From Cafeteria roenbergensis (lineage: Eukaryota > Sar > Bigyra > Bicosoecida > Cafeteriaceae): a stretch of DNA of 64,000 bases. The DNA is taken from NCBI GenBank assembly GCA_008330645.1, contig VLTN01000038.1, positions 1 through 64,000 of the forward strand. Reading direction: 5' to 3'. Below the pieces are notes generated by a model. The model was not told where the DNA came from and did not search any database. It saw nothing but the letters and a program-made list of their open reading frames with translations. Made by a program: the position numbers and the translations under genes. This document shows positions 1-64,000 of this stretch, in pieces (the stretch's first letter is position 1; each line of letters starts with the position of its first letter).

Positions 1-129
1 GGCACGCGTGCCGGTCGGTTCCATGTGAAGCTGGTTTGGCCTCCTGCTCGAAGCGCTCGCGCCCGAGAGGAAAGCTTGGCGTGCGTACGCCCCCCATGCT
101 CAGGGTCCCTCGCGCATCTGGCGCCCACC

Positions 130-1650
130 TCAATCCGTGCCAAGCATTGCGTCGTCCATGACACGGAAGTCGCGGTAGAGTCGGTCGAACACGTCGATGG
201 TGGACTCAATGTCATGGCTGCCGCACATTTCGCGGCAGCTGTGCATGGCCAGCTGCGCGACGCCCACATCGACGGTCCGCATGCCGAGGGACGTGGAGAG
301 GATGGGCCCGATGGTGGACCCGCATCCCATGTCCTGGCGCATTACGAACTCCTGCACGGGTGCACCGGCCGCCTTGGCGGCCTTGCGTACAAGGGTGGAG
401 GTGACCGTGGTGGTGGCGTACCGCTGGTTCGTGTTGTGCTTGACCACAAGCCCGCAGTTCATCTTTGGACGGTGCTTGGCCTCGTGCTTGTCCGAGTAGT
501 TGGGGTGCACGGCGTGGGCCATGTCGGCCGAAACCAGCACGGAGCGGCGAACCGCGCGCATGAAGGCCTCCTCCACGGGGCTGCCGTCCGAGGGCGGGAC
601 CGACGCGGTCACACGCCTCAGCACGTGCTCGAGGAACGTGGAGCCTGCGCCTGGCACGCTGTCAGAGCCGACCTCCTCGTTGTCAAACAGGCCCACGACG
701 CGCACGTTTGCGTCAGCAGCCAGGGAGGCGGCGCCGTCGGGTCCTTCGGCCGTTGAGGAGCTCAGGAGGCTCTCCGTGCAGCAGAACGACATGAGCAGGT
801 TGTCGAGGCGAGGCGCGAAGACGAAGTCGTAGTCAGCCCCGCCCAGGGTTGCGGGGTGCGTGTCGTACATGCAGAGCTCGAAGTCCACAATCTGGTCCGG
901 CGTGAAGTCGTGGCCCTCCGCGATGAGCTCCAGGAGGCGGGGGTGGTGCCGCGCGGCCGCCCCCTCTGTGGCCTCGGCGGCGGATGCGGCGGCTGCGGCT
1001 GCTGCTGCTGCTGCGGGTGCTGCTGCTGCTGCGGCCCCGGCTGGCTTCTTTGCGAGCGCCTCGAGGGCGGTTTTGGCCTCGGACGCAAACACCGCGGTGA
1101 GGTGTGACTCCTTGTTGACCTCGAACTTGTCGTTGGCGCCGCGGTTCAGGTGAATGGCCAGGGAGGGGATGCGGAGGATGGGGCGCGGTACGTTGACAAG
1201 GCGGGCCGTGATGGAGCCGTCGGGCTGCTCGACCAGCACCCTGCCCGCCACGGAGAGGTCGCGGTCGAACCAGGTGTAGGCGAGGAGGCCGCCGTACCAC
1301 TCGGACCCGACAAGGGACAGGCCCTCGGACGAGCGCTTCGAGATGGGCTTGACACGCACGCACGGGGAGTCGGTGTGCGCGGCCGTGACGGTGAAGCCGC
1401 CCTTGGCGGGATCAAACGCCCCGCCCACGGTGAAGGCCACGATGGCAGAGTTGTTGCGCGTGACGAAGTACTTGCCTTCCTTGGCGATCTTCCAAGAGTC
1501 TTTCTCGCTAAGCTCCGTGAAGCCAGCGCTGCTCAGGCGGGAAGCCACGGTCTGGACCGCGTGGAAAGGCGACGGCGACTTGTTCACAAAGTCCACAAAC
1601 GCCTTGGCGCGAGAGGGGGCAGCCACTGCGAGGCCGACAGCGTTCCACAT
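130..1650 (-). CDS. DNPEP: M18 aspartyl aminopeptidase
   Basis: Single-exon gene of 506 aa, usual size for the family. M18 enzymes are cytosolic (or vacuolar) dinuclear zinc peptidases that remove N-terminal Asp or Glu from peptides. The expected metal-site motifs are all present in order: AAHTDSP (His92 and Asp94), APRLDNL, DNEEVGS (adjacent Glu pair), SADMAHAVHPNY, and the C-terminal AMHSCREMCG histidine. The ATG at 1650 gives a complete N-terminus (PSPFHAV motif near residue 27), so no upstream exon is needed. An alanine-rich stretch of about 25 residues (around 203-228) interrupts the middle of the protein; it probably sits in a surface loop. It is divergent from CCDC93, with 399 bp between the two start codons. 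Identification is from recognised motifs. Confidence 0.95.
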   Translation of the reverse strand: MWNAVGLAVAAPSRAKAFVDFVNKSPSPFHAVQTVASRLSSAGFTELSEKDSWKIAKEGKYFVTRNNSAIVAFTVGGAFDPAKGGFTVTAAHTDSPCVRVKPISKRSSEGLSLVGSEWYGGLLAYTWFDRDLSVAGRVLVEQPDGSITARLVNVPRPILRIPSLAIHLNRGANDKFEVNKESHLTAVFASEAKTALEALAKKPAGAAAAAAPAAAAAAAAAASAAEATEGAAARHHPRLLELIAEGHDFTPDQIVDFELCMYDTHPATLGGADYDFVFAPRLDNLLMSFCCTESLLSSSTAEGPDGAASLAADANVRVVGLFDNEEVGSDSVPGAGSTFLEHVLRRVTASVPPSDGSPVEEAFMRAVRRSVLVSADMAHAVHPNYSDKHEAKHRPKMNCGLVVKHNTNQRYATTTVTSTLVRKAAKAAGAPVQEFVMRQDMGCGSTIGPILSTSLGMRTVDVGVAQLAMHSCREMCGSHDIESTIDVFDRLYRDFRVMDDAMLGTD

Positions 1651-2049
1651 GGACCCCGGTCAGTTCGCGCACGTGCTCGGCATGAGGGGGGGGCAGGGCC
1701 TCACAAGCACCGCTGCGCTGCGTGTTCTGCAAGCCCAGGGTTCTTGGAGCCCTAGCCAGGCACAGCGCAACATGGCGCGCTCTACGGGCGGTGTCTCGGC
1801 TTGCCGCGTCGCCCAAAGCCGAGGTGCCTCACTTGCGCGACTGTCGGGTGAGTGCTGGAGGGGGTGGGGCGGGGGTCGCGGCGGAGCCGGCGAGCGCGAG
1901 TGCCGTGCCCGCCACGCATCCCGAGATCGACAGCGTTGTGTTGCTCTGCCCGCCTCGCGGGTGTCGACGGCTGGCTCTTGGCACCGCGAGGCCTGTCTCG
2001 GCGCCGCGCCGCAGCCGCCTGTTCGTTCGTCCCAGGGCACCGGGCCCCC
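1651..2049. promoter_or_regulatory. Divergent promoter region, aminopeptidase/CCDC93
   Basis: This 399 bp lies between two divergent start codons and must carry both 5' UTRs and core promoters. No TATA-like box or other specific element was recognised. Open frames on both strands here are an effect of high GC. Confidence 0.5.
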
Positions 2050-4480
2050 ATGGCAGTGGCCGCGCACATGGCGTCCCTGCGCGCGGGGCTTGCCGACGGC
2101 TCCGAGCAGACATCGGCCTCGGAGCGCGAGCTGCAGCAGGGCAAGCTGCGCGAGACGCTCGGCCTCCTACTCTCGGCGGGCTACTTTCGGGCGCGCCTTG
2201 CCAGCGCCACGCCGTTCGACAAGGTGAGCGCCGCTCCTGGCTGCCTCGCGGGCCGGCAAGCCGGGCCAGCCGCGCGCGGCCGGCGTTGACCGGTTGCCAA
2301 GTTGCACCGCCAGGGTACTCGCCCCAGGCGCGCCGTGGCGCCTGAGTGGGGGCGACAGCGAGCTCGGTGTTGGAGGCCACTTGCTCAGGGGTGCTTCTTT
2401 TGGGGGCGGTCCGCTCGAAGCCGCCTCCGCCACGTCCGTTTGCGAGAGCATAATCTGATTCCCCGCTTGTTGCCGAGCCATCTCCTCCGCCGCAGATCGT
2501 CGGCGGTCTGTGCTGGAGCATCACGGCGAGCGGCTCCGACGTGGACGTGGACCTCTTTTACGATGACGAGCTCACCCTTGGGCGCAAGATGTGAGTTCTG
2601 CCCGACCGGGAGGGCGCGGCAACCAGCTTTCAGCGCGCGGGCGTGGGGGGGCTGCTTCTGGCCGGGCCGCTGTTGCCTGCCGCGCACCGTTGCCACCGCC
2701 CTTGCTTGCGCGTCTCGATGGTCCGTGCTTGCTTGTGCGTGCCAATGCGCGGCGGTCCGTGGCGCCGCGTCGCAGTCGCATCGCCGAGGACGTCATCGGG
2801 GTGCTTCGCCGGCTCGGCTGCCCCGCCCCGCTGCAGGCCAACCAGATCCAGGGCGGGGACTACAACGCGGTGTTCCCCGTAGTGCAGTGGGTTGTCCGGC
2901 TGGTCCTGCAGAACCGCAAGCGCACCGGCGACGCTAGCCGCAAGGCCTCGGAGGCCCACTTCCAGCGCCGCCTCGGCGCCGTCCTCGGCCGCGCGTCGGC
3001 CAGCGCCGCGGCTCAGGGGGCGGCGTCCGCTGACGCTGCCTCGGCGCTGCGGTCGCTGGGGGCGACCCTGTCGCCCTTCGCCGCCGACGTCGGCGCCCGC
3101 TACGCGCCGCGCCGCCGCTTCTGCCGCTCGGAGGAGCTGTGGGCCGGGGCGGGGCGGATGGAGCCGCTGGCCCGGGTGCAGGCGTGCCTTCTCGAGTTCG
3201 GCGAAACGTTTGCGCTGGGCACGCTGGTCGGCGCGGCGGAAGAGCCGGACGCCGACGAGGGCACGGACGTCGACAGGAAGCTGCGCGCCATGCAGCGGGC
3301 CGCCAAGGAGGCGGACGAGAAGCGCGCGGCCGAGGCGGCGGCGCGAGAGGAGGCGCTGCTGGGACAAATGTCTGCGGCGGGCGGCGGGCGCGTGAGGGGC
3401 CAGGACGTGCGCCGGCTCGTGGGGCTGGGCGGCGACGGCATTGCAAAGTCGCGAGACGCACTGCTGGCCACGCAGGCCCTCCTGCAGGCGGAGGCTGACT
3501 CGGGCGAGCTCCTCGCCAACTCGCGCGTGGGCAAGGCGCAGGCGCATAAGCGGCGCGCGGCAAAGGCCCGCAAGGCGGCCGACAAGGCGGAGCTCAGGGC
3601 GGCCGTGGCGGAGGAGGAGCTGGCGGGCGCGTCGGAGGAGCGCTCGGCCGCGCTGGCGGAGGCCGACGCGCTCGCGGCCAGGCTGGCAGAGCTGGAGGCG
3701 GAGCTGGCAGCGCTGGCGGAGCGGGCCAAGGCGGCGGGGCGGCACGAAGAGTGGCTGGGGCTGCGCCGGCTGCTGGCGACGACGTCCCTGCTGGCGCGCG
3801 GCGAGAAGGAGTTCAAGCGCACCTGCAAGCGGCAGCTGGGGGCGCTGCGGGCCCGGCTGGCGGCGCTTGAGGCCGAGGCCGACGGCGACGAGGCGGGTGA
3901 CGGAGCGGGGGGCAGACTGCGCGCCACGGAGGCCGCGCACGCCGACGTGACGTCCAAGCACCGCCGGCTTCGCACCATGCTCGCGCGGCGGAGCCGCGAG
4001 GTCGCGCGCCTGCACCGCGTGCTCGACGACGTCCCCTCCCGTGGCGAGCTGCTGCAGTACGAGAAGCGCTTCCTCGAGCTCTTCGAGGAGATCAACGCCA
4101 CGCGCGAGGAGATCGACAAGCGCTTCGCCGCATACAACTTCTACAACGAGGAGCGCAAGCTTCAGGCGCAGGAGGGGGAGCTGGTTGCCTCCGTGCACTC
4201 CTCCTTCGTCCCGGCCATGCGCTCAGCCAGCGGCCAGCGCCAGTTCCTCGAGCAGGCCTCGCGCTTCGTAGAGTCGGCCCGAACCCTCGCTCAGAAGCAG
4301 ACGGTGCAGCTGGACAAGCGGCGCGCGCGGCGGGACGCCAAGGCGGTGGAGCGGGACGCTCTGGCGGACTCCCAGCGCGCGTACTTCCGGGCCGTTAAGC
4401 AGCTGCAGCAGCAGGCCGAGCGGAACGAGGCCTTGGCGGCTCGCATCCAGGAAGCGGGCCTCGAGGAGCCGGCCGAGTGA
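2050..4480 (+). CDS. CCDC93: CCDC93-like subunit of the Commander (CCC) complex
   Basis: Three exons: 2050-2223, 2496-2590 and 2776-4480, joining in frame to 657 aa; all donors are GTGAG and all acceptors CGCAG. CCDC93 is a core subunit of the CCC/Commander complex, which works with the WASH complex and retriever to recycle membrane proteins from endosomes. The N-terminus carries the family signature: a segment ending SAGYFRARL..PFDK, then IVGGLCWSIT and DVDVDL, then IQGGDYNAVFPVVQW (NN-CH-like calponin-homology fold). Residues from about 250 to the end are Ala/Glu/Arg-rich and predicted coiled coil, as in the family. The start is the ATG at 2050; an in-frame extension upstream lacks family similarity. 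Confidence is high because conserved blocks from three exons line up with human CCDC93 in order. Confidence 0.93.
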
Positions 4481-5082
4481 CCGCAAACATCCACACACAA
4501 TCCCCCAAGGGAGGGGCCGCCCCCGCGTCTTTTTTCTCCTCTGTCCCTGCGTGTGTGTGTGTGTGTCTCTCTCTCTCGCGCGCGCTGGGCTGGCAAGCGG
4601 CTCGTCTCCCCACCCCGTCCTGGCCCAGAGTGGCCACCCATGCGCCCGCATGTGCGCTTGCTCGACTCGTGCTCCTGCAGCCGCGCGTGCGTTTGCAATC
4701 CGAATGCAGCCTGAAATGCTTGTGCGCATTCAATATTTGCGGGAGCGATGCAAACTCGGCGAGCCACTCGAAGCACCACACTTGGCCGGCCCACCAGCGG
4801 CCTGTCGAGTGAGCCGCAGACTGTCGCCGGCGTCGGCGCACTTGGCCTCGTCTCACGACGTGGCGGTGGCGCGGTGAGGTCACTGCCCCAGGGAGCGGGA
4901 GTGGAGCGTTTTCGTGTGCAGCGATCGGCCTGATTGACGGCCGCCGGCTGGCTTCCGGTGCCCTCGCGCCTGTTGCTGCTGCCTTTCCGCTGCAGGCTCT
5001 TGCCCCACGGCTGCGAGTCCAAGGGAACCTTCCTCCCCGCCCGCCTGGGCAGCCTGGGTCGCGCCGCCCTGGAACGTGGAAC
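4481..5082. other. Intergenic region with GT/CT microsatellite
   Basis: 602 bp between the CCDC93 stop and the CLU/TPR start. Apart from the microsatellite at 4551-4577 nothing was recognised. It must hold the CCDC93 3' end and the promoter of the next gene. Confidence 0.5.
4551..4577. repeat. (GT)n(CT)n microsatellite
   Basis: A run of about eight GT units passes directly into about six CT units, just downstream of the CCDC93 stop codon, probably in its 3' UTR. Confidence 0.9.
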
Positions 5083-8000
5083 ATGGCTGCGGCGAGCACC
5101 GGCGCATCTGCATCCCTGGCGTACGCGAGCTCGGGCTCAGCGGTCCGAGGCGGTCCAGAGCAGCCACACTCACCAATGTCAAGAGCAGCGTACGGCGTTG
5201 GAATGCGCTGCCAGCCCGCCGTTGCAGCGTCGCCGGCAGCGCCGGGCTGCATATCGCAGCGGTTGCTGCAGATCTGCCGCAAGGCGACGACAACCGCCCA
5301 TGGCCACAGGGCACGCATGCAGGAGATGCGCGCCATCCAGGAGGCAACTACCCAGCACGCCAAGGACCTGGCGGTGCTGGTGGCGCGCGCGCTGCACGGT
5401 CTGGGGCCCCATCACGGCACTTTTCGCCCGTGCGCACGTGAGCAGCTCCAAACAAGCTTGCGCGAGGAGCGGGGAGACGATTCGCTCACCGTTGTCAGGC
5501 TTGGAGCTGCGGGAGGAGTCAAGGTCACCGACACACGGAACGGGCTCTTTTGCAAGGTGTCCGTGGACGTGGACAAAATCTACGCAGGGTCTGCCACGAT
5601 GGCCGCCAAGGCTGCATCCCGAGAGCTCAGCACCATCGGTCACCTCCACGCATCCGAGCAGTCGCGGCTGGTCATGGTTCCCCTGGCGTGGTGCGTCGAC
5701 GTGGCTGTCCGCGCGAGCCTCGAGGTTACGCCGTTTGTTTACCGCGTGCTTGTGCTGTCGCACCACAACCTCAGCGATCGGACCATCCGCCACGGCTCCT
5801 GCGACGGCGGGGCCACGTATCACGTCTGCCCTGCACTGGACGAGGTCGTCACTTCCTTGGCGAGCGCCCTCAACCTCGGCGTGGCAGCAGCGCAGGTTGC
5901 GGACGACGGCAAGCGGGTTACGGTGCATGAGTACGAGCAGAGGCTTGACGAAGGTGTCAGCGACTCGCACCCGACACTTTCACCAGAGGTGTGCAAGCAG
6001 CTTCTGGAGTGGGTCGACACGTCCGCCCCGAAGCCCTCCGAGAGAGACTTCGAGCTGGAAGAGTGCCAGCCGCTCAAGTCTCCGCTCGCGCGAGTGCACG
6101 CCACGCACACAACCAGAGTGTGCCCCCAGCCCCGCGGGCCGCTGCCCTTCGACGTTGAGCTGCACGCCCTGCCCTGCGGGTCGGTGGTGGTGGTGGACAT
6201 GCACCGGCTGGGCGTTCCGGAGGTGCTGCCCAAAGAGCCAGTCCCTTCAGCGCGGCTTGCCGTGGTGTGGACTCGCAGCACGGGAGGTGAGGTCGCAGGC
6301 AAGTGCGACGTTGTTGTGCTGCCACCCGGTTCAGGGGACACGCACACGCTCCTCGCAGAGATGGCCGTCAGGCAGGCCGGGGCAGGCGGCGATCCGGAGG
6401 GCACGTCCTGGCGCACAGTCGAGGTGGGCAACCGCCGATGCGCGGACGTGGCAGCAACGCTCGTGACACGGAGTGACGGAGGCGCGCGTGTGCTCCTCCC
6501 CGACCCAGCCGGATACTGGCGCGGCACATACCTGACCGCCCTGCTTCGGCCAGAGGCCGCAGGCGTCCTCCGCAAGTGCGAAGTGCCCACGGTTGCACCA
6601 GACGACGCGCTTCCACGGAGCACAGCCGCGTGCGAGAGTCTCAAAGAGGCGACCAAAGCGATCCTGAGCGACGACAACGTCCGGGCGGCGGCCGACACCG
6701 CGGCCTGCCGCTTGCGTCGCCTGGGAGCCGCGGGCCGCACTCCGTTCGAGCGGTTTCGCAAGGAGTTCAAGTCGTGTCTTCACCTTCACGGGCTCGGCCT
6801 GCGCCATGCGTGGGCCGTGCTTAGCCTCTTGGTGAGGCCAGGTGAGTCCTCGGACGCAGCTACGGCAGCTGGGGCTGGTCTTCGCCCTGATCAGCTGCAG
6901 CAGGCGCTTGTGAGCGCAAGCCTCCCGTCGCCACGTTCGCCGGCCGCCGCTGCGCTGGCCGACTTGATCCTTGCCGGGCACACGAGCGACGGGCTCGGCA
7001 CACAAGACGGCGCAGACGAGGCCTGGGTCGCATGCGCCGTGGCTGCGCGTGCGATCGCATGCAAGGGCGCCTATGTATCGCCCGAGGTGGCGACGACCCT
7101 AGCCCGGGAGCTGACAAAGGTGGCTCCGGCCCTGCTGTTGAAATGGCTGACGGAGGAGCGCAAGGGCGCAGGCGCAGAGGTGTCTTGCCGGGTCAAGCTG
7201 TCGGGGGCGGGTGCCACTCGCGCGCAGGCAGGGGCAGACATGTCCGAAGACGAAGACAGCTGGCTCCGTGCTCTGGGTGCCTCAACTTTGGACTGCTTGA
7301 ACCATAGGCAGCACCTAGCTGAGCGTGGCCACACCGAGGCCGTTGTGGCGGACTTGATGCAGCTGTCCCACATCGCCGGCAGGCGGTGGAGCTCCACCCA
7401 CTACGAGCTTCGGGCATTGCTTGCAGTGCTCGCTCGGAGCTCGTTCAAGCGCCAGCCTGCAATGTGGACAGCAGCTGTCGAGTCCCTGGCTGAGCGGCTT
7501 CTGGCCGCAGGCGAGGTGGGCAAAGCCGAGCACCTCGTCGGTGATGCCTTGTCAGTCGCAGCAGACCCAGACGATGATGCTGTTGCCTTGCAAGTTGCAG
7601 TCCTCAAGCGCCTCAAGGCGCAGTGCTTCCTGAGCCACGACTCGATTTCGCATGCCTCGACGCTACTTCTTGACTGCAACGGGCTGCTGTCTGGGCCTGG
7701 CCCCCAAGTCAAGGCAGAGCTGGCCCACGTCACCTGCCTCCAGGCGAGCTGTGAGATGAAGCAAGGAAACGTCGAGACTGCCAAGGTCTGGCTGCTTCAA
7801 GCCGAGAGCCAGTTTGCGGGCTCCCCCCACGATCACCCCGGTCTTGCTTGGCCTCTCTTTGAACTCGGAGGGTTCCACGCAAAGGCGGGATTCCTGGTCA
7901 GCGCCGTTCAGGCATTCGACCGCTGCGAAAGGTGCCTCAAGCTGTGTCTTCGCGAGCATCACCCCCGAGTCGCCGAGGCACAGTTTCACAAAGCCGGGTG

Positions 8001-9183
8001 CCTGTGGGAGCTCGGAAAGCGCGACGACGCCGTGGAATGCCTTCGCCAGGCGTTTGCGATCCAGAAAAAAGTCTTCGACCGAACTAACCCCGATCGACAG
8101 TGCTCGCTGACGCTCCTGTGCGCGTGGCTCAAAGGTTGTGGAAGGTATCAGGAAGCCGTTGCCCTCGCGCGTGGCGAGCAGCCAGACATCGATTCGGAGG
8201 AAACCGACTCGGAAGCCGCACGAGCCCACAAAGTCCGGCTGAAGAAGGCCACTGGAGAACGCGACGCCGCCGCCTGGGCGGAGAAGCGAATCAAGGAGCT
8301 CAGGCTCAGTTCCAAAATGTGCCTAGGGCAAGGCACGTTCGAGGCCGAAGACGTGCTGCAGGCGGCCGCGACGTTTGCTTTGCGCTCGGGCCGGCCAGAC
8401 GAGGCGATTCGCATTCTGGACATGGTTCAGGCCCTGCGAGATGCCCTCGACACCGAGGCTGGAGTCGCGGCACTCAGAACTCTTGGCGCAATGTCATTGG
8501 CCTCGAGCTCCGACTCGCTGGACAGCCTGCTTCCAGTGCTTGAAGCGCACCTTGCAGCGATGCAGAAGGAGCGGGACGGGGTCGACCACTTCTCGCAAAC
8601 CTGTGTGCTTCGCGCAATCGCGCAAATTCAATTGCGCCTTGGCCGCCTGGAGGCGGCAGCAGAGGCGCTAGCTAGCTGCCGGAGGGCATGGCAGAAGGAG
8701 TTTCCCTCCCTGGATGAGCCAGTGCACGTGATCGAGTTCTTCGACCACGCCCTTTTGCTGGTGAAGAAGGGAGACCTCAGTGCCGCCAATGCGACGTTTG
8801 CCGACTGCGAGAGGCTGGAGCAGAGGCTAGGCGACGCCCACCCTGGCCGCCTTGCGGAAATTCGGTTTGCCTGGGCAGGCTGCCACCTCCGGCGGGGTCG
8901 CGCCGACGAGGCCAAGGAACTGCTCGAGGCGAGCGTCAAGGCAATGGAGGCGCTGCACGAGCCAGACTCGTTCTGGCTCGCGAGTACATACCAGAGGTTG
9001 GAGGCATGCTGCCGTCGGCTGGGCAAGCTGAGTGCTGCCGCTGCGCACAAGGCACGGGCCCTTGAGCTCAGGCCGGTTGCAGCAGGGACGGCAGCGGCCT
9101 CGGCAGCGGCCTCGGCAGCGGCCTCGGCAGCGGCCTCGGCAGCGGCCTCGGCAGCGGCAGCGGCGGCACCCACCGCTTCCTAG
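5083..9183 (+). CDS. CLU-domain plus TPR protein
   Basis: A single open frame of 1,366 aa. Residues about 165-500 resemble the CLU domain of clustered-mitochondria proteins (CLUH/Clu/FRIENDLY): a KVSVDVDKIYAG block, an AKAASREL block, MVPLAWCVDV in the place of the usual LPLxxLIDYxGFR, a central putative catalytic-like core of unknown chemistry, and a late LLRPEAAG...PTVAPDDA block matching the usual YRLxRPExV..PLSSDA. Residues about 780-1,330 form a long array of TPR units of the kinesin-light-chain type. CLU proteins bind mRNAs for mitochondrial proteins and affect mitochondrial placement; that role is inference here because the domain is divergent. The C-terminus ends in a 12-bp repeat coding AAAS units. 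It is in tandem with CCDC93 and convergent with the RING gene. Confidence 0.75.
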   Translation: MAAASTGASASLAYASSGSAVRGGPEQPHSPMSRAAYGVGMRCQPAVAASPAAPGCISQRLLQICRKATTTAHGHRARMQEMRAIQEATTQHAKDLAVLVARALHGLGPHHGTFRPCAREQLQTSLREERGDDSLTVVRLGAAGGVKVTDTRNGLFCKVSVDVDKIYAGSATMAAKAASRELSTIGHLHASEQSRLVMVPLAWCVDVAVRASLEVTPFVYRVLVLSHHNLSDRTIRHGSCDGGATYHVCPALDEVVTSLASALNLGVAAAQVADDGKRVTVHEYEQRLDEGVSDSHPTLSPEVCKQLLEWVDTSAPKPSERDFELEECQPLKSPLARVHATHTTRVCPQPRGPLPFDVELHALPCGSVVVVDMHRLGVPEVLPKEPVPSARLAVVWTRSTGGEVAGKCDVVVLPPGSGDTHTLLAEMAVRQAGAGGDPEGTSWRTVEVGNRRCADVAATLVTRSDGGARVLLPDPAGYWRGTYLTALLRPEAAGVLRKCEVPTVAPDDALPRSTAACESLKEATKAILSDDNVRAAADTAACRLRRLGAAGRTPFERFRKEFKSCLHLHGLGLRHAWAVLSLLVRPGESSDAATAAGAGLRPDQLQQALVSASLPSPRSPAAAALADLILAGHTSDGLGTQDGADEAWVACAVAARAIACKGAYVSPEVATTLARELTKVAPALLLKWLTEERKGAGAEVSCRVKLSGAGATRAQAGADMSEDEDSWLRALGASTLDCLNHRQHLAERGHTEAVVADLMQLSHIAGRRWSSTHYELRALLAVLARSSFKRQPAMWTAAVESLAERLLAAGEVGKAEHLVGDALSVAADPDDDAVALQVAVLKRLKAQCFLSHDSISHASTLLLDCNGLLSGPGPQVKAELAHVTCLQASCEMKQGNVETAKVWLLQAESQFAGSPHDHPGLAWPLFELGGFHAKAGFLVSAVQAFDRCERCLKLCLREHHPRVAEAQFHKAGCLWELGKRDDAVECLRQAFAIQKKVFDRTNPDRQCSLTLLCAWLKGCGRYQEAVALARGEQPDIDSEETDSEAARAHKVRLKKATGERDAAAWAEKRIKELRLSSKMCLGQGTFEAEDVLQAAATFALRSGRPDEAIRILDMVQALRDALDTEAGVAALRTLGAMSLASSSDSLDSLLPVLEAHLAAMQKERDGVDHFSQTCVLRAIAQIQLRLGRLEAAAEALASCRRAWQKEFPSLDEPVHVIEFFDHALLLVKKGDLSAANATFADCERLEQRLGDAHPGRLAEIRFAWAGCHLRRGRADEAKELLEASVKAMEALHEPDSFWLASTYQRLEACCRRLGKLSAAAAHKARALELRPVAAGTAAASAAASAAASAAASAAASAAAAAAPTAS
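9091..9165. repeat. 12-bp tandem repeat coding (AAAS)n
   Basis: About six copies of a GGCAGCGGCCTC-type unit at the very 3' end of the CLU/TPR coding region. The unit is four codons long, so copy-number change would only lengthen or shorten the Ala/Ser tail. Confidence 0.9.
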
Positions 9184-9654
9184 GTCCAGTCTCCCTGGGG
9201 ATAGCCACCCCCTCTTCGCTGTGAGCTTCTCTCCCCGCGCCCCCACACTCTCTCCGGGTCGGCGGGTGTGGCAGCCACGAAGCCGGCGCGGGCGGCGCTG
9301 GACCCGCCTGTGAAGCTTTGCAGGCTCGTGTCCAAGCGTTTTCGCCTTGAGCTCGCGCGCGCCGCCGGTTCTGCCGTGACCGCCATGCGTCGCGAATGCA
9401 TCGTTAAGGCCAGCGGCACTGACACGCAGCGAGGGGTCACACACACAAAAGTCTTACCATACTCTGGGCAACGCCAGCGCAACGGACTCAGGAGTTGTCT
9501 GACAGGAGCGAACGAAACGAGCAACCTGCCCGAACGCGCGCGCCCGGATGAATCACCCCAGTCTCGTCAGCCCGCGCGCCTCGCATTCGCGCTGTTCCCG
9601 CCCCATGCAGCTTCCCCCGCTTGTTGCTGCCAAGCGAGATTCTGGCCCGCCCGC
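9184..9654. other. Convergent intergenic region
   Basis: 471 bp between two converging stop codons (CLU/TPR and RING genes). No gene, RNA or repeat was recognised; 3' UTRs are expected here. Confidence 0.5.
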
Positions 9655-11418
9655 TCACTGCTCGGGCTCCCGGCGCTTGCGACTGCGTCGCGCGGCCGGC
9701 CCTCGCGGGGTCACGCCGGCAAGGGGCGCGGAAGGCTCCCGGGGCTCGGCTGCAGCAGGAGCAGCTGCAGCGGCTGCTGCTGGCGTCGTGTTGGACGCGG
9801 CCCCAGCGGCCGCTGCGGCTGCCGCGGGTGGTGTCGCCGCCGCTGCCCCTTCTCCTGCGGAAGCGGCAGCGGCACTGTGCAAGGCCGCGGCGACTGCATC
9901 CCCGCCAGGACTGCCAATCGCAGCAGCCGCTGCCGCCATGGCCGCCACAGCCGTTTGCGAAGAGCGGCCCGCAACAGCCGCCGCCGCAGACTCCAGCGCC
10001 TGCTGCTCCGGCGAGCCTTGGCCCGCCAAGACTGGCTGACCGCCTGCGTCCTCGCCGCCGCGTGGCTCGCGCTCCCCCGCCCCCACGGCCACCTCGATGC
10101 TCGCCTTGCAGCACGGGCAGGTGTCGTTGTCCTTGAGCCAGTGGCCGCCGCAGTCCTCGTGGAACTCGTGGCCGCAGGGAAGCTTCAGCACGTCCTCAGC
10201 GCCGGCCTCCCACTCGCACCGGCAGATCGCGCACATGGGCTCGCCACTCCCGCTCCACGCACCACGCGGCAGAGCCGCGATGAGGGCCGGCGCGCGTGCC
10301 TGCCACCGCTCCTTCCGGACGTCGCCGAGCTGCTCCCCGAGCTGCAGCAGCTCGTCGTAGCCCATACCGTCGGCGGCAGCGCCCTCCTCCGCGTCCGCGT
10401 CGGCGACCACCTCCGCCGCCTCGGCCAGGCGCGCCATCTGCTCCTCGTCCCCGCCGTTCAGGGCCTGCACCTCTGCCATCATCAGCTGCAGAGACAGGCG
10501 CGTGTCTTCGTCCACGTCCGCCCCGCCCTGGCCCCGCATGGACGCCAGGGCCATCTCAACTGAGGCCTGCTGCAGCTGCCGGTACGCAAGCATCGACTCC
10601 TCGCGCATCAGCCGCCGGGCGAACGCCTCGTCGTCCTCCTCGTCCTCCTCGCCCCCTTCGCCCTCTTCGACAGCGACGACCTCGTCGTCGCCATGGTCGC
10701 TTGGCGCGCTTGCAGCGCCCTGCCCTGCAGTGGCAGGAGCCGCAGCGGGAGCAGCCGCGACGTCATCGTCGTCGCACTCGCCTTCAAGCAGCATCGTGAG
10801 CGACCGACGGGCGCCCGCGCTGCCATCCTCGTCGTCGGATGCGGGAGATGCCATGGCGGCCGCGGGGATCGCGCCGGCTGCGGCGGAGAAGGCGAGCCGG
10901 ACCCCTTGGCGAGGACCGCGCCTTGCTGACACGCCAGAGGACGCAAACGACGAGGCGTCGAAATCCGCCAGGTTCAGGGCGCGGGCCCCGCTCTCAAACG
11001 CGGGCGTGCTGTCCTCAACGGTGCGGCCACGCGAGTCGCCGGCGGGGGCCGCCGCGGCGGACGACGGGACCGCACCAGTGGCGGTCCCGCGCGCTGCCGC
11101 CGGAGCGGGCGAGCAAGAGTCCAGCACGATGGGCGCCGCAGCCTGGACCACCGACGAGGCAAAGGGCACTGGGGTTTGCTGGGACGCGCGGGTGGCCATG
11201 GCTGCTGCACGGGGCTGTTGTGGGCGGCGGCAGCCGAGCTTGGTGGCGGCGCGCCAGCTCGCGGCAGAGCCAGACAGCGACTGCAGAGCTGCAGGGCGAA
11301 TGGGCAGAACCTGCGCTGGTCCAGGCCCCGTGATTTCGTGCCCAGCCAGCGCGGAGGCACGCATGGAGCACACACGCCCATCTTGACGGCCGCTAGCTCG
11401 GGTGGGGGCAATCCCCAC
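9655..11418 (-). CDS. RING-H2 E3 ubiquitin ligase, BIG BROTHER-like
   Basis: Open frame of 587 aa from 11418; a more likely start is the ATG at 11199 (514 aa), because the upstream 73 residues look like translated leader. The protein is disordered and acidic in its first half, then has an MGYDELLQLGEQLGD motif followed by a RING-H2 finger: MCAICRCEW, LPCGHEFHEDC, and W..NDTCPCC supply the eight zinc ligands. The YDELLxLGE motif just before the RING is typical of the plant BIG BROTHER/RNF family of E3 ligases, which recruit E2 enzymes and ubiquitinate target proteins. The C-terminal 130 residues are Ala/Pro-rich. Substrates cannot be inferred. Divergent from prefoldin 5. Confidence 0.85.
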   Translation of the reverse strand: MGIAPTRASGRQDGRVCSMRASALAGHEITGPGPAQVLPIRPAALQSLSGSAASWRAATKLGCRRPQQPRAAAMATRASQQTPVPFASSVVQAAAPIVLDSCSPAPAAARGTATGAVPSSAAAAPAGDSRGRTVEDSTPAFESGARALNLADFDASSFASSGVSARRGPRQGVRLAFSAAAGAIPAAAMASPASDDEDGSAGARRSLTMLLEGECDDDDVAAAPAAAPATAGQGAASAPSDHGDDEVVAVEEGEGGEEDEEDDEAFARRLMREESMLAYRQLQQASVEMALASMRGQGGADVDEDTRLSLQLMMAEVQALNGGDEEQMARLAEAAEVVADADAEEGAAADGMGYDELLQLGEQLGDVRKERWQARAPALIAALPRGAWSGSGEPMCAICRCEWEAGAEDVLKLPCGHEFHEDCGGHWLKDNDTCPCCKASIEVAVGAGEREPRGGEDAGGQPVLAGQGSPEQQALESAAAAVAGRSSQTAVAAMAAAAAAIGSPGGDAVAAALHSAAAASAGEGAAAATPPAAAAAAAGAASNTTPAAAAAAAPAAAEPREPSAPLAGVTPRGPAARRSRKRREPEQ

Positions 11419-11707
11419 CGTTGTGAGGGCGCCGTGGCGCGCAGTGGGAGCTTTGGCTTCGGACCTTGCCGGGACTTGGAGCCTTCAGGCCCACGCACGA
11501 GGAGCGGCACCGCGCACCATTCAAAGGGGCGCTTTGCTGGGTCAGAACCTCGCGGCAAGGGCCACCATGCCCGCCCAGTGGCGTCGTTCCAAAGCCTTCG
11601 CAGCGTTTGCACAAATCGGAGGGCGGCAGCAGAGCCCGAGCCTCCGAACCGAGTTTGTCTCAAATTTCGTCGGCGGTCCGACCGCGCACGGACCTCCCCT
11701 GTGGACC
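11200..11707. promoter_or_regulatory. Divergent promoter region, RING ligase/prefoldin 5
   Basis: 508 bp between the preferred RING start (11199) and the prefoldin start (11708). If the RING protein starts at 11418 the shared region shrinks to 289 bp. No specific element was recognised. Confidence 0.4.
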
Positions 11708-13231
11708 ATGGCAGCCAGCGGATCCGCGGCGAAGGGAAAGGGTGGCGACCCAGGAGAGATTGACATCAGCTCGCTGAGCGTGGAGCAGCTGCAGACCCTG
11801 ATGAAGCAGGTCGAGCAGGTGAGGAGAGCCGCCCAAACGACATGCAAGCCCAGCCGCTCCCGCCTTGGTGCAGCCAGGCCGCGCGCCCTCCCCCCGATGC
11901 AAAGGCTCCCTGTTCCAGCGGGAAAGCGCGAGTGCGCCCCCGCCTCGCCGCGGAACTGCCATTAGCCTCGCACGACCGCTCACCGGCAAGGCCGACAAGC
12001 AACCGCGCCTTGGGGCGCGCGCGCTGCGCCCGGCGAGCGGCACCTCGCTTGTGCCCACGCGGCGCTTTGTTTTTATTATGTTTCTTTCCGGGACGTGTGC
12101 ATTCCCGTCCGCGTGGCGCCGCAGGAGCTGACTGGCCTGAAGCAGTCCTATGGCGCCCTCAAGAGCGCGGAGCAGCGCTTCCGGACCTCCCGCGAGGCGG
12201 TGGCCGGCCTCAAGACCACTCCCGACGGTGAGGCTGTCCGCACCGCGCGAGAAGCGACCGGGTGTCAACGGGGGCGTGGGCGGCGCGCCCTTTCGTCGGC
12301 AGCCAGCCGACCGAGCAGCGGCCCGCCCGCGCCCGACGGCGGCGCCACCGCCACCCCTGGCGCCCCGCTGTTGTCCCGCCCTCTGCGCTGCATGGCAGCG
12401 ACGCTGACTGGCCGCTTCCACGCCCTGCTGCCTTCCCAGCTGCCGGGCTGCGAGGCGAAGGCCCCCGTCCTGGCCGGCAGGAGCTTCCTCCCCCCCCCCC
12501 GCTCCGCCTTCTTTGGCCGCCTGCGCGCGTCGCAGGCATCAACACGACACGCTTCGCCCCCACCTCACTGGCCCCCCTTGACGCAGGTGAAGAGGTGCTG
12601 GTGCCCCTGACCACCTCGCTCTTCGTCCCGGGCCGCATCAAGGCCACCTCCCGCGTTCTCGTCGACGTCGGCACTGGCTTCTACGTGGGAAAGTCTCTTG
12701 ACGACGCGTCTGCCATCCTGGAGAAGAAGGTGAGTGGCCTTGTGCTCGCGCGCGGCTGCTGCTCCCAGCGGCAGCGTGTGGCCTTGTGCTCGCGCGCGGC
12801 TGCTGCTCACAGCGGCAGCGTGTGGCCTTGTGCTCGCGCGCGGCTGCTGCTCACAGCGGCAGCGTGTGGCCTTGTGCTCGCGCGCGGCGCGCTGAGGCAG
12901 GCAGGGTCGGTGCTGCGGCAGGTGGAGGGGGCGAGCGACTCTCTGACCACCCGCCGATCCAACGAAGTTGGGGGGGTGGTCGCGGAGAAGGGAGGCGCGG
13001 GGTCGCTTCCGCGCCGCCGGCCTGGGCGCCGTATCGATGCTGCCGCCTCTGCTGCTGGCCTGCTGCTGGCCTGCTGCTGGTTGCGACGCGCAGGAGAAGA
13101 GCATCGTCGAGACCACGAACAGCATTGCCCGCCAGGTGCGGGAGAAGGAGGCGGGCGCGGAGGCCATCAGCCAGATGATGTACATGAAGGGCCAGGCGGC
13201 CCGGGCGGCTGCTGCGGGGCGCACGGCGTGA
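11708..13231 (+). CDS. PFDN5: Prefoldin subunit 5 (alpha class)
   Basis: Four exons: 11708-11818, 12125-12227, 12587-12729 and 13094-13231, joining in frame to 164 aa. Prefoldin is a hexameric cytosolic chaperone that hands nascent actin and tubulin to CCT. Exon 1 carries LSVEQLQTLMKQVEQ and exon 2 continues the first helix of the coiled coil; exon 3 codes the beta-hairpin core (EEVLVPLTTSLFVPG, then VLVDVGTGFYVGK), the hallmark of PFDN5/MM-1; exon 4 is the second helix. All donors are GTGAG and all acceptors CGCAG. The three introns (306, 359 and 364 bp) together exceed the coding length, unusual among the neighbours, and intron 3 contains a tandem repeat. Identity is firm. Confidence 0.93.
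12734..12890. repeat. 44-bp tandem repeat in prefoldin intron 3
   Basis: About 3.5 near-identical copies of a 44-bp unit beginning GTGGCCTTGTGCTCGCGCG, starting five bases after the intron 3 donor. The unit begins in the region of the splice donor itself, so it may have arisen by duplication of the exon-intron edge. Confidence 0.9.
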
Positions 13232-13559
13232 GGGGTGTGCCCGCGACGGGCGGCGGCCCGGGCGGGGGGCTGTGCGTGAGGGGTGCGCCCGCGACGGGCG
13301 GCGGCCCGGGCGGCTGCTGCGGGGCGGGAAGCTGGCTTGGGCTGGTGGGGCTGTTGGCTCCCTGCTTGGTGCGCTGCCGCTGCTGCTGCGTGTGCATGCG
13401 AGCCCTCGGCGAACGGAGGGCCAGCGACGCGAGCACCGCTCGCTCGAGAGTGGGTCCGCGCCGTACAGGCAGTCTACGCGCAGGCCGCAAGGGCGCAACG
13501 CACACAGTCAACAAGCGCGCGTGCGCAACACACACGCATGAACACACCCAGGCCGCGCG
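13232..13559. other. Convergent intergenic region
   Basis: 328 bp between converging stop codons of prefoldin 5 and the small coiled-coil gene. It holds two GC-rich near-repeats of about 50 bp (13226-13320, each containing GCGACGGGCGGCGGCCCGGG). No gene recognised. Confidence 0.5.
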
Positions 13560-13862
13560 TCACGGCGAGGCCGACTCGATTCGCCGCACCTGCTCGCCGA
13601 GCTCGGCGATGATGGAGGCGGACCTGCTGGCAACGCGGCCATCGAGGTGCTTCCACCGCGTCTGCTCCAGCTGGAGGGTGGCGGCCTGCACCTTGTCGAG
13701 CCCTGGGATCACGGCCTCCGCGAACACGTCCTTGCTGGACAGCTCGCGGGCGTCCGCGCGGCACACTGCGGCAAGCCCCTTCATCACCGCCGCGTGCGCC
13801 TCCGCAAGCGCGGCCACATCCCGCCGCAGGCTAGCCGTCTCCATCGGCGCCGCGTCGTCCAT
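13560..13862 (-). CDS. Small helical protein, unknown
   Basis: A 100-aa protein if started at the ATG at 13862 ([15 protein letters not shown]). The whole length is predicted helical and amphipathic, with heptad-like Leu/Val spacing and a WKHLDGRV segment near residue 70. Size and helicity are like small subunits of BLOC-1/BORC or other tethering complexes, but no signature was recognised and none is claimed. The gene is very close to AP2S1: their start codons are 126 bp apart on opposite strands, so they almost certainly share a promoter. That it is a real gene is supported by the lack of stops, protein-like composition and the compact divergent arrangement. Confidence 0.6.
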
Positions 13863-13988
13863 GCAGTGCCGGCCGCCCTCCGCCTGCCGAGTGCAAGGGC
13901 GGCCGCCGCGCGGCGGCAGAGCAGCGCGTGGCCCAGCAGCGGCGAGAGAACTCGGAGCCGAGAAACGCACAGCCGGCTAGCTGGCGGG

Positions 13989-14830
13989 ATGGTGAGCGTG
14001 ACTGGGCAGGCCGGGAGAGGCAGGTGCACGAGGCCGTTCGTCGCACGTCTCGCCGAGACCCGTCGACAGCGGGCGCGAGGACGGCAAGCGCCGTGTCCGC
14101 GCTCGGCGGCCCGCCGGAGCCTTGCCGTGCAGCGATGCTGCTTGCACCCGCCCCCGATCCCTCGCTGCACCGACGGCTTTGCGCCGCAGATTCGCTTTTT
14201 CTTGCTCCAGAACAGGGCCGGGAAGACCCGGCTCTCCAAGTGGTACGTGACCGTGGAGGAGCCGGAGAAGCGCAAGATCGAGACCGAGGTGTTCAAGCTC
14301 ATCTCGTGAGGCCTGCACAGCGGCACCGCTCGGGCGCAGAGTTGCCCTAGTGCGGGCGTCAGCCGGTGCGAGTTCCGTCGGCCCGGCCGCGTCGCCGGGC
14401 GAGAAGAAACGTTCAGGAATCCAGCCTCGGCAGCGCGCGCGAGGCAAGCCGCCTGCGCCCTCCCCACGGCTGCCCCCGCGCACCCGCCTCTCTTTGCCGC
14501 AGTGCCCGCGATGGCAAGTTCACAAACTTTGTCGAGTTCAAGACGTACAAGATCATCTACCGGCGGTACGCTGGCCTGTACTTTGCAATGTGTGTGGACG
14601 TGACCGACAACGAGCTGGCCTGCCTCGAGTCCATCCACCTCTTCGTTGAGACGCTGGACCGGTACTTTGGCAACGTGTGCGAGCTGGACCTGGTGTTTAA
14701 CTTCCACAAGACGTACATGATCCTGGACGAATTCATTCTAGGAGGGGAGCTGCTCGAAACCTCCATGGTGGACATTCTCACGCGCATGACCAACATCGAG
14801 GTCACGATGGACGGCAAGGCATCCACATGA
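13989..14830 (+). CDS. AP2S1: AP-2 complex subunit sigma
   Basis: Three exons: 13989-13991 (only the ATG), 14190-14305 and 14503-14830, joining in frame to 148 aa. AP-2 sigma is the small subunit of the plasma-membrane clathrin adaptor and helps bind acidic dileucine sorting signals. The joined protein starts [16 protein letters not shown] and contains [20 protein letters not shown] and [17 protein letters not shown] and [10 protein letters not shown] point to sigma-2 rather than sigma-1 or -3, although [10 protein letters not shown] is sigma-1-like. The first intron falls exactly after the ATG (ATG followed by GTGAGCG); without it the conserved N-terminal Ile-Arg-Phe would have no start codon. 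Divergent from the 100-aa gene and convergent with DPH3. Confidence 0.93.
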
Positions 14831-15244
14831 GCTCGGCGACTTGCCACGGCCCCGCCGCCACGGGCTGCGCTGTTGGAACTCTGTCTCCACGCAGGGCCGC
14901 GTGCCGCAGTGTGTGTGGGGGGGGCGGGCGCCTTCCTGCGCCGCCGCCGGACTCGCTGCGCCGTCGGCCGCGTGCCTGCCGAGCCCTCCTGCGCCGCCTG
15001 CTTGGTTTGCGAGCGTTCGCCGTTGTCCCGGCGCCGATTTGCGTGCGGTCTCCGTTCGCCCGCCCGCCCCCGCCTCTTAAATACGACTTGCGTTGGCTGG
15101 CTGCCTCCACAGTCCCGCAGCTGGTGCGACGCCTCCCCCCCCCCCGCCGCGATCCCAGCCACATGGGCGCCTTCTTCATCAGAAAGGTTGCGGCGCGGGC
15201 GGCGCCTGCACGGCGGTGCCCGCGCAACTCGTCGTTGGGCCATG
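14831..15244. other. Convergent intergenic region
   Basis: 414 bp between the converging AP2S1 and DPH3 stop codons. Nothing recognised. Confidence 0.5.
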
Positions 15245-15617
15245 CTACGCGTCTGCGCCTGCTACCTCTTCAAACTCCTCCAGGTCCTCGTCGTCATACA
15301 CCACGCGGATGCGCAGCGAACAGCTGGGACACGAGGCGGTGTCTTCCCCGTCGAGCAGCTCGTCCTGCGACCCGAGGGAGGGCGGGCGGGCGAAGCGCGG
15401 CAGCGTCGGCGAGCGCCGGCGGAAGCAGCGCGCGCAGGCAAGCGAGAGACGTCTCCGTCGCGGTCCGTCCCCGCACACGAGGCACACCTGTCGCCGTGGA
15501 TCTCACCAGGGTGATGAAGAACCGGTCCCCGCACGGGCAGGGGTAGTAGAACGTCCTGGCTGCCTCGTCGAAATCGAAGTCCGCGAGCTCCACGTCGTCG
15601 TACACAGTCGCGCCCAT
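15245..15617 (-). CDS. DPH3: DPH3 (CSL zinc-finger protein)
   Basis: Two exons: 15617-15507 and 15364-15245, joining in frame to 76 aa. DPH3 is an iron/zinc-binding electron carrier for the radical step of diphthamide synthesis on elongation factor 2, and also serves Elongator in tRNA modification. The CSL-type zinc finger is complete: [10 protein letters not shown] gives the first Cys pair and [17 protein letters not shown] gives the second and the diagnostic CSL triplet. Exon junction is [11 protein letters not shown], as in other DPH3 proteins where a D/E-rich loop joins the two Cys pairs. The C-terminus is acidic ([10 protein letters not shown]). Identification is firm despite the small size. 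Confidence 0.95.
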
Positions 15618-16619
15618 GGCCGGAGGGCGGAAACCTGGCGGGAGCCTTGTGCTGTCCGCAGGCGAGGGGCGCCGGGGGCCGGGCTTCCGCGGGGCTGCGA
15701 GTCGCGGCGGCGCGAAAGCGTGCGCGCCGCAGCGAATTCGCTCTCCCCCGGTGGCGGCTCTGTCGGCGCGGCGGCTCTGTCGGCGAGGGGAAACGGTCGT
15801 CGTCGGGGGATCGTTGTTGCGGCCGGGGCTCTGCCAGTCGAGGCAAGGAGCAGCAGGCGCTGCAATGCGACCGAAGCTCCGCTCGCCCCAGCGCCAGGCG
15901 CTGCTTGTGCAGGGCTTCGATGGCAGGCACCGGGTTCGATGCCAGGCGTCCCCGTGCGGCTGGCACGGTCCGCCGGGGGCGCCTCCGCGCGGGGCCTGCT
16001 GGATCCTGGTGGTGGCATCGCGTTGCTGCGCCGCAGCCCACTGCCACATCCCGACGGCTGCTTGACTGGCGCCGTCAGTCCGGCGCGCAAGTCATGGGCC
16101 CGTCTGGACGAGCCGATCATTCTGCGCCTTTTCAGTAGGAGCTGCATGCCCGTGGGCGGCCCCGGTCGGAGCGGCGGCGAAGGCGGCCAACGGCTCGGGG
16201 CCATCGGCGACAAGCAGGCTGGAAGTTTTTTCTTCGGCCAGGTTCCAGGACGTCGATCGCCCTTGACCGATCAGAAGCAGCGCTGCTGCAAGCCTCCGCC
16301 TGTCCGTCGATCCCACTCCCCGGACAACAAGGGACGGCCCCAGGTGAGCTGCTGCAGCGCGCTGCGCCCCCAGGCCGGCCTCGGCGGCGCCGCTCGGCCT
16401 CCAGCGGGCAGGGATGCGCGCCGGTCGCCGTTTTGGGTCAAGCCGGCATCAGCAAAGCCTTGCTGCCGCATCGTTACCTTCGCTGTGCCAGCGAGCCGCC
16501 TCCTTCGCGCCGAGCTCGCGGCCATGCGTCCGCGCGAGCCCGCCCCCGCCCCCTCGCGCCCCTGCAGTCCCGCCGGAGCACCCGCCCCGCCTCCTTGAGC
16601 AAAGCGGCCTCCCCCCGCC
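15618..16619. promoter_or_regulatory. Long divergent region, DPH3/TALE gene
   Basis: About 1 kb between divergent start codons, the longest shared promoter here. A GTGAGC donor-like site after CCCCAG at 16343 and a CCCCTGCAG acceptor-like site ending at 16566 suggest a 5' UTR intron in the TALE gene. Two copies of CGGCTCTGTCGGCG lie at about 15763-15787, on the DPH3 side. No conserved coding sequence was recognised. Confidence 0.4.
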
Positions 16620-19326
16620 ATGTCGGACTCGGACTTCGCAAGCGCACTGGGCTCCATGCCAAAGCTGGCTTTCGACGCCTCCTGCTTCACGTGCTTCTCC
16701 CCGGCCCTGGACCAGGACCCCAACAAGGCGCCGACTGTGAAGAACATGTTCGCGTCGGTGGGCTTCTCGGACGCCAGCCTTGGTCGTAAGCAGGCTGCGT
16801 GGCGCCTGAGCGTGGCGGCCGAGCCGGGCGTGCCCGACACGCCTTCCCCGCCCCCGGGAGACCTGGACGCGGACCTGGCCCGCCTCCTCGCGGACGACGA
16901 GGGCGAGGACCAAGAGGTGGGCCTCTCCGGCCTGTCCCGCGGCGGGGCGCGCTGCACGAGCGCGGACGGCGCCGGCAACAACCCGTTCAGCGTCCGCGGA
17001 GGCTCTCGCCTCGACCTCGACGACGCGAGTCCCATGGCCGCAGCGGGACCCGACGACCTGCATCTGCTCCCCACCTCCCTCGTCGGCGACGACAACACCG
17101 TGAGTGTCCTCCCGTGCCCCGCGCCGCGCATGCGCCGCCGCCAGGCCGCCCAGCGCGCCAGGACGCGCGGATCGCCGTTGCGCGGCTGCCCCGTGTCAGC
17201 TGACGGGCCGCCGACTCTCGCTGGAGATGTCGGCCCGTTTCGCCGCCCGCGTTCGCTCGGGCTTCGACTCCCACTCTCTAGCCGGTCTAGCGTGGGCCAC
17301 CTCTGCCGCCCGCCCGCCGCGTGCATGTACCGGGGGCTCTCGGCCTCGTACCACTTGCCAGAGGCCACCGGCGCTTCCGTGAGGCGCGCGCCGTGCTCGG
17401 CTGCCCAGTCGGCCCGGCCCTGCCGTCCATCCTGCTCGCCAGCGGCGTCCGAAAAGCAGCGCCCGTTGCCGTCCCCCAGCCCGCTGCCCCTGCTCGGGCA
17501 TGCAACAACTGCCGGCGAGTGCCGCGGCGAGAGGGATGGGGACACCGATTCGTGCCCGAGCCGGCGCCGGGAGCCAGGGCGCTCGCGAACTGTGTGCCGC
17601 CCGATGGCTTCGGGGTTCTGTTTCGCCATCGCGGGGCCGAGGCATGCCGCTGTTCCAACGCCCTCCTCCGGACAACCCCCCGCCCTTTGCGGCCTAGGCG
17701 GCACCCACAGCAGCCTGGGATGCCCCCGCATCTCCCCTCCCACTGCCGCCTCACGCCTCCCCTGGACGTGCGAGCGCTCGCCTCGCCCGCGCGCTCCGTC
17801 CGCCTGGCCGCGTGCCTCGGTTTCCGACACGCCCTTTGCAGGCGTCGAGGCGCCGTGCGCCCCTCCCCTCGCCGTCCGCTGCCCGCCTTTCGGCCCCGGC
17901 TCGCCCGAGCTTGGTCCGCAAGACAGGCCGTGTCGCGGTTCGCTTCGGCAACGTGCCGCCGGTGGCGCTGATTCGAAGCGATGGCTGCCGTCGACGCGCG
18001 CCCCCCGTCTGCCTCTCGCAGTGCACGACTTGCTGGAACCTGCACGCCGCCATGGCGGAGCGCAAGGTCAGGAGGGACTACAGCCTCCCCGAGACGGCCA
18101 TGGCTCTTGGCTCCTCGAAGATCATGAGCTCTGAGGAGCGCGCCTTCGTGGACCGGCTCATGTCCGGAAAGTCGGAGGACGCGACCGTGGCTGCCCTGTC
18201 GGAAGAGGCCGCCATTGCCGCCCGCCTAGGGGGGCTTCCGTTCCCCGCAGACTCGTCCGTCACTCCCCCGCAAGCCGACTTTGCGACCGAGCTCCGTTCC
18301 TCGGCCTCGCCGCACGGGGAGGCGGGCGGCTCGGTCAGCGTGGCTTCAGCAGACGTGCCCGCGGCGCGTGCCTCGAAGCGGCTGGCCAGCGATATGGACG
18401 CGACCAGCACCATGGACAGCATGCACATGTACGGCGCGGCTATGGTCTCGCGCTTCGACGCCGCGCAGCCTTCTTCGCAGCTCGCGGACGCTTCTGCCAC
18501 CAACAACGCTGCTGTCTCTGGCAAGCGCGCGCGTCGCGCGACCGCTGTCCAGTCCTCATCCTCCCACCACAACCTGACGGCCGTATCGGTCCCCAGCCAC
18601 TTTGAGGTGCCCACTTCGGCCTTCGTGAACGCATCGTCCCCCACCGGGTCGGCGGGATCAGCTGCCGGCAGCCAGAGGCACCAGTCGCGTTCCTCCTCCG
18701 CAGCAAAGGGCAGGCAGCTCCCCGAGTGGTCCGTGCACATCCTCAAGGAGTGGCTCCTCTCTCAGGAGCACTTCGACTACCCCTGGCCCACCCCCGAGGA
18801 GAAGACCGAGCTCGCCGCTCGGGCAGGAATTGACGAGCGCCAGCTTGGCATCTGGCTCACCAACGCCCGCAAGCGCCTTTGGATGCCGCTCCGCCGCCGC
18901 CAAGGCTTGCCCATCCCGCGCTACGCCGACGCCAAGGCTGAGCGTGTCCAAAAGGCCCTCGTTGCCCGCGTGGAGCGAGAGGCACGCAAGGTGTCGCCTG
19001 CCAGCTCCCAGAGCCACGTGGTTGACCCAGTCGGCGCGGCTCGCGTCAACGCCGCCCTGCACGCCGCGCAGGCACAGCTTCGCGCGGAGGCTGCGTCTCT
19101 CGACGCCGAGGCCGCCGCAGTTGAGCACCGCGCTGCAATGCTTGAGCAGGCGCTCGCGGGCCCTGGCCCGGCCATGCCTCTCTCCTACGGCCGCATGACC
19201 ACCCCTCAGCTCGCACCGATGCCGGCGATGCAGCCTGCATTCCCGCCGGCGCTCATGGGGCCCACCGACTACGACGTCAACTTCGGACTGCCTGACGACG
19301 ACGACTTTGCCCTGGGCCTGGCCTGA
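16620..19326 (+). CDS. TALE-class homeodomain protein
   Basis: Two exons, 16620-17099 and 18022-19326, joining in frame (phase 0) to 594 aa. Residues about 389-450 form a TALE (KN-type) homeodomain: LKEWLLSQEHFDYPWPTPEE carries the three-residue loop extension (Pro-Tyr/Trp-Pro), and ERQLGIWLTNARKRLWMP is the recognition helix. TALE proteins are DNA-binding transcription factors, often acting as heterodimers. The usual helix-3 WFxNxRxR reads WLTNARKR, with Leu for the near-invariant Phe. The N-terminus is acidic, disordered and Ser-rich, as expected for an activation region; after the homeodomain comes an Ala/Glu/Arg-rich probable coiled coil, then a Met/Pro-rich tail ending in DDDDFALGLA. The 922-bp intron is the longest in the window; a second, separate start at 18052 is possible, making the exon join slightly uncertain. 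Confidence 0.85.
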
Positions 19327-20771
19327 GCGATTCGCCGAGGCCTGCCTTGCGTTTGCCTGCAGCCACAGTATCAGCGCCTGGCCTCCCCGGACCGGCGCTC
19401 CTGCGCGCGACTCTCGACGCTCGCGTCGACTGCGCCCCGCCGCTCGCTTCTTCCGCCTCCCGTGTCAACAACGCTTGGTCTCGCTCGTCCCTTGACGGGC
19501 CGTCCCCGCTCCTCCCCAGCTTCCATTGTTTTCCTGCTTGGGGAGGTGGCGAGGACGGAAGCGGACGCGAGGCCAGTTTGTCGCGCGGTTGCGGCAGGGA
19601 GCGAGGCCGACCTAGACGGGGCAGCGGCGTGAGTGGTTGGGGTCCGCGCGGCGCTGCCGAGGCGGCCTGGGCCTGCTGTGAGCTCGCGGCGTGCAGGCTT
19701 GTGCTGCGTGCGTTGGCCCCGGCCGGGCAGTCGACGCCCTGTGCCTGGGGCCCGCTGTTGAGCCTGGTGGCTCGTGTGTTCTCTTTCGTTGTCTTGTCTG
19801 CACCAGCCTGGGCTGTCCTGCGCCTGGCCGCTCGCGACCGGGCGCGCCGCGGCCGGGCTTGGTGGTGCTGGAGCGCCTTGGCCATGAGGAGGAGGCGCGG
19901 AGCGGGAGTGCGGTTCGAAGCGCAAGTCGCTGCAGAGGAGGAGATGGCCCGCTCTGGCCCCATCGGCATTTGTGTCGTGGGAAAGAGCGCGATCGAGCGG
20001 CCGCTCCTTTGCGGAGTCGCCGTGGCCACATGCGGCGTGGCGGTACCGCCCCACTCCCCTCTGCGGCGCTTGCACTTCCCGGCCTCTCGTCTCCGAGCCC
20101 TTTCCTGGCCAGGCTGCGCCCTCCCTTCGTTTTGCTCGATCGGCTCGAGCATGTGATGTGCGTCAAGGTGTGGCTCCGTCAATTGATTTCATGTTCCGGG
20201 GCGGCATGTCCGTTGCGTGCAGGCGCGCGGCGGATGCAGCGGCGCAGTGGCTCCCCTTTCGCCCGCCCCCTTGCCCCTCCTTGAAGCGGAGGTGGAGCAT
20301 TTCGGGGGACGAGTGATCGATCAACGTGGACGGTCTGCTGATGAGCGCGCCAGCAGGCAGCTGCGTCGCCGCCTGCCACGCCGCCGCACACGCTGCTGGC
20401 TCGACCGCCGCCACTGCGCAAGTGAGGCCCACTGGCGAGCCAACGCTGGCGTGCGTCACCGCAGTGTCAGGCGCCGCACGCAATTTCTTGGCGCTCGACC
20501 GTGTCTCACTGTGTCGCGCTTGCAGAATCTGTGCTGTCGCTCTGCGCCCGCCCCATTCGCCTCGGTCACAACGCATCGACAGCACACAGCCTCAAACACT
20601 CAAGTCCTGAGGGCGGTGCAGCTCGCTGCTCTCTCTCTCTCTCTTTGCCCCCACGACGGCACGCTGCCGCGCAAACGAGGGCGGCGGGCGGTTGGAAGCC
20701 GCACCCGGCCGCAGGCGTCGGGCCCTGCCCCCTCGCGCGCGCCGCGTCGTGCGGGCCCAGGCGCCTGCCCC
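19327..20771. other. Convergent gene-poor region
   Basis: 1,445 bp between the TALE stop and the DNAI7 stop. Open frames exist on both strands (for example 19347-20156 on +) but show no recognisable domain. Splice-like sites are present (GTGAGG at 20421, CTTGCAG ending at 20525), so a small unrecognised gene cannot be excluded. A short CT run lies at about 20630-20645. Confidence 0.4.
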
Positions 20772-23700
20772 TCACTGAGCGAAGCTGAGGAGGCGAAACC
20801 GCCGCAGCAGGCACTCCACCGCGTCGACCAGGAGCGGCGACGCCTCTGCCGCGCGCGCGGAGCACTCTGCCGTCACGCGCGCCCCCAGCGCCCCCAGCAG
20901 CGTGTTGCTCGACGACGAGCCCTTGGCCGGCGCGGCATCGAACGAATCAGCAGCCTCCTGCGTGCGCGCGAGCCACCACCGCACCCCGGCCGGGGCGCCG
21001 GTGTCCGAGCCGCCCACCACGGTGCGCCAGGTGGTGCGGTGCACGGCCGCGTCAGCCGCCGCCCCGCTCGACGCCGGGTCCCCCGCCCCGGTGACGGAGG
21101 GCTCGTCGAGGCCGGGCTCCCGGACCCGCACGACGGCGTGGAACTCGGCGTCGGGGCAGCGCTGGTTCCACACCGAGGGCGCCACCACGGCAGCGCACCC
21201 CAGCCGGGCCAGCTGCCGGTGGCTCGCCGCCTCCAGCCGCTGCTCCTTGGGGATGAGCTGCCGCGTTCGCTTGGGCTTGGGCGCGTCGCCGGGGGCTGCT
21301 GCCGCGACTGCCGCCGCGTCGGCCGGCTCTGCCGCCGCCAGGACGGTCGGGTAGTCGGCGTCGGCGACGCTGGGAACCACCCGCAGGCCGCACTGGCGCA
21401 GCCGCAGCAGCAGCACGCCCGGGCGCAGACCCACGCCCAGCAGGTGGGCGAACTCTGCCCGGACCGGCCCCAGCAGCCACGCCGCCTGAGGCCCCACCGC
21501 GATGCTCAGCCGGACGCGAGTCGTATCCAGGACGACCAACACTCCCTGGACGTCTTCCCCCGGCACGGGCACGCGACTCGTTGTCGGAAGCATCTCGGGG
21601 GGCAGACGCCGCTCGCTGCCGCTGCTGCCGCTGCTGCCGCCGCTGCCGCCGCTGCCGCCGCTGCCGCCGCTGCCGCTGCCGCTGCCGCTGCCGCTGCCGC
21701 TGATGTCTGGGGCCACCTCGTCCCATCCCCCAGCAGTGGCCACGTCCTCGGGCGCGAGCGGCGCCGGGCCCAGCGGGGGCGCCGACCCCACCCCGCCTCC
21801 TCCCCACGACGGCGCAGACCCCGACCCGCCACCGCCGCCGCCACCGCCGCCGCCGCCGCCGCCAACCATTGCCCGGCCGACGGCCGCTGCAAACTCCTCG
21901 CGCCGCGCCGCTGCCGCGGCAGAGCCCGGCGGCGCGAACCCTGCCGAAGTGAGCCGCCCTCTGGCGTCCAGCACCGCCGCGCGCACGCTGTCGAGCGGGC
22001 GCAGCGACCAGCCGGCAAAGGGCAGGTCCACCGTCCGGGGCTGCAGCAGCGCCAGCGCCGTCATGAACGTCGTCTTGAGCTGCAGCTCGCGCGTGCCGTC
22101 CGGGAGGAAGGGGGCGGGCGCTTCGGGCTCCTCCACCCACCGCCGCTGCGCCGCGCTCCAGTGGCCCACGCGGACGTCGGGCGGCGCCAGCACCGTCGGG
22201 GGCACCGCCACCGTCACGGTCAGCGCCTGCGACATGCCCCCGCCCTGCATGGGGTGCGGCAGCCGGTGGACCCCCCGCCGGCTCAGGGCGGTTTCGCGAA
22301 TCAGCGTGGTGCTCTTCACCACACGCGGCGCCGCAGGCATGGCGAGCACTTCCACGAAGAGCACTCCGCTGACCGGCTCGTCGGCGCTGGGCAGCTCCGA
22401 TGGGGCGCTCCGCTCGCGGGGGGCGGGCCGGCACTCCTGCACAGTCTTCGCCAGAGGTGGCCCTCCGGCGTCGTCGTCGGCGTCGTCGCCGTCGCCGACG
22501 GCACCCTCGCCCTCACCCTCCGCGTCAGAGGGGGCGCCGCCGTCCGCGTCGTCGACCTCCTTGCTCTCTTCCGCGTCCGCATCCGCATCTGCGTCCGCAT
22601 CCGCGTCCCCCTGCTCGGCAGCAGAGCTGTCGATACCCGTTGCAGCGGAGCCGTCAGCGTCAGCGTCAGCGCCGGCTCCGCCGTCCGCCGTCGCCGCATG
22701 GCCACCGGCTTCGGCGTCGCTGCCCTCTGCTCCATCGGCAGAGCCCTCGGCAGAGCCCTCGGCGGCGGGGTCGCGAGGCTCCGCCGCGCTCCCGCCCTCG
22801 TCGTCCTCGCCGGCCTCCTCGTCGTGGCTGGCAGCAGCCGCCGCCGCAGCAGCAGCCGCAGCCGCCGCCCCGCCTCCCCCTCCTCGCCTGGACGCCGACG
22901 CCGCCCGCGAGCCCGCGGCTGATGCGGCAGAGCCGGCCTCCTCGGCCGCGGAGCACGGGGGCGGCGAGAGTCCGCTCCGCTTCGCAAAGTCCGCAGCGAG
23001 CTCTGCCGCGTCGCTCGCATTGTCGTATGGCATAACCATTGCCCTGACGGCGGTGGGCACACCGCCGGAGGTGAGCTTGGATACGGACCGGGACATGGCA
23101 ACCTTGACGCCGATCTGGGGCGCCTCGAGGCGCCCGGCGCGCATCAGCTTGTGCCCGGCCAGGTTGGCCCACACGCCCAGGCCCACGCCCTGGCCCGTGC
23201 TGACCCAGGCGCTCAGCTCCGCCTGGTCGCGGACGATGTGCTGCCACAGAGAGCGCCCCTCCAGCAGCCACGCGGTGGCCTCGTCAAGCCGCCGGGCGGC
23301 GTCGGCACGCAGCCGCCGGCTGAAGGCTCGCGCCCGCTCCGCCCGCGCCGCGTCCAGCTCGTCGTCGGCCGCCGCCGCCTCGTCCTCCAGCGACCTCGCC
23401 ACGGCCTCGGCCCTGCCGAGGCGGGCGGCGACCTCCATCACGTGGGACCGGGGGTCCGGGGCGGAGAAACGTTTCGCCGCCTCCTCCTCCTCGGCCTCCA
23501 GCTCAGCGATGAAGGTGTTGACCGCCGCCTCCGAGCCCGGCGGCGGCAGCACCCTGGCCTGCATGAACTCCGCCCAGTCGAGCGACTCGGCGGTCTCTGC
23601 GCGGTAGCGCCGCAGCTCGTCGGACAGCTGCTTGTCCGCCGCCACATCGGCCGGAAACTCCGCCTCGAGTCGCGCGATCTCCGCAGCCCGGCGCGCCGCC

Positions 23701-24766
23701 TCCTCCTCGCGAATGCGCTTCTCCTCGGCGGCGCGCCTGGCCGCCTCCTCCCGCCGGCGCGCCTCCTCCTCCTCGCGCAAGCGCTGCTCCTCGGCCTCCT
23801 GCGCGAGGCGCTCTGCGGGCGGAGCAGTACTCGACAGGGCGGGGCGGGGCCACGAGATGGCGGGGCGGGGCCACGAGATGGCGGGGCGGGGCCACGAGAT
23901 GGCGGGGCGGGGCCACGAGATGGCGGGGCGGGGCCACGAGATGGCGGGGCGGGGCCACGAGATGGCGGGGCGGGGCCACGAGATGGCGGGGCGGGGCCAC
24001 GAGATGGCGGGGCGGGGCCACGAGAGGGGGACGGGTGGGGCGCACGCGGAAATGGCAGACGATGGGGATGCGCGGTGGCGCTGACGGCGCGAGCAGCGCG
24101 ACCCAGGCCGCACGTGGACCGCCGGCGCTTGCCGCCCCCCCCCCTCCCCGGCCGCAGGCGTGCGGCCCGTTGCGCAGCGCCCGCGAGCCAGCCGAGCCAG
24201 CTGGCGCCCCCCCTCCCCGGCCCGCCCGTCCCCGCGGAAGGCGTGGGACCACAGCCGACAGCAGCGCGGACGAGGGGCGTAGCGGCAGCGGGGGGCACCC
24301 GAATGGCTGCTGCGGCCAAGCGCGGCGCCACCCCAACCCTGGCCGGCACCCGGGCACCCAGCAGCGTCCGGAACCCAGCGCTGACAAGCAGCCCTAGGCG
24401 TGCTCGGTTGCGCGGGGCCTGCGGGGACGAGCGGCTTCTGCGTGTGCCTGCCGTGCGCCGCCCAAGCCGAGGCTCGTTGCCGTTGTATGCCAATCCGGCG
24501 CCTGCTCACGCTCCTCAAGCTCCTCCTTCGACAGCTTCTTGCGACGAGGGCGCTTGGGAGGCTGCGAACGCCGCGGGCACAGGTGGCGCGGCCGAAAGGG
24601 AGGAGGCGGGCGGTGGCGGGCGGGCGCGAGCAGGCAAGCCGCGGGGGTCACGCCTGGGCCGGGCGTTTGCAGCCCGCTAGTCAGGAGCTCATTGGCGCAG
24701 CCCGGTGACGACGCCCGCGCCTCGCAGCCCCACCGAGCGCCCGCTGCGCGCGCCGCTTCTCACCAT
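20772..24766 (-). CDS. DNAI7: Axonemal dynein-associated protein DNAI7 (CASC1/IC97)
   Basis: Three exons: 24766-24764 (only the ATG), 24561-24510 and 23812-20772, joining in frame to 1,031 aa. DNAI7/IC97 belongs to the I1 inner dynein arm of motile cilia and also interacts with tubulin. The joined N-terminus MPPKRPRRKKLSKEELEEQR passes into an Arg/Glu single helix (AQEAEEQRLREEEEARRREE), exactly the CASC1 pattern. Further matches to human CASC1: GVLFVEVLAMP, VRVGHWSAAQRRWVEE, VDLPFAGWSLRPLD and a terminal LLRRFRLLSFAQ (human ends LLSTRLLSYS). About 250 residues of acidic and Ala/Ser/Gly-rich disorder (around 300-520) are inserted between the N- and C-terminal conserved parts, and a poly-Gly/Ser-Gly stretch near 660-720. 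Intron 2 carries a 21-bp minisatellite. Confidence 0.85.
23838..24025. repeat. 21-bp minisatellite in DNAI7 intron 2
   Basis: About nine near-perfect head-to-tail copies of a 21-bp unit containing GCGGGGCGGGGCCACGAGAT. Being 21 bp (seven codons) and stop-free, it leaves long frames open on both strands, but consensus splice sites on either side (donor at 24509, acceptor before 23812) place it in the intron. Confidence 0.92.
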
Positions 24767-25255
24767 TGCGCCCCGGCTGCAGCGCGGAGTGGTCCCCGGG
24801 CGACGGCGCGGCCGGGGCGGCGTGCTCTGCCGCGGTGAGGGGCGGGCCAGGTTTGGAGCCGTGCGCGCGAGGGCGTGTGGGGTTCTCGGGGCTGGTCAAG
24901 GCGGTGGTGGCCAGGGCCTCGACAGTGGGACGGGGGCAGCAGTGCGGGGATTGGTGTGGGCATGAGCGCACGCGCGCGCAGGCTCAGGGGCACGCGAAAG
25001 CGGCAAACTCGAGCGAGCGGCACCGGCCGCCAGCACAATGACGACAGCGGCAGACGCATGCGCCCACGGAAGCCGTCCATGGCTCCCTTCCGGGTCAGGC
25101 GGCGCTTTCCCAGAGGAGGGCCCGAGGCTTGACCGCCCAGCAACGGGGGTCCGGAAGGGGGCGCAGGGGCAAGGCAGCAGCAGCAAGCCACTGCCGCCTG
25201 CAGTCCCGCGGCCCCGGTCCGGCAGTCCCGGCGCTGGCCGGGAGCAGCGAGACAC
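24767..25255. promoter_or_regulatory. DNAI7 upstream region / eL18 3' region
   Basis: 489 bp between the eL18 stop and the DNAI7 start, both on the minus strand. No element was recognised. It should hold the DNAI7 promoter and eL18 3' UTR. Confidence 0.4.
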
Positions 25256-26146
25256 TCAGACCTTGAAGCCACGGCTGTTGCGGCGACCACGGGCCATCTC
25301 GAACTTGCGTCCCCGAGAGCGGGTGTGGGGGCGCGTGGAAGAGCCGGGGCGGCCCGGCACGCCGAAGTACTTGTTGGCGCTGCGGGCCGAGCGGCGGCCG
25401 CGCAGGAGCACGGTGTTGCTGCCGCGGGGGGCCTCCTGGGCGAGCTGGTCGAAGGTCAGGCACTTGCCGCCGGCGGCCTCGATGCGAGCGCGGGCGCCCT
25501 CGGTGAAGCGGAGCGCGCAGATGGTCATGGCAGCGAGCTTGAAGCCGTTCAGGCGCACGTCGTCGGTGATGGTGCCGACGAACACGCAGGTCTTGTCCTC
25601 CTTGCCCTTCATGTAGCGGGCGATGCGCGCCAGGCCCATGGGGGGGATGTTGGCGCGGCTCATCATGAGGCGCTTGTGCACGGCGGTGCAGAAGTCCGAG
25701 CCCGTGCGGCGGGCGAGGAACTCGTACAGCTGCGGCCAAGAGGGGCGCGGCGGCAGGGCGGGGCGCTCGAGGGCGAGTGGCCCAACGCATCCAGTGCCGG
25801 GGGTCCCCGGGGGCCGCGTGCGCGGTCAGCGGGCGGGGGGCGGGGGGCGGCGGCGGCGCGGCGCGGCAGGAAAGGGGCGGTCGCTTCCGCCAGAGCCCTC
25901 GCGGCCTGCTCACCTTGACGAGGAGGCCAAGGTACGCGTTCTCCGACTTGGGGGCGGTGCGGTGCTTGTGGCCCACCACGCGGCCGCCAGCGACGAGATC
26001 GATGCCCTGCGGGGGGAGGCCGGGAGGGCGCAAAGGCGCTTGCAACCAGGTTGGCCGGCGGCCGTCACGGCCGCAGCGCGCTGCCTGCCAGCGGGAGCCC
26101 TCGGCGCCCGCCCGCGCGCTCGGCATGCCCTGCCTGGACGCACCAT
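25256..26146 (-). CDS. RPL18: 60S ribosomal protein eL18
   Basis: Three exons: 26146-26144 (only the ATG), 26006-25914 and 25729-25256, joining in frame to 189 aa, the normal length. Conserved blocks run end to end: GIDLVAGGRVVGHKHRTAPKS, YLGLLVKLYEFLARRT, KTCVFVGTITDDVRLN, GGKCLTFDQLAQEAPRGSNT, and the basic C-terminus RGRKFEMARGRRNSRGFK. eL18 sits in the body of the large ribosomal subunit. The first intron lies exactly after the ATG with donor GTGCGT, the only non-GTGAG donor I placed; acceptor CGCAG precedes Gly2. Divergent from the 166-aa membrane protein (208 bp between start codons). Codon use in this gene is strongly GC-biased, as expected for a highly expressed gene. Confidence 0.95.
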
Positions 26147-26354
26147 ACTGTCCGGTACGGCCCTGCGCACTGAACTGCCGTGTGAGGCGCCGGCGGGGCC
26201 GGTAGTCATGCCTGACGGCGCTCGGCAGAGGACGTCGCCCCGGCACCCGGAATACCCTAACCTCTGCCGGACGCGAGGCGACGAACGGAGCAAGGCTCGA
26301 GCGAGCGCCGCCTGCTTCGCGGCCGCGCGCACCGTCCACCCAGGGACTTCGGAA
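26147..26354. promoter_or_regulatory. Short divergent promoter, eL18/membrane protein
   Basis: 208 bp separate the two start codons. A strong promoter is expected for eL18; no motif was recognised beyond slightly lower GC than the flanks. Confidence 0.4.
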
Positions 26355-27482
26355 ATGGCGGCCGCCCACAACATCGTCGAGATCAAGGGTCTCCATGACC
26401 GCACCTCCGGCACCGCCCCCGCGGCCGTGATGTCCGTGTTGCGCTCCGCAAAGGACGGCGCCATCGTCTGGTTCCTCAACAGCGCCCGTGAGCAGCCGGC
26501 CCACGGCCCGTGGCGCGCGCCGCGGCGCGCTGGGATGCGAGCGCGCCGCCACCGAGGCGAACCGGGGGCGCGCGCGCCCTGGTGCCGCAGGCCGTGTGGT
26601 GCGCTGGGCGGAGCCGCGCGCCGCGCGCGGTGATCCGGCCGAGCTTTTCGGGCGCTGCCCGCGAGCAGCCGCGCCCGTCGGCCCCGCGGGGGCGGAGCAT
26701 GGGCCTGCCCGCGCTGCGCACGGGGAAGGCTACCGCCGGGCGTCGTGGGCGGGGGCGCCTCGGCTGCGGCCCCGCGGGGCTCGACGCGGAAGCCGCGCTG
26801 AAGCCTTTTGGTTGTTTCCCCGCCGACAGCTGCGCGGCCGCGGGCGCCTGCGGCTGCTGCGCCCCCCAGGCCCGGCCGTGCCGTGCGCGCCGCCCCGCGC
26901 TGGATGCAATCGATCCCGCCCATGCCTCGATACCGTCGCTGGCTCCGCTGGCCCTCGCAGTGCGGAGCTTCAAGCAGGAGCGCGCGGCCCTTGCGCCCGG
27001 CGCCGTGATCTGCCCCGAGAAGACCTGGGCCCGCACCCGCGCCATGCTCGGCGTCACCGCCGCCCCTGTTGTCGGGTGAGCAAACGCTGGGATCCGCGAC
27101 TGGGCCCGCTCCTTGTCCTGGCCCGTCTCCGGGCGCCTGCTCGGCTCGCGCCCGCTGCGCAGGTCGCACCTCGCCTGCCCGAACCGTCGTGCTGCCCGCG
27201 CTCCCCCCGCTTGCGCCCCGTGCCCGCAGGTCCTTCGTGGCCTTCACCGTTGTGCAGCGCGCCGTGATCGGCCAGGGCGTGGACCCGGTCGGCGTGACCT
27301 CTGTTCTCGCCCCGGCCGCTGCGCTCGTGGTGCCCAACCTGGCCTTCATGGCCAGCCGTGGCGGCATCAAGGTCAACCCTTTCCTTGTCGGCACTGCCTA
27401 CGCCACCGTGGTGGCCGAGATCTACCGCCAGCTGGGCACCCGCTCGTACAAGTACAACATGGGCCGCAAGAACGGCCTCTGA
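26355..27482 (+). CDS. Small membrane protein, unknown
   Basis: Three exons: 26355-26487, 26961-27075 and 27230-27482, with phases 1 and 2 that join cleanly to 166 aa. Donors are GTGAG and acceptors CGCAG, which supports a real gene. Exons 1-2 give a mostly soluble N-terminal half (SAKDGAIVWFLNSALRSFKQ, then GAVICPEKTWART); exon 3 has two or three hydrophobic segments (around 76-95, 103-120 and 127-140) and a basic tail ending YKYNMGRKNGL. Size and topology would suit a mitochondrial inner-membrane or ER protein, but I recognise no family. Divergent from eL18. Confidence 0.75.
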
Positions 27483-27960
27483 GCGCGCTGCGCCAGTCTC
27501 CCGGTCGCTCGCCACCCTCGTCAGCGCCCTCCCCCACAGCCACCACCCTCCGGTGCCGCTCATTGCCGCATCCGGGCGCCGGCGCCGCCCAGGCCGTGCG
27601 GTGCGCAGAGCCCGACATTCTCTCCTCGCTTGCGCATCGCTTCGGCCGGGCACCGCGCCGGTGCATCGCCTGCCGCACGTCCGGCCCCCCTCCGGCCCGC
27701 GACACAGTCGCACACCACTCCGTCCTCTGGATGGTGTCATGGGCCTTCTGTCGGCGCGCTCCTGTGTGACTGCGCCGCCGCACCTCCCTCCCTCCCAACG
27801 GCGCCGTTCGTGATTCCTCTCACGCGCTCGGCCTCGGCTGGTCGCGCACGCCGCGCCCATTAGTCGCCATTCGCTGGTGCGAGTGCTCCACACGCAAGAC
27901 ACGCAATCGCCACACGCAGCCGGCAGCCGCCGCCGACACAAGGGACGGCCGGGCCCCCGC
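27483..27960. other. Convergent intergenic region
   Basis: 478 bp between converging stop codons of the membrane-protein and Nudix genes. Nothing recognised. Confidence 0.5.
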
Positions 27961-28831
27961 TCACCCAGTCGCGCCAGCAGCTCCGGCCGCGGCGCTGGCG
28001 GGCCCGGCGCCGGGCCGACTCGCGCCGGCACCAGCGCTGTCGCCACCGTTCCCGCTGGTGGCGCTGCTGCTGCAGCTGCTGCTGTTGCTGCTGTTGCTGC
28101 TGTTGCTGCTGCTGCAAGAGCTCCTTCTGCCGCCGCCCGCCTTGGCCCGCGCTCCCGCCGCGGACGGCGACGCCCCGCCCAGCGCAAAAGCCATGGCTTC
28201 GCGGTGCGCCGGCTTCCGCAGCCGCGCAACAGCCTCGGCACGGGGAACCCAGTGCCGCCGCCGGCCCGCGCGACCCTCCACGTACTCGCTCGGCTTGAGC
28301 AGCGTGGTGACCCGCAGCACAAAGTACCGCGTGCAGTGGCCGGCCGCGGCGTCGACAAAATCGTGCTCCACCTCGCGCACGATGTCGCCCTTGGCGCCTG
28401 CCTCCTCCTCCGTCTCCCGCAAAGCGGTGGCGGCGTAGTCGTCGGCCTCGCACGCCTCCACCTTGCCTGCCGGGATCACCAGCGCGCCGGCTCGCCGGGT
28501 CGACTCAATCAGCAGCACCTGCGGTCGGGACCAAGGCGTGACACGCGAGCGCGACCGCTGTCAGTTGCGACAACTGCAGACACGCACGGGTTGCGCCGGC
28601 GTGCACGACTCCGCAGCGGCACGGGGCGGCCTGGCGGGCCTTGCTGAAGTCGCTGGCGGCTGGTTGAATTTCCGCTGGCGCGGAAGCGACGGACGGCGGG
28701 ACCAAGCTCTCGCCCCGAGGCTCGACGCAGCTCACCCTCGAGCCCGTGGCGTCCAGGCAGATGCACCCGGCGCGGCGGAACAGGCCATCCTTGTCGTACA
28801 CTATGCCGCGGCTCTTGCTCTTGCCGGCCAT
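27961..28831 (-). CDS. Nudix hydrolase, diphosphoinositol-polyphosphate type
   Basis: Two exons, 28831-28736 and 28518-27961, joining in frame (phase 0) to 217 aa. The N-terminus has RRAGCICLDATGSR then VLLIESTRRAGALVIPAGK, and the Nudix box is AGKVEACEADDYAATALRET followed by EEEAG, with the catalytic RExxEE in place; spacing before RE is two residues longer than the standard box, close to yeast DDP1. The box plus AKGDI downstream suits the DIPP subgroup, which hydrolyses diphosphoinositol phosphates and dinucleoside polyphosphates; substrate is inference. The last 60 residues are Ser/Asn/Ala/Gly-rich, encoded in part by a CAG-like repeat. Divergent from NDUFB8, 199 bp between starts. Confidence 0.85.
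28058..28120. repeat. Trinucleotide-type repeat in Nudix tail
   Basis: A run of GCTGCT and GTT units on the plus strand, read on the minus strand as AGC/AAC codons (Ser and Asn runs). It is within coding sequence and could vary in length. Confidence 0.85.
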
Positions 28832-29030
28832 TGCGGCCGGATTGGCCGGGGCAAAACACGCAAGTGCTTCTCGCTTCGGTCAGGTCTTCTCCGTGCCCCC
28901 GAATCGGAACCCATAGTTCAGGGCCGCCAGACCCTAAGTCAGCGCAGAGTCGCGAGCCGACAGAGCAACGTCGGCATCCGCCCGTCCCACGCGCGATCGA
29001 GCCTGCCGGGCCACCTGCGCGCGGCAGACC
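28832..29030. promoter_or_regulatory. Short divergent promoter, Nudix/NDUFB8
   Basis: 199 bp between the two start codons. No specific motif recognised. Confidence 0.4.
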
Positions 29031-29876
29031 ATGGCGGCCCGCATCGCAACGCGCGCCCTTCGCTCCTCGCCCGGCTCCGTGCTGCGCGTCGCCGGCGCGG
29101 CCCGCGGCGGCCACGGCCCGGCCCCGCTCGTCTCCGGCCACATCGAGCCGCCTTTCCACCGCATGCCCCCCACCAACCGGGAGGTGAGCCAGCCGCCCAG
29201 AGCCCGGCGCGGGGCGCGCCCCCCCGTCGCCTCGAGACGCGCTGCCATCTAAGCGCTTCCCGTTCCGCCCGGCCAGGGCGCGGGCCATGCCCCGCGCTTT
29301 TGCTGCCGCGCGCGCCGCCCGACGGATGGCTTGGGCCTCGCACGCCCCGCGCTCGCCGCGCCCCTGGCGAGCCCCTGCCGTCGCGACCCGCTGCCCCCGA
29401 CGCGCCCGCAGCTGCACGAGGAAAACGAGCTGATCTGGAACGACGGCGTGGCCCCCGAGACGTGCCTGGACTTCGACGCCCCGCACTACACGTCGAGCGG
29501 CGGCCTCATGATGTGGGCGGGCGCGTTCTTCGGCCTCTTCCTGTGGTACAAGCTCTTTGCCACCGTTGACTGGAACACGCACCGCAAGGCTGTGAGACCT
29601 GCCCCGGCCCGGTTCAGAAGGCTGGGCGGAGGGCGGGCCTCGACGCGCCTGCGCGCCCGCTCGCTCCACCAAGCTGCTGCACTGCCTGTCCCCCCCCCCC
29701 ACCCCACCCCCGCGGCATGTTGCCGCCGCCCACGCAACGGCACCCCCTCCCTCGTGCTTCGTGCTTTCCTGCCCCACGCGCAGGCCGCGCGCGAGCTGCC
29801 CGAGTCGACCCGCGCCGCCCTCGGCGACGGCCTGCTCCGCTCCGAGGCGATGGAGCCCCTCCAGCGCCCCAACTGA
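29031..29876 (+). CDS. NDUFB8: Complex I subunit NDUFB8 (ASHI)
   Basis: Three exons: 29031-29183, 29412-29591 and 29784-29876, all phase 0, joining to 141 aa. NDUFB8 is an accessory, single-span subunit of the membrane arm of mitochondrial NADH:ubiquinone oxidoreductase. The first 30 residues (MAARIATRALRSSPGSVLRV) are Arg/Ala/Ser-rich without acids, a good mitochondrial presequence. The family block is HEENELIWNDGVAPETCLDF, corresponding to the NDELIWDNGTAxPExCID motif of plant NDUFB8. One membrane span follows (GLMMWAGAFFGLFLWYKLF), then a short C-terminal tail. The protein is shorter than animal NDUFB8 but similar to plant forms. Confidence 0.87.
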
Positions 29877-30951
29877 GCCGGACTGGCCCGGCAGGCACCC
29901 TCAGCTACGGAAGGAGAGGGCTGGACTGGCGCTCTTGGTGCTCGGCACCCGGTGCAGGTACGGGGCTGGCTCGGGGGATCCCTATTGGCGCCAATCCAGT
30001 CCGACAGCGAGAGAGTCTGTGTGTGTGACCGTGAAGCCCTTTTCGCCTCGGGAACCGAATCCTGTGCATTTGACTCGGTGTTGTGGAAAGAATCGTCGCG
30101 CCGTGGCCCCGCAGGAACCAGCGGTCGCCTCGGGCAGCACACGCGAGCGGGTGGCTCGAGTGAGCCTCGTCAGACCGGCGCGTGCGGCTGCGGTAGCGGT
30201 CTAGTGCATTCCTGTGGGGTTGCGACGCCGGCAAGCCTGGCACCTCCTGCTCTCGCCCTCAATCGGCGTGCAGCAGCCATTTGTGCGCAGACCGCTGCTT
30301 TTTTGCATCACACGACGACCAAAGGGCGAAAGACAATTCGACTCGCTCTGGAATTCGCTCTTTCCAGCATGACCATCACTGAGTGAAGAGTGATGTTTGC
30401 GTTTTGGCTCGCCGTTCACGTGGCTTTTGCGCAGAATCCAAAGGTTTTGTGTGCATAAAATCCATGCCTCATCAAAACAGCCTTGGCCGGCTCCACCAAT
30501 GACACGATTGGTCCCTGATTCGCAAAGACATGCGCACTCCCGACTCAGGTGTTTCCGAAGCGAGTCTATGGGTCGTCCTTTGCGAAGTTCTTGTTTACCA
30601 GGCGCTGAGAGCGCTGTGATTGTGCGCCACGTGGGTGCTTGAAACGGGCGCATCACGCATTCAGGTTAATCGACGGCGTTCAGCTGCTTGGCTTGCACGC
30701 AAAGTCCCGGGCAGCCCGCTCCAGTGCGCAGCGATTCACTGTGCGATTCGTCCTGGCTGCTGCCGACTCGGCCGCGTCACCATCGCCTTGGCTTGTGCAC
30801 GAGGCGGTACAGCAGCTGGGGGGTCGCGCGCGTTCCTGGCAGATTGGCCAACATTCAGCAGGGAGGGGGGCACGTCACACGCAGTGGAGCAATCACGGCT
30901 GCGCAACAGGCAGGGCCCTGGCCACAGGGGCAGCAGGCGCGCTGCGATCGA
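29877..30951. other. Convergent gene-poor region with lower-GC patch
   Basis: 1,075 bp between the NDUFB8 and Notchless stop codons. From about 30,250 to 30,700 GC falls to near 50%, unlike any coding region nearby. The frames there are short and carry no recognisable domain. No repeat or terminal inverted repeat was seen. Confidence 0.5.
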
Positions 30952-32706
30952 TCAGTGCTGCCACATCTTCATGGTGCGGTCCTTGCTGCCGGTGGCAACG
31001 CGGTCGCCCGCTGGGCTCCAGTCGAGAGCGAACACCTCGTCCGCGTGTCCGTTGAGGGTGTGCAGCGCGCGGCCGCGGAAGCCCTTTTCGACGCGCCACA
31101 CCTTGGCGGTGGAGTCCTTGCTGGCGGACGCGAGGAAGCGGCTGTCGGGGGCCCAGGCCACCATGTAGACCGCGCCGACGTGGCCGTGCATGGTCGTGAG
31201 CAGGCGGCCGGAGAAGCCGTCCCAGAGGCGGACCTTCTTGTCGAACCCGGCGCTGGCGGCGAGGCGCCCGTCCGGGGAGAAGGCGATGTGGTTCACCGCC
31301 TGCTGGTGCCCGGTGAGGCGCGCCACGGGGCGGTCGGCCGACTCGGGCTTCCAGAGGATGAGCGTGGCGTCGTCGGAGCAGCTGAGGAGGCGCTCCTCGC
31401 CGGCGCCGGCGCGGAACTCCTCCCACTTGGCCTTGGCCGCGTCCACCATGGCGCGGGGGCAGGGGTGGAACGGGGTGTACTCGACGGGGGCGGCGGGGTC
31501 GGCGGCCGCCGGGGTGGTGCCCCCTGCGACGGCGGCGGCCGCGGCCGCGACCACAGCGGCGGCCGTCTTGGCGCTGGGCATCGGCTCGGGGGCGGCCGCC
31601 CGGCGGCCCGCGGACGCAAACGCCGCGCCAAAGTGCATGCCGCCGGTGCGGCACACGAAGTCGGAGCTGAGGGCGAGCGCGTTGACGCGGTGGGAGTGGC
31701 CCGTGAGGCGGCGCACCACCTCGCCCCTGGCGTCGGGGCCGTCGCCCACCTTGAAGACGAGCACGGTCCTGTCGCGGGAGGCCGTGTAGACGAGACCCGC
31801 GCCCCCCCAGCGCACCGCTTCCACGGGCCCGCTGTGGCCCGAGAGCGAGAAGAGCATGCGCCCGTTCCGCGCGCTCCACACCTTGACGCTGCCGTCCCGG
31901 GAGGAGGAGGCCAGCCGCTCGCCCGGCGCGGCCCCTGCGTGGAGGGGCTCCCAGGCCAGGGCGGTGACCCACTGCTTGTGGCGGGTCATGGGCCGGCACA
32001 CGAGGCGGCCCGTCGCCGCGTCCCACACGCGGATCTCGCCCTCCCTGTCGGCGCTGGCGAAGCGCAGCCCGTCGGGCGAGAAGGCGGCGCAGAGCACGTG
32101 GGAGGAGTGCCCCGTGCAGGTGTGCCGCGGCAGAGAGGCCAGCGCGTCCCACAGCCGGACCGTGCAGTCGCCGCCGCAGCTGGCCAGCAGGCGCCCGTCG
32201 GGGGAGAAGGCCGTGTGCAGCACGGGCGCGGTGTGGCCGAAGAGCGTGTCGGTGCAGCGCGTGACCGGGGCCACGCGGAACACGGACAGCGGGTGGAACC
32301 GGAGCTCAATCGTACCCTCCGCCTCCACGCCGGCCGCCGCCAGCGTGGCCCCCAGCGACGCGCCCAGCTCCCGCTCGCCCAGGTAGAAGCCGTACGGCTG
32401 GCTGTCCTCGTCCTCCGCCGCGGCGCCCGCCGCCTTGCGCAGCTCCCGCACCAGCGTCTCGAGCTGCTCCGTGCTGGCGCTCATGGGAATGTCCAGCGGG
32501 GGGCCGGGGGCCGCCCCGCCCGCGCGCGGCACCAGCTGGACAACTACCGAGCCCTCGCTCCGCGCGCCGGCGCTGCCGGCCTGGGGCTTGCTGGCCGCGC
32601 CCGCGCTCGCGGCGGAAGCAGGCCTCTTCGGTCCGGCGGCGGCGGCGGCGGGGACGGCGCCCTCGTCCTCGCGCGGCCGCTTGGTCGGCGCGGCGGCAGA
32701 TGCCAT
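30952..32706 (-). CDS. NLE1: Notchless/Rsa4 WD40 ribosome-assembly factor
   Basis: Single-exon gene, 584 aa from the ATG at 32706. NLE1/Rsa4 binds pre-60S particles in the nucleolus and is pulled off by the AAA ATPase Midasin. An Ala/Lys-rich leader is followed by the NLE ubiquitin-like domain (VVVQLVPRA..., residues about 55-150, ending FRVAPVTRCTDTLFGH), then an eight-bladed WD40 propeller with repeated GH...D..VRLWD units and a terminal KDRTMKMWQH. The usual long loop in the propeller after the DFVCRTG motif is present and expanded with alanines. Longer antisense frames, one above 1,200 codons, cover this gene but have no domain. Divergent from the BTB gene. Confidence 0.95.
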   Translation of the reverse strand: MASAAAPTKRPREDEGAVPAAAAAGPKRPASAASAGAASKPQAGSAGARSEGSVVVQLVPRAGGAAPGPPLDIPMSASTEQLETLVRELRKAAGAAAEDEDSQPYGFYLGERELGASLGATLAAAGVEAEGTIELRFHPLSVFRVAPVTRCTDTLFGHTAPVLHTAFSPDGRLLASCGGDCTVRLWDALASLPRHTCTGHSSHVLCAAFSPDGLRFASADREGEIRVWDAATGRLVCRPMTRHKQWVTALAWEPLHAGAAPGERLASSSRDGSVKVWSARNGRMLFSLSGHSGPVEAVRWGGAGLVYTASRDRTVLVFKVGDGPDARGEVVRRLTGHSHRVNALALSSDFVCRTGGMHFGAAFASAGRRAAAPEPMPSAKTAAAVVAAAAAAVAGGTTPAAADPAAPVEYTPFHPCPRAMVDAAKAKWEEFRAGAGEERLLSCSDDATLILWKPESADRPVARLTGHQQAVNHIAFSPDGRLAASAGFDKKVRLWDGFSGRLLTTMHGHVGAVYMVAWAPDSRFLASASKDSTAKVWRVEKGFRGRALHTLNGHADEVFALDWSPAGDRVATGSKDRTMKMWQH

Positions 32707-33043
32707 CGTCCCTGCACCCGAACGCGCGGGGCGTGGGGAGTGCGGCTGCACGGGCAGCGGCGCAGGGCGCGCGGTTGCGGAACCGACGGCAAACATTTTT
32801 GCTGCTCCCGCTGTCGTTGCGGCTCTGCTCGCCACAACTGCGGGACTTTGGCAAAGCCGGCGCCACCGCCAAGTTGGAGCCCTAGTTGGAGCGCCAGAGT
32901 TGGGCGGCCCCTCTGCCAAGCGGAGGGCAACCGCAGCCGTTTGCGCTGTGTGTGGGTGCTGGGGGGGGGAACCCCACAGGTCGCGCGGCCAGCCCACAAC
33001 TTTGCGGGATCCGCTAGCTGGCGCTGCGAGCGGGCCGCCAGCC
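32707..33043. promoter_or_regulatory. Divergent promoter region, NLE1/BTB gene
   Basis: 337 bp between start codons. A near-duplicate pair AGTTGGAGCCCTAGTTGGAG lies at about 32,873-32,892; otherwise nothing recognised. Confidence 0.4.
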
Positions 33044-35515
33044 ATGGCCGGGACGGAGGTCGTCGTGTCCCTGGCGCGCCCCGGGGGCGGCAAGCCGTGG
33101 TCGGCCAGCGTGCGGCCGGACGCCGAGCTGCGAACGGTCCTGGCGGCGTACGCACGCCACGCCAACATCCCGCAGGCGGTGATGCGCATCGTGGCGCCCT
33201 CGGGCCGCGCCGTGGCGCCCGGCGAGTCGGTCGGGTCCCTGGGGCTGGAGCCCGGCGCCGTGCTGCGCGTCGTTGCGGACGCGTTCGCCCCGTTTCGTCC
33301 CTCCCACGCGGAGCACTCGGACATGGCCTTCCTGGTGGACGGCCACGAGTTCCTGGTGCACAAGTTTCCCGTGCTCAAGAGCGGCTCGCCCCTGCTGGAG
33401 GGCATGGTCGAGGAGTACGACGGGGACGCCGTGCCGCTGATGGTGCCGGGCGGGGCGCGCGTGTTCGACACGGTGGCGCGCTTCCTGTACCGCGACGAGG
33501 TGAACACGACCACCCTCCTGTCGCCGGCCCGCGCCCCCGCGGTGCGCGTCGCGGCTTCCTTCCTGCAGATGGACGCGCTCGCCGGCTTTGCCGAGTCCTA
33601 TCTCAGCGCCGACGTCCTCACCTCCAGGGACCCCACTCTGGCCGCCCTGGCGGCCGCCCTCGCCACGCCCGCAGCAGAGGCCCCCGAGAACGACGTCGTC
33701 CGCCGCGTCGCGGGCGCGCTCGGTCGGCACGTGCAGTGGCGCCGCCTCGCCGCGCTGGCTTCCGATGTGCAGCCCCTCACCTCCCTCACCGCCGGCCGGC
33801 CGGTGGCAGGCGCAGCCGCGGCTCCAGCAGCGACAGGCAGCGGCCCCGAGGCGGACGCGGATGCGGATGCGGATGCGGAGGCGGAGGCGGAGGCGGCGGA
33901 CGAGGATCCGGGTTCCGGTTCCGGCTCCGGCTACGCCTCCGCATCCGCGCCCCGAGACGGGTTCCCCGGGCAGTGGGCTCTGCAGGGCCTCCCTTCGCTG
34001 CAGAGCCTGCTGTCGCGCGAGGCGGCGGAGGCGGAGGCGGAGGCGGCTGCCGCGGGCGGGCTGCTGCGCCCGCGGCGTCGGCTGGGGGTCGATGGCGCGG
34101 AGGGGGATGCGTACGACGCAACGGGCTCTGCCGGGCCGGAGGGGGGCGGCGGGCGGTGCGAGGCGCTGGTGATGCGGCTGCCGCCTCGCCTGTTTCAGCT
34201 GGCCGCTGCGGCGGCCGTGGAGGCGGCGGCAGCAGCGGCAGCAGCAGCAGCGGCGGCAGCGGCAGCAGCGGCGGCAACAGCAACAACAACAGCAACAGCA
34301 ACAGCGGTGGCGCGGGCGGGTGGTGATGCCGAGCGCTCTGCCGGGAGGGAGCGATCGACGAAGCGGGCGGTTTCAGCAGCTGCCGCGCTGTTCGCGCTCT
34401 ACCGCCTGGCGATCGCGGCGTCGGCTGACACAGCTGCGGCTCTGCAGGCAGGCGTGCCAGCGGAGGGCGCAGTCCCTGGCTCTGCCGCCAGGGAGGCGGC
34501 GGTGCGTGCGTTGGTTGGCGCGGGGGGTCCCGAGTGGGCAGACGAAGAGGCTCTGCCATCGGGCTCTGCCGCATCGCTCGGTGAGGGTCCTTACGCGCAC
34601 CGGCTGGGGGAGCTCTGCTCCTGCGCCGACGTCCTCTCTCTGGCGGCTGGTGTGGGGGTGGCGCCTGCGGTGGGGACGCGACTGTGGCGCCTGACGGTGG
34701 GGGCAGCCGGGGAAATCGCGCGAAACCGCGCAGACATCGCGCGAAACCGCGCCTCTTCCGGAGCTGGCTCGTCCGTTGGCGGGCTGGACGAGCGGCTCTG
34801 CCGGGCAGAGGCGGCGCTAGGCAGCGTTCGCCGGCTGTGCGGCATCGCGCTGGCGCAGCGGCCGGACGCCACGCTGGCGCTGCCGCAGCCGACGCTGGCG
34901 GCGCTAGAGGTGGAGGTGGTGGCGGAGGCGCTTCGTCGGCTGGCCGGCGGGGCTGCCGCGAGGCGCCGGCTGCTGGCTCTGTTCGCTGTGGCCAGGGTCG
35001 GGGTGGATCCTTCCAGGTCCGCTGCGGGGATGGACGGCCTGTGGGCTGTGCCGGGGGAGAAGGGGTCAGGAGCGGGCGCTGGCTCTGCCGGCGTCGCTGC
35101 AGGCTCTGCCGGCAGAGGTGCTGGTGGAGGTGCTGGTGGAGGTGCTGGAGGTGGCGGCGGTGGCGGTGGCGGTGGCGGTGGCGGTGGCGGTGGCGGTGGC
35201 GGTGGCGGTGGCGGTGGCGGTGGCGGTGGCGGTGGCGGCGGAGGTGGCGGTGGCGGCGGAGGTGGCGGCGGTGGCGGTGCTGGCGGTGGCGGTGGCGCCG
35301 GCGTTCCGCCTGCTGCGGCGTCGGCTGGGCCGGGGCTGACGTTGGATGACTTAGCTGCGCTGCTCAGGGCTGCGAGGCCCCACTTCGGGGGGCCTGCCGG
35401 CGTGTCTGGCTCTGCCGTACCAGCCCACTTCGCTTCCTTTGGCAGAGGACCAAGACCAGCGTCGGCGCGAGGCGACCGCGGCGGCCACGCCGCCGACGAG
35501 GACGACGATGACTCT

Positions 35516-35571
<56 letters not shown>

Positions 35572-38035
35572 GGACGAGGACGACGATCTCGACGGGGACG
35601 GCGGCGCTGGCTTCTACGGGACGCTGCTTGCTGTGGCTGCCAGGACTATGACGTGGGCCGATGCGGGCTCTGCCGCTGACGCGGGCTCTGCCGCTGACGC
35701 GGGCTCTGCCGCTGATCCGGGCTCTGCCGCTGATGCGGGGTCTGCCGCTGATGCGGGCTCTGCCGCTGACGCGGGAGTCGGCACCGGAGCGGCAGAGCCG
35801 GGGGACCCGTCGGCGGCCGGGCAAGAGGCTGCCCTTCGAGCAGGCACCGGCTCTGCCAGGGGCAGTGGCTCTGCCAGGGTCAGTGGCTCGCCCACTTGCT
35901 CGCCGTCCGGGCCGCGGCCCAGCTCGGCAGAGCTGCGTCGTCGAGAAGAGTCTCTCCGGGCTCTGCAGGCGGAGGGCTTGGTGCGGCTGGACCTGCTGCC
36001 GCCGCGGACACTTCGCCTCGCCATGGCTCTGCCGGCTCTGCCGGCCCGCCCCTTCGCGGAAGCGGCTCTGCTGCAGAGCGAGGCGCTGGCGGCGCAGCTG
36101 GCTGCCACGCAGGCGCTGCTGCGGCGGGCGGGTGAGAGCCTGCGCGGCGCCCAGGCGAGGGCGGGGCTGTGCGAACACGCCCACCTGCCCGTGTGCACGC
36201 GCGTGGAGGTTCTGCGGTCGGCGGGGGCCTGGGTGCCCGGCCGCGTTCAGGCCTTCTCGGCGTCCACGGGGCTCTACGCAATCGAGTACGGGCCCGCGGC
36301 CGGCTCTGCCGGCAGAGCTGTTGGCGATGGCGGTCGTGGCTCGGGTGGAGGCGGCGGGGGTGGGGTTGAGCGGCGATGGTATGACCTGGCCAGGACTCGC
36401 TACAGACTGGCTGATGACGAGGAGTCGACTGGACAGGAGGCAGCTGACGGCCGGGCGCGCGCTGGCGACGTCGACGCCGACGTCGGTACGCCGGCCGCAC
36501 TCACGGGGCGGTCGGCAGCGAATCCTCCCGCCCTAGCCGGAGCAGCAGCCGACGTCACCAGCCACACCGAAGACGAGGATCCAGCTGACGCGTCAGCTGA
36601 CGCGTCAGCTGACACGCCGGTCGCAGGCCGCGTGCCGGCGCTGCGGCTGAGCGAACACCGATCGGCAGCGCCGGCGCAGCAGGGCACGGCCGCGAGAGGG
36701 GCGTCGAGGCTCCCGGCGGCTTCGGGCTTTGCCAGCGAGGCGGGTGGGCGAGGAGGGGGCGGCGCTGACACCGGCGGCGGCGGCGGCAGTGGCCGAGGCA
36801 GCGGCATCGGCGGCGGCGGCGATTTTGCCCCGTCACTGGGCCCGGCGCGCCGTTTGGGTGCCCCGACGGCGATGGTGGCGAGACGCTCGGCTGCTGGGGC
36901 GATGGCCGGCTCTGCATCCGTCAGCGTTGGCCGGAGACTCCGCACGGCCGAAGTGGCACCGGCTCTGCCGGGATCAACGCACCGCCCGCGTCTCTCACTG
37001 ACACCGCGAAGTGACTCTGCAGCAGAGCTCCCGAGAGCCGAGCACCGCTCTGCCTGGGTTGACGACGTCGGTCCACCGGGGGCAGCCGCTGCTGGCGCAA
37101 GGCGCCGAATCCCAACGGACACACCAACCAGCAGTGGCAGCGGCAGCGGCAGGGGCGGTGGTGGCGGCAGTGGTGGCGGTGGTGGCAGCGGCAGCGGCAG
37201 TGGCAGTGGCAGGGGCGGTGGGGGCAGCGTGTCGTCGGCGGGTTCTGTGGCGGCGATGGCGTCACCGCGGTCAGAGCGCCATCGTTCGGTTCCATCATCG
37301 CCGAGTCACGATGGACTCTCGGCGTCTCAGCGCGCAGGCATGAGACTCCGCGCGCGTGGACAGCACCCGCCCTCGCAGCACCGGTCAGCTGACGATCAGC
37401 TGACGCGGCTTCAGGAGCGCGCGCAGCAGTTGCACCGGACCCATCGCGGGTCGACGTCGTTAGGGTCAGCACCCCCGACGTCGGCGGCGACGTCCGCGTC
37501 GTCGGCCCGTGTTCCCAGGAGAGTGCCAGCCAACGCCACCACCGCCACCGCCGCCGCCGCCTCCGGCGCTGCCGCTGGCGCTGCTGTGCTCAGCGCCCCC
37601 GCCGCGGATCACGGCGCCGTCGCGGCTGAACGCGGCAGCGCCAGCACCGCCAGCAGCGGCGTCGGGCTCCGCCGCCAGCAGCGGCAGCAGCAGCGGCACC
37701 TGCCGTCACAGCGCGGCCCAACCCCCTACGGCGCCCCGGCCGCTACACACGCCCGCCTCCCCGCCGCCGGCGCCGCCCGCACGGCCGCTCCCCACGGCCA
37801 GTCCCGCCCCGAGCACCTAGCCGCCGCCTCCGCCGCCGCCGCCGCCCGCCTCGCCGCGAGAGAAATGCGCTCGAGAGCCGCCTTCGCCGCCAGCGAGGCC
37901 GACGACGACGCAGACAGGCTGGCGGCAGCCAGGATCCCCGACGAAGTGGCAGAGCCAATGTCAGGCAGGGCACTTCGTCAGGCGGCGAGGCAGGCCATGG
38001 AGGCGGCAAACTACGCAGCCGCGACCCGCCGCTAG
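33044..38035 (+). CDS. Ubl-BTB-NPH3-like giant protein
   Basis: One uninterrupted frame of 1,663 aa. Residues 1-82 look like a ubiquitin-type fold (EVVVSL.., VLRVVADAF). Residues about 92-195 are a BTB/POZ domain of the plant NPH3 type: GHEFLVHKFPVLKSGSPLLE, then MVPGGARVFDTVARFLYRDE, then RVAASFLQMDALAGFAESYL correspond to HLHKFPLLSRSG, GGAxxFELxAKFCYG and LRCAAEYLxMTE. A weaker helical NPH3-like region follows (about 370-660). Then come poly-Gly (690-752), poly-Ala (824-842), an 18-bp repeat (GSAADA units), a short coiled coil and a Tudor/SH3-like fold (VEVLRSAGAWVPGRVQAF, about 1,050-1,120). The rest is disordered. NPH3 proteins are CUL3 adaptors and signalling scaffolds; a CUL3 role here is inference. 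The tandem repeat at the 3' end includes the stop codon. Confidence 0.75.
35108..35300. repeat. (GGTGGC)n tract coding poly-Gly
   Basis: About 190 bp of nearly pure GGTGGC/GGCGGT units inside the BTB gene, in frame as more than 55 glycines. It is also nearly stop-free on the other strand. Confidence 0.92.
35513..35573. repeat. (GCC)n tract coding poly-Ala
   Basis: About nineteen consecutive GCC codons flanked on both sides by acidic Asp/Glu runs, within the BTB gene. Confidence 0.92.
35660..35767. repeat. 18-bp coding repeat, six copies
   Basis: Six head-to-tail copies of GATGCGGGCTCTGCCGCT (with small variations), coding DAGSAA. Each copy contains one CTCTGCC motif, so tandem duplication amplified the dispersed motif described in the findings. 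Confidence 0.93.
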
Positions 38036-38100
38036 CGGCAAACTACGCAGCCGCGACACGCCGCTAGCGGCAAACTACGCAGCCGCGACCCGCCGCTAGC
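38005..38100. repeat. 32-bp tandem repeat spanning a stop codon
   Basis: Three copies of a 32-bp unit (starting GGCAAACTACGCAGCC). Copy 1 contains the C-terminal codons and the TAG stop of the BTB gene; copies 2 and 3 lie just downstream. One base differs in copy 2. Confidence 0.93.
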
Positions 38101-38502
38101 GGCCACGGCTCTGCCACCGTGCCTTGCCGAGCAACGCTGCGCGCCGGTGCGATCGGGGCCACAGCGAGAGTTTGCGTGAATTTCGTGCCTGTGATGTGGA
38201 CGTGACACCGGCCTGACGCCTTCGTGAGGCGGTCTTGCGGCGCTGGCTGACGCGCTGTTCAACGCACTGAGAGCAACTGGTTCGGCGGCAGCTCGCGACA
38301 CACTCGCGCCCGCCCGCTGCGGCCGTCACGCACACACCGCAGTCGCGAACGCACGCGCTGGCGAGGCCATTCAGCGGCCATTCAGCGGCCAATCAGCGGC
38401 CAGTCAGCGCTCCTCTGGCCTTCACGCCGGCCGAATCCGAGCCGCCCGTCCTGCGGCCCTGCGGCCGGCCGCCTTGGCTGGTCGATCGTCTGGCCGGCAG
38501 AG
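38101..38502. other. Convergent intergenic region
   Basis: About 400 bp between the BTB-gene repeat and the NVL stop. It contains three adjacent near-copies of CATTCAGCGGC/CAATCAGCGGC at about 38,369-38,410 and otherwise nothing recognised. Confidence 0.5.
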
Positions 38503-40878
38503 TCACCTGCTCTTCTCTGCAGAGCCGTTTTCAGCGGGCGACGGCGTCTTGGAAGCATCAGCTGACGCCTTGGGCTCTGCCCTTGCTTGCGTCAGACGCT
38601 TCTCCATGGTCAGGTAGAGCCGCTGGTCCGACTTGGAGACGGAGGGCCGCACCCTTCCCAGGGCGCGCTCGAAGTGGGCCGCGGTGACCAGCACTCCCGA
38701 CGACGTGGGCACTGTCTGTGGCAGGTCTGCCGATCCTTCCAGCGCGGCTGCGGCAGTGGCGGCGGAGGCGGCGTCCATGGCAGCGAGCCGCTCTCGAAGC
38801 GCCGCGACGGCGGCTTCGCGCACGAGGCCGGCGAGGTCGGCGCCGGAGAAGCGGTCGAGGCGGGGGTCCCGGGCGATGGCGGGGATGTCGATGCCGGGGG
38901 CGACGGGGGTGTTCCTGACGTGGGTTCTGAGGATGGCCTCTCGGTCGGCGGGGTCGGGCAGCGGCACGAAGAGCAGCTTGTCGAGGCGGCCGGGGCGCAG
39001 CATGGCGGGGTCGATCATGTCCGGGCGGTTGGTGGCCGCCACCACGTAGACGTCGCGCCGGGAGTCCAGGCCGTCCAGCTCGGTGAGGAGCTGGTTGACC
39101 ACGCGCTCGCTGACGCCGCTGCCGCCGCCGCCGGAGCCGCGGCGCGGGGCTAGCGCGTCGAGCTCGTCGAAGAACACGACGCAGGGGGAGGAGGCGCGCG
39201 CGCGCGTGAATACCTGCCGAACTGCGCGCTCTGACTCTCCCACGTATTTGTCCAACAACTCTGGACCCTTTACCGAGATGAAGTTCGCGTGACTCTGGTT
39301 CGCAATCGCCTTGGCGACGAGCGTCTTCCCGCAGCCGGGCGGCCCGTACAGCAGCACCCCCGCCGGCACCGACAGCCCCAGATCCTCGTACACCTCTGGC
39401 CGCCTGATGGGCTCCACGATGGCTAGCCGCAGCTCCTCCCGCACCTCCTCCAGCGCGCCGACGTCGGCCCAGGTGACGTCGGGCACCATGGCGAAGCCCT
39501 CGCGGGTTCCGGAGGGCTGGACCTTGTGGAGGGCTGCCCGGAAGTCGCTCTCGGAAACGGACAGGTGAGCGAGCTGCGCGTCGCTCAGCCGCTCGACGCC
39601 CCGAAGGCGCTCGGAAATTTCCGAAAAGTTGCTCATCGACTCGGCAGCGGCAGCAGAGCGCGCGCGACGCCGCTCCGCCGCCCCCGGCCCAGACGTGCTC
39701 ATCGCACCCGACTCGCTGGGCGAGCCCGATAGCGCAGCAGCAGCAGCACTAGCAGCACCAGCAGACGACGAGGAGGAGGAGGGTGCTGGGGGCGACGCCG
39801 CGACGACAGCATCGTCGTCGCCGCCAGCATCGTCGTCGTCGTCGCAGGCGCGGTCGGCGTCGGCGTCGATCTCCGCAGCTGCCAGCGCCGCATCAGCGGC
39901 CGACTCGGCGTCGTCGTCTTCGTCGTCGTCGTCGTCGCCGTCGGCGTCATCCGCGTCGTCGTCATCCGCGTCGTCGTCATCCGCGTTGTCAGCTGACTCG
40001 TCGTCGGCAGCAGCGGACGATGCCGTGGCCGCGGAAGCGGGGGCGTCGGGCCCCGTTGGCGCCACGAACAGCTGCGTGAACACGCGGTGGACCGCGCAAA
40101 CGGCCGCCTCCCTGGTGAGGGCTTCGAGGTCGGCGCCGACGTAGCCGGGGGTGGCGCGGGCGATGGCGTCGAGGCTGATGTGGTCGGCGAGGGCCATGCG
40201 GCTGGTGAGCGTCCCGAGGATGCGGCGGCGGGCGGGCTCGTCGGGGATGGGCATTACGATCTCGCGGTCGAAGCGGCCGGATCGACGCAGCGCCCCGTCA
40301 AGGGCGTCGGGGCGGTTGGTGGCGGCGAGCACGATGACGGCTTCGCCGCCCGTCGCCGCGAGCGTGAGGCCATCCATGCTCGTGAGCAGCTGAGCGACCA
40401 TACGGCGCTCCATGGTGGAGCCGGCTGACTCGCGCTTGACGGCGATGGCGTCGATCTCGTCGATGAACACCAGCGCCGGGGCCTCCTCCCTTGCCTGCTC
40501 GAAGAGGTCCCGGATGCGCTTCTCGCTCGCCCCGCTCTGCCCGGAGACCAGCTCCGTCGCGCCCACCTTGTGGAAGGACACGCGGTCGCCCAGCTCGCCG
40601 GCGATGGCGTGCGCGAGAAGGGTCTTGCCGCAGCCGGGGGGTCCGTGGAGCAGGATGCCGCGGGGGGGGTCCACGCCCAAATGCGCGTAGATCTCAGGGT
40701 GAGTTAGCGGGTATTCGACCAACTCACGGACCGAGCGCAGCGCCTCGTCAACGCCCCCCAGGTGCGAGTACCGGGTCGTCGGCCGGCCGTCGAACGCGGC
40801 AGGGCCCTCCCCGTCACCGCCGTCAGACCCGCCCCCGTCACCGCCAGAGGTGCCGCCGCCAGCAGCGCCGCCGCCGCC

Positions 40879-40910
<32 letters not shown>

Positions 40911-41875
40911 GCGCCGCCCGCCGGCGGTGCCGCGCCATGGCCTCCCGAGCACGCTTGCCAGCCACCTCCATCACCGCGGCATCAGCCTCGGCGTCCGCGC
41001 TGCGGGAGCCCGTCGAGCCGGCAGCGCTGCGCGGCCGCTTGCCAGCCCGCCTGGGCCCGGCGGCGGGGGCAGTCGCCGGCGCTGCGGCGGCTGTCGGCGG
41101 TACGTAGAGAGCTCTGTTCAGGGCGTTGCTGTCCGCCTTGACGGGCGGCTCCCCTCGCGCCGCGGCGCTGGCCGCAGCCTCCGCAGCGGCCTTCTTGGCC
41201 GCCGCCGCGGCCGCCTTCTCTGCGGCCTTGGAGGGCAGAGACCCCTCCTGCCGCAGCTTGGAGATGACGCGCGTCACTGCGAAGAGGAATTCGGCCTGCG
41301 GGAGGACGCGGCGGGCCACCCGGACGGACGGCAGCAGCAGTGGCAGCGGTGGCGCCGAGCGGGGCCCCGCATCCGAGGCGCGCGGTGCGGCAATATTGCG
41401 GCGGCAACCCCATATTCATGACTCTCGGGGCGCTGTCAGTCCGCAACAGCACCGGCACGCGGGCCCGAACCCAGGGCAGCACGCCCCGCCGCCACGCGGC
41501 CGGCACACGGGCGGTGTGCTCGACTCAGGGCGAGGGGGGGCGCCGGCGCGGCCGCAACACAGGCAGCAGAGCACTTTGCCGCGCCCAGCCCCGCCGGGTG
41601 CGACGCAGCCTGACAGCGCAACGGACCGCGTCCGCGGCAACGCGCGCAAGGCTTCCCGCGAGGCGCAGTGCCCCCGCCCCGCCCCCCCGCTGGCGCGGGG
41701 CCGGGGAAGCGCAACGCGCCGACACGCTCACCTCGGGCCGGCGCTGGTACAGCGACGCAAACTGCTTCCGAAGCGCGGCTGCAACGTCCGCCGGGGCCGT
41801 GCGGGTCCCGCCCTGGATCACGGACTGCACCCGCGTCTCCAGGACCTTGTCGGCGAGCCGCCCCTTGCCCGACAT
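38503..41875 (-). CDS. NVL: NVL/Rix7 double AAA ATPase
   Basis: Two exons, 41875-41732 and 41295-38503, joining in frame (phase 0) to 978 aa. NVL/Rix7 is a nucleolar VCP-like ATPase that extracts factors from pre-60S particles. Exon 1 (MSGKGRLADKVLETRV..) and the start of exon 2 (AEFLFAVTRVISKLRQEG) form the small N-terminal nucleolin-binding-like domain. Two AAA modules follow: D1 with Walker A GPPGCGKTLLA (near residue 266) and Walker B ALVFIDEIDAI; D2 with YGPPGCGKTLVAKAIANQ (near 698) and PCVVFFDELDAL. Between them lies an expanded acidic/Ser linker with long Asp runs, and a poly-Gly segment precedes D1. The linker after D1 (NFSEISERLRGVERLS) and TLPTS-like end agree with NVL rather than VCP/Cdc48. 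Together with eL18 and NLE1 it makes three 60S-related genes in 16 kb. Confidence 0.92.
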
Positions 41876-42132
41876 GGTCGCCACGCGCAGTGCAGCTGCC
41901 GCAAGTGCCGGCCACGACCGACCAGCTCTGCCGCAAACGCCGCCGTAGTCGCCTCAACTGGGAGGGGCTCCGCCCCAGAGTTGCGCAGAGTCGAGCCTGG
42001 GCCGGGTCGCGAGGTTTGGGCCCGAAATACCAGCAACGGCACTTGCAGCAGCCGTCCAAGTCAGCGGGCTTTGCAGCGCGGGGAGGCCCCTGCACACGCA
42101 CGCGCGCTCGCGCTCGGCAGCCCCTTCTGCGC
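41876..42132. promoter_or_regulatory. Divergent promoter region, NVL/1,445-aa protein
   Basis: 257 bp between start codons. No specific motif was recognised; GC is slightly lower than in the flanking coding DNA. Confidence 0.4.
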
Positions 42133-43098
42133 ATGGCGTCCCGTCGGCGCGCACCGCCCGCCGTGGCCAGCGCGGCCCGGCGGGCGCACGGCGCAGCCAG
42201 CGCGGGGTCGCTCGGGGCGCGATCGGCCACGGCAGCGGGCGGGGCTCCTCTCGAAGCCGCGGTCGCGGAGGCGCTGGCCCGTGCCCGCATCGACCGCAGC
42301 GTGATGCGCGACGAGGCCGGTCCGTCGGCCCTCTCGCGCGCCGACCCGGAGGCCGCTAAGCGTGCGTTCACAGACATCGTTGGGATGCTCCGCGCAGCAA
42401 CAACCGACGCCCCGTCGCTGCGCCGCGCGTTCAACGCCGTGGCGAACCTCGCGGCGAGCTCGGACCGCCTCGAGACGGCCCCCGCCCCGGGTGGCGGCGC
42501 GTCCGTGCGCCCCACCCCCTTTTTCGCGCTGGTCGGCGAGGCGGAGCGGCGGCTCGCCTCCGAGGCCGCCCGCGCCGCCGAGCTGGCGGCAGAGCTCGAC
42601 CGCGCGGCCGCAGCGCGCCGCACCGCCGAGCAGCGCGCCGAGCAGTCCCTGGGCCGCGCGGCCGCGCTGGAGGCCCGGCTGCGCCTGCTGGGCGTGGCCG
42701 CCGAGGAGGACGCCTCCGCCGCCTCGCAGACCGAGGCCGTGCGTCGGGCCGACGACGAGCTTAAGACGCGGGAGAATGTCGCTCTGCGCTCGGACCTGGC
42801 AGAGCTGCGGCGATCCTTCGCGCGGCTGCACCGCGAAGTGGAGCGGTTACGCCTGGTGCGCGGGTCGTCGGTGGTGTCGAGGGCGCGGTTCGCGGCGATA
42901 GAGGCCGCGAGACGTCGGCAGCAGAGCGAGGCGCGGCGGGCGGCCGCGGCACAGACGCGCGGTTTCACGGCGGCGCTCGGCCCAGCGGCAGCAGCAGGAG
43001 TCGCTGGGGGTGCCGCTGGTGGCAGCAGCAGCAGCGGCGGCGCTGGTGCCGGCGCCGGTGCTGGCAGCAGCAGCAGCAGCAGCAGCAGCGGTGGCGGT

Positions 43099-43129
<31 letters not shown>

Positions 43130-46100
43130 AGGGAAGCAGCGGCGGCGGCGGCGGCGGGCCAGGTGGTGTCGGCGGGGGCGGCGGCGGCAGCGCCTCTGGC
43201 GGCGAGTCGGCCACTACAGCGCGTGTGGCGGCAGATGGCGGGAGTCTTTCGGGCACTGCAGCCCTGGCCTCCCGCCGCCTGGGCCACCCCGGGGCGCTGA
43301 TCGCGCCGTCGGACCTGCTGCTGCTCTACGCCGACGACGGAAGAGGCTCTGCCAGCGGCTCTGCCGCAGGGGGTTGGGGTATGGCTGACCCGGCGGCGCG
43401 GGGGCAGCGTGCCGCCGAGCGACTCCTCGAGCCGGAGGAGCGGGACGAGCTGATGGAGCGCAGACTGGCCGTGTCAGCTGACGGGCAGAGCCGCGGAGAC
43501 GGCGGCGCCGTCCCGGAGGCGCTGGCTCTGCCGGTGTGGTCGGACCGCTGGTGGGCGGGTGGCGAGTTTTCGGCGGCGTGGCGCGGCGGCGACGCGTCTG
43601 CATCTTTGTTAATGGACATATATGCGGCGTTTCACGACCGGCTTGCGGAGTTCCTGGATCCGCCCGCAGAGGCGGAGGAGGCGGCCCTAACGTCGTCGTC
43701 GTCGGATGTGGGGTCGGGCTCTGCCGGCGGGGGCGGGGCGGCGCTGCCTGGGGGGGTGTTGCCGGCCGTGGAGGCGGCGGCCGGCCGCATGCTGGGCCCG
43801 GGGCCGGCGGGTCTGGGCGCTGGCGCTGGCGGCGAAACCGCTTCCCTTCGCGTGCCTGCGGCGGCTCTGCCGGCACGGCCCGGCCTGCGGCTGCTGTCGC
43901 TGTGCCTGCACGGCGCCCCGGCCGCGGCGAGGGCGGATCTGGCCTTGGAGCTGTGGGAGACGGGGCAGGAGGCCCGGGCCATGGAGGGCCACCTGCGGGC
44001 GGCGATGGGGCGGGAGCAGCGACGGCTGGCGGGGGCGGTGCTCCGGCGCTACCGGCGCCGATTCGGGGCTGACCCGCCGATGATGGACGGCCGACGCGGG
44101 GCTGGGGCTGGGGGGCGGCGCGACGGGGCGGGGGCCGGGGTGGGTGCTGCAGGCGGCGTGTCGGAGCGCGATCAGCCGCCGGGGCGTGCGTTTTCCGGGA
44201 ATCTTCCCGGGTGGGGCGACGGATCTGGAGCCGGCGCCGGCGCGGCCAAAGGTTGGACCGTGGAGGACGTGCTTGCAAGCGTCACCGAGCAGTCACGGAT
44301 CGACCATTCAATCAACGGGAACCTTCCCGACCCTGACGGCGGTTTCGCCGGTGGCGGCGGCGGCGGCAGACCCGGCGGCCTGCCGCCCCTGGCCGTCACG
44401 CTGTCCCCGCGCGAAACCGCCCTTTTGTCCGTTGACAGCGAGCGCGTGGACCCGTTCGCAGTGGTTTCGGGGAGGCAGCGGCTGGAGCCGGCGGCGTGGC
44501 TGCGGCCGGTGATGCGGCGCTACAGGCTCCCCGCGGACTTCCCGCCAGGCGGCGAGCTGGGGCTGGGGCAGGCGCTGCGGGTGGTGTACTCGGCTCTGCT
44601 GGACAAACTTCGACAGGAGACCGCGGAGGCGGAGGCGGCGTCACGGGTGGGGCGGCCGCTGGGGGCGGCGGCAGCGTCCTTCGCGGAGTGGGTGTCGCTT
44701 GCCAAGGAGGCGGCCATTGCTGAGGACGCGGGCGGCGCGGACGCGGGCGGCGCGGCGGCGGGTGGGGTGGACGCGGGTGGGGCGGCGGGTGGGGCGGCGG
44801 GCGCGTCGGCGGCGGCGGAGACCAAGGATCCTTCCGACACTGCGGCGGAGACCAAGGAAGGTCACTCCGGCTCTGCCGCGCGGGTCAGAGCGCGGTCTCG
44901 GACCATCAGCTCCAGCTCTGCCGCGGGCGGCGACGGGGGCGGTGGCGGGCAGACTGAAGCCTCCCAGGAGGGGCCGGCTGGCCGATCGCGCGTCCCGCCA
45001 GTCGGCCGCCGCGCTGCTGTGGCGGTTTCACCGCTTGAGTGGCTGACGCTGTATCTGTGCCGAGTGACCGGCTCTGCGGAGGCGGCGGGGTCGACGCTGG
45101 TTGCAGTTGCAGATGCGCTTGAACAAGCCAGCGGCACGAGCGACCACGCGGCTCTGGCCTTGGAGACGCTGAGCGGCGTGCGGAGCCCCGGGGGGTTTCG
45201 ATACCTGCTGCGGTGTCAGCTGGCGCTGTCGGCGGCGGGCATCAACCTGGACGCCCCAGCGCAGCCAGCAGCAGCAGCAGCAGCAGCGGCGGGAGCAGCA
45301 GCTGCGGCGTCCGCAGAGGCCAAGGCGGCGGCGGCGGCGGCGGCGGCGGACGCGGCGGCAGTGGCGGCGGCGGCGTCGGTCAAGGGCGGGCGTCCCGCGG
45401 ACCTGTCCGCTGTGGCGGCGGTGCTGTATCCGCCGCCGCACGCGCCCCCGCTGCCCCGATGGCGCACGGCGTTCGCTGCGTACCTGACGCGGCAGACGGC
45501 CAGGGCGCGGGCGTCGAGGGGAAGTCGCAGACACGGCTCTGCCGGGAACGGCTCTGCCATGCGTGGGGCGGCGGCGGCGGATGCCGTCGGGTCCGTGTCG
45601 GAGGAGGAGGTGGCGGCGGCGGAGGCGGGGGCGGCGGCGGCGGAGGGGGCGTTAGCGGACGAAGTGTCTGCCCGGTCGTCTGGGGCTCTGCCGGAGCGGG
45701 CGGAGTCTGCCGGCGGGTGGGGAGACCGCAAGGCGCTTGGTCAATCGCTGGCGCAGCTCAGCGCCGCGGCGGCGAGCAGGCCGCGCGGTCGCGCCGGCAC
45801 GGGCCTGTCGGCTAGCGAGGCGGCTATGCTTGAGGGCGCGAACCACGAGTCGCTGGTGGGGTTCCTGGCGTGGCAGATTCGGCGCGGCGGGGCGGCAGAG
45901 CCGCGGCTGGCGCGATGCCAGCGCCAGCTGCTGCAGTTGTCACAGGGGGGCGCCGCGGAGTCGGGGTTACGTTTGTCCGAGGCGTTGCGGCTGGCGGGAG
46001 CCGTGCTGCGCCGCACTGGCACTGGGGTGTCTCTCACGCCGCTGCTGCGGTCGGAGGCGGTGCCGGTCGCGGCAGCGCGGTGGATGGAGCGCCAGCACGC

Positions 46101-46470
46101 CGCGATGGCAGCCGGTGGCGGCGGCGGTGGCGGCGGCGGGGGCGGCGGGGGCGGCGGCGGGGCGCGCGGAGCCCGCAGCCCGACGGACGACCCGACGCCG
46201 GTCGGGGCTGCCGCTGCGCTCGGCCTGCCCGGGGGCGGCGGGCCGCTTAACCGGGGGGTCGGCGGGGCGCGCGAGGTGCCAACGAGGCCAGGCTCGCTCG
46301 CAGCTGCGCCGGGCGGCGGTCGGGCGCACCAGCGCGCCAACCCGCCGCTCAACTCGTCCTCGCTCGATGTCACACCGCTGCCGGTGGGGTCCGTGGCGCT
46401 GGCTGTCGCGTACGTGGACCTGGCGGCCACGTTCGGAGACCGAATCGTCGGGGACTCGGGCACCGGCTGA
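42133..46470 (+). CDS. Large coiled-coil protein, unknown
   Basis: One open frame from the ATG at 42133: 1,445 aa. Residues about 130-290 are a strong coiled coil (EAERRLASEAARAAELAAEL and following Arg/Glu/Ala heptads). Poly-Ser and poly-Gly tracts follow (about 300-360). The rest alternates folded-looking helical blocks (for example LPVWSDRWWAGGEFSAAWRG, LLMDIYAAFHDRLAEFLDPP, LEWLTLYLCRVTGSAEAAGS) with Ala/Gly-rich linkers, and ends LDVTPLPVGSVALAVAYVDL. No known domain was recognised. The helical blocks and the composition resemble the BTB protein upstream and the giant protein at the right end, but no direct homology can be claimed by eye. It contains many copies of the dispersed CTCTGCC and GAAACCGC motifs. 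Confidence 0.7.
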
Positions 46471-47151
46471 GCCGGCTGCGGCTGCCGCGGCTGTGGTGGT
46501 GCTGTCGGCGGCGGGGGCGGTCTGCTGGTGACATCGCTCCGTTTGAGTCTTTGGAAGCGTGTGCCTGTTTTGTCATGCGCTTCCGCCCCACCCTCCCCCC
46601 CGTCGCAAAAACAACAACTTGTGTGCTGCCCACTGCCCGCTGCCCGCCGCCTGCCGCACCGCACGAACCATCGCTCGGCTAGGGATGTGGCGCGCCCGCG
46701 AGCACGCGCGTCTGCAGGGATAGGCGGGCGGGCAGGCACTCGCAGTGGCAAGTGAATCTTGGAGCGCCGCCGGCGCAGCGTGTGCGCGCATGAGCAATGC
46801 TGCACGAGAGCGCCCCAAGCTGCCGAACGCACAGCCGTCGCTGCTTAGCGCTACGCAGCCACACACAAGAGCCCAGCGGAGCGACCCCGGTGAGGGGTCC
46901 GACCAGGGCGTCCGACTGGAGGATCTCGCGGTCTCGCTAGCAGGCCGCCGCTCAACGTGCTGGGCGCGGGCTTCACGAAAGTCGTGCCTCTGACACGGCG
47001 CGCGTGTGGCGTTGCGATTGTGGGCGGCGCCTTGCGAGCAGTACGTGTGATGTTTGTTGTGATTGTGGGCGGCGCCTTGCGAGCAGCGCGTGTGATGTTT
47101 GTTGCGATTGTTGGCGGCGCCTTGCGCTCAGCGCGCGCGAGGATGCATCAC
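46471..47151. other. Convergent intergenic region with 45-bp repeat
   Basis: 681 bp between the stop codons of the 1,445-aa gene and the multipass membrane protein. Besides the tandem repeat at 47003-47133 nothing was recognised. Confidence 0.5.
47003..47133. repeat. 45-bp tandem repeat
   Basis: Three diverged copies of a 45-bp unit (start CGTGTGATGTTTGTTGTGAT), ending about 20 bp from the membrane-protein stop codon, so probably in its 3' UTR. The repeat is more T-rich than its surroundings. Confidence 0.9.
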
Positions 47152-49377
47152 TCAGGCCTCGAGCTCGAAGCCGCGGTGGGCCACCACCTCGGACAGCGGC
47201 GCGAGGGCGTAGCCGGCCGCGGCGAAGCGCTCCTTCGCGCTGGCGGCCAGCTCGATGGCGGCCTCCTCGCAGAGCGGGACGGCGCCGTCGGGCTCCACCC
47301 CATCGGCCAGCACCACGCGCACGATGGCGCCGCGGGCGGCGCCCGGCTTGCCGAATCCTTGCGCCTCGTCAAAGATAAACTCGCCGGCCTCCGTCGGGTG
47401 CACCGCCCAGCTGCGCGGCCAGCTCGACCAGAGGACGAGCGTCATCCCGGCGACGGCCACCATCCGCACGAAGGCGCCGTCGGCGGAGCCGTCGGCTGTG
47501 CGCACCCAGCGGCAGGGCTCGCCCGTCGCGGCCTCCACGGCGGCCTTGGCGGTCAGGAGCCAGTCGAGCGAGACGCCGTCGGCCTCCTCTGCCGACACCA
47601 GCAGGCCCACCTCGTGCCCGAACCCCGCCACCACGGCGACGGACTCGTGCTTCGCGACCGCCTCGGCGTATGTGGCGAAGAAGGTTACGCGGTTCGAGGA
47701 GGCGGGGAGGTCGGCGTCGTCGGCGTCCTCGCGAGCCACCTGCTCGGCGAAGAGCTCTGCATCTGGGCCGCTGGCGCCGTCAAAGGTCAGCGCCACCGGG
47801 GAGCGCATACCCTTGCCGGAGACCACGACGGGGCCCACAAGGTGCGCCGCGAGCGGCACCGAGGCGCGCTTGAGCACCACACGGAGCAGCTCTGCCGAGA
47901 CGAGGAGACCAGCGAAGACGCAGGCCGGGCAGAGCCGCGGCACGACTGCGGCCACGGCCGTCGAGAGCGCGGTGAGCTGGTTTCCGAGGGCTGAGGGGAG
48001 CATGGCCGCGACGGCCGCGAAGATGTCGGCGGTGCCGTCGGTGTCCGCGGGCATGTTGAAGGCCACGAGGCTGAAACCGCCGAGGGCGAAGACGAACGCG
48101 AGGCCGAGCAGGTCGATGAGGAGGTTGCGGTGTCCGTTGGAGAAGAAGGGTCCGTCGCGCTCCGCCAGCAGCTGCAGTCCGGCCCAGACGGCCGTGGCGG
48201 CGGCGAAGGGCACGGCCACGGTGGCGAGCGTGGCGGCAGAGCCAGCAGCAGAGCCGGCCACGACGAGCAGGCCCACGGTCGCGCCGCTGATGCGGGCATC
48301 CGCGTCGGTGGCGGGGAGGAGGGGGGCGTTCCTTGCGGCGAAGTGAGCGACGAGCAGAGCCACGATGCAGAGGAGGATGGCGGGGACGCGAAGGGCAGAG
48401 CTGCCCACGGCGACGGTGGCGGCGAGCGGCGCGACGACGAAGAGTGCGGCGGCGGAGGTGGGGCCGGCGCCGGCGCGGGCGGAGCTGGGTGCCGCGGGGC
48501 TGAGCGTGACCGGCGTGGCCCGGCTGACTCCCACGACGTGGAGGACGACGAGGGCGAAGGAAGCGGCCTTGGCAGCCCAGGCGGCGGTGGAGGGCAGAGC
48601 GTCGGTGCAGGAGCATGAGAAGAGCGCCGGCGAGGCGACCACCGCGATGCGGCCGGCCGCCGCCAGGCCGCCCTGCCACTGGCGGGCGGTCTCGTAGGCG
48701 GCAAGGGCTGCGGCCACGGGCACGGCCATGGCGCCTGCGGCGCCGGAGAGGAGCGCGTCCAGGGCGACGGGCTGCTGCTTGCGCAGCGCGAGCGCTGCCA
48801 CGGCGACGACGATGGTGGCAACCACCGGGTCAACGGTGATGCGCGCGCGGCTTGCCACTCCGACGGCTGCGATTGCGATGCAGACCACGGCCCCGGCGGA
48901 GAGGGCGGCGTCGAAGGCGCCGGTTGCGAGGGCCACAGCGGCAGCAAGCGCAAGCGCGCCCGTGAGACGTGAGCGGAACAGGAACAGAAGGCCGGCGGAC
49001 GTGGCAGACAGCGCCACAACCGCGAGGGTCTTGGGGGAGCCGAAGACGCTGTGGGGGCCGGGGATGGCGGCGGCGGCGGCGGATGCGGCGGCGACCGTTG
49101 CCATCACGGCCGCGTACAGGAAGAGGATTGTCGGCGGCGCGGTCAGCGCGCGGGGGTCCTTGCTCGTGCCAGTGCGCGAAAAGTCGGCAAAGAAGACGAA
49201 AACGGCAGCGATGACCTGCGACGTGCCGAAATCATGCGGCAGGGGGACGGTCGCGCAACGCGAGGGGCGCCGGGATGATGGCGCCGCGCTGACCGGTTGA
49301 CCAACCGCTGCCAGCCCCGAGCGCGCAGTGCCCCGCCCCGCTGGCAGCCGCGTCGCAGCGACCAAGCGCGCCCGCAT
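47152..49377 (-). CDS. Multipass membrane protein, unknown
   Basis: Frame of 741 aa from the ATG at 49377. Residues 1-55 are Arg/Ala/Ser-rich and acid-poor and could be a targeting leader, or the real N-terminus may come from an upstream exon (a CGCAG acceptor-like site precedes VIAAVFVFFAD). About twelve hydrophobic segments fill residues 55-490 (for example LAVVALSATSAGLLFLF, IVVAVAALAL, LLIDLLGLAFVFALGGFSLV). The last 240 residues are soluble and globular-looking, with YAEAVAKHESVAVVAGFGHE and ending VVAHRGFELEA. I recognise no family. The hydrophobic pattern suggests a transporter-like or biosynthetic ER protein; no function is claimed. Confidence 0.7.
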   Translation of the reverse strand: MRARLVAATRLPAGRGTARSGLAAVGQPVSAAPSSRRPSRCATVPLPHDFGTSQVIAAVFVFFADFSRTGTSKDPRALTAPPTILFLYAAVMATVAAASAAAAAIPGPHSVFGSPKTLAVVALSATSAGLLFLFRSRLTGALALAAAVALATGAFDAALSAGAVVCIAIAAVGVASRARITVDPVVATIVVAVAALALRKQQPVALDALLSGAAGAMAVPVAAALAAYETARQWQGGLAAAGRIAVVASPALFSCSCTDALPSTAAWAAKAASFALVVLHVVGVSRATPVTLSPAAPSSARAGAGPTSAAALFVVAPLAATVAVGSSALRVPAILLCIVALLVAHFAARNAPLLPATDADARISGATVGLLVVAGSAAGSAATLATVAVPFAAATAVWAGLQLLAERDGPFFSNGHRNLLIDLLGLAFVFALGGFSLVAFNMPADTDGTADIFAAVAAMLPSALGNQLTALSTAVAAVVPRLCPACVFAGLLVSAELLRVVLKRASVPLAAHLVGPVVVSGKGMRSPVALTFDGASGPDAELFAEQVAREDADDADLPASSNRVTFFATYAEAVAKHESVAVVAGFGHEVGLLVSAEEADGVSLDWLLTAKAAVEAATGEPCRWVRTADGSADGAFVRMVAVAGMTLVLWSSWPRSWAVHPTEAGEFIFDEAQGFGKPGAARGAIVRVVLADGVEPDGAVPLCEEAAIELAASAKERFAAAGYALAPLSEVVAHRGFELEA

Positions 49378-50450
49378 GGGCGCCACAGGCAGGGCCTCAC
49401 AAGCACGACGGCAGCGACGGCTGCCATGCTGCAAGCCATGCCGGTGTCGCGGCGGGACCCGAGTGATGCCGCCCCGCGCTTGAACGGTCGTGCCGTTCGG
49501 CTCTGCCGGCCGATTGTGCTGGCACTGCCAGCGCCTCTGGCATTGGACCTCGTGCTGCGGGGCCCGGCGTCATGGGGCGGAGGCCGGTCCCGGCTGCGGC
49601 TGTGTGGGGCCTTCAGGAAGTGGCGCGGCTTCGTCACGCAGAAGAACCCCGAGCCTCCTGCAGGGCAGGACAGCTCCGAGCCACGCGGCGATTGAGGCCA
49701 ACTCGAGCGGGGAACCCGGGAAGGAGGGGAGGAGCACACAAAGACTTGGCGCTTGTGAGGGACGGCTGTGCAGCTGTCGGCACCACTCGGCGGAACGATG
49801 GCTGCATGCCCAGCGATGGCGGCTTGCTTGAGATACGCGCCAAATCGACCATCAACGTGTGCGAGCACGCTGGTGCGCAACAGCACTTCCAGTCCCTCCG
49901 CCTACCTCGGTCTCCGCCGCAGCAGCACGGCCAGCCGCAACAAGCGCATCGGTCTGCGGCCTGTCCCCTACCTCGGTGTCCACTCCGACAGCGGCACCTC
50001 CCGGACCGCGGACGCAAGGCTCACCGACCTGCCATGCTGCTAGGAGCCCACCGACCGACACGGCCGACAGGTAGCGTCGAGTCCAGCGGCCAAGCTACAT
50101 CACCCTGTCACACGCCGTCAATCGCGAGTTTCAGACTCGGCATCCAGCCGTCCGCGAGCGCCTCTCTCGCACAAAACGACGCAAAGCTGCACGCCCTGCT
50201 CTTGCCAGCCGCGTGGAGGAGGCATCCCTCCGTTTGGCCAATGTGGCGCGACTCTTTCCGCAGGAGGCCACCCTGGCCAGCCGCGTGCCAAGCGGTCGCA
50301 AACCTCGCAGAAAGCGTGCCAAGACTCCCACCGGCCTCGCGCCCCGCGTGTCGACAAGGTTCAAGGCGAAATCAGTCCGTGCAGCTGGATCGATGACCGG
50401 AATGTCTCCCTCCCGGGCGACCTGCGTCACAGTCGCGCATCAAAGGCCGC
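49378..50450. other. Gene-poor GC-rich stretch
   Basis: About 1.1 kb upstream of the membrane-protein gene. Frames up to 274 codons are present but without domains. It should contain the promoter for the membrane protein. Confidence 0.4.
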
Positions 50451-53270
50451 ACACCCCGACTGCTGCAAAACCAACTTGTCTGTCTTGAGCAGCGAGAAAA
50501 ACCAGCGACGCGCGAGGAGGCCGTGCCCAGCTTCCGTATGTCATCCCGGCTGGCTCCTCTTCACGTGGCACCGCGGGCTATTGGTGTGGAGCTTTCAGAT
50601 TCGCCTTGCAGAATCTGATACACGAGCGACGAGAGGCCTTGGCAGTTCAGTTTCCGTCTGCAGCCTAGGGGCTGAAAACCAGGCTGGGTGCTCCGTTGGC
50701 ATTTTGCGCGCTTGCGTTTTTCAAGCTCGCACTGAACGCGCAACCTGAGGCCACAGATATTCGGGGTGCAGAAAGTGTTCGGGACTGAGTCAATGCTTGA
50801 GTGCGGTGCATCAGAACCACGCCGCACAGATGCAGTCATGGCGAGCCGAAGGCTTGACAATTGCTTGGAGATTGTCCAAAAAGCACTTCCGTCCCATTTG
50901 CGCAGCAAGCCTCCAGTGCCAGCCAGAGCTTTTCATACCTGTTGGCCCCGGCAGAGAATTGCGATGATTCACACCAGCACCGGTGCCAGCAGGACCTTGA
51001 ACACATATGTCGAGCTATGGCTGCGCCGCTGCGTTGGAAATGTTCCACTAGAATCCCGCATCGCGCCTCAGGTGACAATCTCAATGGCGCAGACGGCCAA
51101 GTGCCAGCATCAGCAAGCACCTCAACTGACCTCTCGCCCAAGAGCTTCGGTGCAAGCCAAATCAAGGCGTGGACCCTCGCCCTAACTCAAAACAGTCCAC
51201 TCGCGCTGCAGCTAACTGCGGCGTTTGTGAACCAAGTTCCATGCTCATGGGTCGATAGAAGCATTGGAAATGAGAAAGAATCGCATATTCGTCCCGACGT
51301 TCACTCAAACGCCGCATGTGGCAAGAAGGTCATGGCATCTTTGCGGCTATAGCAGTCGTCAGTTGGCTCCAGTGCCAGCCCTCCAGCTCGGGAGCCACAA
51401 TACTGCAACGATTGAAACGCCGTTATACGGATCAAAGCACTTGGCTAGCGTGCCCTTGGTATGCAACGCGACTGCTGGCTTCAAGGAAACATGTGGCCAA
51501 GCCATGCGTCACACAAGTTCGAACACGCTGCGCGCGACGGCACTCCTCAGCTTTCGCGAATGGTTTGAGGCCAAAGAGCAGTGCATTCGATTAAGGAGGG
51601 CACGGCTTGTGCTTGCATTCACGCTGAAAGTCTCGTGTGACTCCGACCAATGCCTGCTTCACCGGTATGCTCTGTGTTCCAGCGTGATGCGTAGCCGTTC
51701 CTCATGCTTTTGCAGTGCAGATCGCGCAGCCGCTGACGTTTGAGGTGATGCAGGTGTTACGTGAATACACGACTAGCTCTTGCCATCCAACGCGCTCCTT
51801 CGAGCAATCAAGCTGCACTCCTGGAGATCGGCCACAATTTGGCGCCAGTTGGTGGTGAAGACTTTCACGAAGAGGTTCGCGCCACAAGTTGGTGCGGCAT
51901 TGAACCGCTTTTGTACCATCAATGGGACCAGGAATCGTGTAGCAGTCAGTTCTCAGCTGTGGGCGCACCAATCCGTGGCGCGGCCTGACGAGAGAGTTGG
52001 GCTCAGCAGCGGCGCCCTTTCACGAAAGTTGGTTGCTGGTTGAAGTGAAGGGCATCCGCTTCAGCCGTCCAGACTGCTGGTGGCGAGCGAGTTGAAAACT
52101 TCACCAGACTCACTTCATGTTCTGTTTTCATTGAGTACGAGCAGGTGCGAGACAATACAGCGTGTGGTGCCTCTGTGCAGTGTTGCCATGAAGTGGCACT
52201 CCAGACCGAGGCAGGTGAAGCGATATCAGACACCACGAAGCGGCATTCCTACACGCCTGGAGGGCAGGTTTGCACACATTCAAATGCGGAGGCATCGATC
52301 CTGCACGAACCAGCACGAGGAGATTCGGTGGATGGTGCCCCAGCTCGTTTCGCTGTCTTTGCTGGCAAGACGCACTTTATTATGTGTGGTACAAGCTGAA
52401 CATACCTTCCCCGCGCGCAGGGTGTTTGTAGATGAGCATTCCTGGATTTGCACTGCTGACCTGGTCTCGCACCACTTCAACCTGGCCGGCGGCGACCTAC
52501 GCATTGAACTGAGCTGCACCGCATTGTTTCGTCGCCCATGGCGGGCCCCACCGTGCTTCGGTGCCCTGCAGTACGCGCAGCTACGTCTTTCATGACCAGG
52601 GCACACCATTGCCGTCCTCTGCTTCTTGGGCCAGAGCTTCGCCAGTGGGCGCACTGCGACTTTGCATAGCAGGATGCGTTGCCGTGTGGCAGGGGCACCT
52701 GGCATGGTTTGAACGCCCGAGGGGCACTCGAACGCAGCCAAGGGCGCCGGGCTACATCTGGTGACCGCGAGAGGACGGCCAATCGCAATTCTGGAGGCTT
52801 GCGTTCAGGACGGAGCGTTCATCGAGTGGCTGTCAAGACGGTCCTCTCTTTTCCCGGCCGTATCCGCAATCTGTCGCCCATTCTCACCTTTCGCCTTCCA
52901 AAGCGACCACGGGCTCTCTCGTTGAGTATGCCGTGATTGTGCGTCACAGCCGCAGTGCACTTGATATCGCTGTCGTCCCCGGTCTGACAGAACGCACCTC
53001 AGTTCGCCAAGGCGAGGGCGCGGGTCTTGAGGCAAGGGACAGTGTGAGAACCCGAGACTGCGGGGCGGCGCATCCGGGCAGAAGGGTGAGATGCTGCCAG
53101 AGTCTCTCGAGGCGTGGAAAAGATCATCGCGGTGGGGCCGCCATTCGCAACGGGCAGCAGTCGAAGCCGTTCACACAGTCCAAATCTTTGCTCCAGCAAG
53201 CCAGCGCAACTCACCACGGCACTTGATATCCCATCGCTGCTAGTCAGAGTTGGCGCCGTTTGGTGGGTGG
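50450..53270. other. AT-richer island without genes
   Basis: About 2.8 kb where GC drops to the mid-50s (by eye) against about 70% elsewhere. All frames are short. No tRNA, no terminal inverted or direct repeats, and no reverse-transcriptase, integrase, transposase or capsid motif was recognised. The right edge merges with an ankyrin pseudogene, so part of the island may be older decayed coding sequence. Confidence 0.55.
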
Positions 53271-53277
53271 ATGAGAT

Positions 53278-53660
53278 GTGTCGACCCCGTCTTGTGCACA
53301 TGCTGTGAATTCAAAGTTATTCCCGGCGGCCGTGCATGGCAGGGACGCTGCTGTGGAGCGGCTGCCTAGCCTCGGAGTCAACATTGATGCGAAAGACCAT
53401 GTGAGCCCTCCATTTCGTGGCACCACTGCTGCGGCGCAGGTCGAAGGCCAAGTGAACGCACATGCTTCGCCACACAGCCTCTGTCCCTGACGGCGCGTGC
53501 CAAACCGAGAGTCTTGGTCGCGGCCGCAGAGCTCCACGGCGGCAACGGAGTGGGGCATGGAACAGGGCTCGTGGCCGATCTTGAAGCGGCCGACAGCATT
53601 GCTGTGTGGCGGCGAGTCAAGGCCCACATGCATCGACGACGCGCGTTGTGTTGCAGACAA
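53278..53660 (+). pseudogene. Decayed ankyrin-repeat gene fragment
   Basis: At 53,314-53,402 one frame reads FPAAVHGRDAAVERLPSLGV then NIDAKDHV, a clear ankyrin unit (consensus A-x-HGRxxxVxxLLxxGAxIDAKD). Further degraded units follow in other frames: GTTAAAQVEGQVNAHA near 53,420 and AAAELHGGNGVGHGTGLVAD then LEAADSIAV near 53,515-53,600. Stops and frame changes between the units show that no intact product is made. Ankyrin arrays of this sort mediate protein binding; here only remnants remain. Upstream traces such as SALDIAV near 52,955 may be further decayed units. Confidence 0.65.
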
Positions 53661-54234
53661 GTCCCAGCGTCTGCAGGCGGCCAAGCGAGTTGCCGCTGCC
53701 GTCACCACTGTGGGGATGCGCGCTTCGCTCTCTGCAGCGCAAGCAGAGAGCTCAGGGGCGCTCCGCCACGCCGAGCTGGCGGCCGCGCAGCGGGATGCTG
53801 CGGGAGCCCTGGCCTCTGTAAGCGCCGCCGCATCTGACCGTGCCAGCAAGCTGGTGGCCGCAGTGACTGCCTTCCTGCAGCCGAGTGCCAGGGCCGCAGA
53901 TGCAAAGAGACTCGTCGCATCTGCGGCCGCTGGTCGGTTGGGCGAGGGCGTGAGATTTCGCCTGCGGTCGAGGCGGCTCGAGCCCAGCCGCAGGCTCACC
54001 ACGCTGCTGCTCTGCGTGCGATGCGTGGGTGTGCGCCCGTGGCCCGAGGTTCGACCAACGCCAGCCGCCCAGCCACCGGCGGCCACACTGTCGGTCGCTT
54101 TCGGCAGAGTCGGCGCCGTTTCGCGAGCATTGGCTCGTTCAGCGCTCACGCACCACGATCTGCACTCGCCAACGCGTGGCCACTGCCCAGCAAAGACAGC
54201 GCCAAACGCCCGTCGTCGCCCCGTGAGAGCCGCA
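53661..54234. other. Gene-poor region downstream of PUS10
   Basis: 574 bp between the ankyrin remnant and the PUS10 stop. A frame on + (within 53497-54786) codes an Ala/Glu-rich helix (LSAAQAESSGALRHAELAAA) that could be a coding remnant, but no intact gene is supported. Confidence 0.35.
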
Positions 54235-57103
54235 CTACGGCTCTGCCGGGGCACGCCTGACCCACACGCCCGCGTCCGTCAGGCGCCATCCCCGCTCCGC
54301 CGCAGCTGCGGGCTCGTCGGCCGGCACCAGCGCGTCCATCGGCCCGTGGAAGCACTCCTCCCCCGGCGCGAGCACGTTGAGCACGTCCAGCTGCAGGATA
54401 TCTGCGCCGCCCTCGTCGCCCAGCAGCGCCCCCACGTTGGGCTGCGTTCGCCCCAAGTCGCCGTGCACAAACTCCTTCACGTACGCGCCCGCCGACGTCA
54501 CCAGCCGAAGCACGAACCAGTGCGCGTTCACCCATCGCGTGCGCATGCCGTGGATGACCTTTGGCCGATCCATCAACGATCGACGGTGCAACACCCGCAC
54601 TGCGGCCCGACGGCGGGAGGGGGGCGGCACGATAGGGTGGTAGCGGGGCCAGCAAGAGAGCGGCGCGGCCGCCTCTGGCAGGTGCGGGGAGGAAATCGGG
54701 GGGGGGGGGGGGGTTGTTGCTGCAAAAAGCAACGAAGCTGCTGCAATCAGCGGCTGCGCGCACTCTGGCAAGGCTCGGTGGGCTGAATCACGGCGGACAA
54801 TTCAAATGACTGCGTGCAATAGTCGCTTCCAACCAGCGCCTTGGCTTGAAAGCCACTGCAGCGACCACTGTGCCCTCAGCCCCGCAGCCACCACAGCCCC
54901 CCAGGCAGCCCCAGCGCATACCAGCCCCAGCGCATACCAGCCCCCCAGGCAGCCCCGAGCACCCTCCCTCCGTGATCCGTGTCTCACCGGGCGTCGTCTG
55001 GCATACGGCCAGCTCTTTCACCGCGTCCAGCCGCTCCCTGAGAAACTCCGGCGTAACCGCGGCCTTGCATCGCACCAAGGCAGCGTATTCCTTTCGCTTG
55101 TCCCCCGCGCCCGCCGTAACCGCGTCGACGTCCGACGTTGTCGCCAGCCGCAGCTCTGTCACGGTCACGCCCTCCGGCGAGCGGTTGATTCGCATCGCGG
55201 CTTGGTCGATCGCAGCCTGTGACACGCTGCTGATGCGCGGCTGTTTCAGCTCCAGCACGAACGGCCGACCGCCCCCCAGCATCCGCACGTCCACGTCCTC
55301 GCGACCGGATCCGTGCAGCCGGCTGTCCGCTGCGCCGAATAGGGGGGCTAGGTGGTCGGCAGCCACCTCCTCCACGCTCCGGTAGAGCCCCTCTTGGCCC
55401 TCCAGCCGCCACGCCGTCTGCGACACCCCTCTGGCCGTCTTGCTGTACCGGCCGCGAACGAAGAGCGACTCCCGGCGAACTGCAACCCATCCTTCCGCCG
55501 GCTCTGCCGGGCACTTCGGGGGGCAGTTGAGTCCGGGAAGAGTGGCAAGCGCGTCGCCGAGCGACACGATCGACGACTCAACCTTTGCAAGCGTGACGGC
55601 GGCACAACGGACACGCGCACCCTCTTCCAGACGCAACACCTGTGCCTGCCCATGCGTGCCATCGGACCGAGACGCGTCGCGCATGTCAGCTGAACGCTTC
55701 CCACGGGGCCCGGACAGGGCCCCGCCGGCGTGATCAGCCGCACCGGCGTGATCAGCCCCCGCCGCCGCCGATGACGACGACGACGACGACGACGAAGTCA
55801 CCGCTGTGCCACTGGCAAGCGGGGTGCCATCGGCCGCCGACCCGTCCGAGGCCCCGCCACGGCCACGGCCACGGCCCCGGCCCCGGCCCCGGGTGAGACC
55901 CCCTCTGCCCCTGCCCCGGCCCCGGCCACGGCCCCGGCCACGGCCCCTCGAGGCAGCCTCCCACGCCCCCATCTCACCAGCTGCAATGGCAGCCTCGTCG
56001 GCAGAGCCGCTGTGCGTGAAAAACACGGACAGATCCGCCACTGCGTCGATCGCAAGCACCACGCCCGGCAGAGCCAGCCGCAGTTGCGCGATAAGCCGGT
56101 GTTTCACAGCTCCCTTCAGCGGCAGAGCCGACCACGACGGAGGGGGGGACATAGCCGAAGTGGGTTGGTCGGTAGAGCCGGGTGGAAGTGTCGCTCCCGC
56201 CTTCCTCGCGCCCAGCATCACGCACGCATCACGCACCGCTGCCGATGCCGCCATCTCCACACCGACCCGCACCCGGTCGACGTCCAGGCCCTTGGCGCGA
56301 AACCGCGCAACCACGTGTGCGGTCAGACGACGCACGGGGCCTCCCGCGACGAACTCGGCCAAGCGCGAGGCTTCCGACGCCGGGTCCGTGTCACCGTGCG
56401 AGACTGGCGCTGGTGGCGCCAAGGACGAGGATGATGATGACGATGACAATGATGACGATGACGATGATGACGCCGACGGCGGCGTCGCGGCGGCGGGGCC
56501 GCTGCCTGTGCCGCTCGCAGCTGCTGGCGCGGCGGCTTCGGTGAGGCTGCCGGCGAGCGTGGAGGGTCTCGATCCAGTCACGGCCGGGTCAAGCGCGGCT
56601 CGCTTGGCCGGCGGTGCGCTCGCTTCAGCATCAGGGTCGCCGTCGTCGCCAGCAGCGCCAGCCGGAGCGGCGGCGCGCGCTGCAGTCATTGGCGCGTCGG
56701 CTGCGGTGGCGGTTGCAGACGCCGTCACCGGAGCCCCCGCGGCGTGGGCGCCGGCAGGCGCATCCAAGCCCCCCTGGGGCAGGGCCAGGTCGTCGGTGAG
56801 CACGCCAAGGCACGCGCAGCAGTATCCCGCAGGCGCCACGACGCGGTTGGCGGCTGCGCCTCTGTCGGGCCAGCCGAGCAGCGTCGTGCAAGCGGCGGGC
56901 GACGCAAGGTACGCCCCCTCCGAGTCAATGCCCAGGAAACGCAGCGCGCAATACGGGCACACGCCGGCTGAGTGGAGGAAGGCGCTGAAGCGCGGCATCG
57001 CCTCAAGGCGAGAGCGGACCACGGCCGCGTCGCGCTCTGGCACGGCGACGAAGGGCGGCCCGGACGGGCCGGCCGCGCATGCAGTCGCAGCACTACAGGA
57101 CAT
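54235..57103 (-). CDS. PUS10: tRNA pseudouridine synthase PUS10
   Basis: Two exons, 57103-54988 and 54599-54235, joining in frame (phase 1) to 826 aa. Pus10 makes pseudouridine 54/55 in the T-arm of tRNAs; in animals it also promotes microRNA processing. The N-terminal zinc-binding domain shows VCPYCALRFLG and a later YCCACLG pair; a THUMP-like region follows. The catalytic domain has REPLF-like RRESLFVRGRYSKTARGVSQ and the active-site GREDVDVRMLGGGRPFVLEL (catalytic Asp near 602). The splice join gives QTTPVRVLHRRSLMDRP, as in human QKTPLRVLHRRPL, then AGAYVKEFVHGDLGRTQPN. Between N- and C-terminal domains about 200 residues of Ser, Ala and RG-repeat (384-414) disorder are inserted. The intron holds a 16-base G run and a duplicated 15-bp unit. 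Confidence 0.95.
54698..54713. repeat. G16 homopolymer in PUS10 intron
   Basis: Sixteen consecutive G on the plus strand (C on the transcribed strand), close to the acceptor of the PUS10 intron. Its length is prone to sequencing error. Confidence 0.85.
54899..54959. repeat. Duplicated CAGCCCC-rich units in PUS10 intron
   Basis: CCAGCGCATACCAGCCC occurs twice in tandem, flanked by two copies of CCCCCCAGGCAGCCCC, giving a mirror-like nested repeat near the PUS10 splice donor. Confidence 0.8.
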
Positions 57104-57255
57104 TGTCGCGCCTGCGCGGTGCGGGGAACAGTCCCGCGCGCTCAAGGGCGCCGAGTTGTGACGGCTCGTCGGCGGGCGCTTTGTGCTCGGGCAGAGCCGT
57201 GCTTGGCATCGGCAGCACCGGCCGTGCTGGCACACTGCAGGGCCGGTCGGCAAGC
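57104..57255. promoter_or_regulatory. Short divergent promoter, PUS10/giant protein
   Basis: 152 bp between start codons, one of the shortest in the window. No motif was recognised apart from one GGCAGAGCC copy of the dispersed motif at about 57,190. Confidence 0.45.
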
Positions 57256-60200
57256 ATGGGAGCGGGCGCTTCCCTCGAGAGGCTTGCCAGCCAGACTGGC
57301 GTGCGCTTGCCGCCGCACGAGCCTTCTCCCTGGGGCGCTGCTGAACTGTCTGTCAACGCGGTTCTCGGCCAGCCATTTGTTTCCGCGCCCAGGCATTCCC
57401 GCGGACTCCGGACGGCCCCCAGCGCTGACACGGGGGAGTACTTCGTCTCAGAGGTTGACAAGGCCTTTCTTCGTGCGATGGACGACCAAGACGCGGCGTC
57501 TATGGCCGCACTGGAGCACGAGGGGCCCGATGCCCTCGGCCGAGTGTTGCGCACTGCCGGCCGCAGCCAGGCGCAGTCTGCGGACCCGCCGAGCCCGTTC
57601 GCCGCAGACCTCGAGCAGCGCCGGGCCCTCGCCAGGTTTGCCCTTTGCCTTGGCAGTCTGATGCAGGACCGGGCCGTCCTGGTGTGCCCCGCTTCTCGCG
57701 ACTGGCACGAGGCGCCGCGCGTTGGCTCCAGGGTTGTGCTGGAGACGAATCGGTGAGATTGCTCGGCCGCCACCGCCCGGCCCGTGCCCGACGCAGCCCG
57801 CCGCCACAGCCCTGCGGCGAGTGGTGTCCGCCACACCAAGCGCGTACTAGCCTCGCGCCTGCGCCCCGTCCCGCCGGGCCCCGTCATGGCCGATCCCGAG
57901 CGCAATGGCTCGGGTCTGGGCGGCTGCTTGCAAGCAATTTCTCGGCTTGAAGCCGCTGCGGCGCGCGCCGCCCTCTGAGCCAAGTCCGATGGATCCGTGT
58001 CGCCCAACATTGCCTTTCGCCGCCCCGGGCCGCAAGCGGCGCTGGGGGCGAGAGAGGCTCGGTCGTGCAGCAATGGCTTTGCCATCGCACGATGTTCATT
58101 CGCAGCGAATTCCGAGCTTGGCCCCAGTTGCCCGTCGACTGATCTCCCAGAGTCGCGCAAAATTTCCTATTTCAATGCCTGAATCCTAGTTCCGCGAGCC
58201 CTCCCCAAACCCTCCCTCTCTCTCCCAACACCCGTCCGCCCTCCCAACCCGCTCGCAGGCGAGAGTACCCGGTGCACGAGACCGGGCAGGTCACCCGCCA
58301 ATCGGGCTCCACCTTCACCGTGCGCTGGCCGAGCGGCAAATCCACGCTGCACCTCTGGCGCACCCCGCCCGAGTCCGAGGCGCCCGTCAGACTGTCCTCG
58401 CTCACCGTGAAGCCTGCCGGCTTCCTGCCCGATCTGCATCGCAAGGAGGACTGGCAGAGCCGGGTCGACGGGTGGGCGGCGCGCAACCCCGAGGCCGCCG
58501 CCGCCATCGGCCTCAAGCGGGCAGAGCTGCTTGCCGCGCTGGACCCCCGCTCGCTCGGCCACGTGTGGACCGCGGCGCGATCTGAGCGACTCTGCGCCGC
58601 CCTCGGGCGCGTGACACCGCTAGCAGCGCGCGGCGCCGGAGTGTCGCTCCGGCTCCAAGAGCCCCAGAGCGCCGCCGCGCCGGCATCGGCGCCGGACCCC
58701 GGGGCGGCGGGGACGACAGCGCCGCCTGTAACGGCAGGCGTTGAGGGCCCCGTGGCCCGCTCCCCACCACCGGCCTTTGGCAAGCCTGGCTCCGGCGACC
58801 CGCCGTCCAGCTGGCCAGGCAAGCCTGGCTCCGGCGACCCGCCGTCCAGCTGGCCAGGCAAGCCAGCCTCCGCCGACGTCCTGTCAACAGGGGCTGTGGA
58901 GCTCCTGGTGGAGCTGGTGGCCCAGACCGCCATCGACGTTGCAACCTCCACCGCAGCGAGCGCCGGGGTGTCTCTCAATCGGCGCCAAGGGCAGAGCCAC
59001 TTGCCCCACGCCCTCGCACGCCCGTCAGCCAAACGTGGCGAAACGGTTGACGGCAAGTCGTCAGGTGAAACCGCTCCGGAATCTTCGCTGCCGCTGTCGG
59101 CCGCCGCCAGAGCCGCATCCGCCACGGTGGCGGAGCTGCGAGCCGCTGCCGCAGCGGTGGTCGAGGCGCAGGTGGCAGCGGACGACGCGGCCGACTATGC
59201 TGCAGCGCGGCTCAAGCTCGCAGCGCAGACGGGCTCTGCCGCAGACGCCGCCCCCACCAACGCCGCCCTGCAGGCGGAGAAGGAGTCAGCTGACGCCGCG
59301 GCGCTGGCAGCCGACAGGGCAGCGCTGGACGCGGAGCTGGCCGCGGAGGCGGCCGGGGCCAGGCTGGCAGAGCTCAGCCGGGGGGGTTGCCACTTCGTCC
59401 CGGGGCTCGGCGGCCAGGACCCGTTCGTGGCAGCCTTCTGCGAGGTGGCTCGGGCCGTTTGCCGCGCTGCTGTGGCGGAGCTGGCGGAGGTGGCTGCCGC
59501 CGTCACCGACGAGGGCGAGGCCGCGACAGCCATAGCAAGCAGGGCCCACGCGGCCTCGGCCGCGCTCGGCGCCGGCGTCACCGGCAGGGCGCTGGTGCCG
59601 CTGGTGTCGGCTCTGCTTGCGATCGATGGGGTGGTGCCGGTCGCGGTGCTAGTTTTGCCAGCGCTGACTCAAGTCACTCGGTGGCTGGCAGCCATCGTTG
59701 AGGCTCTGCCAGACGCGCGCCTGGCAGCGTCGGCCTCCTCCGTCGCACCCGTGCGGAAGCGCGGCCGCGCTCAGCCGACGGACCACTGGCTGCTGTCCCT
59801 GGAGCGGGCATGTGCCTCGGTGGGCGCTTCGATGGCGGCTCTGGTGGTGTCAGCGGTTTCGCCTAGTGAGGAGGAGGCGGTGCAGGACCGTTGGATGCAG
59901 AGCGGCCTGCTCAGTGCAGGCCTCAGCCAGGGGGCGCTCACTTCGCTGGCAGAGCTCGCATCCGGCTCGGGGTCTGACCCCAGCTGGTCGTGGGGCCGGG
60001 CCGTGGCGGAAGACTCGACGGGCGAAACCGCTGTTGTGGCCGCAGACGGCTCCGTCGACGAGGCGGAGTCTGCGCGGCAACTGACGGGCTCCGTGAAACC
60101 GCTGTCGAAATCGTCGCGGTGGCACGCTGTGGCCATGACGAACCGAGCGACTTCGGTTGACGTCGTGAGCGACTCCGACGTCGACACTGTCCTGGCCAGC

Positions 60201-63200
60201 GCAAGGCGAGCGGCCGTGGTGGCTGCTGCTGCCGAATCGGGTCGCGCCAGCCGTGTCGCTGGTGCCGGTGCTGGTGCCGGTGGCGGTGCTGGTGTCTGTG
60301 GCGGTGGCGGTGTCGGTTCTGTTGATGTCGCCGCCGGTCATAGCGGCGGCAGCAGCGACGTCGGGCATGTGATGGTGTCGATTGATGTTCCATCGGACGC
60401 TTCGAGTGACTCCGACCCGTCCCGATGGGGGTCAGACGCCGCTGTCACGGCCTGCCTGTGGGCCGTGGCGGACGACGCCCCGTTGACCTTCACGATTCGG
60501 CGATCGACCAGCAGCACGACCGACTCCGGGCCGGACTTCACTTCACAGGAGTCGCTCACCGTGGCGAAACCGGGCACGGCGCTGCTGAACTGGATCGACT
60601 GCGCCACCGAACACGCCGCATTCACGGGCCCCCCGCGCCGACGTCCGGCGGCTCTCAAGGCGCTGAGGGCCTTCGCGTCCCTCGACCGATCCTTCCTAGC
60701 GGCGGCCGCCCACCACGCGCGCGTTGGCAGAGCTGTGATCCTTCCGGCGCTGCTTCAGATTGCGAGGACCATGGCTGGCGACACAGCCGCCGAGGGGTCC
60801 ACGAAGCGGGAGGAACAGCTTCGCGTGGCAGAGCTGTCAGCTGCGGCTCTGCCGGCCGGGCCAGCAGCCAAGTCCCTTGCATCGGCACTCCGCACCGTGC
60901 GGAGAGGAGCGGAGTCGCTCAGCGCTCAGGAGACCGGCGGAAAGTTGCGCCGAGCGCGGGAGGACGGCGTCCCAACGGGCAGAGCCCACACCCGAATCCT
61001 GCCAAGCGCAGGCCTGGCGTTGCCCACCGGCGCCTCGTCTGGCGCCGGGGACCGCGCCGCCGTCGGCGCTGCCGGCCGCGGCGACGGAAGCGGCGAGGGA
61101 AGCGGCTCTACCGAAAGCAGAGCCGCTTCGTCTGTGGAGGAGGCGCTGCCGTCGGTGCGTGTGCCCGCAGGCGTCGACGTGCCCGTCAGCTGGGCTCAAG
61201 TCAAGCTCCAGTGGCGCCGCAGGGCTCTGCTGCTCATGGCTCTGCAGCCAGCGGCGGGATTCGGGCTCTGCCCGAAGGACGGCTCTGCCAAGGACTCGTC
61301 CTCGCAGCTGCGCGAGCAGTGGAAGGATTCTCTTTCGCCGGCGTCGCTTGCTCCGATGCTTGAGCGATGGGCTAGTGATGGCGGCATGACTGAGGACGAC
61401 GGAGAGGGGGACGGTGGCGAAGCCGGGACCCGTTCCGGCTCTGCCGGGTGCGCGGAGGGGTCAGACCCCGTCGACAGGTCCTCGACGGCGCTTCGTTTGG
61501 CCGTCGCCTCTTGCGCCATGTATATCCGTTACGGCGGGGGCACCTCCTCGCCGCGGGCGTTGCTGCCTGCGATGCGCCGCCGCCAGCTGCGAGCCGAGGC
61601 GCGAAGCTTCGGCCTGGGGGCATTCACGGCGCTGCTGTCAGCCACAGCGCACAGCGCTGCCCGTCGCGACGTGCTGGTGCGCCTTCGGCCGGCACTGCGC
61701 GCAGTCGAGGGCGGCGGCGGCGGCGCAGAGGCGAACGGTGGGGGTGGTGGGGGTGGTGGAGGTTCTAGCTTCGGCGTCGGCGGCGGCGGCGGCGTCGGCG
61801 GCGGTGGCGGGTCTGCGGCTGGCGCTGCTGGCGCCGCCGGGGCAGGTGCGGTCGCAGGGGCCGGCGCCTCAACTGCAACCATGGTCGCTGCAGTGCTGTC
61901 TGCCAGCCCGGAGCAGCGCGACGCCGACGCCCGTTCGGCTGAGCCGCTGTCCATCGCCGAGGCTGCGCTTGCCGCGCAACGCGCAGCCATTGGGCTTGCG
62001 ATCGACCAAGTCGTGCGCCCGGAGCCGGAGACCCGCTCCAGTGACCCGGACTCTCACGCGGCCGAAGGCACCCGTGGCGGCGCCCGTCGCCGGCGGCCCT
62101 CGATTGGGAAGGATTGCATCGCTTCCCCACGGAGTCAGCTGGGGGTGGTCGCGCGCCTGATTCGTTCTCGCGGCGCCGGGCAGGGCTGGCAGTCGGCCGA
62201 CGCGTCATACAGCTCTGCCCATCACTACTCCATCGGCATCAGCGGCGCATCGCTCGAGGCCGCATCGGCAGTCCAGAGCGCGTGGGTCGAGCTGATGCTG
62301 CTGGTGGGGGATGTGGCGACGGCGGCGGCCTCCGCGGGCGATGCCGCGCTGACCCACGCGGCGCTGTGGGCAGCAACGCAAGACTTCCAGATGCAGGATG
62401 CGGAGTTCCTTCTCCGCACCGGGATCGTGCCGGTCATCGCACACCTCTGCTCCGTGAAGGCGTCAGCTGACAGAGCCGCGGCGATTGCGCACGCCGACGG
62501 CTGTCTGGCCACGCCGGACGACGACCCCGCCGGAACCCTCCTCGACATGCCACTGCTCTGGCCAGCTGACACCGTCGAACGGCGCTTGCGGGACGGCTCC
62601 CTCTCGGCGCTGGAGGTGGTTGCGCTCATCAAACACGTCGGGCGGGCTATCGAGCGGCACTGCCTGCCCCAGCGCCGCGCCCGCCACATCGCCGCCTATG
62701 GCAGCGCGGACTGCAGCGATATTCGTCGCTCGGACTGGTGGCGCTCCCGCGGCCTCTCCTTACCGGCGCATTATTTGGCCGACACGCTCACCACGAGCCA
62801 GGTGGCGCAGCTCTACCGCCAGTTCACTTCGATTGCGGGGCCAGCCTTTGCTGAGGCGAGGGCTGGCCCCGGCCCCGCGTACCCCGGGGCTCCGGACGCT
62901 GACTTCGCCCTGGGAGGCCTCGGGGCGCCGGCTCTGCCCCTGCCGGCGGCCTACGAACCCTGGTCTGGAAATGGCAAGCGAAACAGCCGTGAAACCGCTG
63001 CGGCCGCGTCGCGATTCAACGCTTCGCCCGGCCTTCACGCCCTCCAACATCCGGACGGCAGAGCCGCTTCGGGTGACGACGACGACGACGATGACGACGG
63101 CGTCACTGCCGGCGCCGCTGACGGCACGGGCCGCGGCCGCCGCCCCCGCCGGCAGAGCCGCTCCCCATCGGTTGCCGCGTCGCCAAGGTGGACGGGCCGG

Positions 63201-64000
63201 GGTCAGACCCCGCTCGCAACTCCGCCGTTGTCCGCATCGCTGGGCGTTGCACAGCTGGCCCAAGGTCAGACTGAGCGCGCCGCTGCGAGAAGCGCCGTGT
63301 TCTCGCCGCTGCCGCCAGCCCACGACGGCGGGCCGCTCCTAGCCTCCCCGCTGGCCACGGCGCCCCCTGGCCCTCTCACCGCCACTCCTGGCTCTACCGA
63401 ACGAAGTGGCTCTGCAGCACTTACCGGTGGCGACAGGCGCCCTGGCGCGGTCGGTGGACCAACATCGCCCGGGCGGGCTCCTGCGCCGAGCCCCGCCCGC
63501 GCCCGTGTGCCCGACTCCGAACGCGTCGCGTCGGCGGGCCTTCAGGGGAGTGCGGCACCGCTGGTTGATGGCCGAACAGCCCACGTCACTCGTGTTATGG
63601 GGACGGCCGCCTGGGGAATGTTCCGTATCATTGCTGCAAGGGCGTGCGGGGCGCGGCGCACTCCGCGCGAAACCGCCATGGCACTGCTGGGAAGCGACTT
63701 TGACCCGACTCTCCGTGGCGAAACCGCTGGCGTTGCAAGGGTGGGTGTCATCGCTGACGTCGACGGTGACGTCGAGCAGGGCCAGCTCTACCGAGCGCCA
63801 TTGGGCGGATCGACAGCCGACGGAAGCTGCCGGCCACCGGCTGGCCTGGCTGCTGCAGCATCTGCCGGGGCTCTGCCGGCAGAGCCGTCGCTCGGGGCGT
63901 CGCCGTCGGAAGTGGTGTTTGAAGCCAAAATCCGCCTTGCTCTGCCGGGAACGGCTCTGCCAAGGGCGGCGCTGACAGGCGAGGTGTTGGTCGAGGAGAT
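57256..64000 (+). CDS. Giant protein with MIB/HERC2-like fold, N-terminal part
   Basis: Exon 1 is 57256-57752; exon 2 starts at 58259 and stays open to the end of the window, giving over 2,000 residues of an incomplete protein. The splice (CG|GTGAG ... CTCGCAG|G) restores frame and joins GSRVVLETNR with REYPVHETGQVTRQSGSTFT then VRWPSGKS, a small beta-barrel like the MIB/HERC2 domain of ubiquitin ligases; the assignment is tentative. MGAGAS at the start fits an N-myristoylation signal. The remainder is Ala-rich and helical with Gly/Ser linkers, for example HAALWAATQDFQMQDAEFLL and LPAHYLADTLTTSQVAQLYR, an acidic run (DDDDDDD) near 63,075 and a Pro/Arg-rich disordered region. No catalytic domain is seen; it could lie beyond the window. 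Many copies of the dispersed DNA motifs occur in it. Confidence 0.7.

What the first reader, a model, noticed from the sequence alone, without database searches (positions are those of the whole stretch)
33000..64000. Hyper-abundant dispersed motif CTCTGCC/GGCAGAG, often as an 18-bp palindrome
GGCTCTGCC or its complement recurs dozens of times, inside genes of unrelated function and on both strands; perfect inverted pairs (CTCTGCCGGCAGAG) occur at 35104-35117, 36304-36317 and 63871-63884. At about 70% GC a base-composition estimate predicts about five occurrences of GGCTCTGC per 64 kb on both strands; the observed count is many times higher. It forces use of the otherwise rare codons TCT and GCA. 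It is much denser from 20.8 kb on than before. It behaves like the highly iterated palindromes known in some bacteria (HIP1-type), which is unexpected in a nucleus.
Basis: partly seen in the sequence, partly recalled or inferred. Interest (0 to 1): 0.8.

Follow-up and report, generated by a model that had tools for sequence, protein, structure and literature searches.

The report
Repeated DNA words inside protist genes
The nuclear genome of a protist (probably the marine flagellate Cafeteria burkhardae) carries a small vocabulary of short DNA words, thousands of copies in all, packed into some genes in every reading frame and on both strands, much as certain bacteria carry such words, which suggests that something reads the DNA itself and not only the proteins it encodes.

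Summary
GGCTCTGCC occurs 66 times in the window against about 3 expected, and 10,998 times in the 36.3-Mb genome against 994 for the word read backwards. It is not alone: GCGGTTTCGC (2,499 against 249) and GTCAGCTGAC (428 against 43) are also genome-wide, and further words are enriched in the stretches I held.

The words crowd into some gene bodies (3-8 per kb in 11 open frames picked for density) and are scarce in some neighbouring genes and in intergenic DNA. In those 11 frames GGCTCTGCC is enriched alike in all six reading phases (33-57 fold), synonymous shuffling gives 9 instead of 159, and some words sit at gapless positions of a conserved HECT domain. So duplex DNA carries the pattern, and at least some copies arose by substitution.

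HIP1 likeness is partial: no C5-methyltransferase domain was found.

Best guess: recognition sites of DNA-binding proteins. Mechanism unproven.

The parts
34000..38600 (+). Word-dense gene body within the 1882-codon open frame 32387-38035; no Pfam domain; 18-bp tandem array with the word at 35663-35775
35102..35117 (.). GGCTCTGCCGGCAGAG; palindrome of 14 bp only (35104-35117)
36302..36318 (.). GGCTCTGCCGGCAGAGC; palindrome of 16 bp (36303-36318)
63869..63886 (.). GGCTCTGCCGGCAGAGCC; full 18-bp palindrome
36592..36613 (.). Second word: two GTCAGCTGAC in a 12-bp tandem repeat
34720..34750 (-). Third word: two GCGGTTTCGC copies 21 bp apart
41614..46470 (+). Word-dense 1618-codon open frame, no Pfam domain
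54788..57352 (-). Open frame with a Pus10 C-terminal domain, word-rich (11 words, 4.3 per kb)
58143..64000 (+). First part of a giant word-dense open frame (about 14.5 kb together with L005:2-8617, same frame) that ends in a HECT ubiquitin-ligase domain
24650..33800 (.). Internal contrast: neighbouring stretch, including a GC3 0.92 open frame on the minus strand (30955-33597), with one word of the set
50746..53246 (.). AT-richer stretch (GC 0.57) not covered by open frames of 200 codons or more, no GCTCTGCC

Best explanation
The words are duplex-DNA recognition sites that pile up, largely by base substitution, in the coding sequence of a subset of nuclear genes. Shown in the stretches examined: several unrelated words are enriched; in word-dense frames the main word is enriched alike in all six reading phases; most copies share no long flanks; some words sit at gapless positions of a conserved domain; density differs between neighbouring genes and falls at gene ends; word-rich stretches cluster along a contig. 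Inferred: sequence-specific DNA-binding proteins, for GGCTCTGCC probably one that can bind as a head-to-head dimer (GGCTCTGCC|GGCAGAGCC), occupy these gene bodies for a chromosomal task such as chromatin state, replication or recombination; copies that improve occupancy are retained, while the protein sequence only filters which phases survive.
For: Genome counts against the word read backwards: 10,998 vs 994, 2,499 vs 249, GTCAGCTGAC 428 vs 43 places, 14-bp palindrome 137 vs 0 places. Six-phase enrichment 33-57 fold over codon permutation for GGCTCTGCC. Synonymous shuffle 159 vs 9.2. Polarity: of the 50 places listed out of 89 matching GGCWSWGCCGGCWSWGCC I count 20 head-to-head, 1 tail-to-tail, 27 tandem and 2 one-letter variants; GGC follows the word in 49 of 229 cases while GCC precedes it in 13 of 229. 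No fixed offsets between different words apart from words that overlap. Conserved domains: 9 words in 2,451 bp of domain stretches in word-rich genes, 4 in 9,045 bp in word-poor genes. On the first 839 kb of contig 1, GGCTCTGCC (plus strand) and GCGGTTTCGC co-cluster.
Against: No binding protein is known, and none was sought. Sites lie in gene bodies and rarely in the short intergenic stretches, the reverse of ordinary regulatory sites. Nothing here separates selection from a mutational or repair bias, because no second strain or relative was available. The 11 dense frames were picked after seeing the density, and the gene classes were also set afterwards. Not every word is equally strong: a 14-base extension of the TTGCAGTTG word with up to one mismatch gives 147 against 63 in the genome. 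No expression proxy marks the dense genes: over 91 frames density does not follow GC3 (rho 0.02), although pooled bins fall from 2.2-3.4 words per kb below GC3 0.8 to 1.0 above 0.85; length shows rho 0.38 over the 91 but -0.17 in the 46 from unselected loci. A small minority of copies does share longer flanks.
Confidence: 0.38

Rival explanations
1. Molecular drive without function: a biased repair or gene-conversion process turns near-words into words, as modelled for HIP1 and for bacterial uptake sequences. Gene-specific density would reflect where that process acts.
For: One-mismatch neighbours of GGCTCTGCC are over- not under-represented (512 vs 265), mostly at the first and last base (two of the four control words there have the motif itself as a neighbour and are not clean controls). 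The abstract and passages of PMC4390886 report the same end bias for HIP1, and passages of PMC1939737 report over-representation falling with mismatch load for uptake sequences. Strand and phase symmetry.
Against: Needs one bias for several unrelated words. No C5 methyltransferase domain in the assembly. Intergenic and short-frame stretches beside dense genes are nearly free of words (12 words in about 18 kb). End bias is equally expected from a 7-bp recognition core.
Confidence: 0.27
2. mRNA-level pairing: complementary words in one transcript pair and compact long mRNAs. That would limit the words to transcripts and make both orientations useful.
For: Words fall off at gene ends. Dense coding sequence folds a little more stably than synonymous shuffles (mean z -0.53, 45 of 68 windows); sparse genes do not (mean z 0.08, 29 of 62 windows). 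By observed/expected, three of four one-base variant pairs lean the way G-U pairing would allow, on small counts.
Against: The antisense strand of dense genes shows the same folding effect (mean z -0.67, 40 of 68), so it looks like a by-product of inverted words. Orientations are unbalanced within some genes (21:4 in window 32387-38032). The fourth variant pair leans the other way.
Confidence: 0.1
3. Fossils of a short mobile or inserted unit, or of decayed longer repeats.
For: Some copies lie in tandem arrays (9 and 18 bp spacing). About 0.5% of distant pairs of the 8-base core share 8 or more extra flanking bases, against 0-0.07% for four control words.
Against: Different words keep no fixed distance; most flank sharing ends within a few bases; words sit at gapless positions of the HECT domain and in domain stretches. 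No long dispersed repeat joins the dense stretches (best 60 of 109 matches shown).
Confidence: 0.07
4. Protein repeats or codon bias (Gly-Ser-Ala and similar peptides).
For: The Gly-Ser-Ala phase is the most frequent (70 of 159).
Against: All other phases are enriched alike against codon permutation; synonymous shuffles give 9 not 159; dense frames are not one family.
Confidence: 0.03

Closest known systems
HIP1 and alternate HIPs of cyanobacteria (PMC4390886; abstract and passages seen)
   Same: Short GC-rich word far above expectation, one-base deviants concentrated at the end bases, in that paper's model made by biased base substitution.
   Different: Here a nucleus, several words, a mainly non-palindromic 9-mer, gene-specific density, and no C5 methyltransferase domain found.
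DNA uptake sequences of Pasteurellaceae and Neisseriaceae (PMC1939737; passages seen)
   Same: Short words on both strands, only about a tenth as inverted repeats according to that paper, thought to grow by point mutation. Its abstract says that over-represented eukaryotic oligonucleotides show similar frequency curves.
   Different: That paper gives more uptake words in non-coding DNA than expected; here non-coding stretches are nearly empty, and there are several words.
Chi and similar recombination or segregation words of bacteria (recalled; Chi is named in the passages)
   Same: Hyper-abundant oligomers recognised in duplex DNA.
   Different: No replication-strand orientation was tested; density is gene-specific and some words are palindromic.

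Membership tests
HIP1-type highly iterated palindrome | Strong excess over composition and codon expectation | tested here: met
HIP1-type highly iterated palindrome | The unit is a palindrome | tested here: not met
   GGCTCTGCC is not; 137 palindromic places against 10,998 words. GTCAGCTGAC, a second word, is palindromic
HIP1-type highly iterated palindrome | Matching DNA methyltransferase in the genome | tested here: not met
   PF00145 only: no match in the assembly, while a positive control family was found. Adenine methyltransferases were not searched
HIP1-type highly iterated palindrome | One-base deviants concentrated at first and last base | tested here: met
HIP1-type highly iterated palindrome | Spread through most genes of the genome (feature recalled) | tested here: not met
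   Frames at 4-8 words per kb beside frames at 0-0.6 in the stretches held
DNA uptake sequence | Over-representation also in non-coding DNA | tested here: not met
   only about 11 and 18 kb examined, partly at lower GC
DNA uptake sequence | Uptake machinery prefers the word | not testable with these tools
   needs a bench assay
Protein repeat family | Word confined to one reading phase or one family | tested here: not met
Dispersed repeat or transposable element | Copies share flanks or a longer body | tested here: not met
   a minority (about 0.5% of pairs) shares 8 or more extra bases

The most novel reading that the evidence does not exclude
A eukaryotic nucleus uses a vocabulary of seven or more duplex-DNA words, written across the coding sequence of chosen genes by base substitution and bound by dedicated proteins, as a gene-body mark that is encoded in the sequence itself rather than by methylation.
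Probability: 0.25. Interest if true: 0.88.

Novelty: new variant of a known kind. Interest (0 to 1): 0.66.

Why it matters
The papers on hyper-iterated words that my searches brought up are about bacteria (10 papers for 'highly iterated palindrome'; two of the 10 listed of 34, the other eight being on other subjects), and the passages I saw of three Cafeteria genome papers do not mention such words. A multi-word, gene-specific, phase-blind version in a nucleus would show that coding sequence can be shaped by a DNA-level code stronger than codon choice. It also bears on gene prediction, codon-usage statistics and tests of selection in this species, the host of CroV and mavirus. The four published strain assemblies make selection against drive directly testable.

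Tried and rejected
Rejected on the stretches examined: simple codon bias, protein repeat family, decayed long repeat with fixed word order, long shared flanks for most copies, gene length or GC3 as the cause (frames of over 3,300 codons in L016 and L023 hold 2 and 5 words), RNA folding; G-U pairing was not clearly supported. A paralogue comparison for gains and losses led nowhere: the search with 32387-38035 found itself and short, mostly simple-repeat-like matches, and the paralogous pair in L018 and L027 holds 0 and 1 words. The organism could not be fixed by ribosomal RNA; it rests on assembly size, contig number, GC and the lack of a light-harvesting family. First guess Diacronema lutheri, dropped. 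A literature search with the word's letters gave 274 papers; the 10 listed look unrelated from titles and abstract starts, the other 264 were not seen. No function search was completed for the sparse frames of L016, L023 and L013 (one search failed).

Full report
What is in the window. GGCTCTGCC occurs 66 times (both strands) in 64 kb; 100 dinucleotide shuffles give a mean of 3.1 and at most 8. The three stated palindromes are at the stated places. They are 14, 16 and 18 bp long, so only the last is a full 18-bp palindrome. Of the 66 words 58 lie in 33001-64000.

Which genome. The window is the start of a 338-kb contig in an assembly of 36,303,456 bases in 167 contigs. GC is 0.71 in the window. 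No chlorophyll-binding protein family was found. The passages I read of the Cafeteria roenbergensis genome paper give CrBVI as 170 contigs, 36,327,047 bp, 70.1% GC (PMC6972860); the eLife paper uses the name C. burkhardae (PMC8547959). I infer Cafeteria burkhardae strain BVI or a near copy; ribosomal RNA searches did not complete, so this is not proved. In PMC6972860 'motif' does not occur; in PMC8547959 and PMC10945749 'palindrom' does not occur and the 'motif' passages shown concern promoters or proteins. I read passages only.

Genome-wide counts. GGCTCTGCC: 10,998 on both strands; the word read backwards: 994. GCGGTTTCGC: 2,499 against 249. GTCAGCTGAC: 428 places against 43. CTCTGCCGGCAGAG: 137 places against 0. 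A 14-base extension of the TTGCAGTTG word, up to one mismatch, is much weaker: 147 against 63. As a yardstick, the 18-bp palindrome was found in 18 stretches of the 257-billion-base prokaryote collection and in 1 stretch of the viral collection. These counts do not depend on which stretches I fetched.

A vocabulary. In the fetched stretches other words stand out: GGAAGGATC, TTGCAGTTG, CGAAGTG, GGTCTGACC, and GCTCTACC, which differs from part of the main word by one base. In 11 word-dense frames many of these occur in most or all of the 11. The 11 frames probably come from 8 genes, since three adjoining pairs lie in one frame across my stretch borders (inferred from coordinates: window 58143 with L005, L025 with L019, L026 with L027). 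Masking nine core words removes 5.2% of 83 kb of dense sequence and 0.7% of 129 kb of sparse sequence; after masking, GACGTC, AGCGAC and CGATCG, besides GC-rich triplet repeats, are still raised in the dense part.

Selection of stretches. Of the 23 ten-kb stretches fetched outside the window, eight (L009, L012, L014, L019, L024-L027) were chosen near known palindromes, and L005-L006 adjoin the window. The 13 others hold 22 GGCTCTGCC in 130 kb (my sum), that is 17 per 100 kb against 30 per 100 kb for the genome and 2.7 for the reversed word. The 11 frames used for fine analysis were picked because they are dense (3.1-8.3 words per kb). Frames are stop-to-stop; introns were not modelled.

DNA level, not protein level. 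In those 11 frames (66,933 bp) synonymous shuffles that keep protein and codon usage give 9.2 words on average and at most 18 in 200 shuffles; 159 are there. Control words behave as expected (2 vs 2.3, 1 vs 2.0, 8 vs 10.0). By phase, observed against codon permutation: sense 70/1.29, 4/0.07, 28/0.66; antisense 26/0.64, 12/0.27, 19/0.57, that is 33-57 fold in every phase. The pattern is therefore blind to strand and frame, and the protein only filters.

By substitution rather than insertion, at least in part. Within the HECT domain of the giant frame, GCTCTACC codes Arg-Leu-Tyr at residues 93-95, GCTCTGCA lies in Gly-Ser-Ala at 156-158, a second GCTCTACC lies at 160-162 and CGGTTTCG codes within Ala-Val-Ser at 193-195. 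All four are in columns without gaps in the alignment to HECTD3; in the HACE1 alignment a three-residue gap falls between residues 160 and 161. In a receiver domain the word CGAAACCG codes the Lys-Pro of LPKPTG; that this pair is a conserved receiver feature is recalled. Domain stretches hold 9 words in 2,451 bp in word-rich genes and 4 in 9,045 bp in word-poor genes. The ORC2 stretch used there (residues 1000-1150) is longer than the best Pfam stretch (1079-1150); without it the figure is 7 in 1,998 bp. The classes were set after seeing gene densities.

Gene-bound and clustered. Along 84 kb of the contig, density is high at 34-38.6, 42-46, 55-57, 58-73 and 79-84 kb and near zero between 24.6 and 33.8 and between 73 and 79 kb. 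The giant HECT frame ends at L005:8617 and the next 1,382 bp have no word of the set. Twelve stretches beside dense frames, about 18 kb, hold 12 words; these include short open frames. Stretches without open frames of 200 codons hold 3 of the main 8-mer in 10.8 kb, at a lower GC of 0.61. Length alone is not the cause: open frames of over 3,300 codons in L016 and L023 hold 2 and 5 words. On contig 1, GGCTCTGCC (plus strand, the 100 listed places, up to 839 kb) and GCGGTTTCGC (50 places) are over-dispersed in bins of 5-100 kb and correlate with each other in 20-kb bins (rho 0.39, none of 41 shifts reaches it). GTCAGCTGAC on contig 5 (15 places) is over-dispersed in bins of 20-100 kb but not of 5 kb.

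Shape of the site. One-mismatch neighbours are raised about two-fold overall, mainly at the first base (G to A 79 vs 7.2) and last base (C to A 35 vs 6.2, C to T 33 vs 7.9), so the core is about GCTCTGC. GGC follows the word in 49 of 229 cases, GCC precedes it in 13 of 229. Of the 50 listed places with two abutting units I count 20 head-to-head, 1 tail-to-tail, 27 tandem (some overlapping) and 2 variants (39 further places were not listed). This polarity suggests a two-fold symmetric reader of the head-to-head form. Different words keep no fixed distance, apart from words that overlap. About 0.5% of distant pairs share 8 or more further flanking bases, against 0-0.07% for four control words, so a minority may be copied.

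RNA level. Dense coding sequence folds slightly better than synonymous shuffles (mean z -0.53, 45 of 68 windows), but its antisense strand does so as well (-0.67, 40 of 68) and sparse genes do not (0.08 and 0.07, 29 of 62 each). This is what inverted words produce on either strand.

Methylation. No C5 DNA methyltransferase domain was found, while the same kind of search found the M18 peptidase at its known place. Adenine methyltransferases were not searched. CpG is not depleted in dense sequence (1.09).

Verdict. The phenomenon is real and genome-wide, and codon use, protein repeats or mobile elements do not explain it in the set examined. It works like the hyper-iterated words of bacteria, but fails three of the five HIP1 features tested and the one uptake-sequence feature that could be tested. 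I commit to recognition sites of DNA-binding proteins in gene bodies at 0.38, with unselected drive next at 0.27. Strain comparison would decide between them.

Noticed in passing
window 58143-64000 and L005 2-8617: Giant open frame of about 14.5 kb without an evident intron, ending in a HECT domain closest by E-value in the PDB to HECTD3 and HACE1.
   Followed up: partly
L025 4892-10000 and L019 1-4848 (contig 12, about 70.9-80.8 kb, minus strand): Apparently one giant hybrid histidine kinase gene (weak HisKA match, HATPase_c, response regulator) with many words.
   Followed up: partly
L019 6550-9999: Open frame with an ORC2 match near its end after about 1,000 residues; word-dense.
   Followed up: partly
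window 23838-24025: Perfect 21-bp repeat, nine copies, inside the Casc1-domain frame.
   Followed up: no
window 12734-12888, 38003-38103, 47011-47135, 58779-58877: Minisatellites of 44, 32, 45 and 39 bp, 91-99% matches.
   Followed up: no
window 50746-53246: GC falls to 0.57 and no open frame of 200 codons is found; no words. Nature unknown.
   Followed up: partly
L018 2302-6996 and L027 5251-9999: Paralogous frames (53% protein identity) related to the CLU/TPR frame at window 4813-9183.
   Followed up: no
L009 7967-10000: Long tandem array with a period of about 18 bp, about 2 kb up to the end of the stretch held.
   Followed up: no
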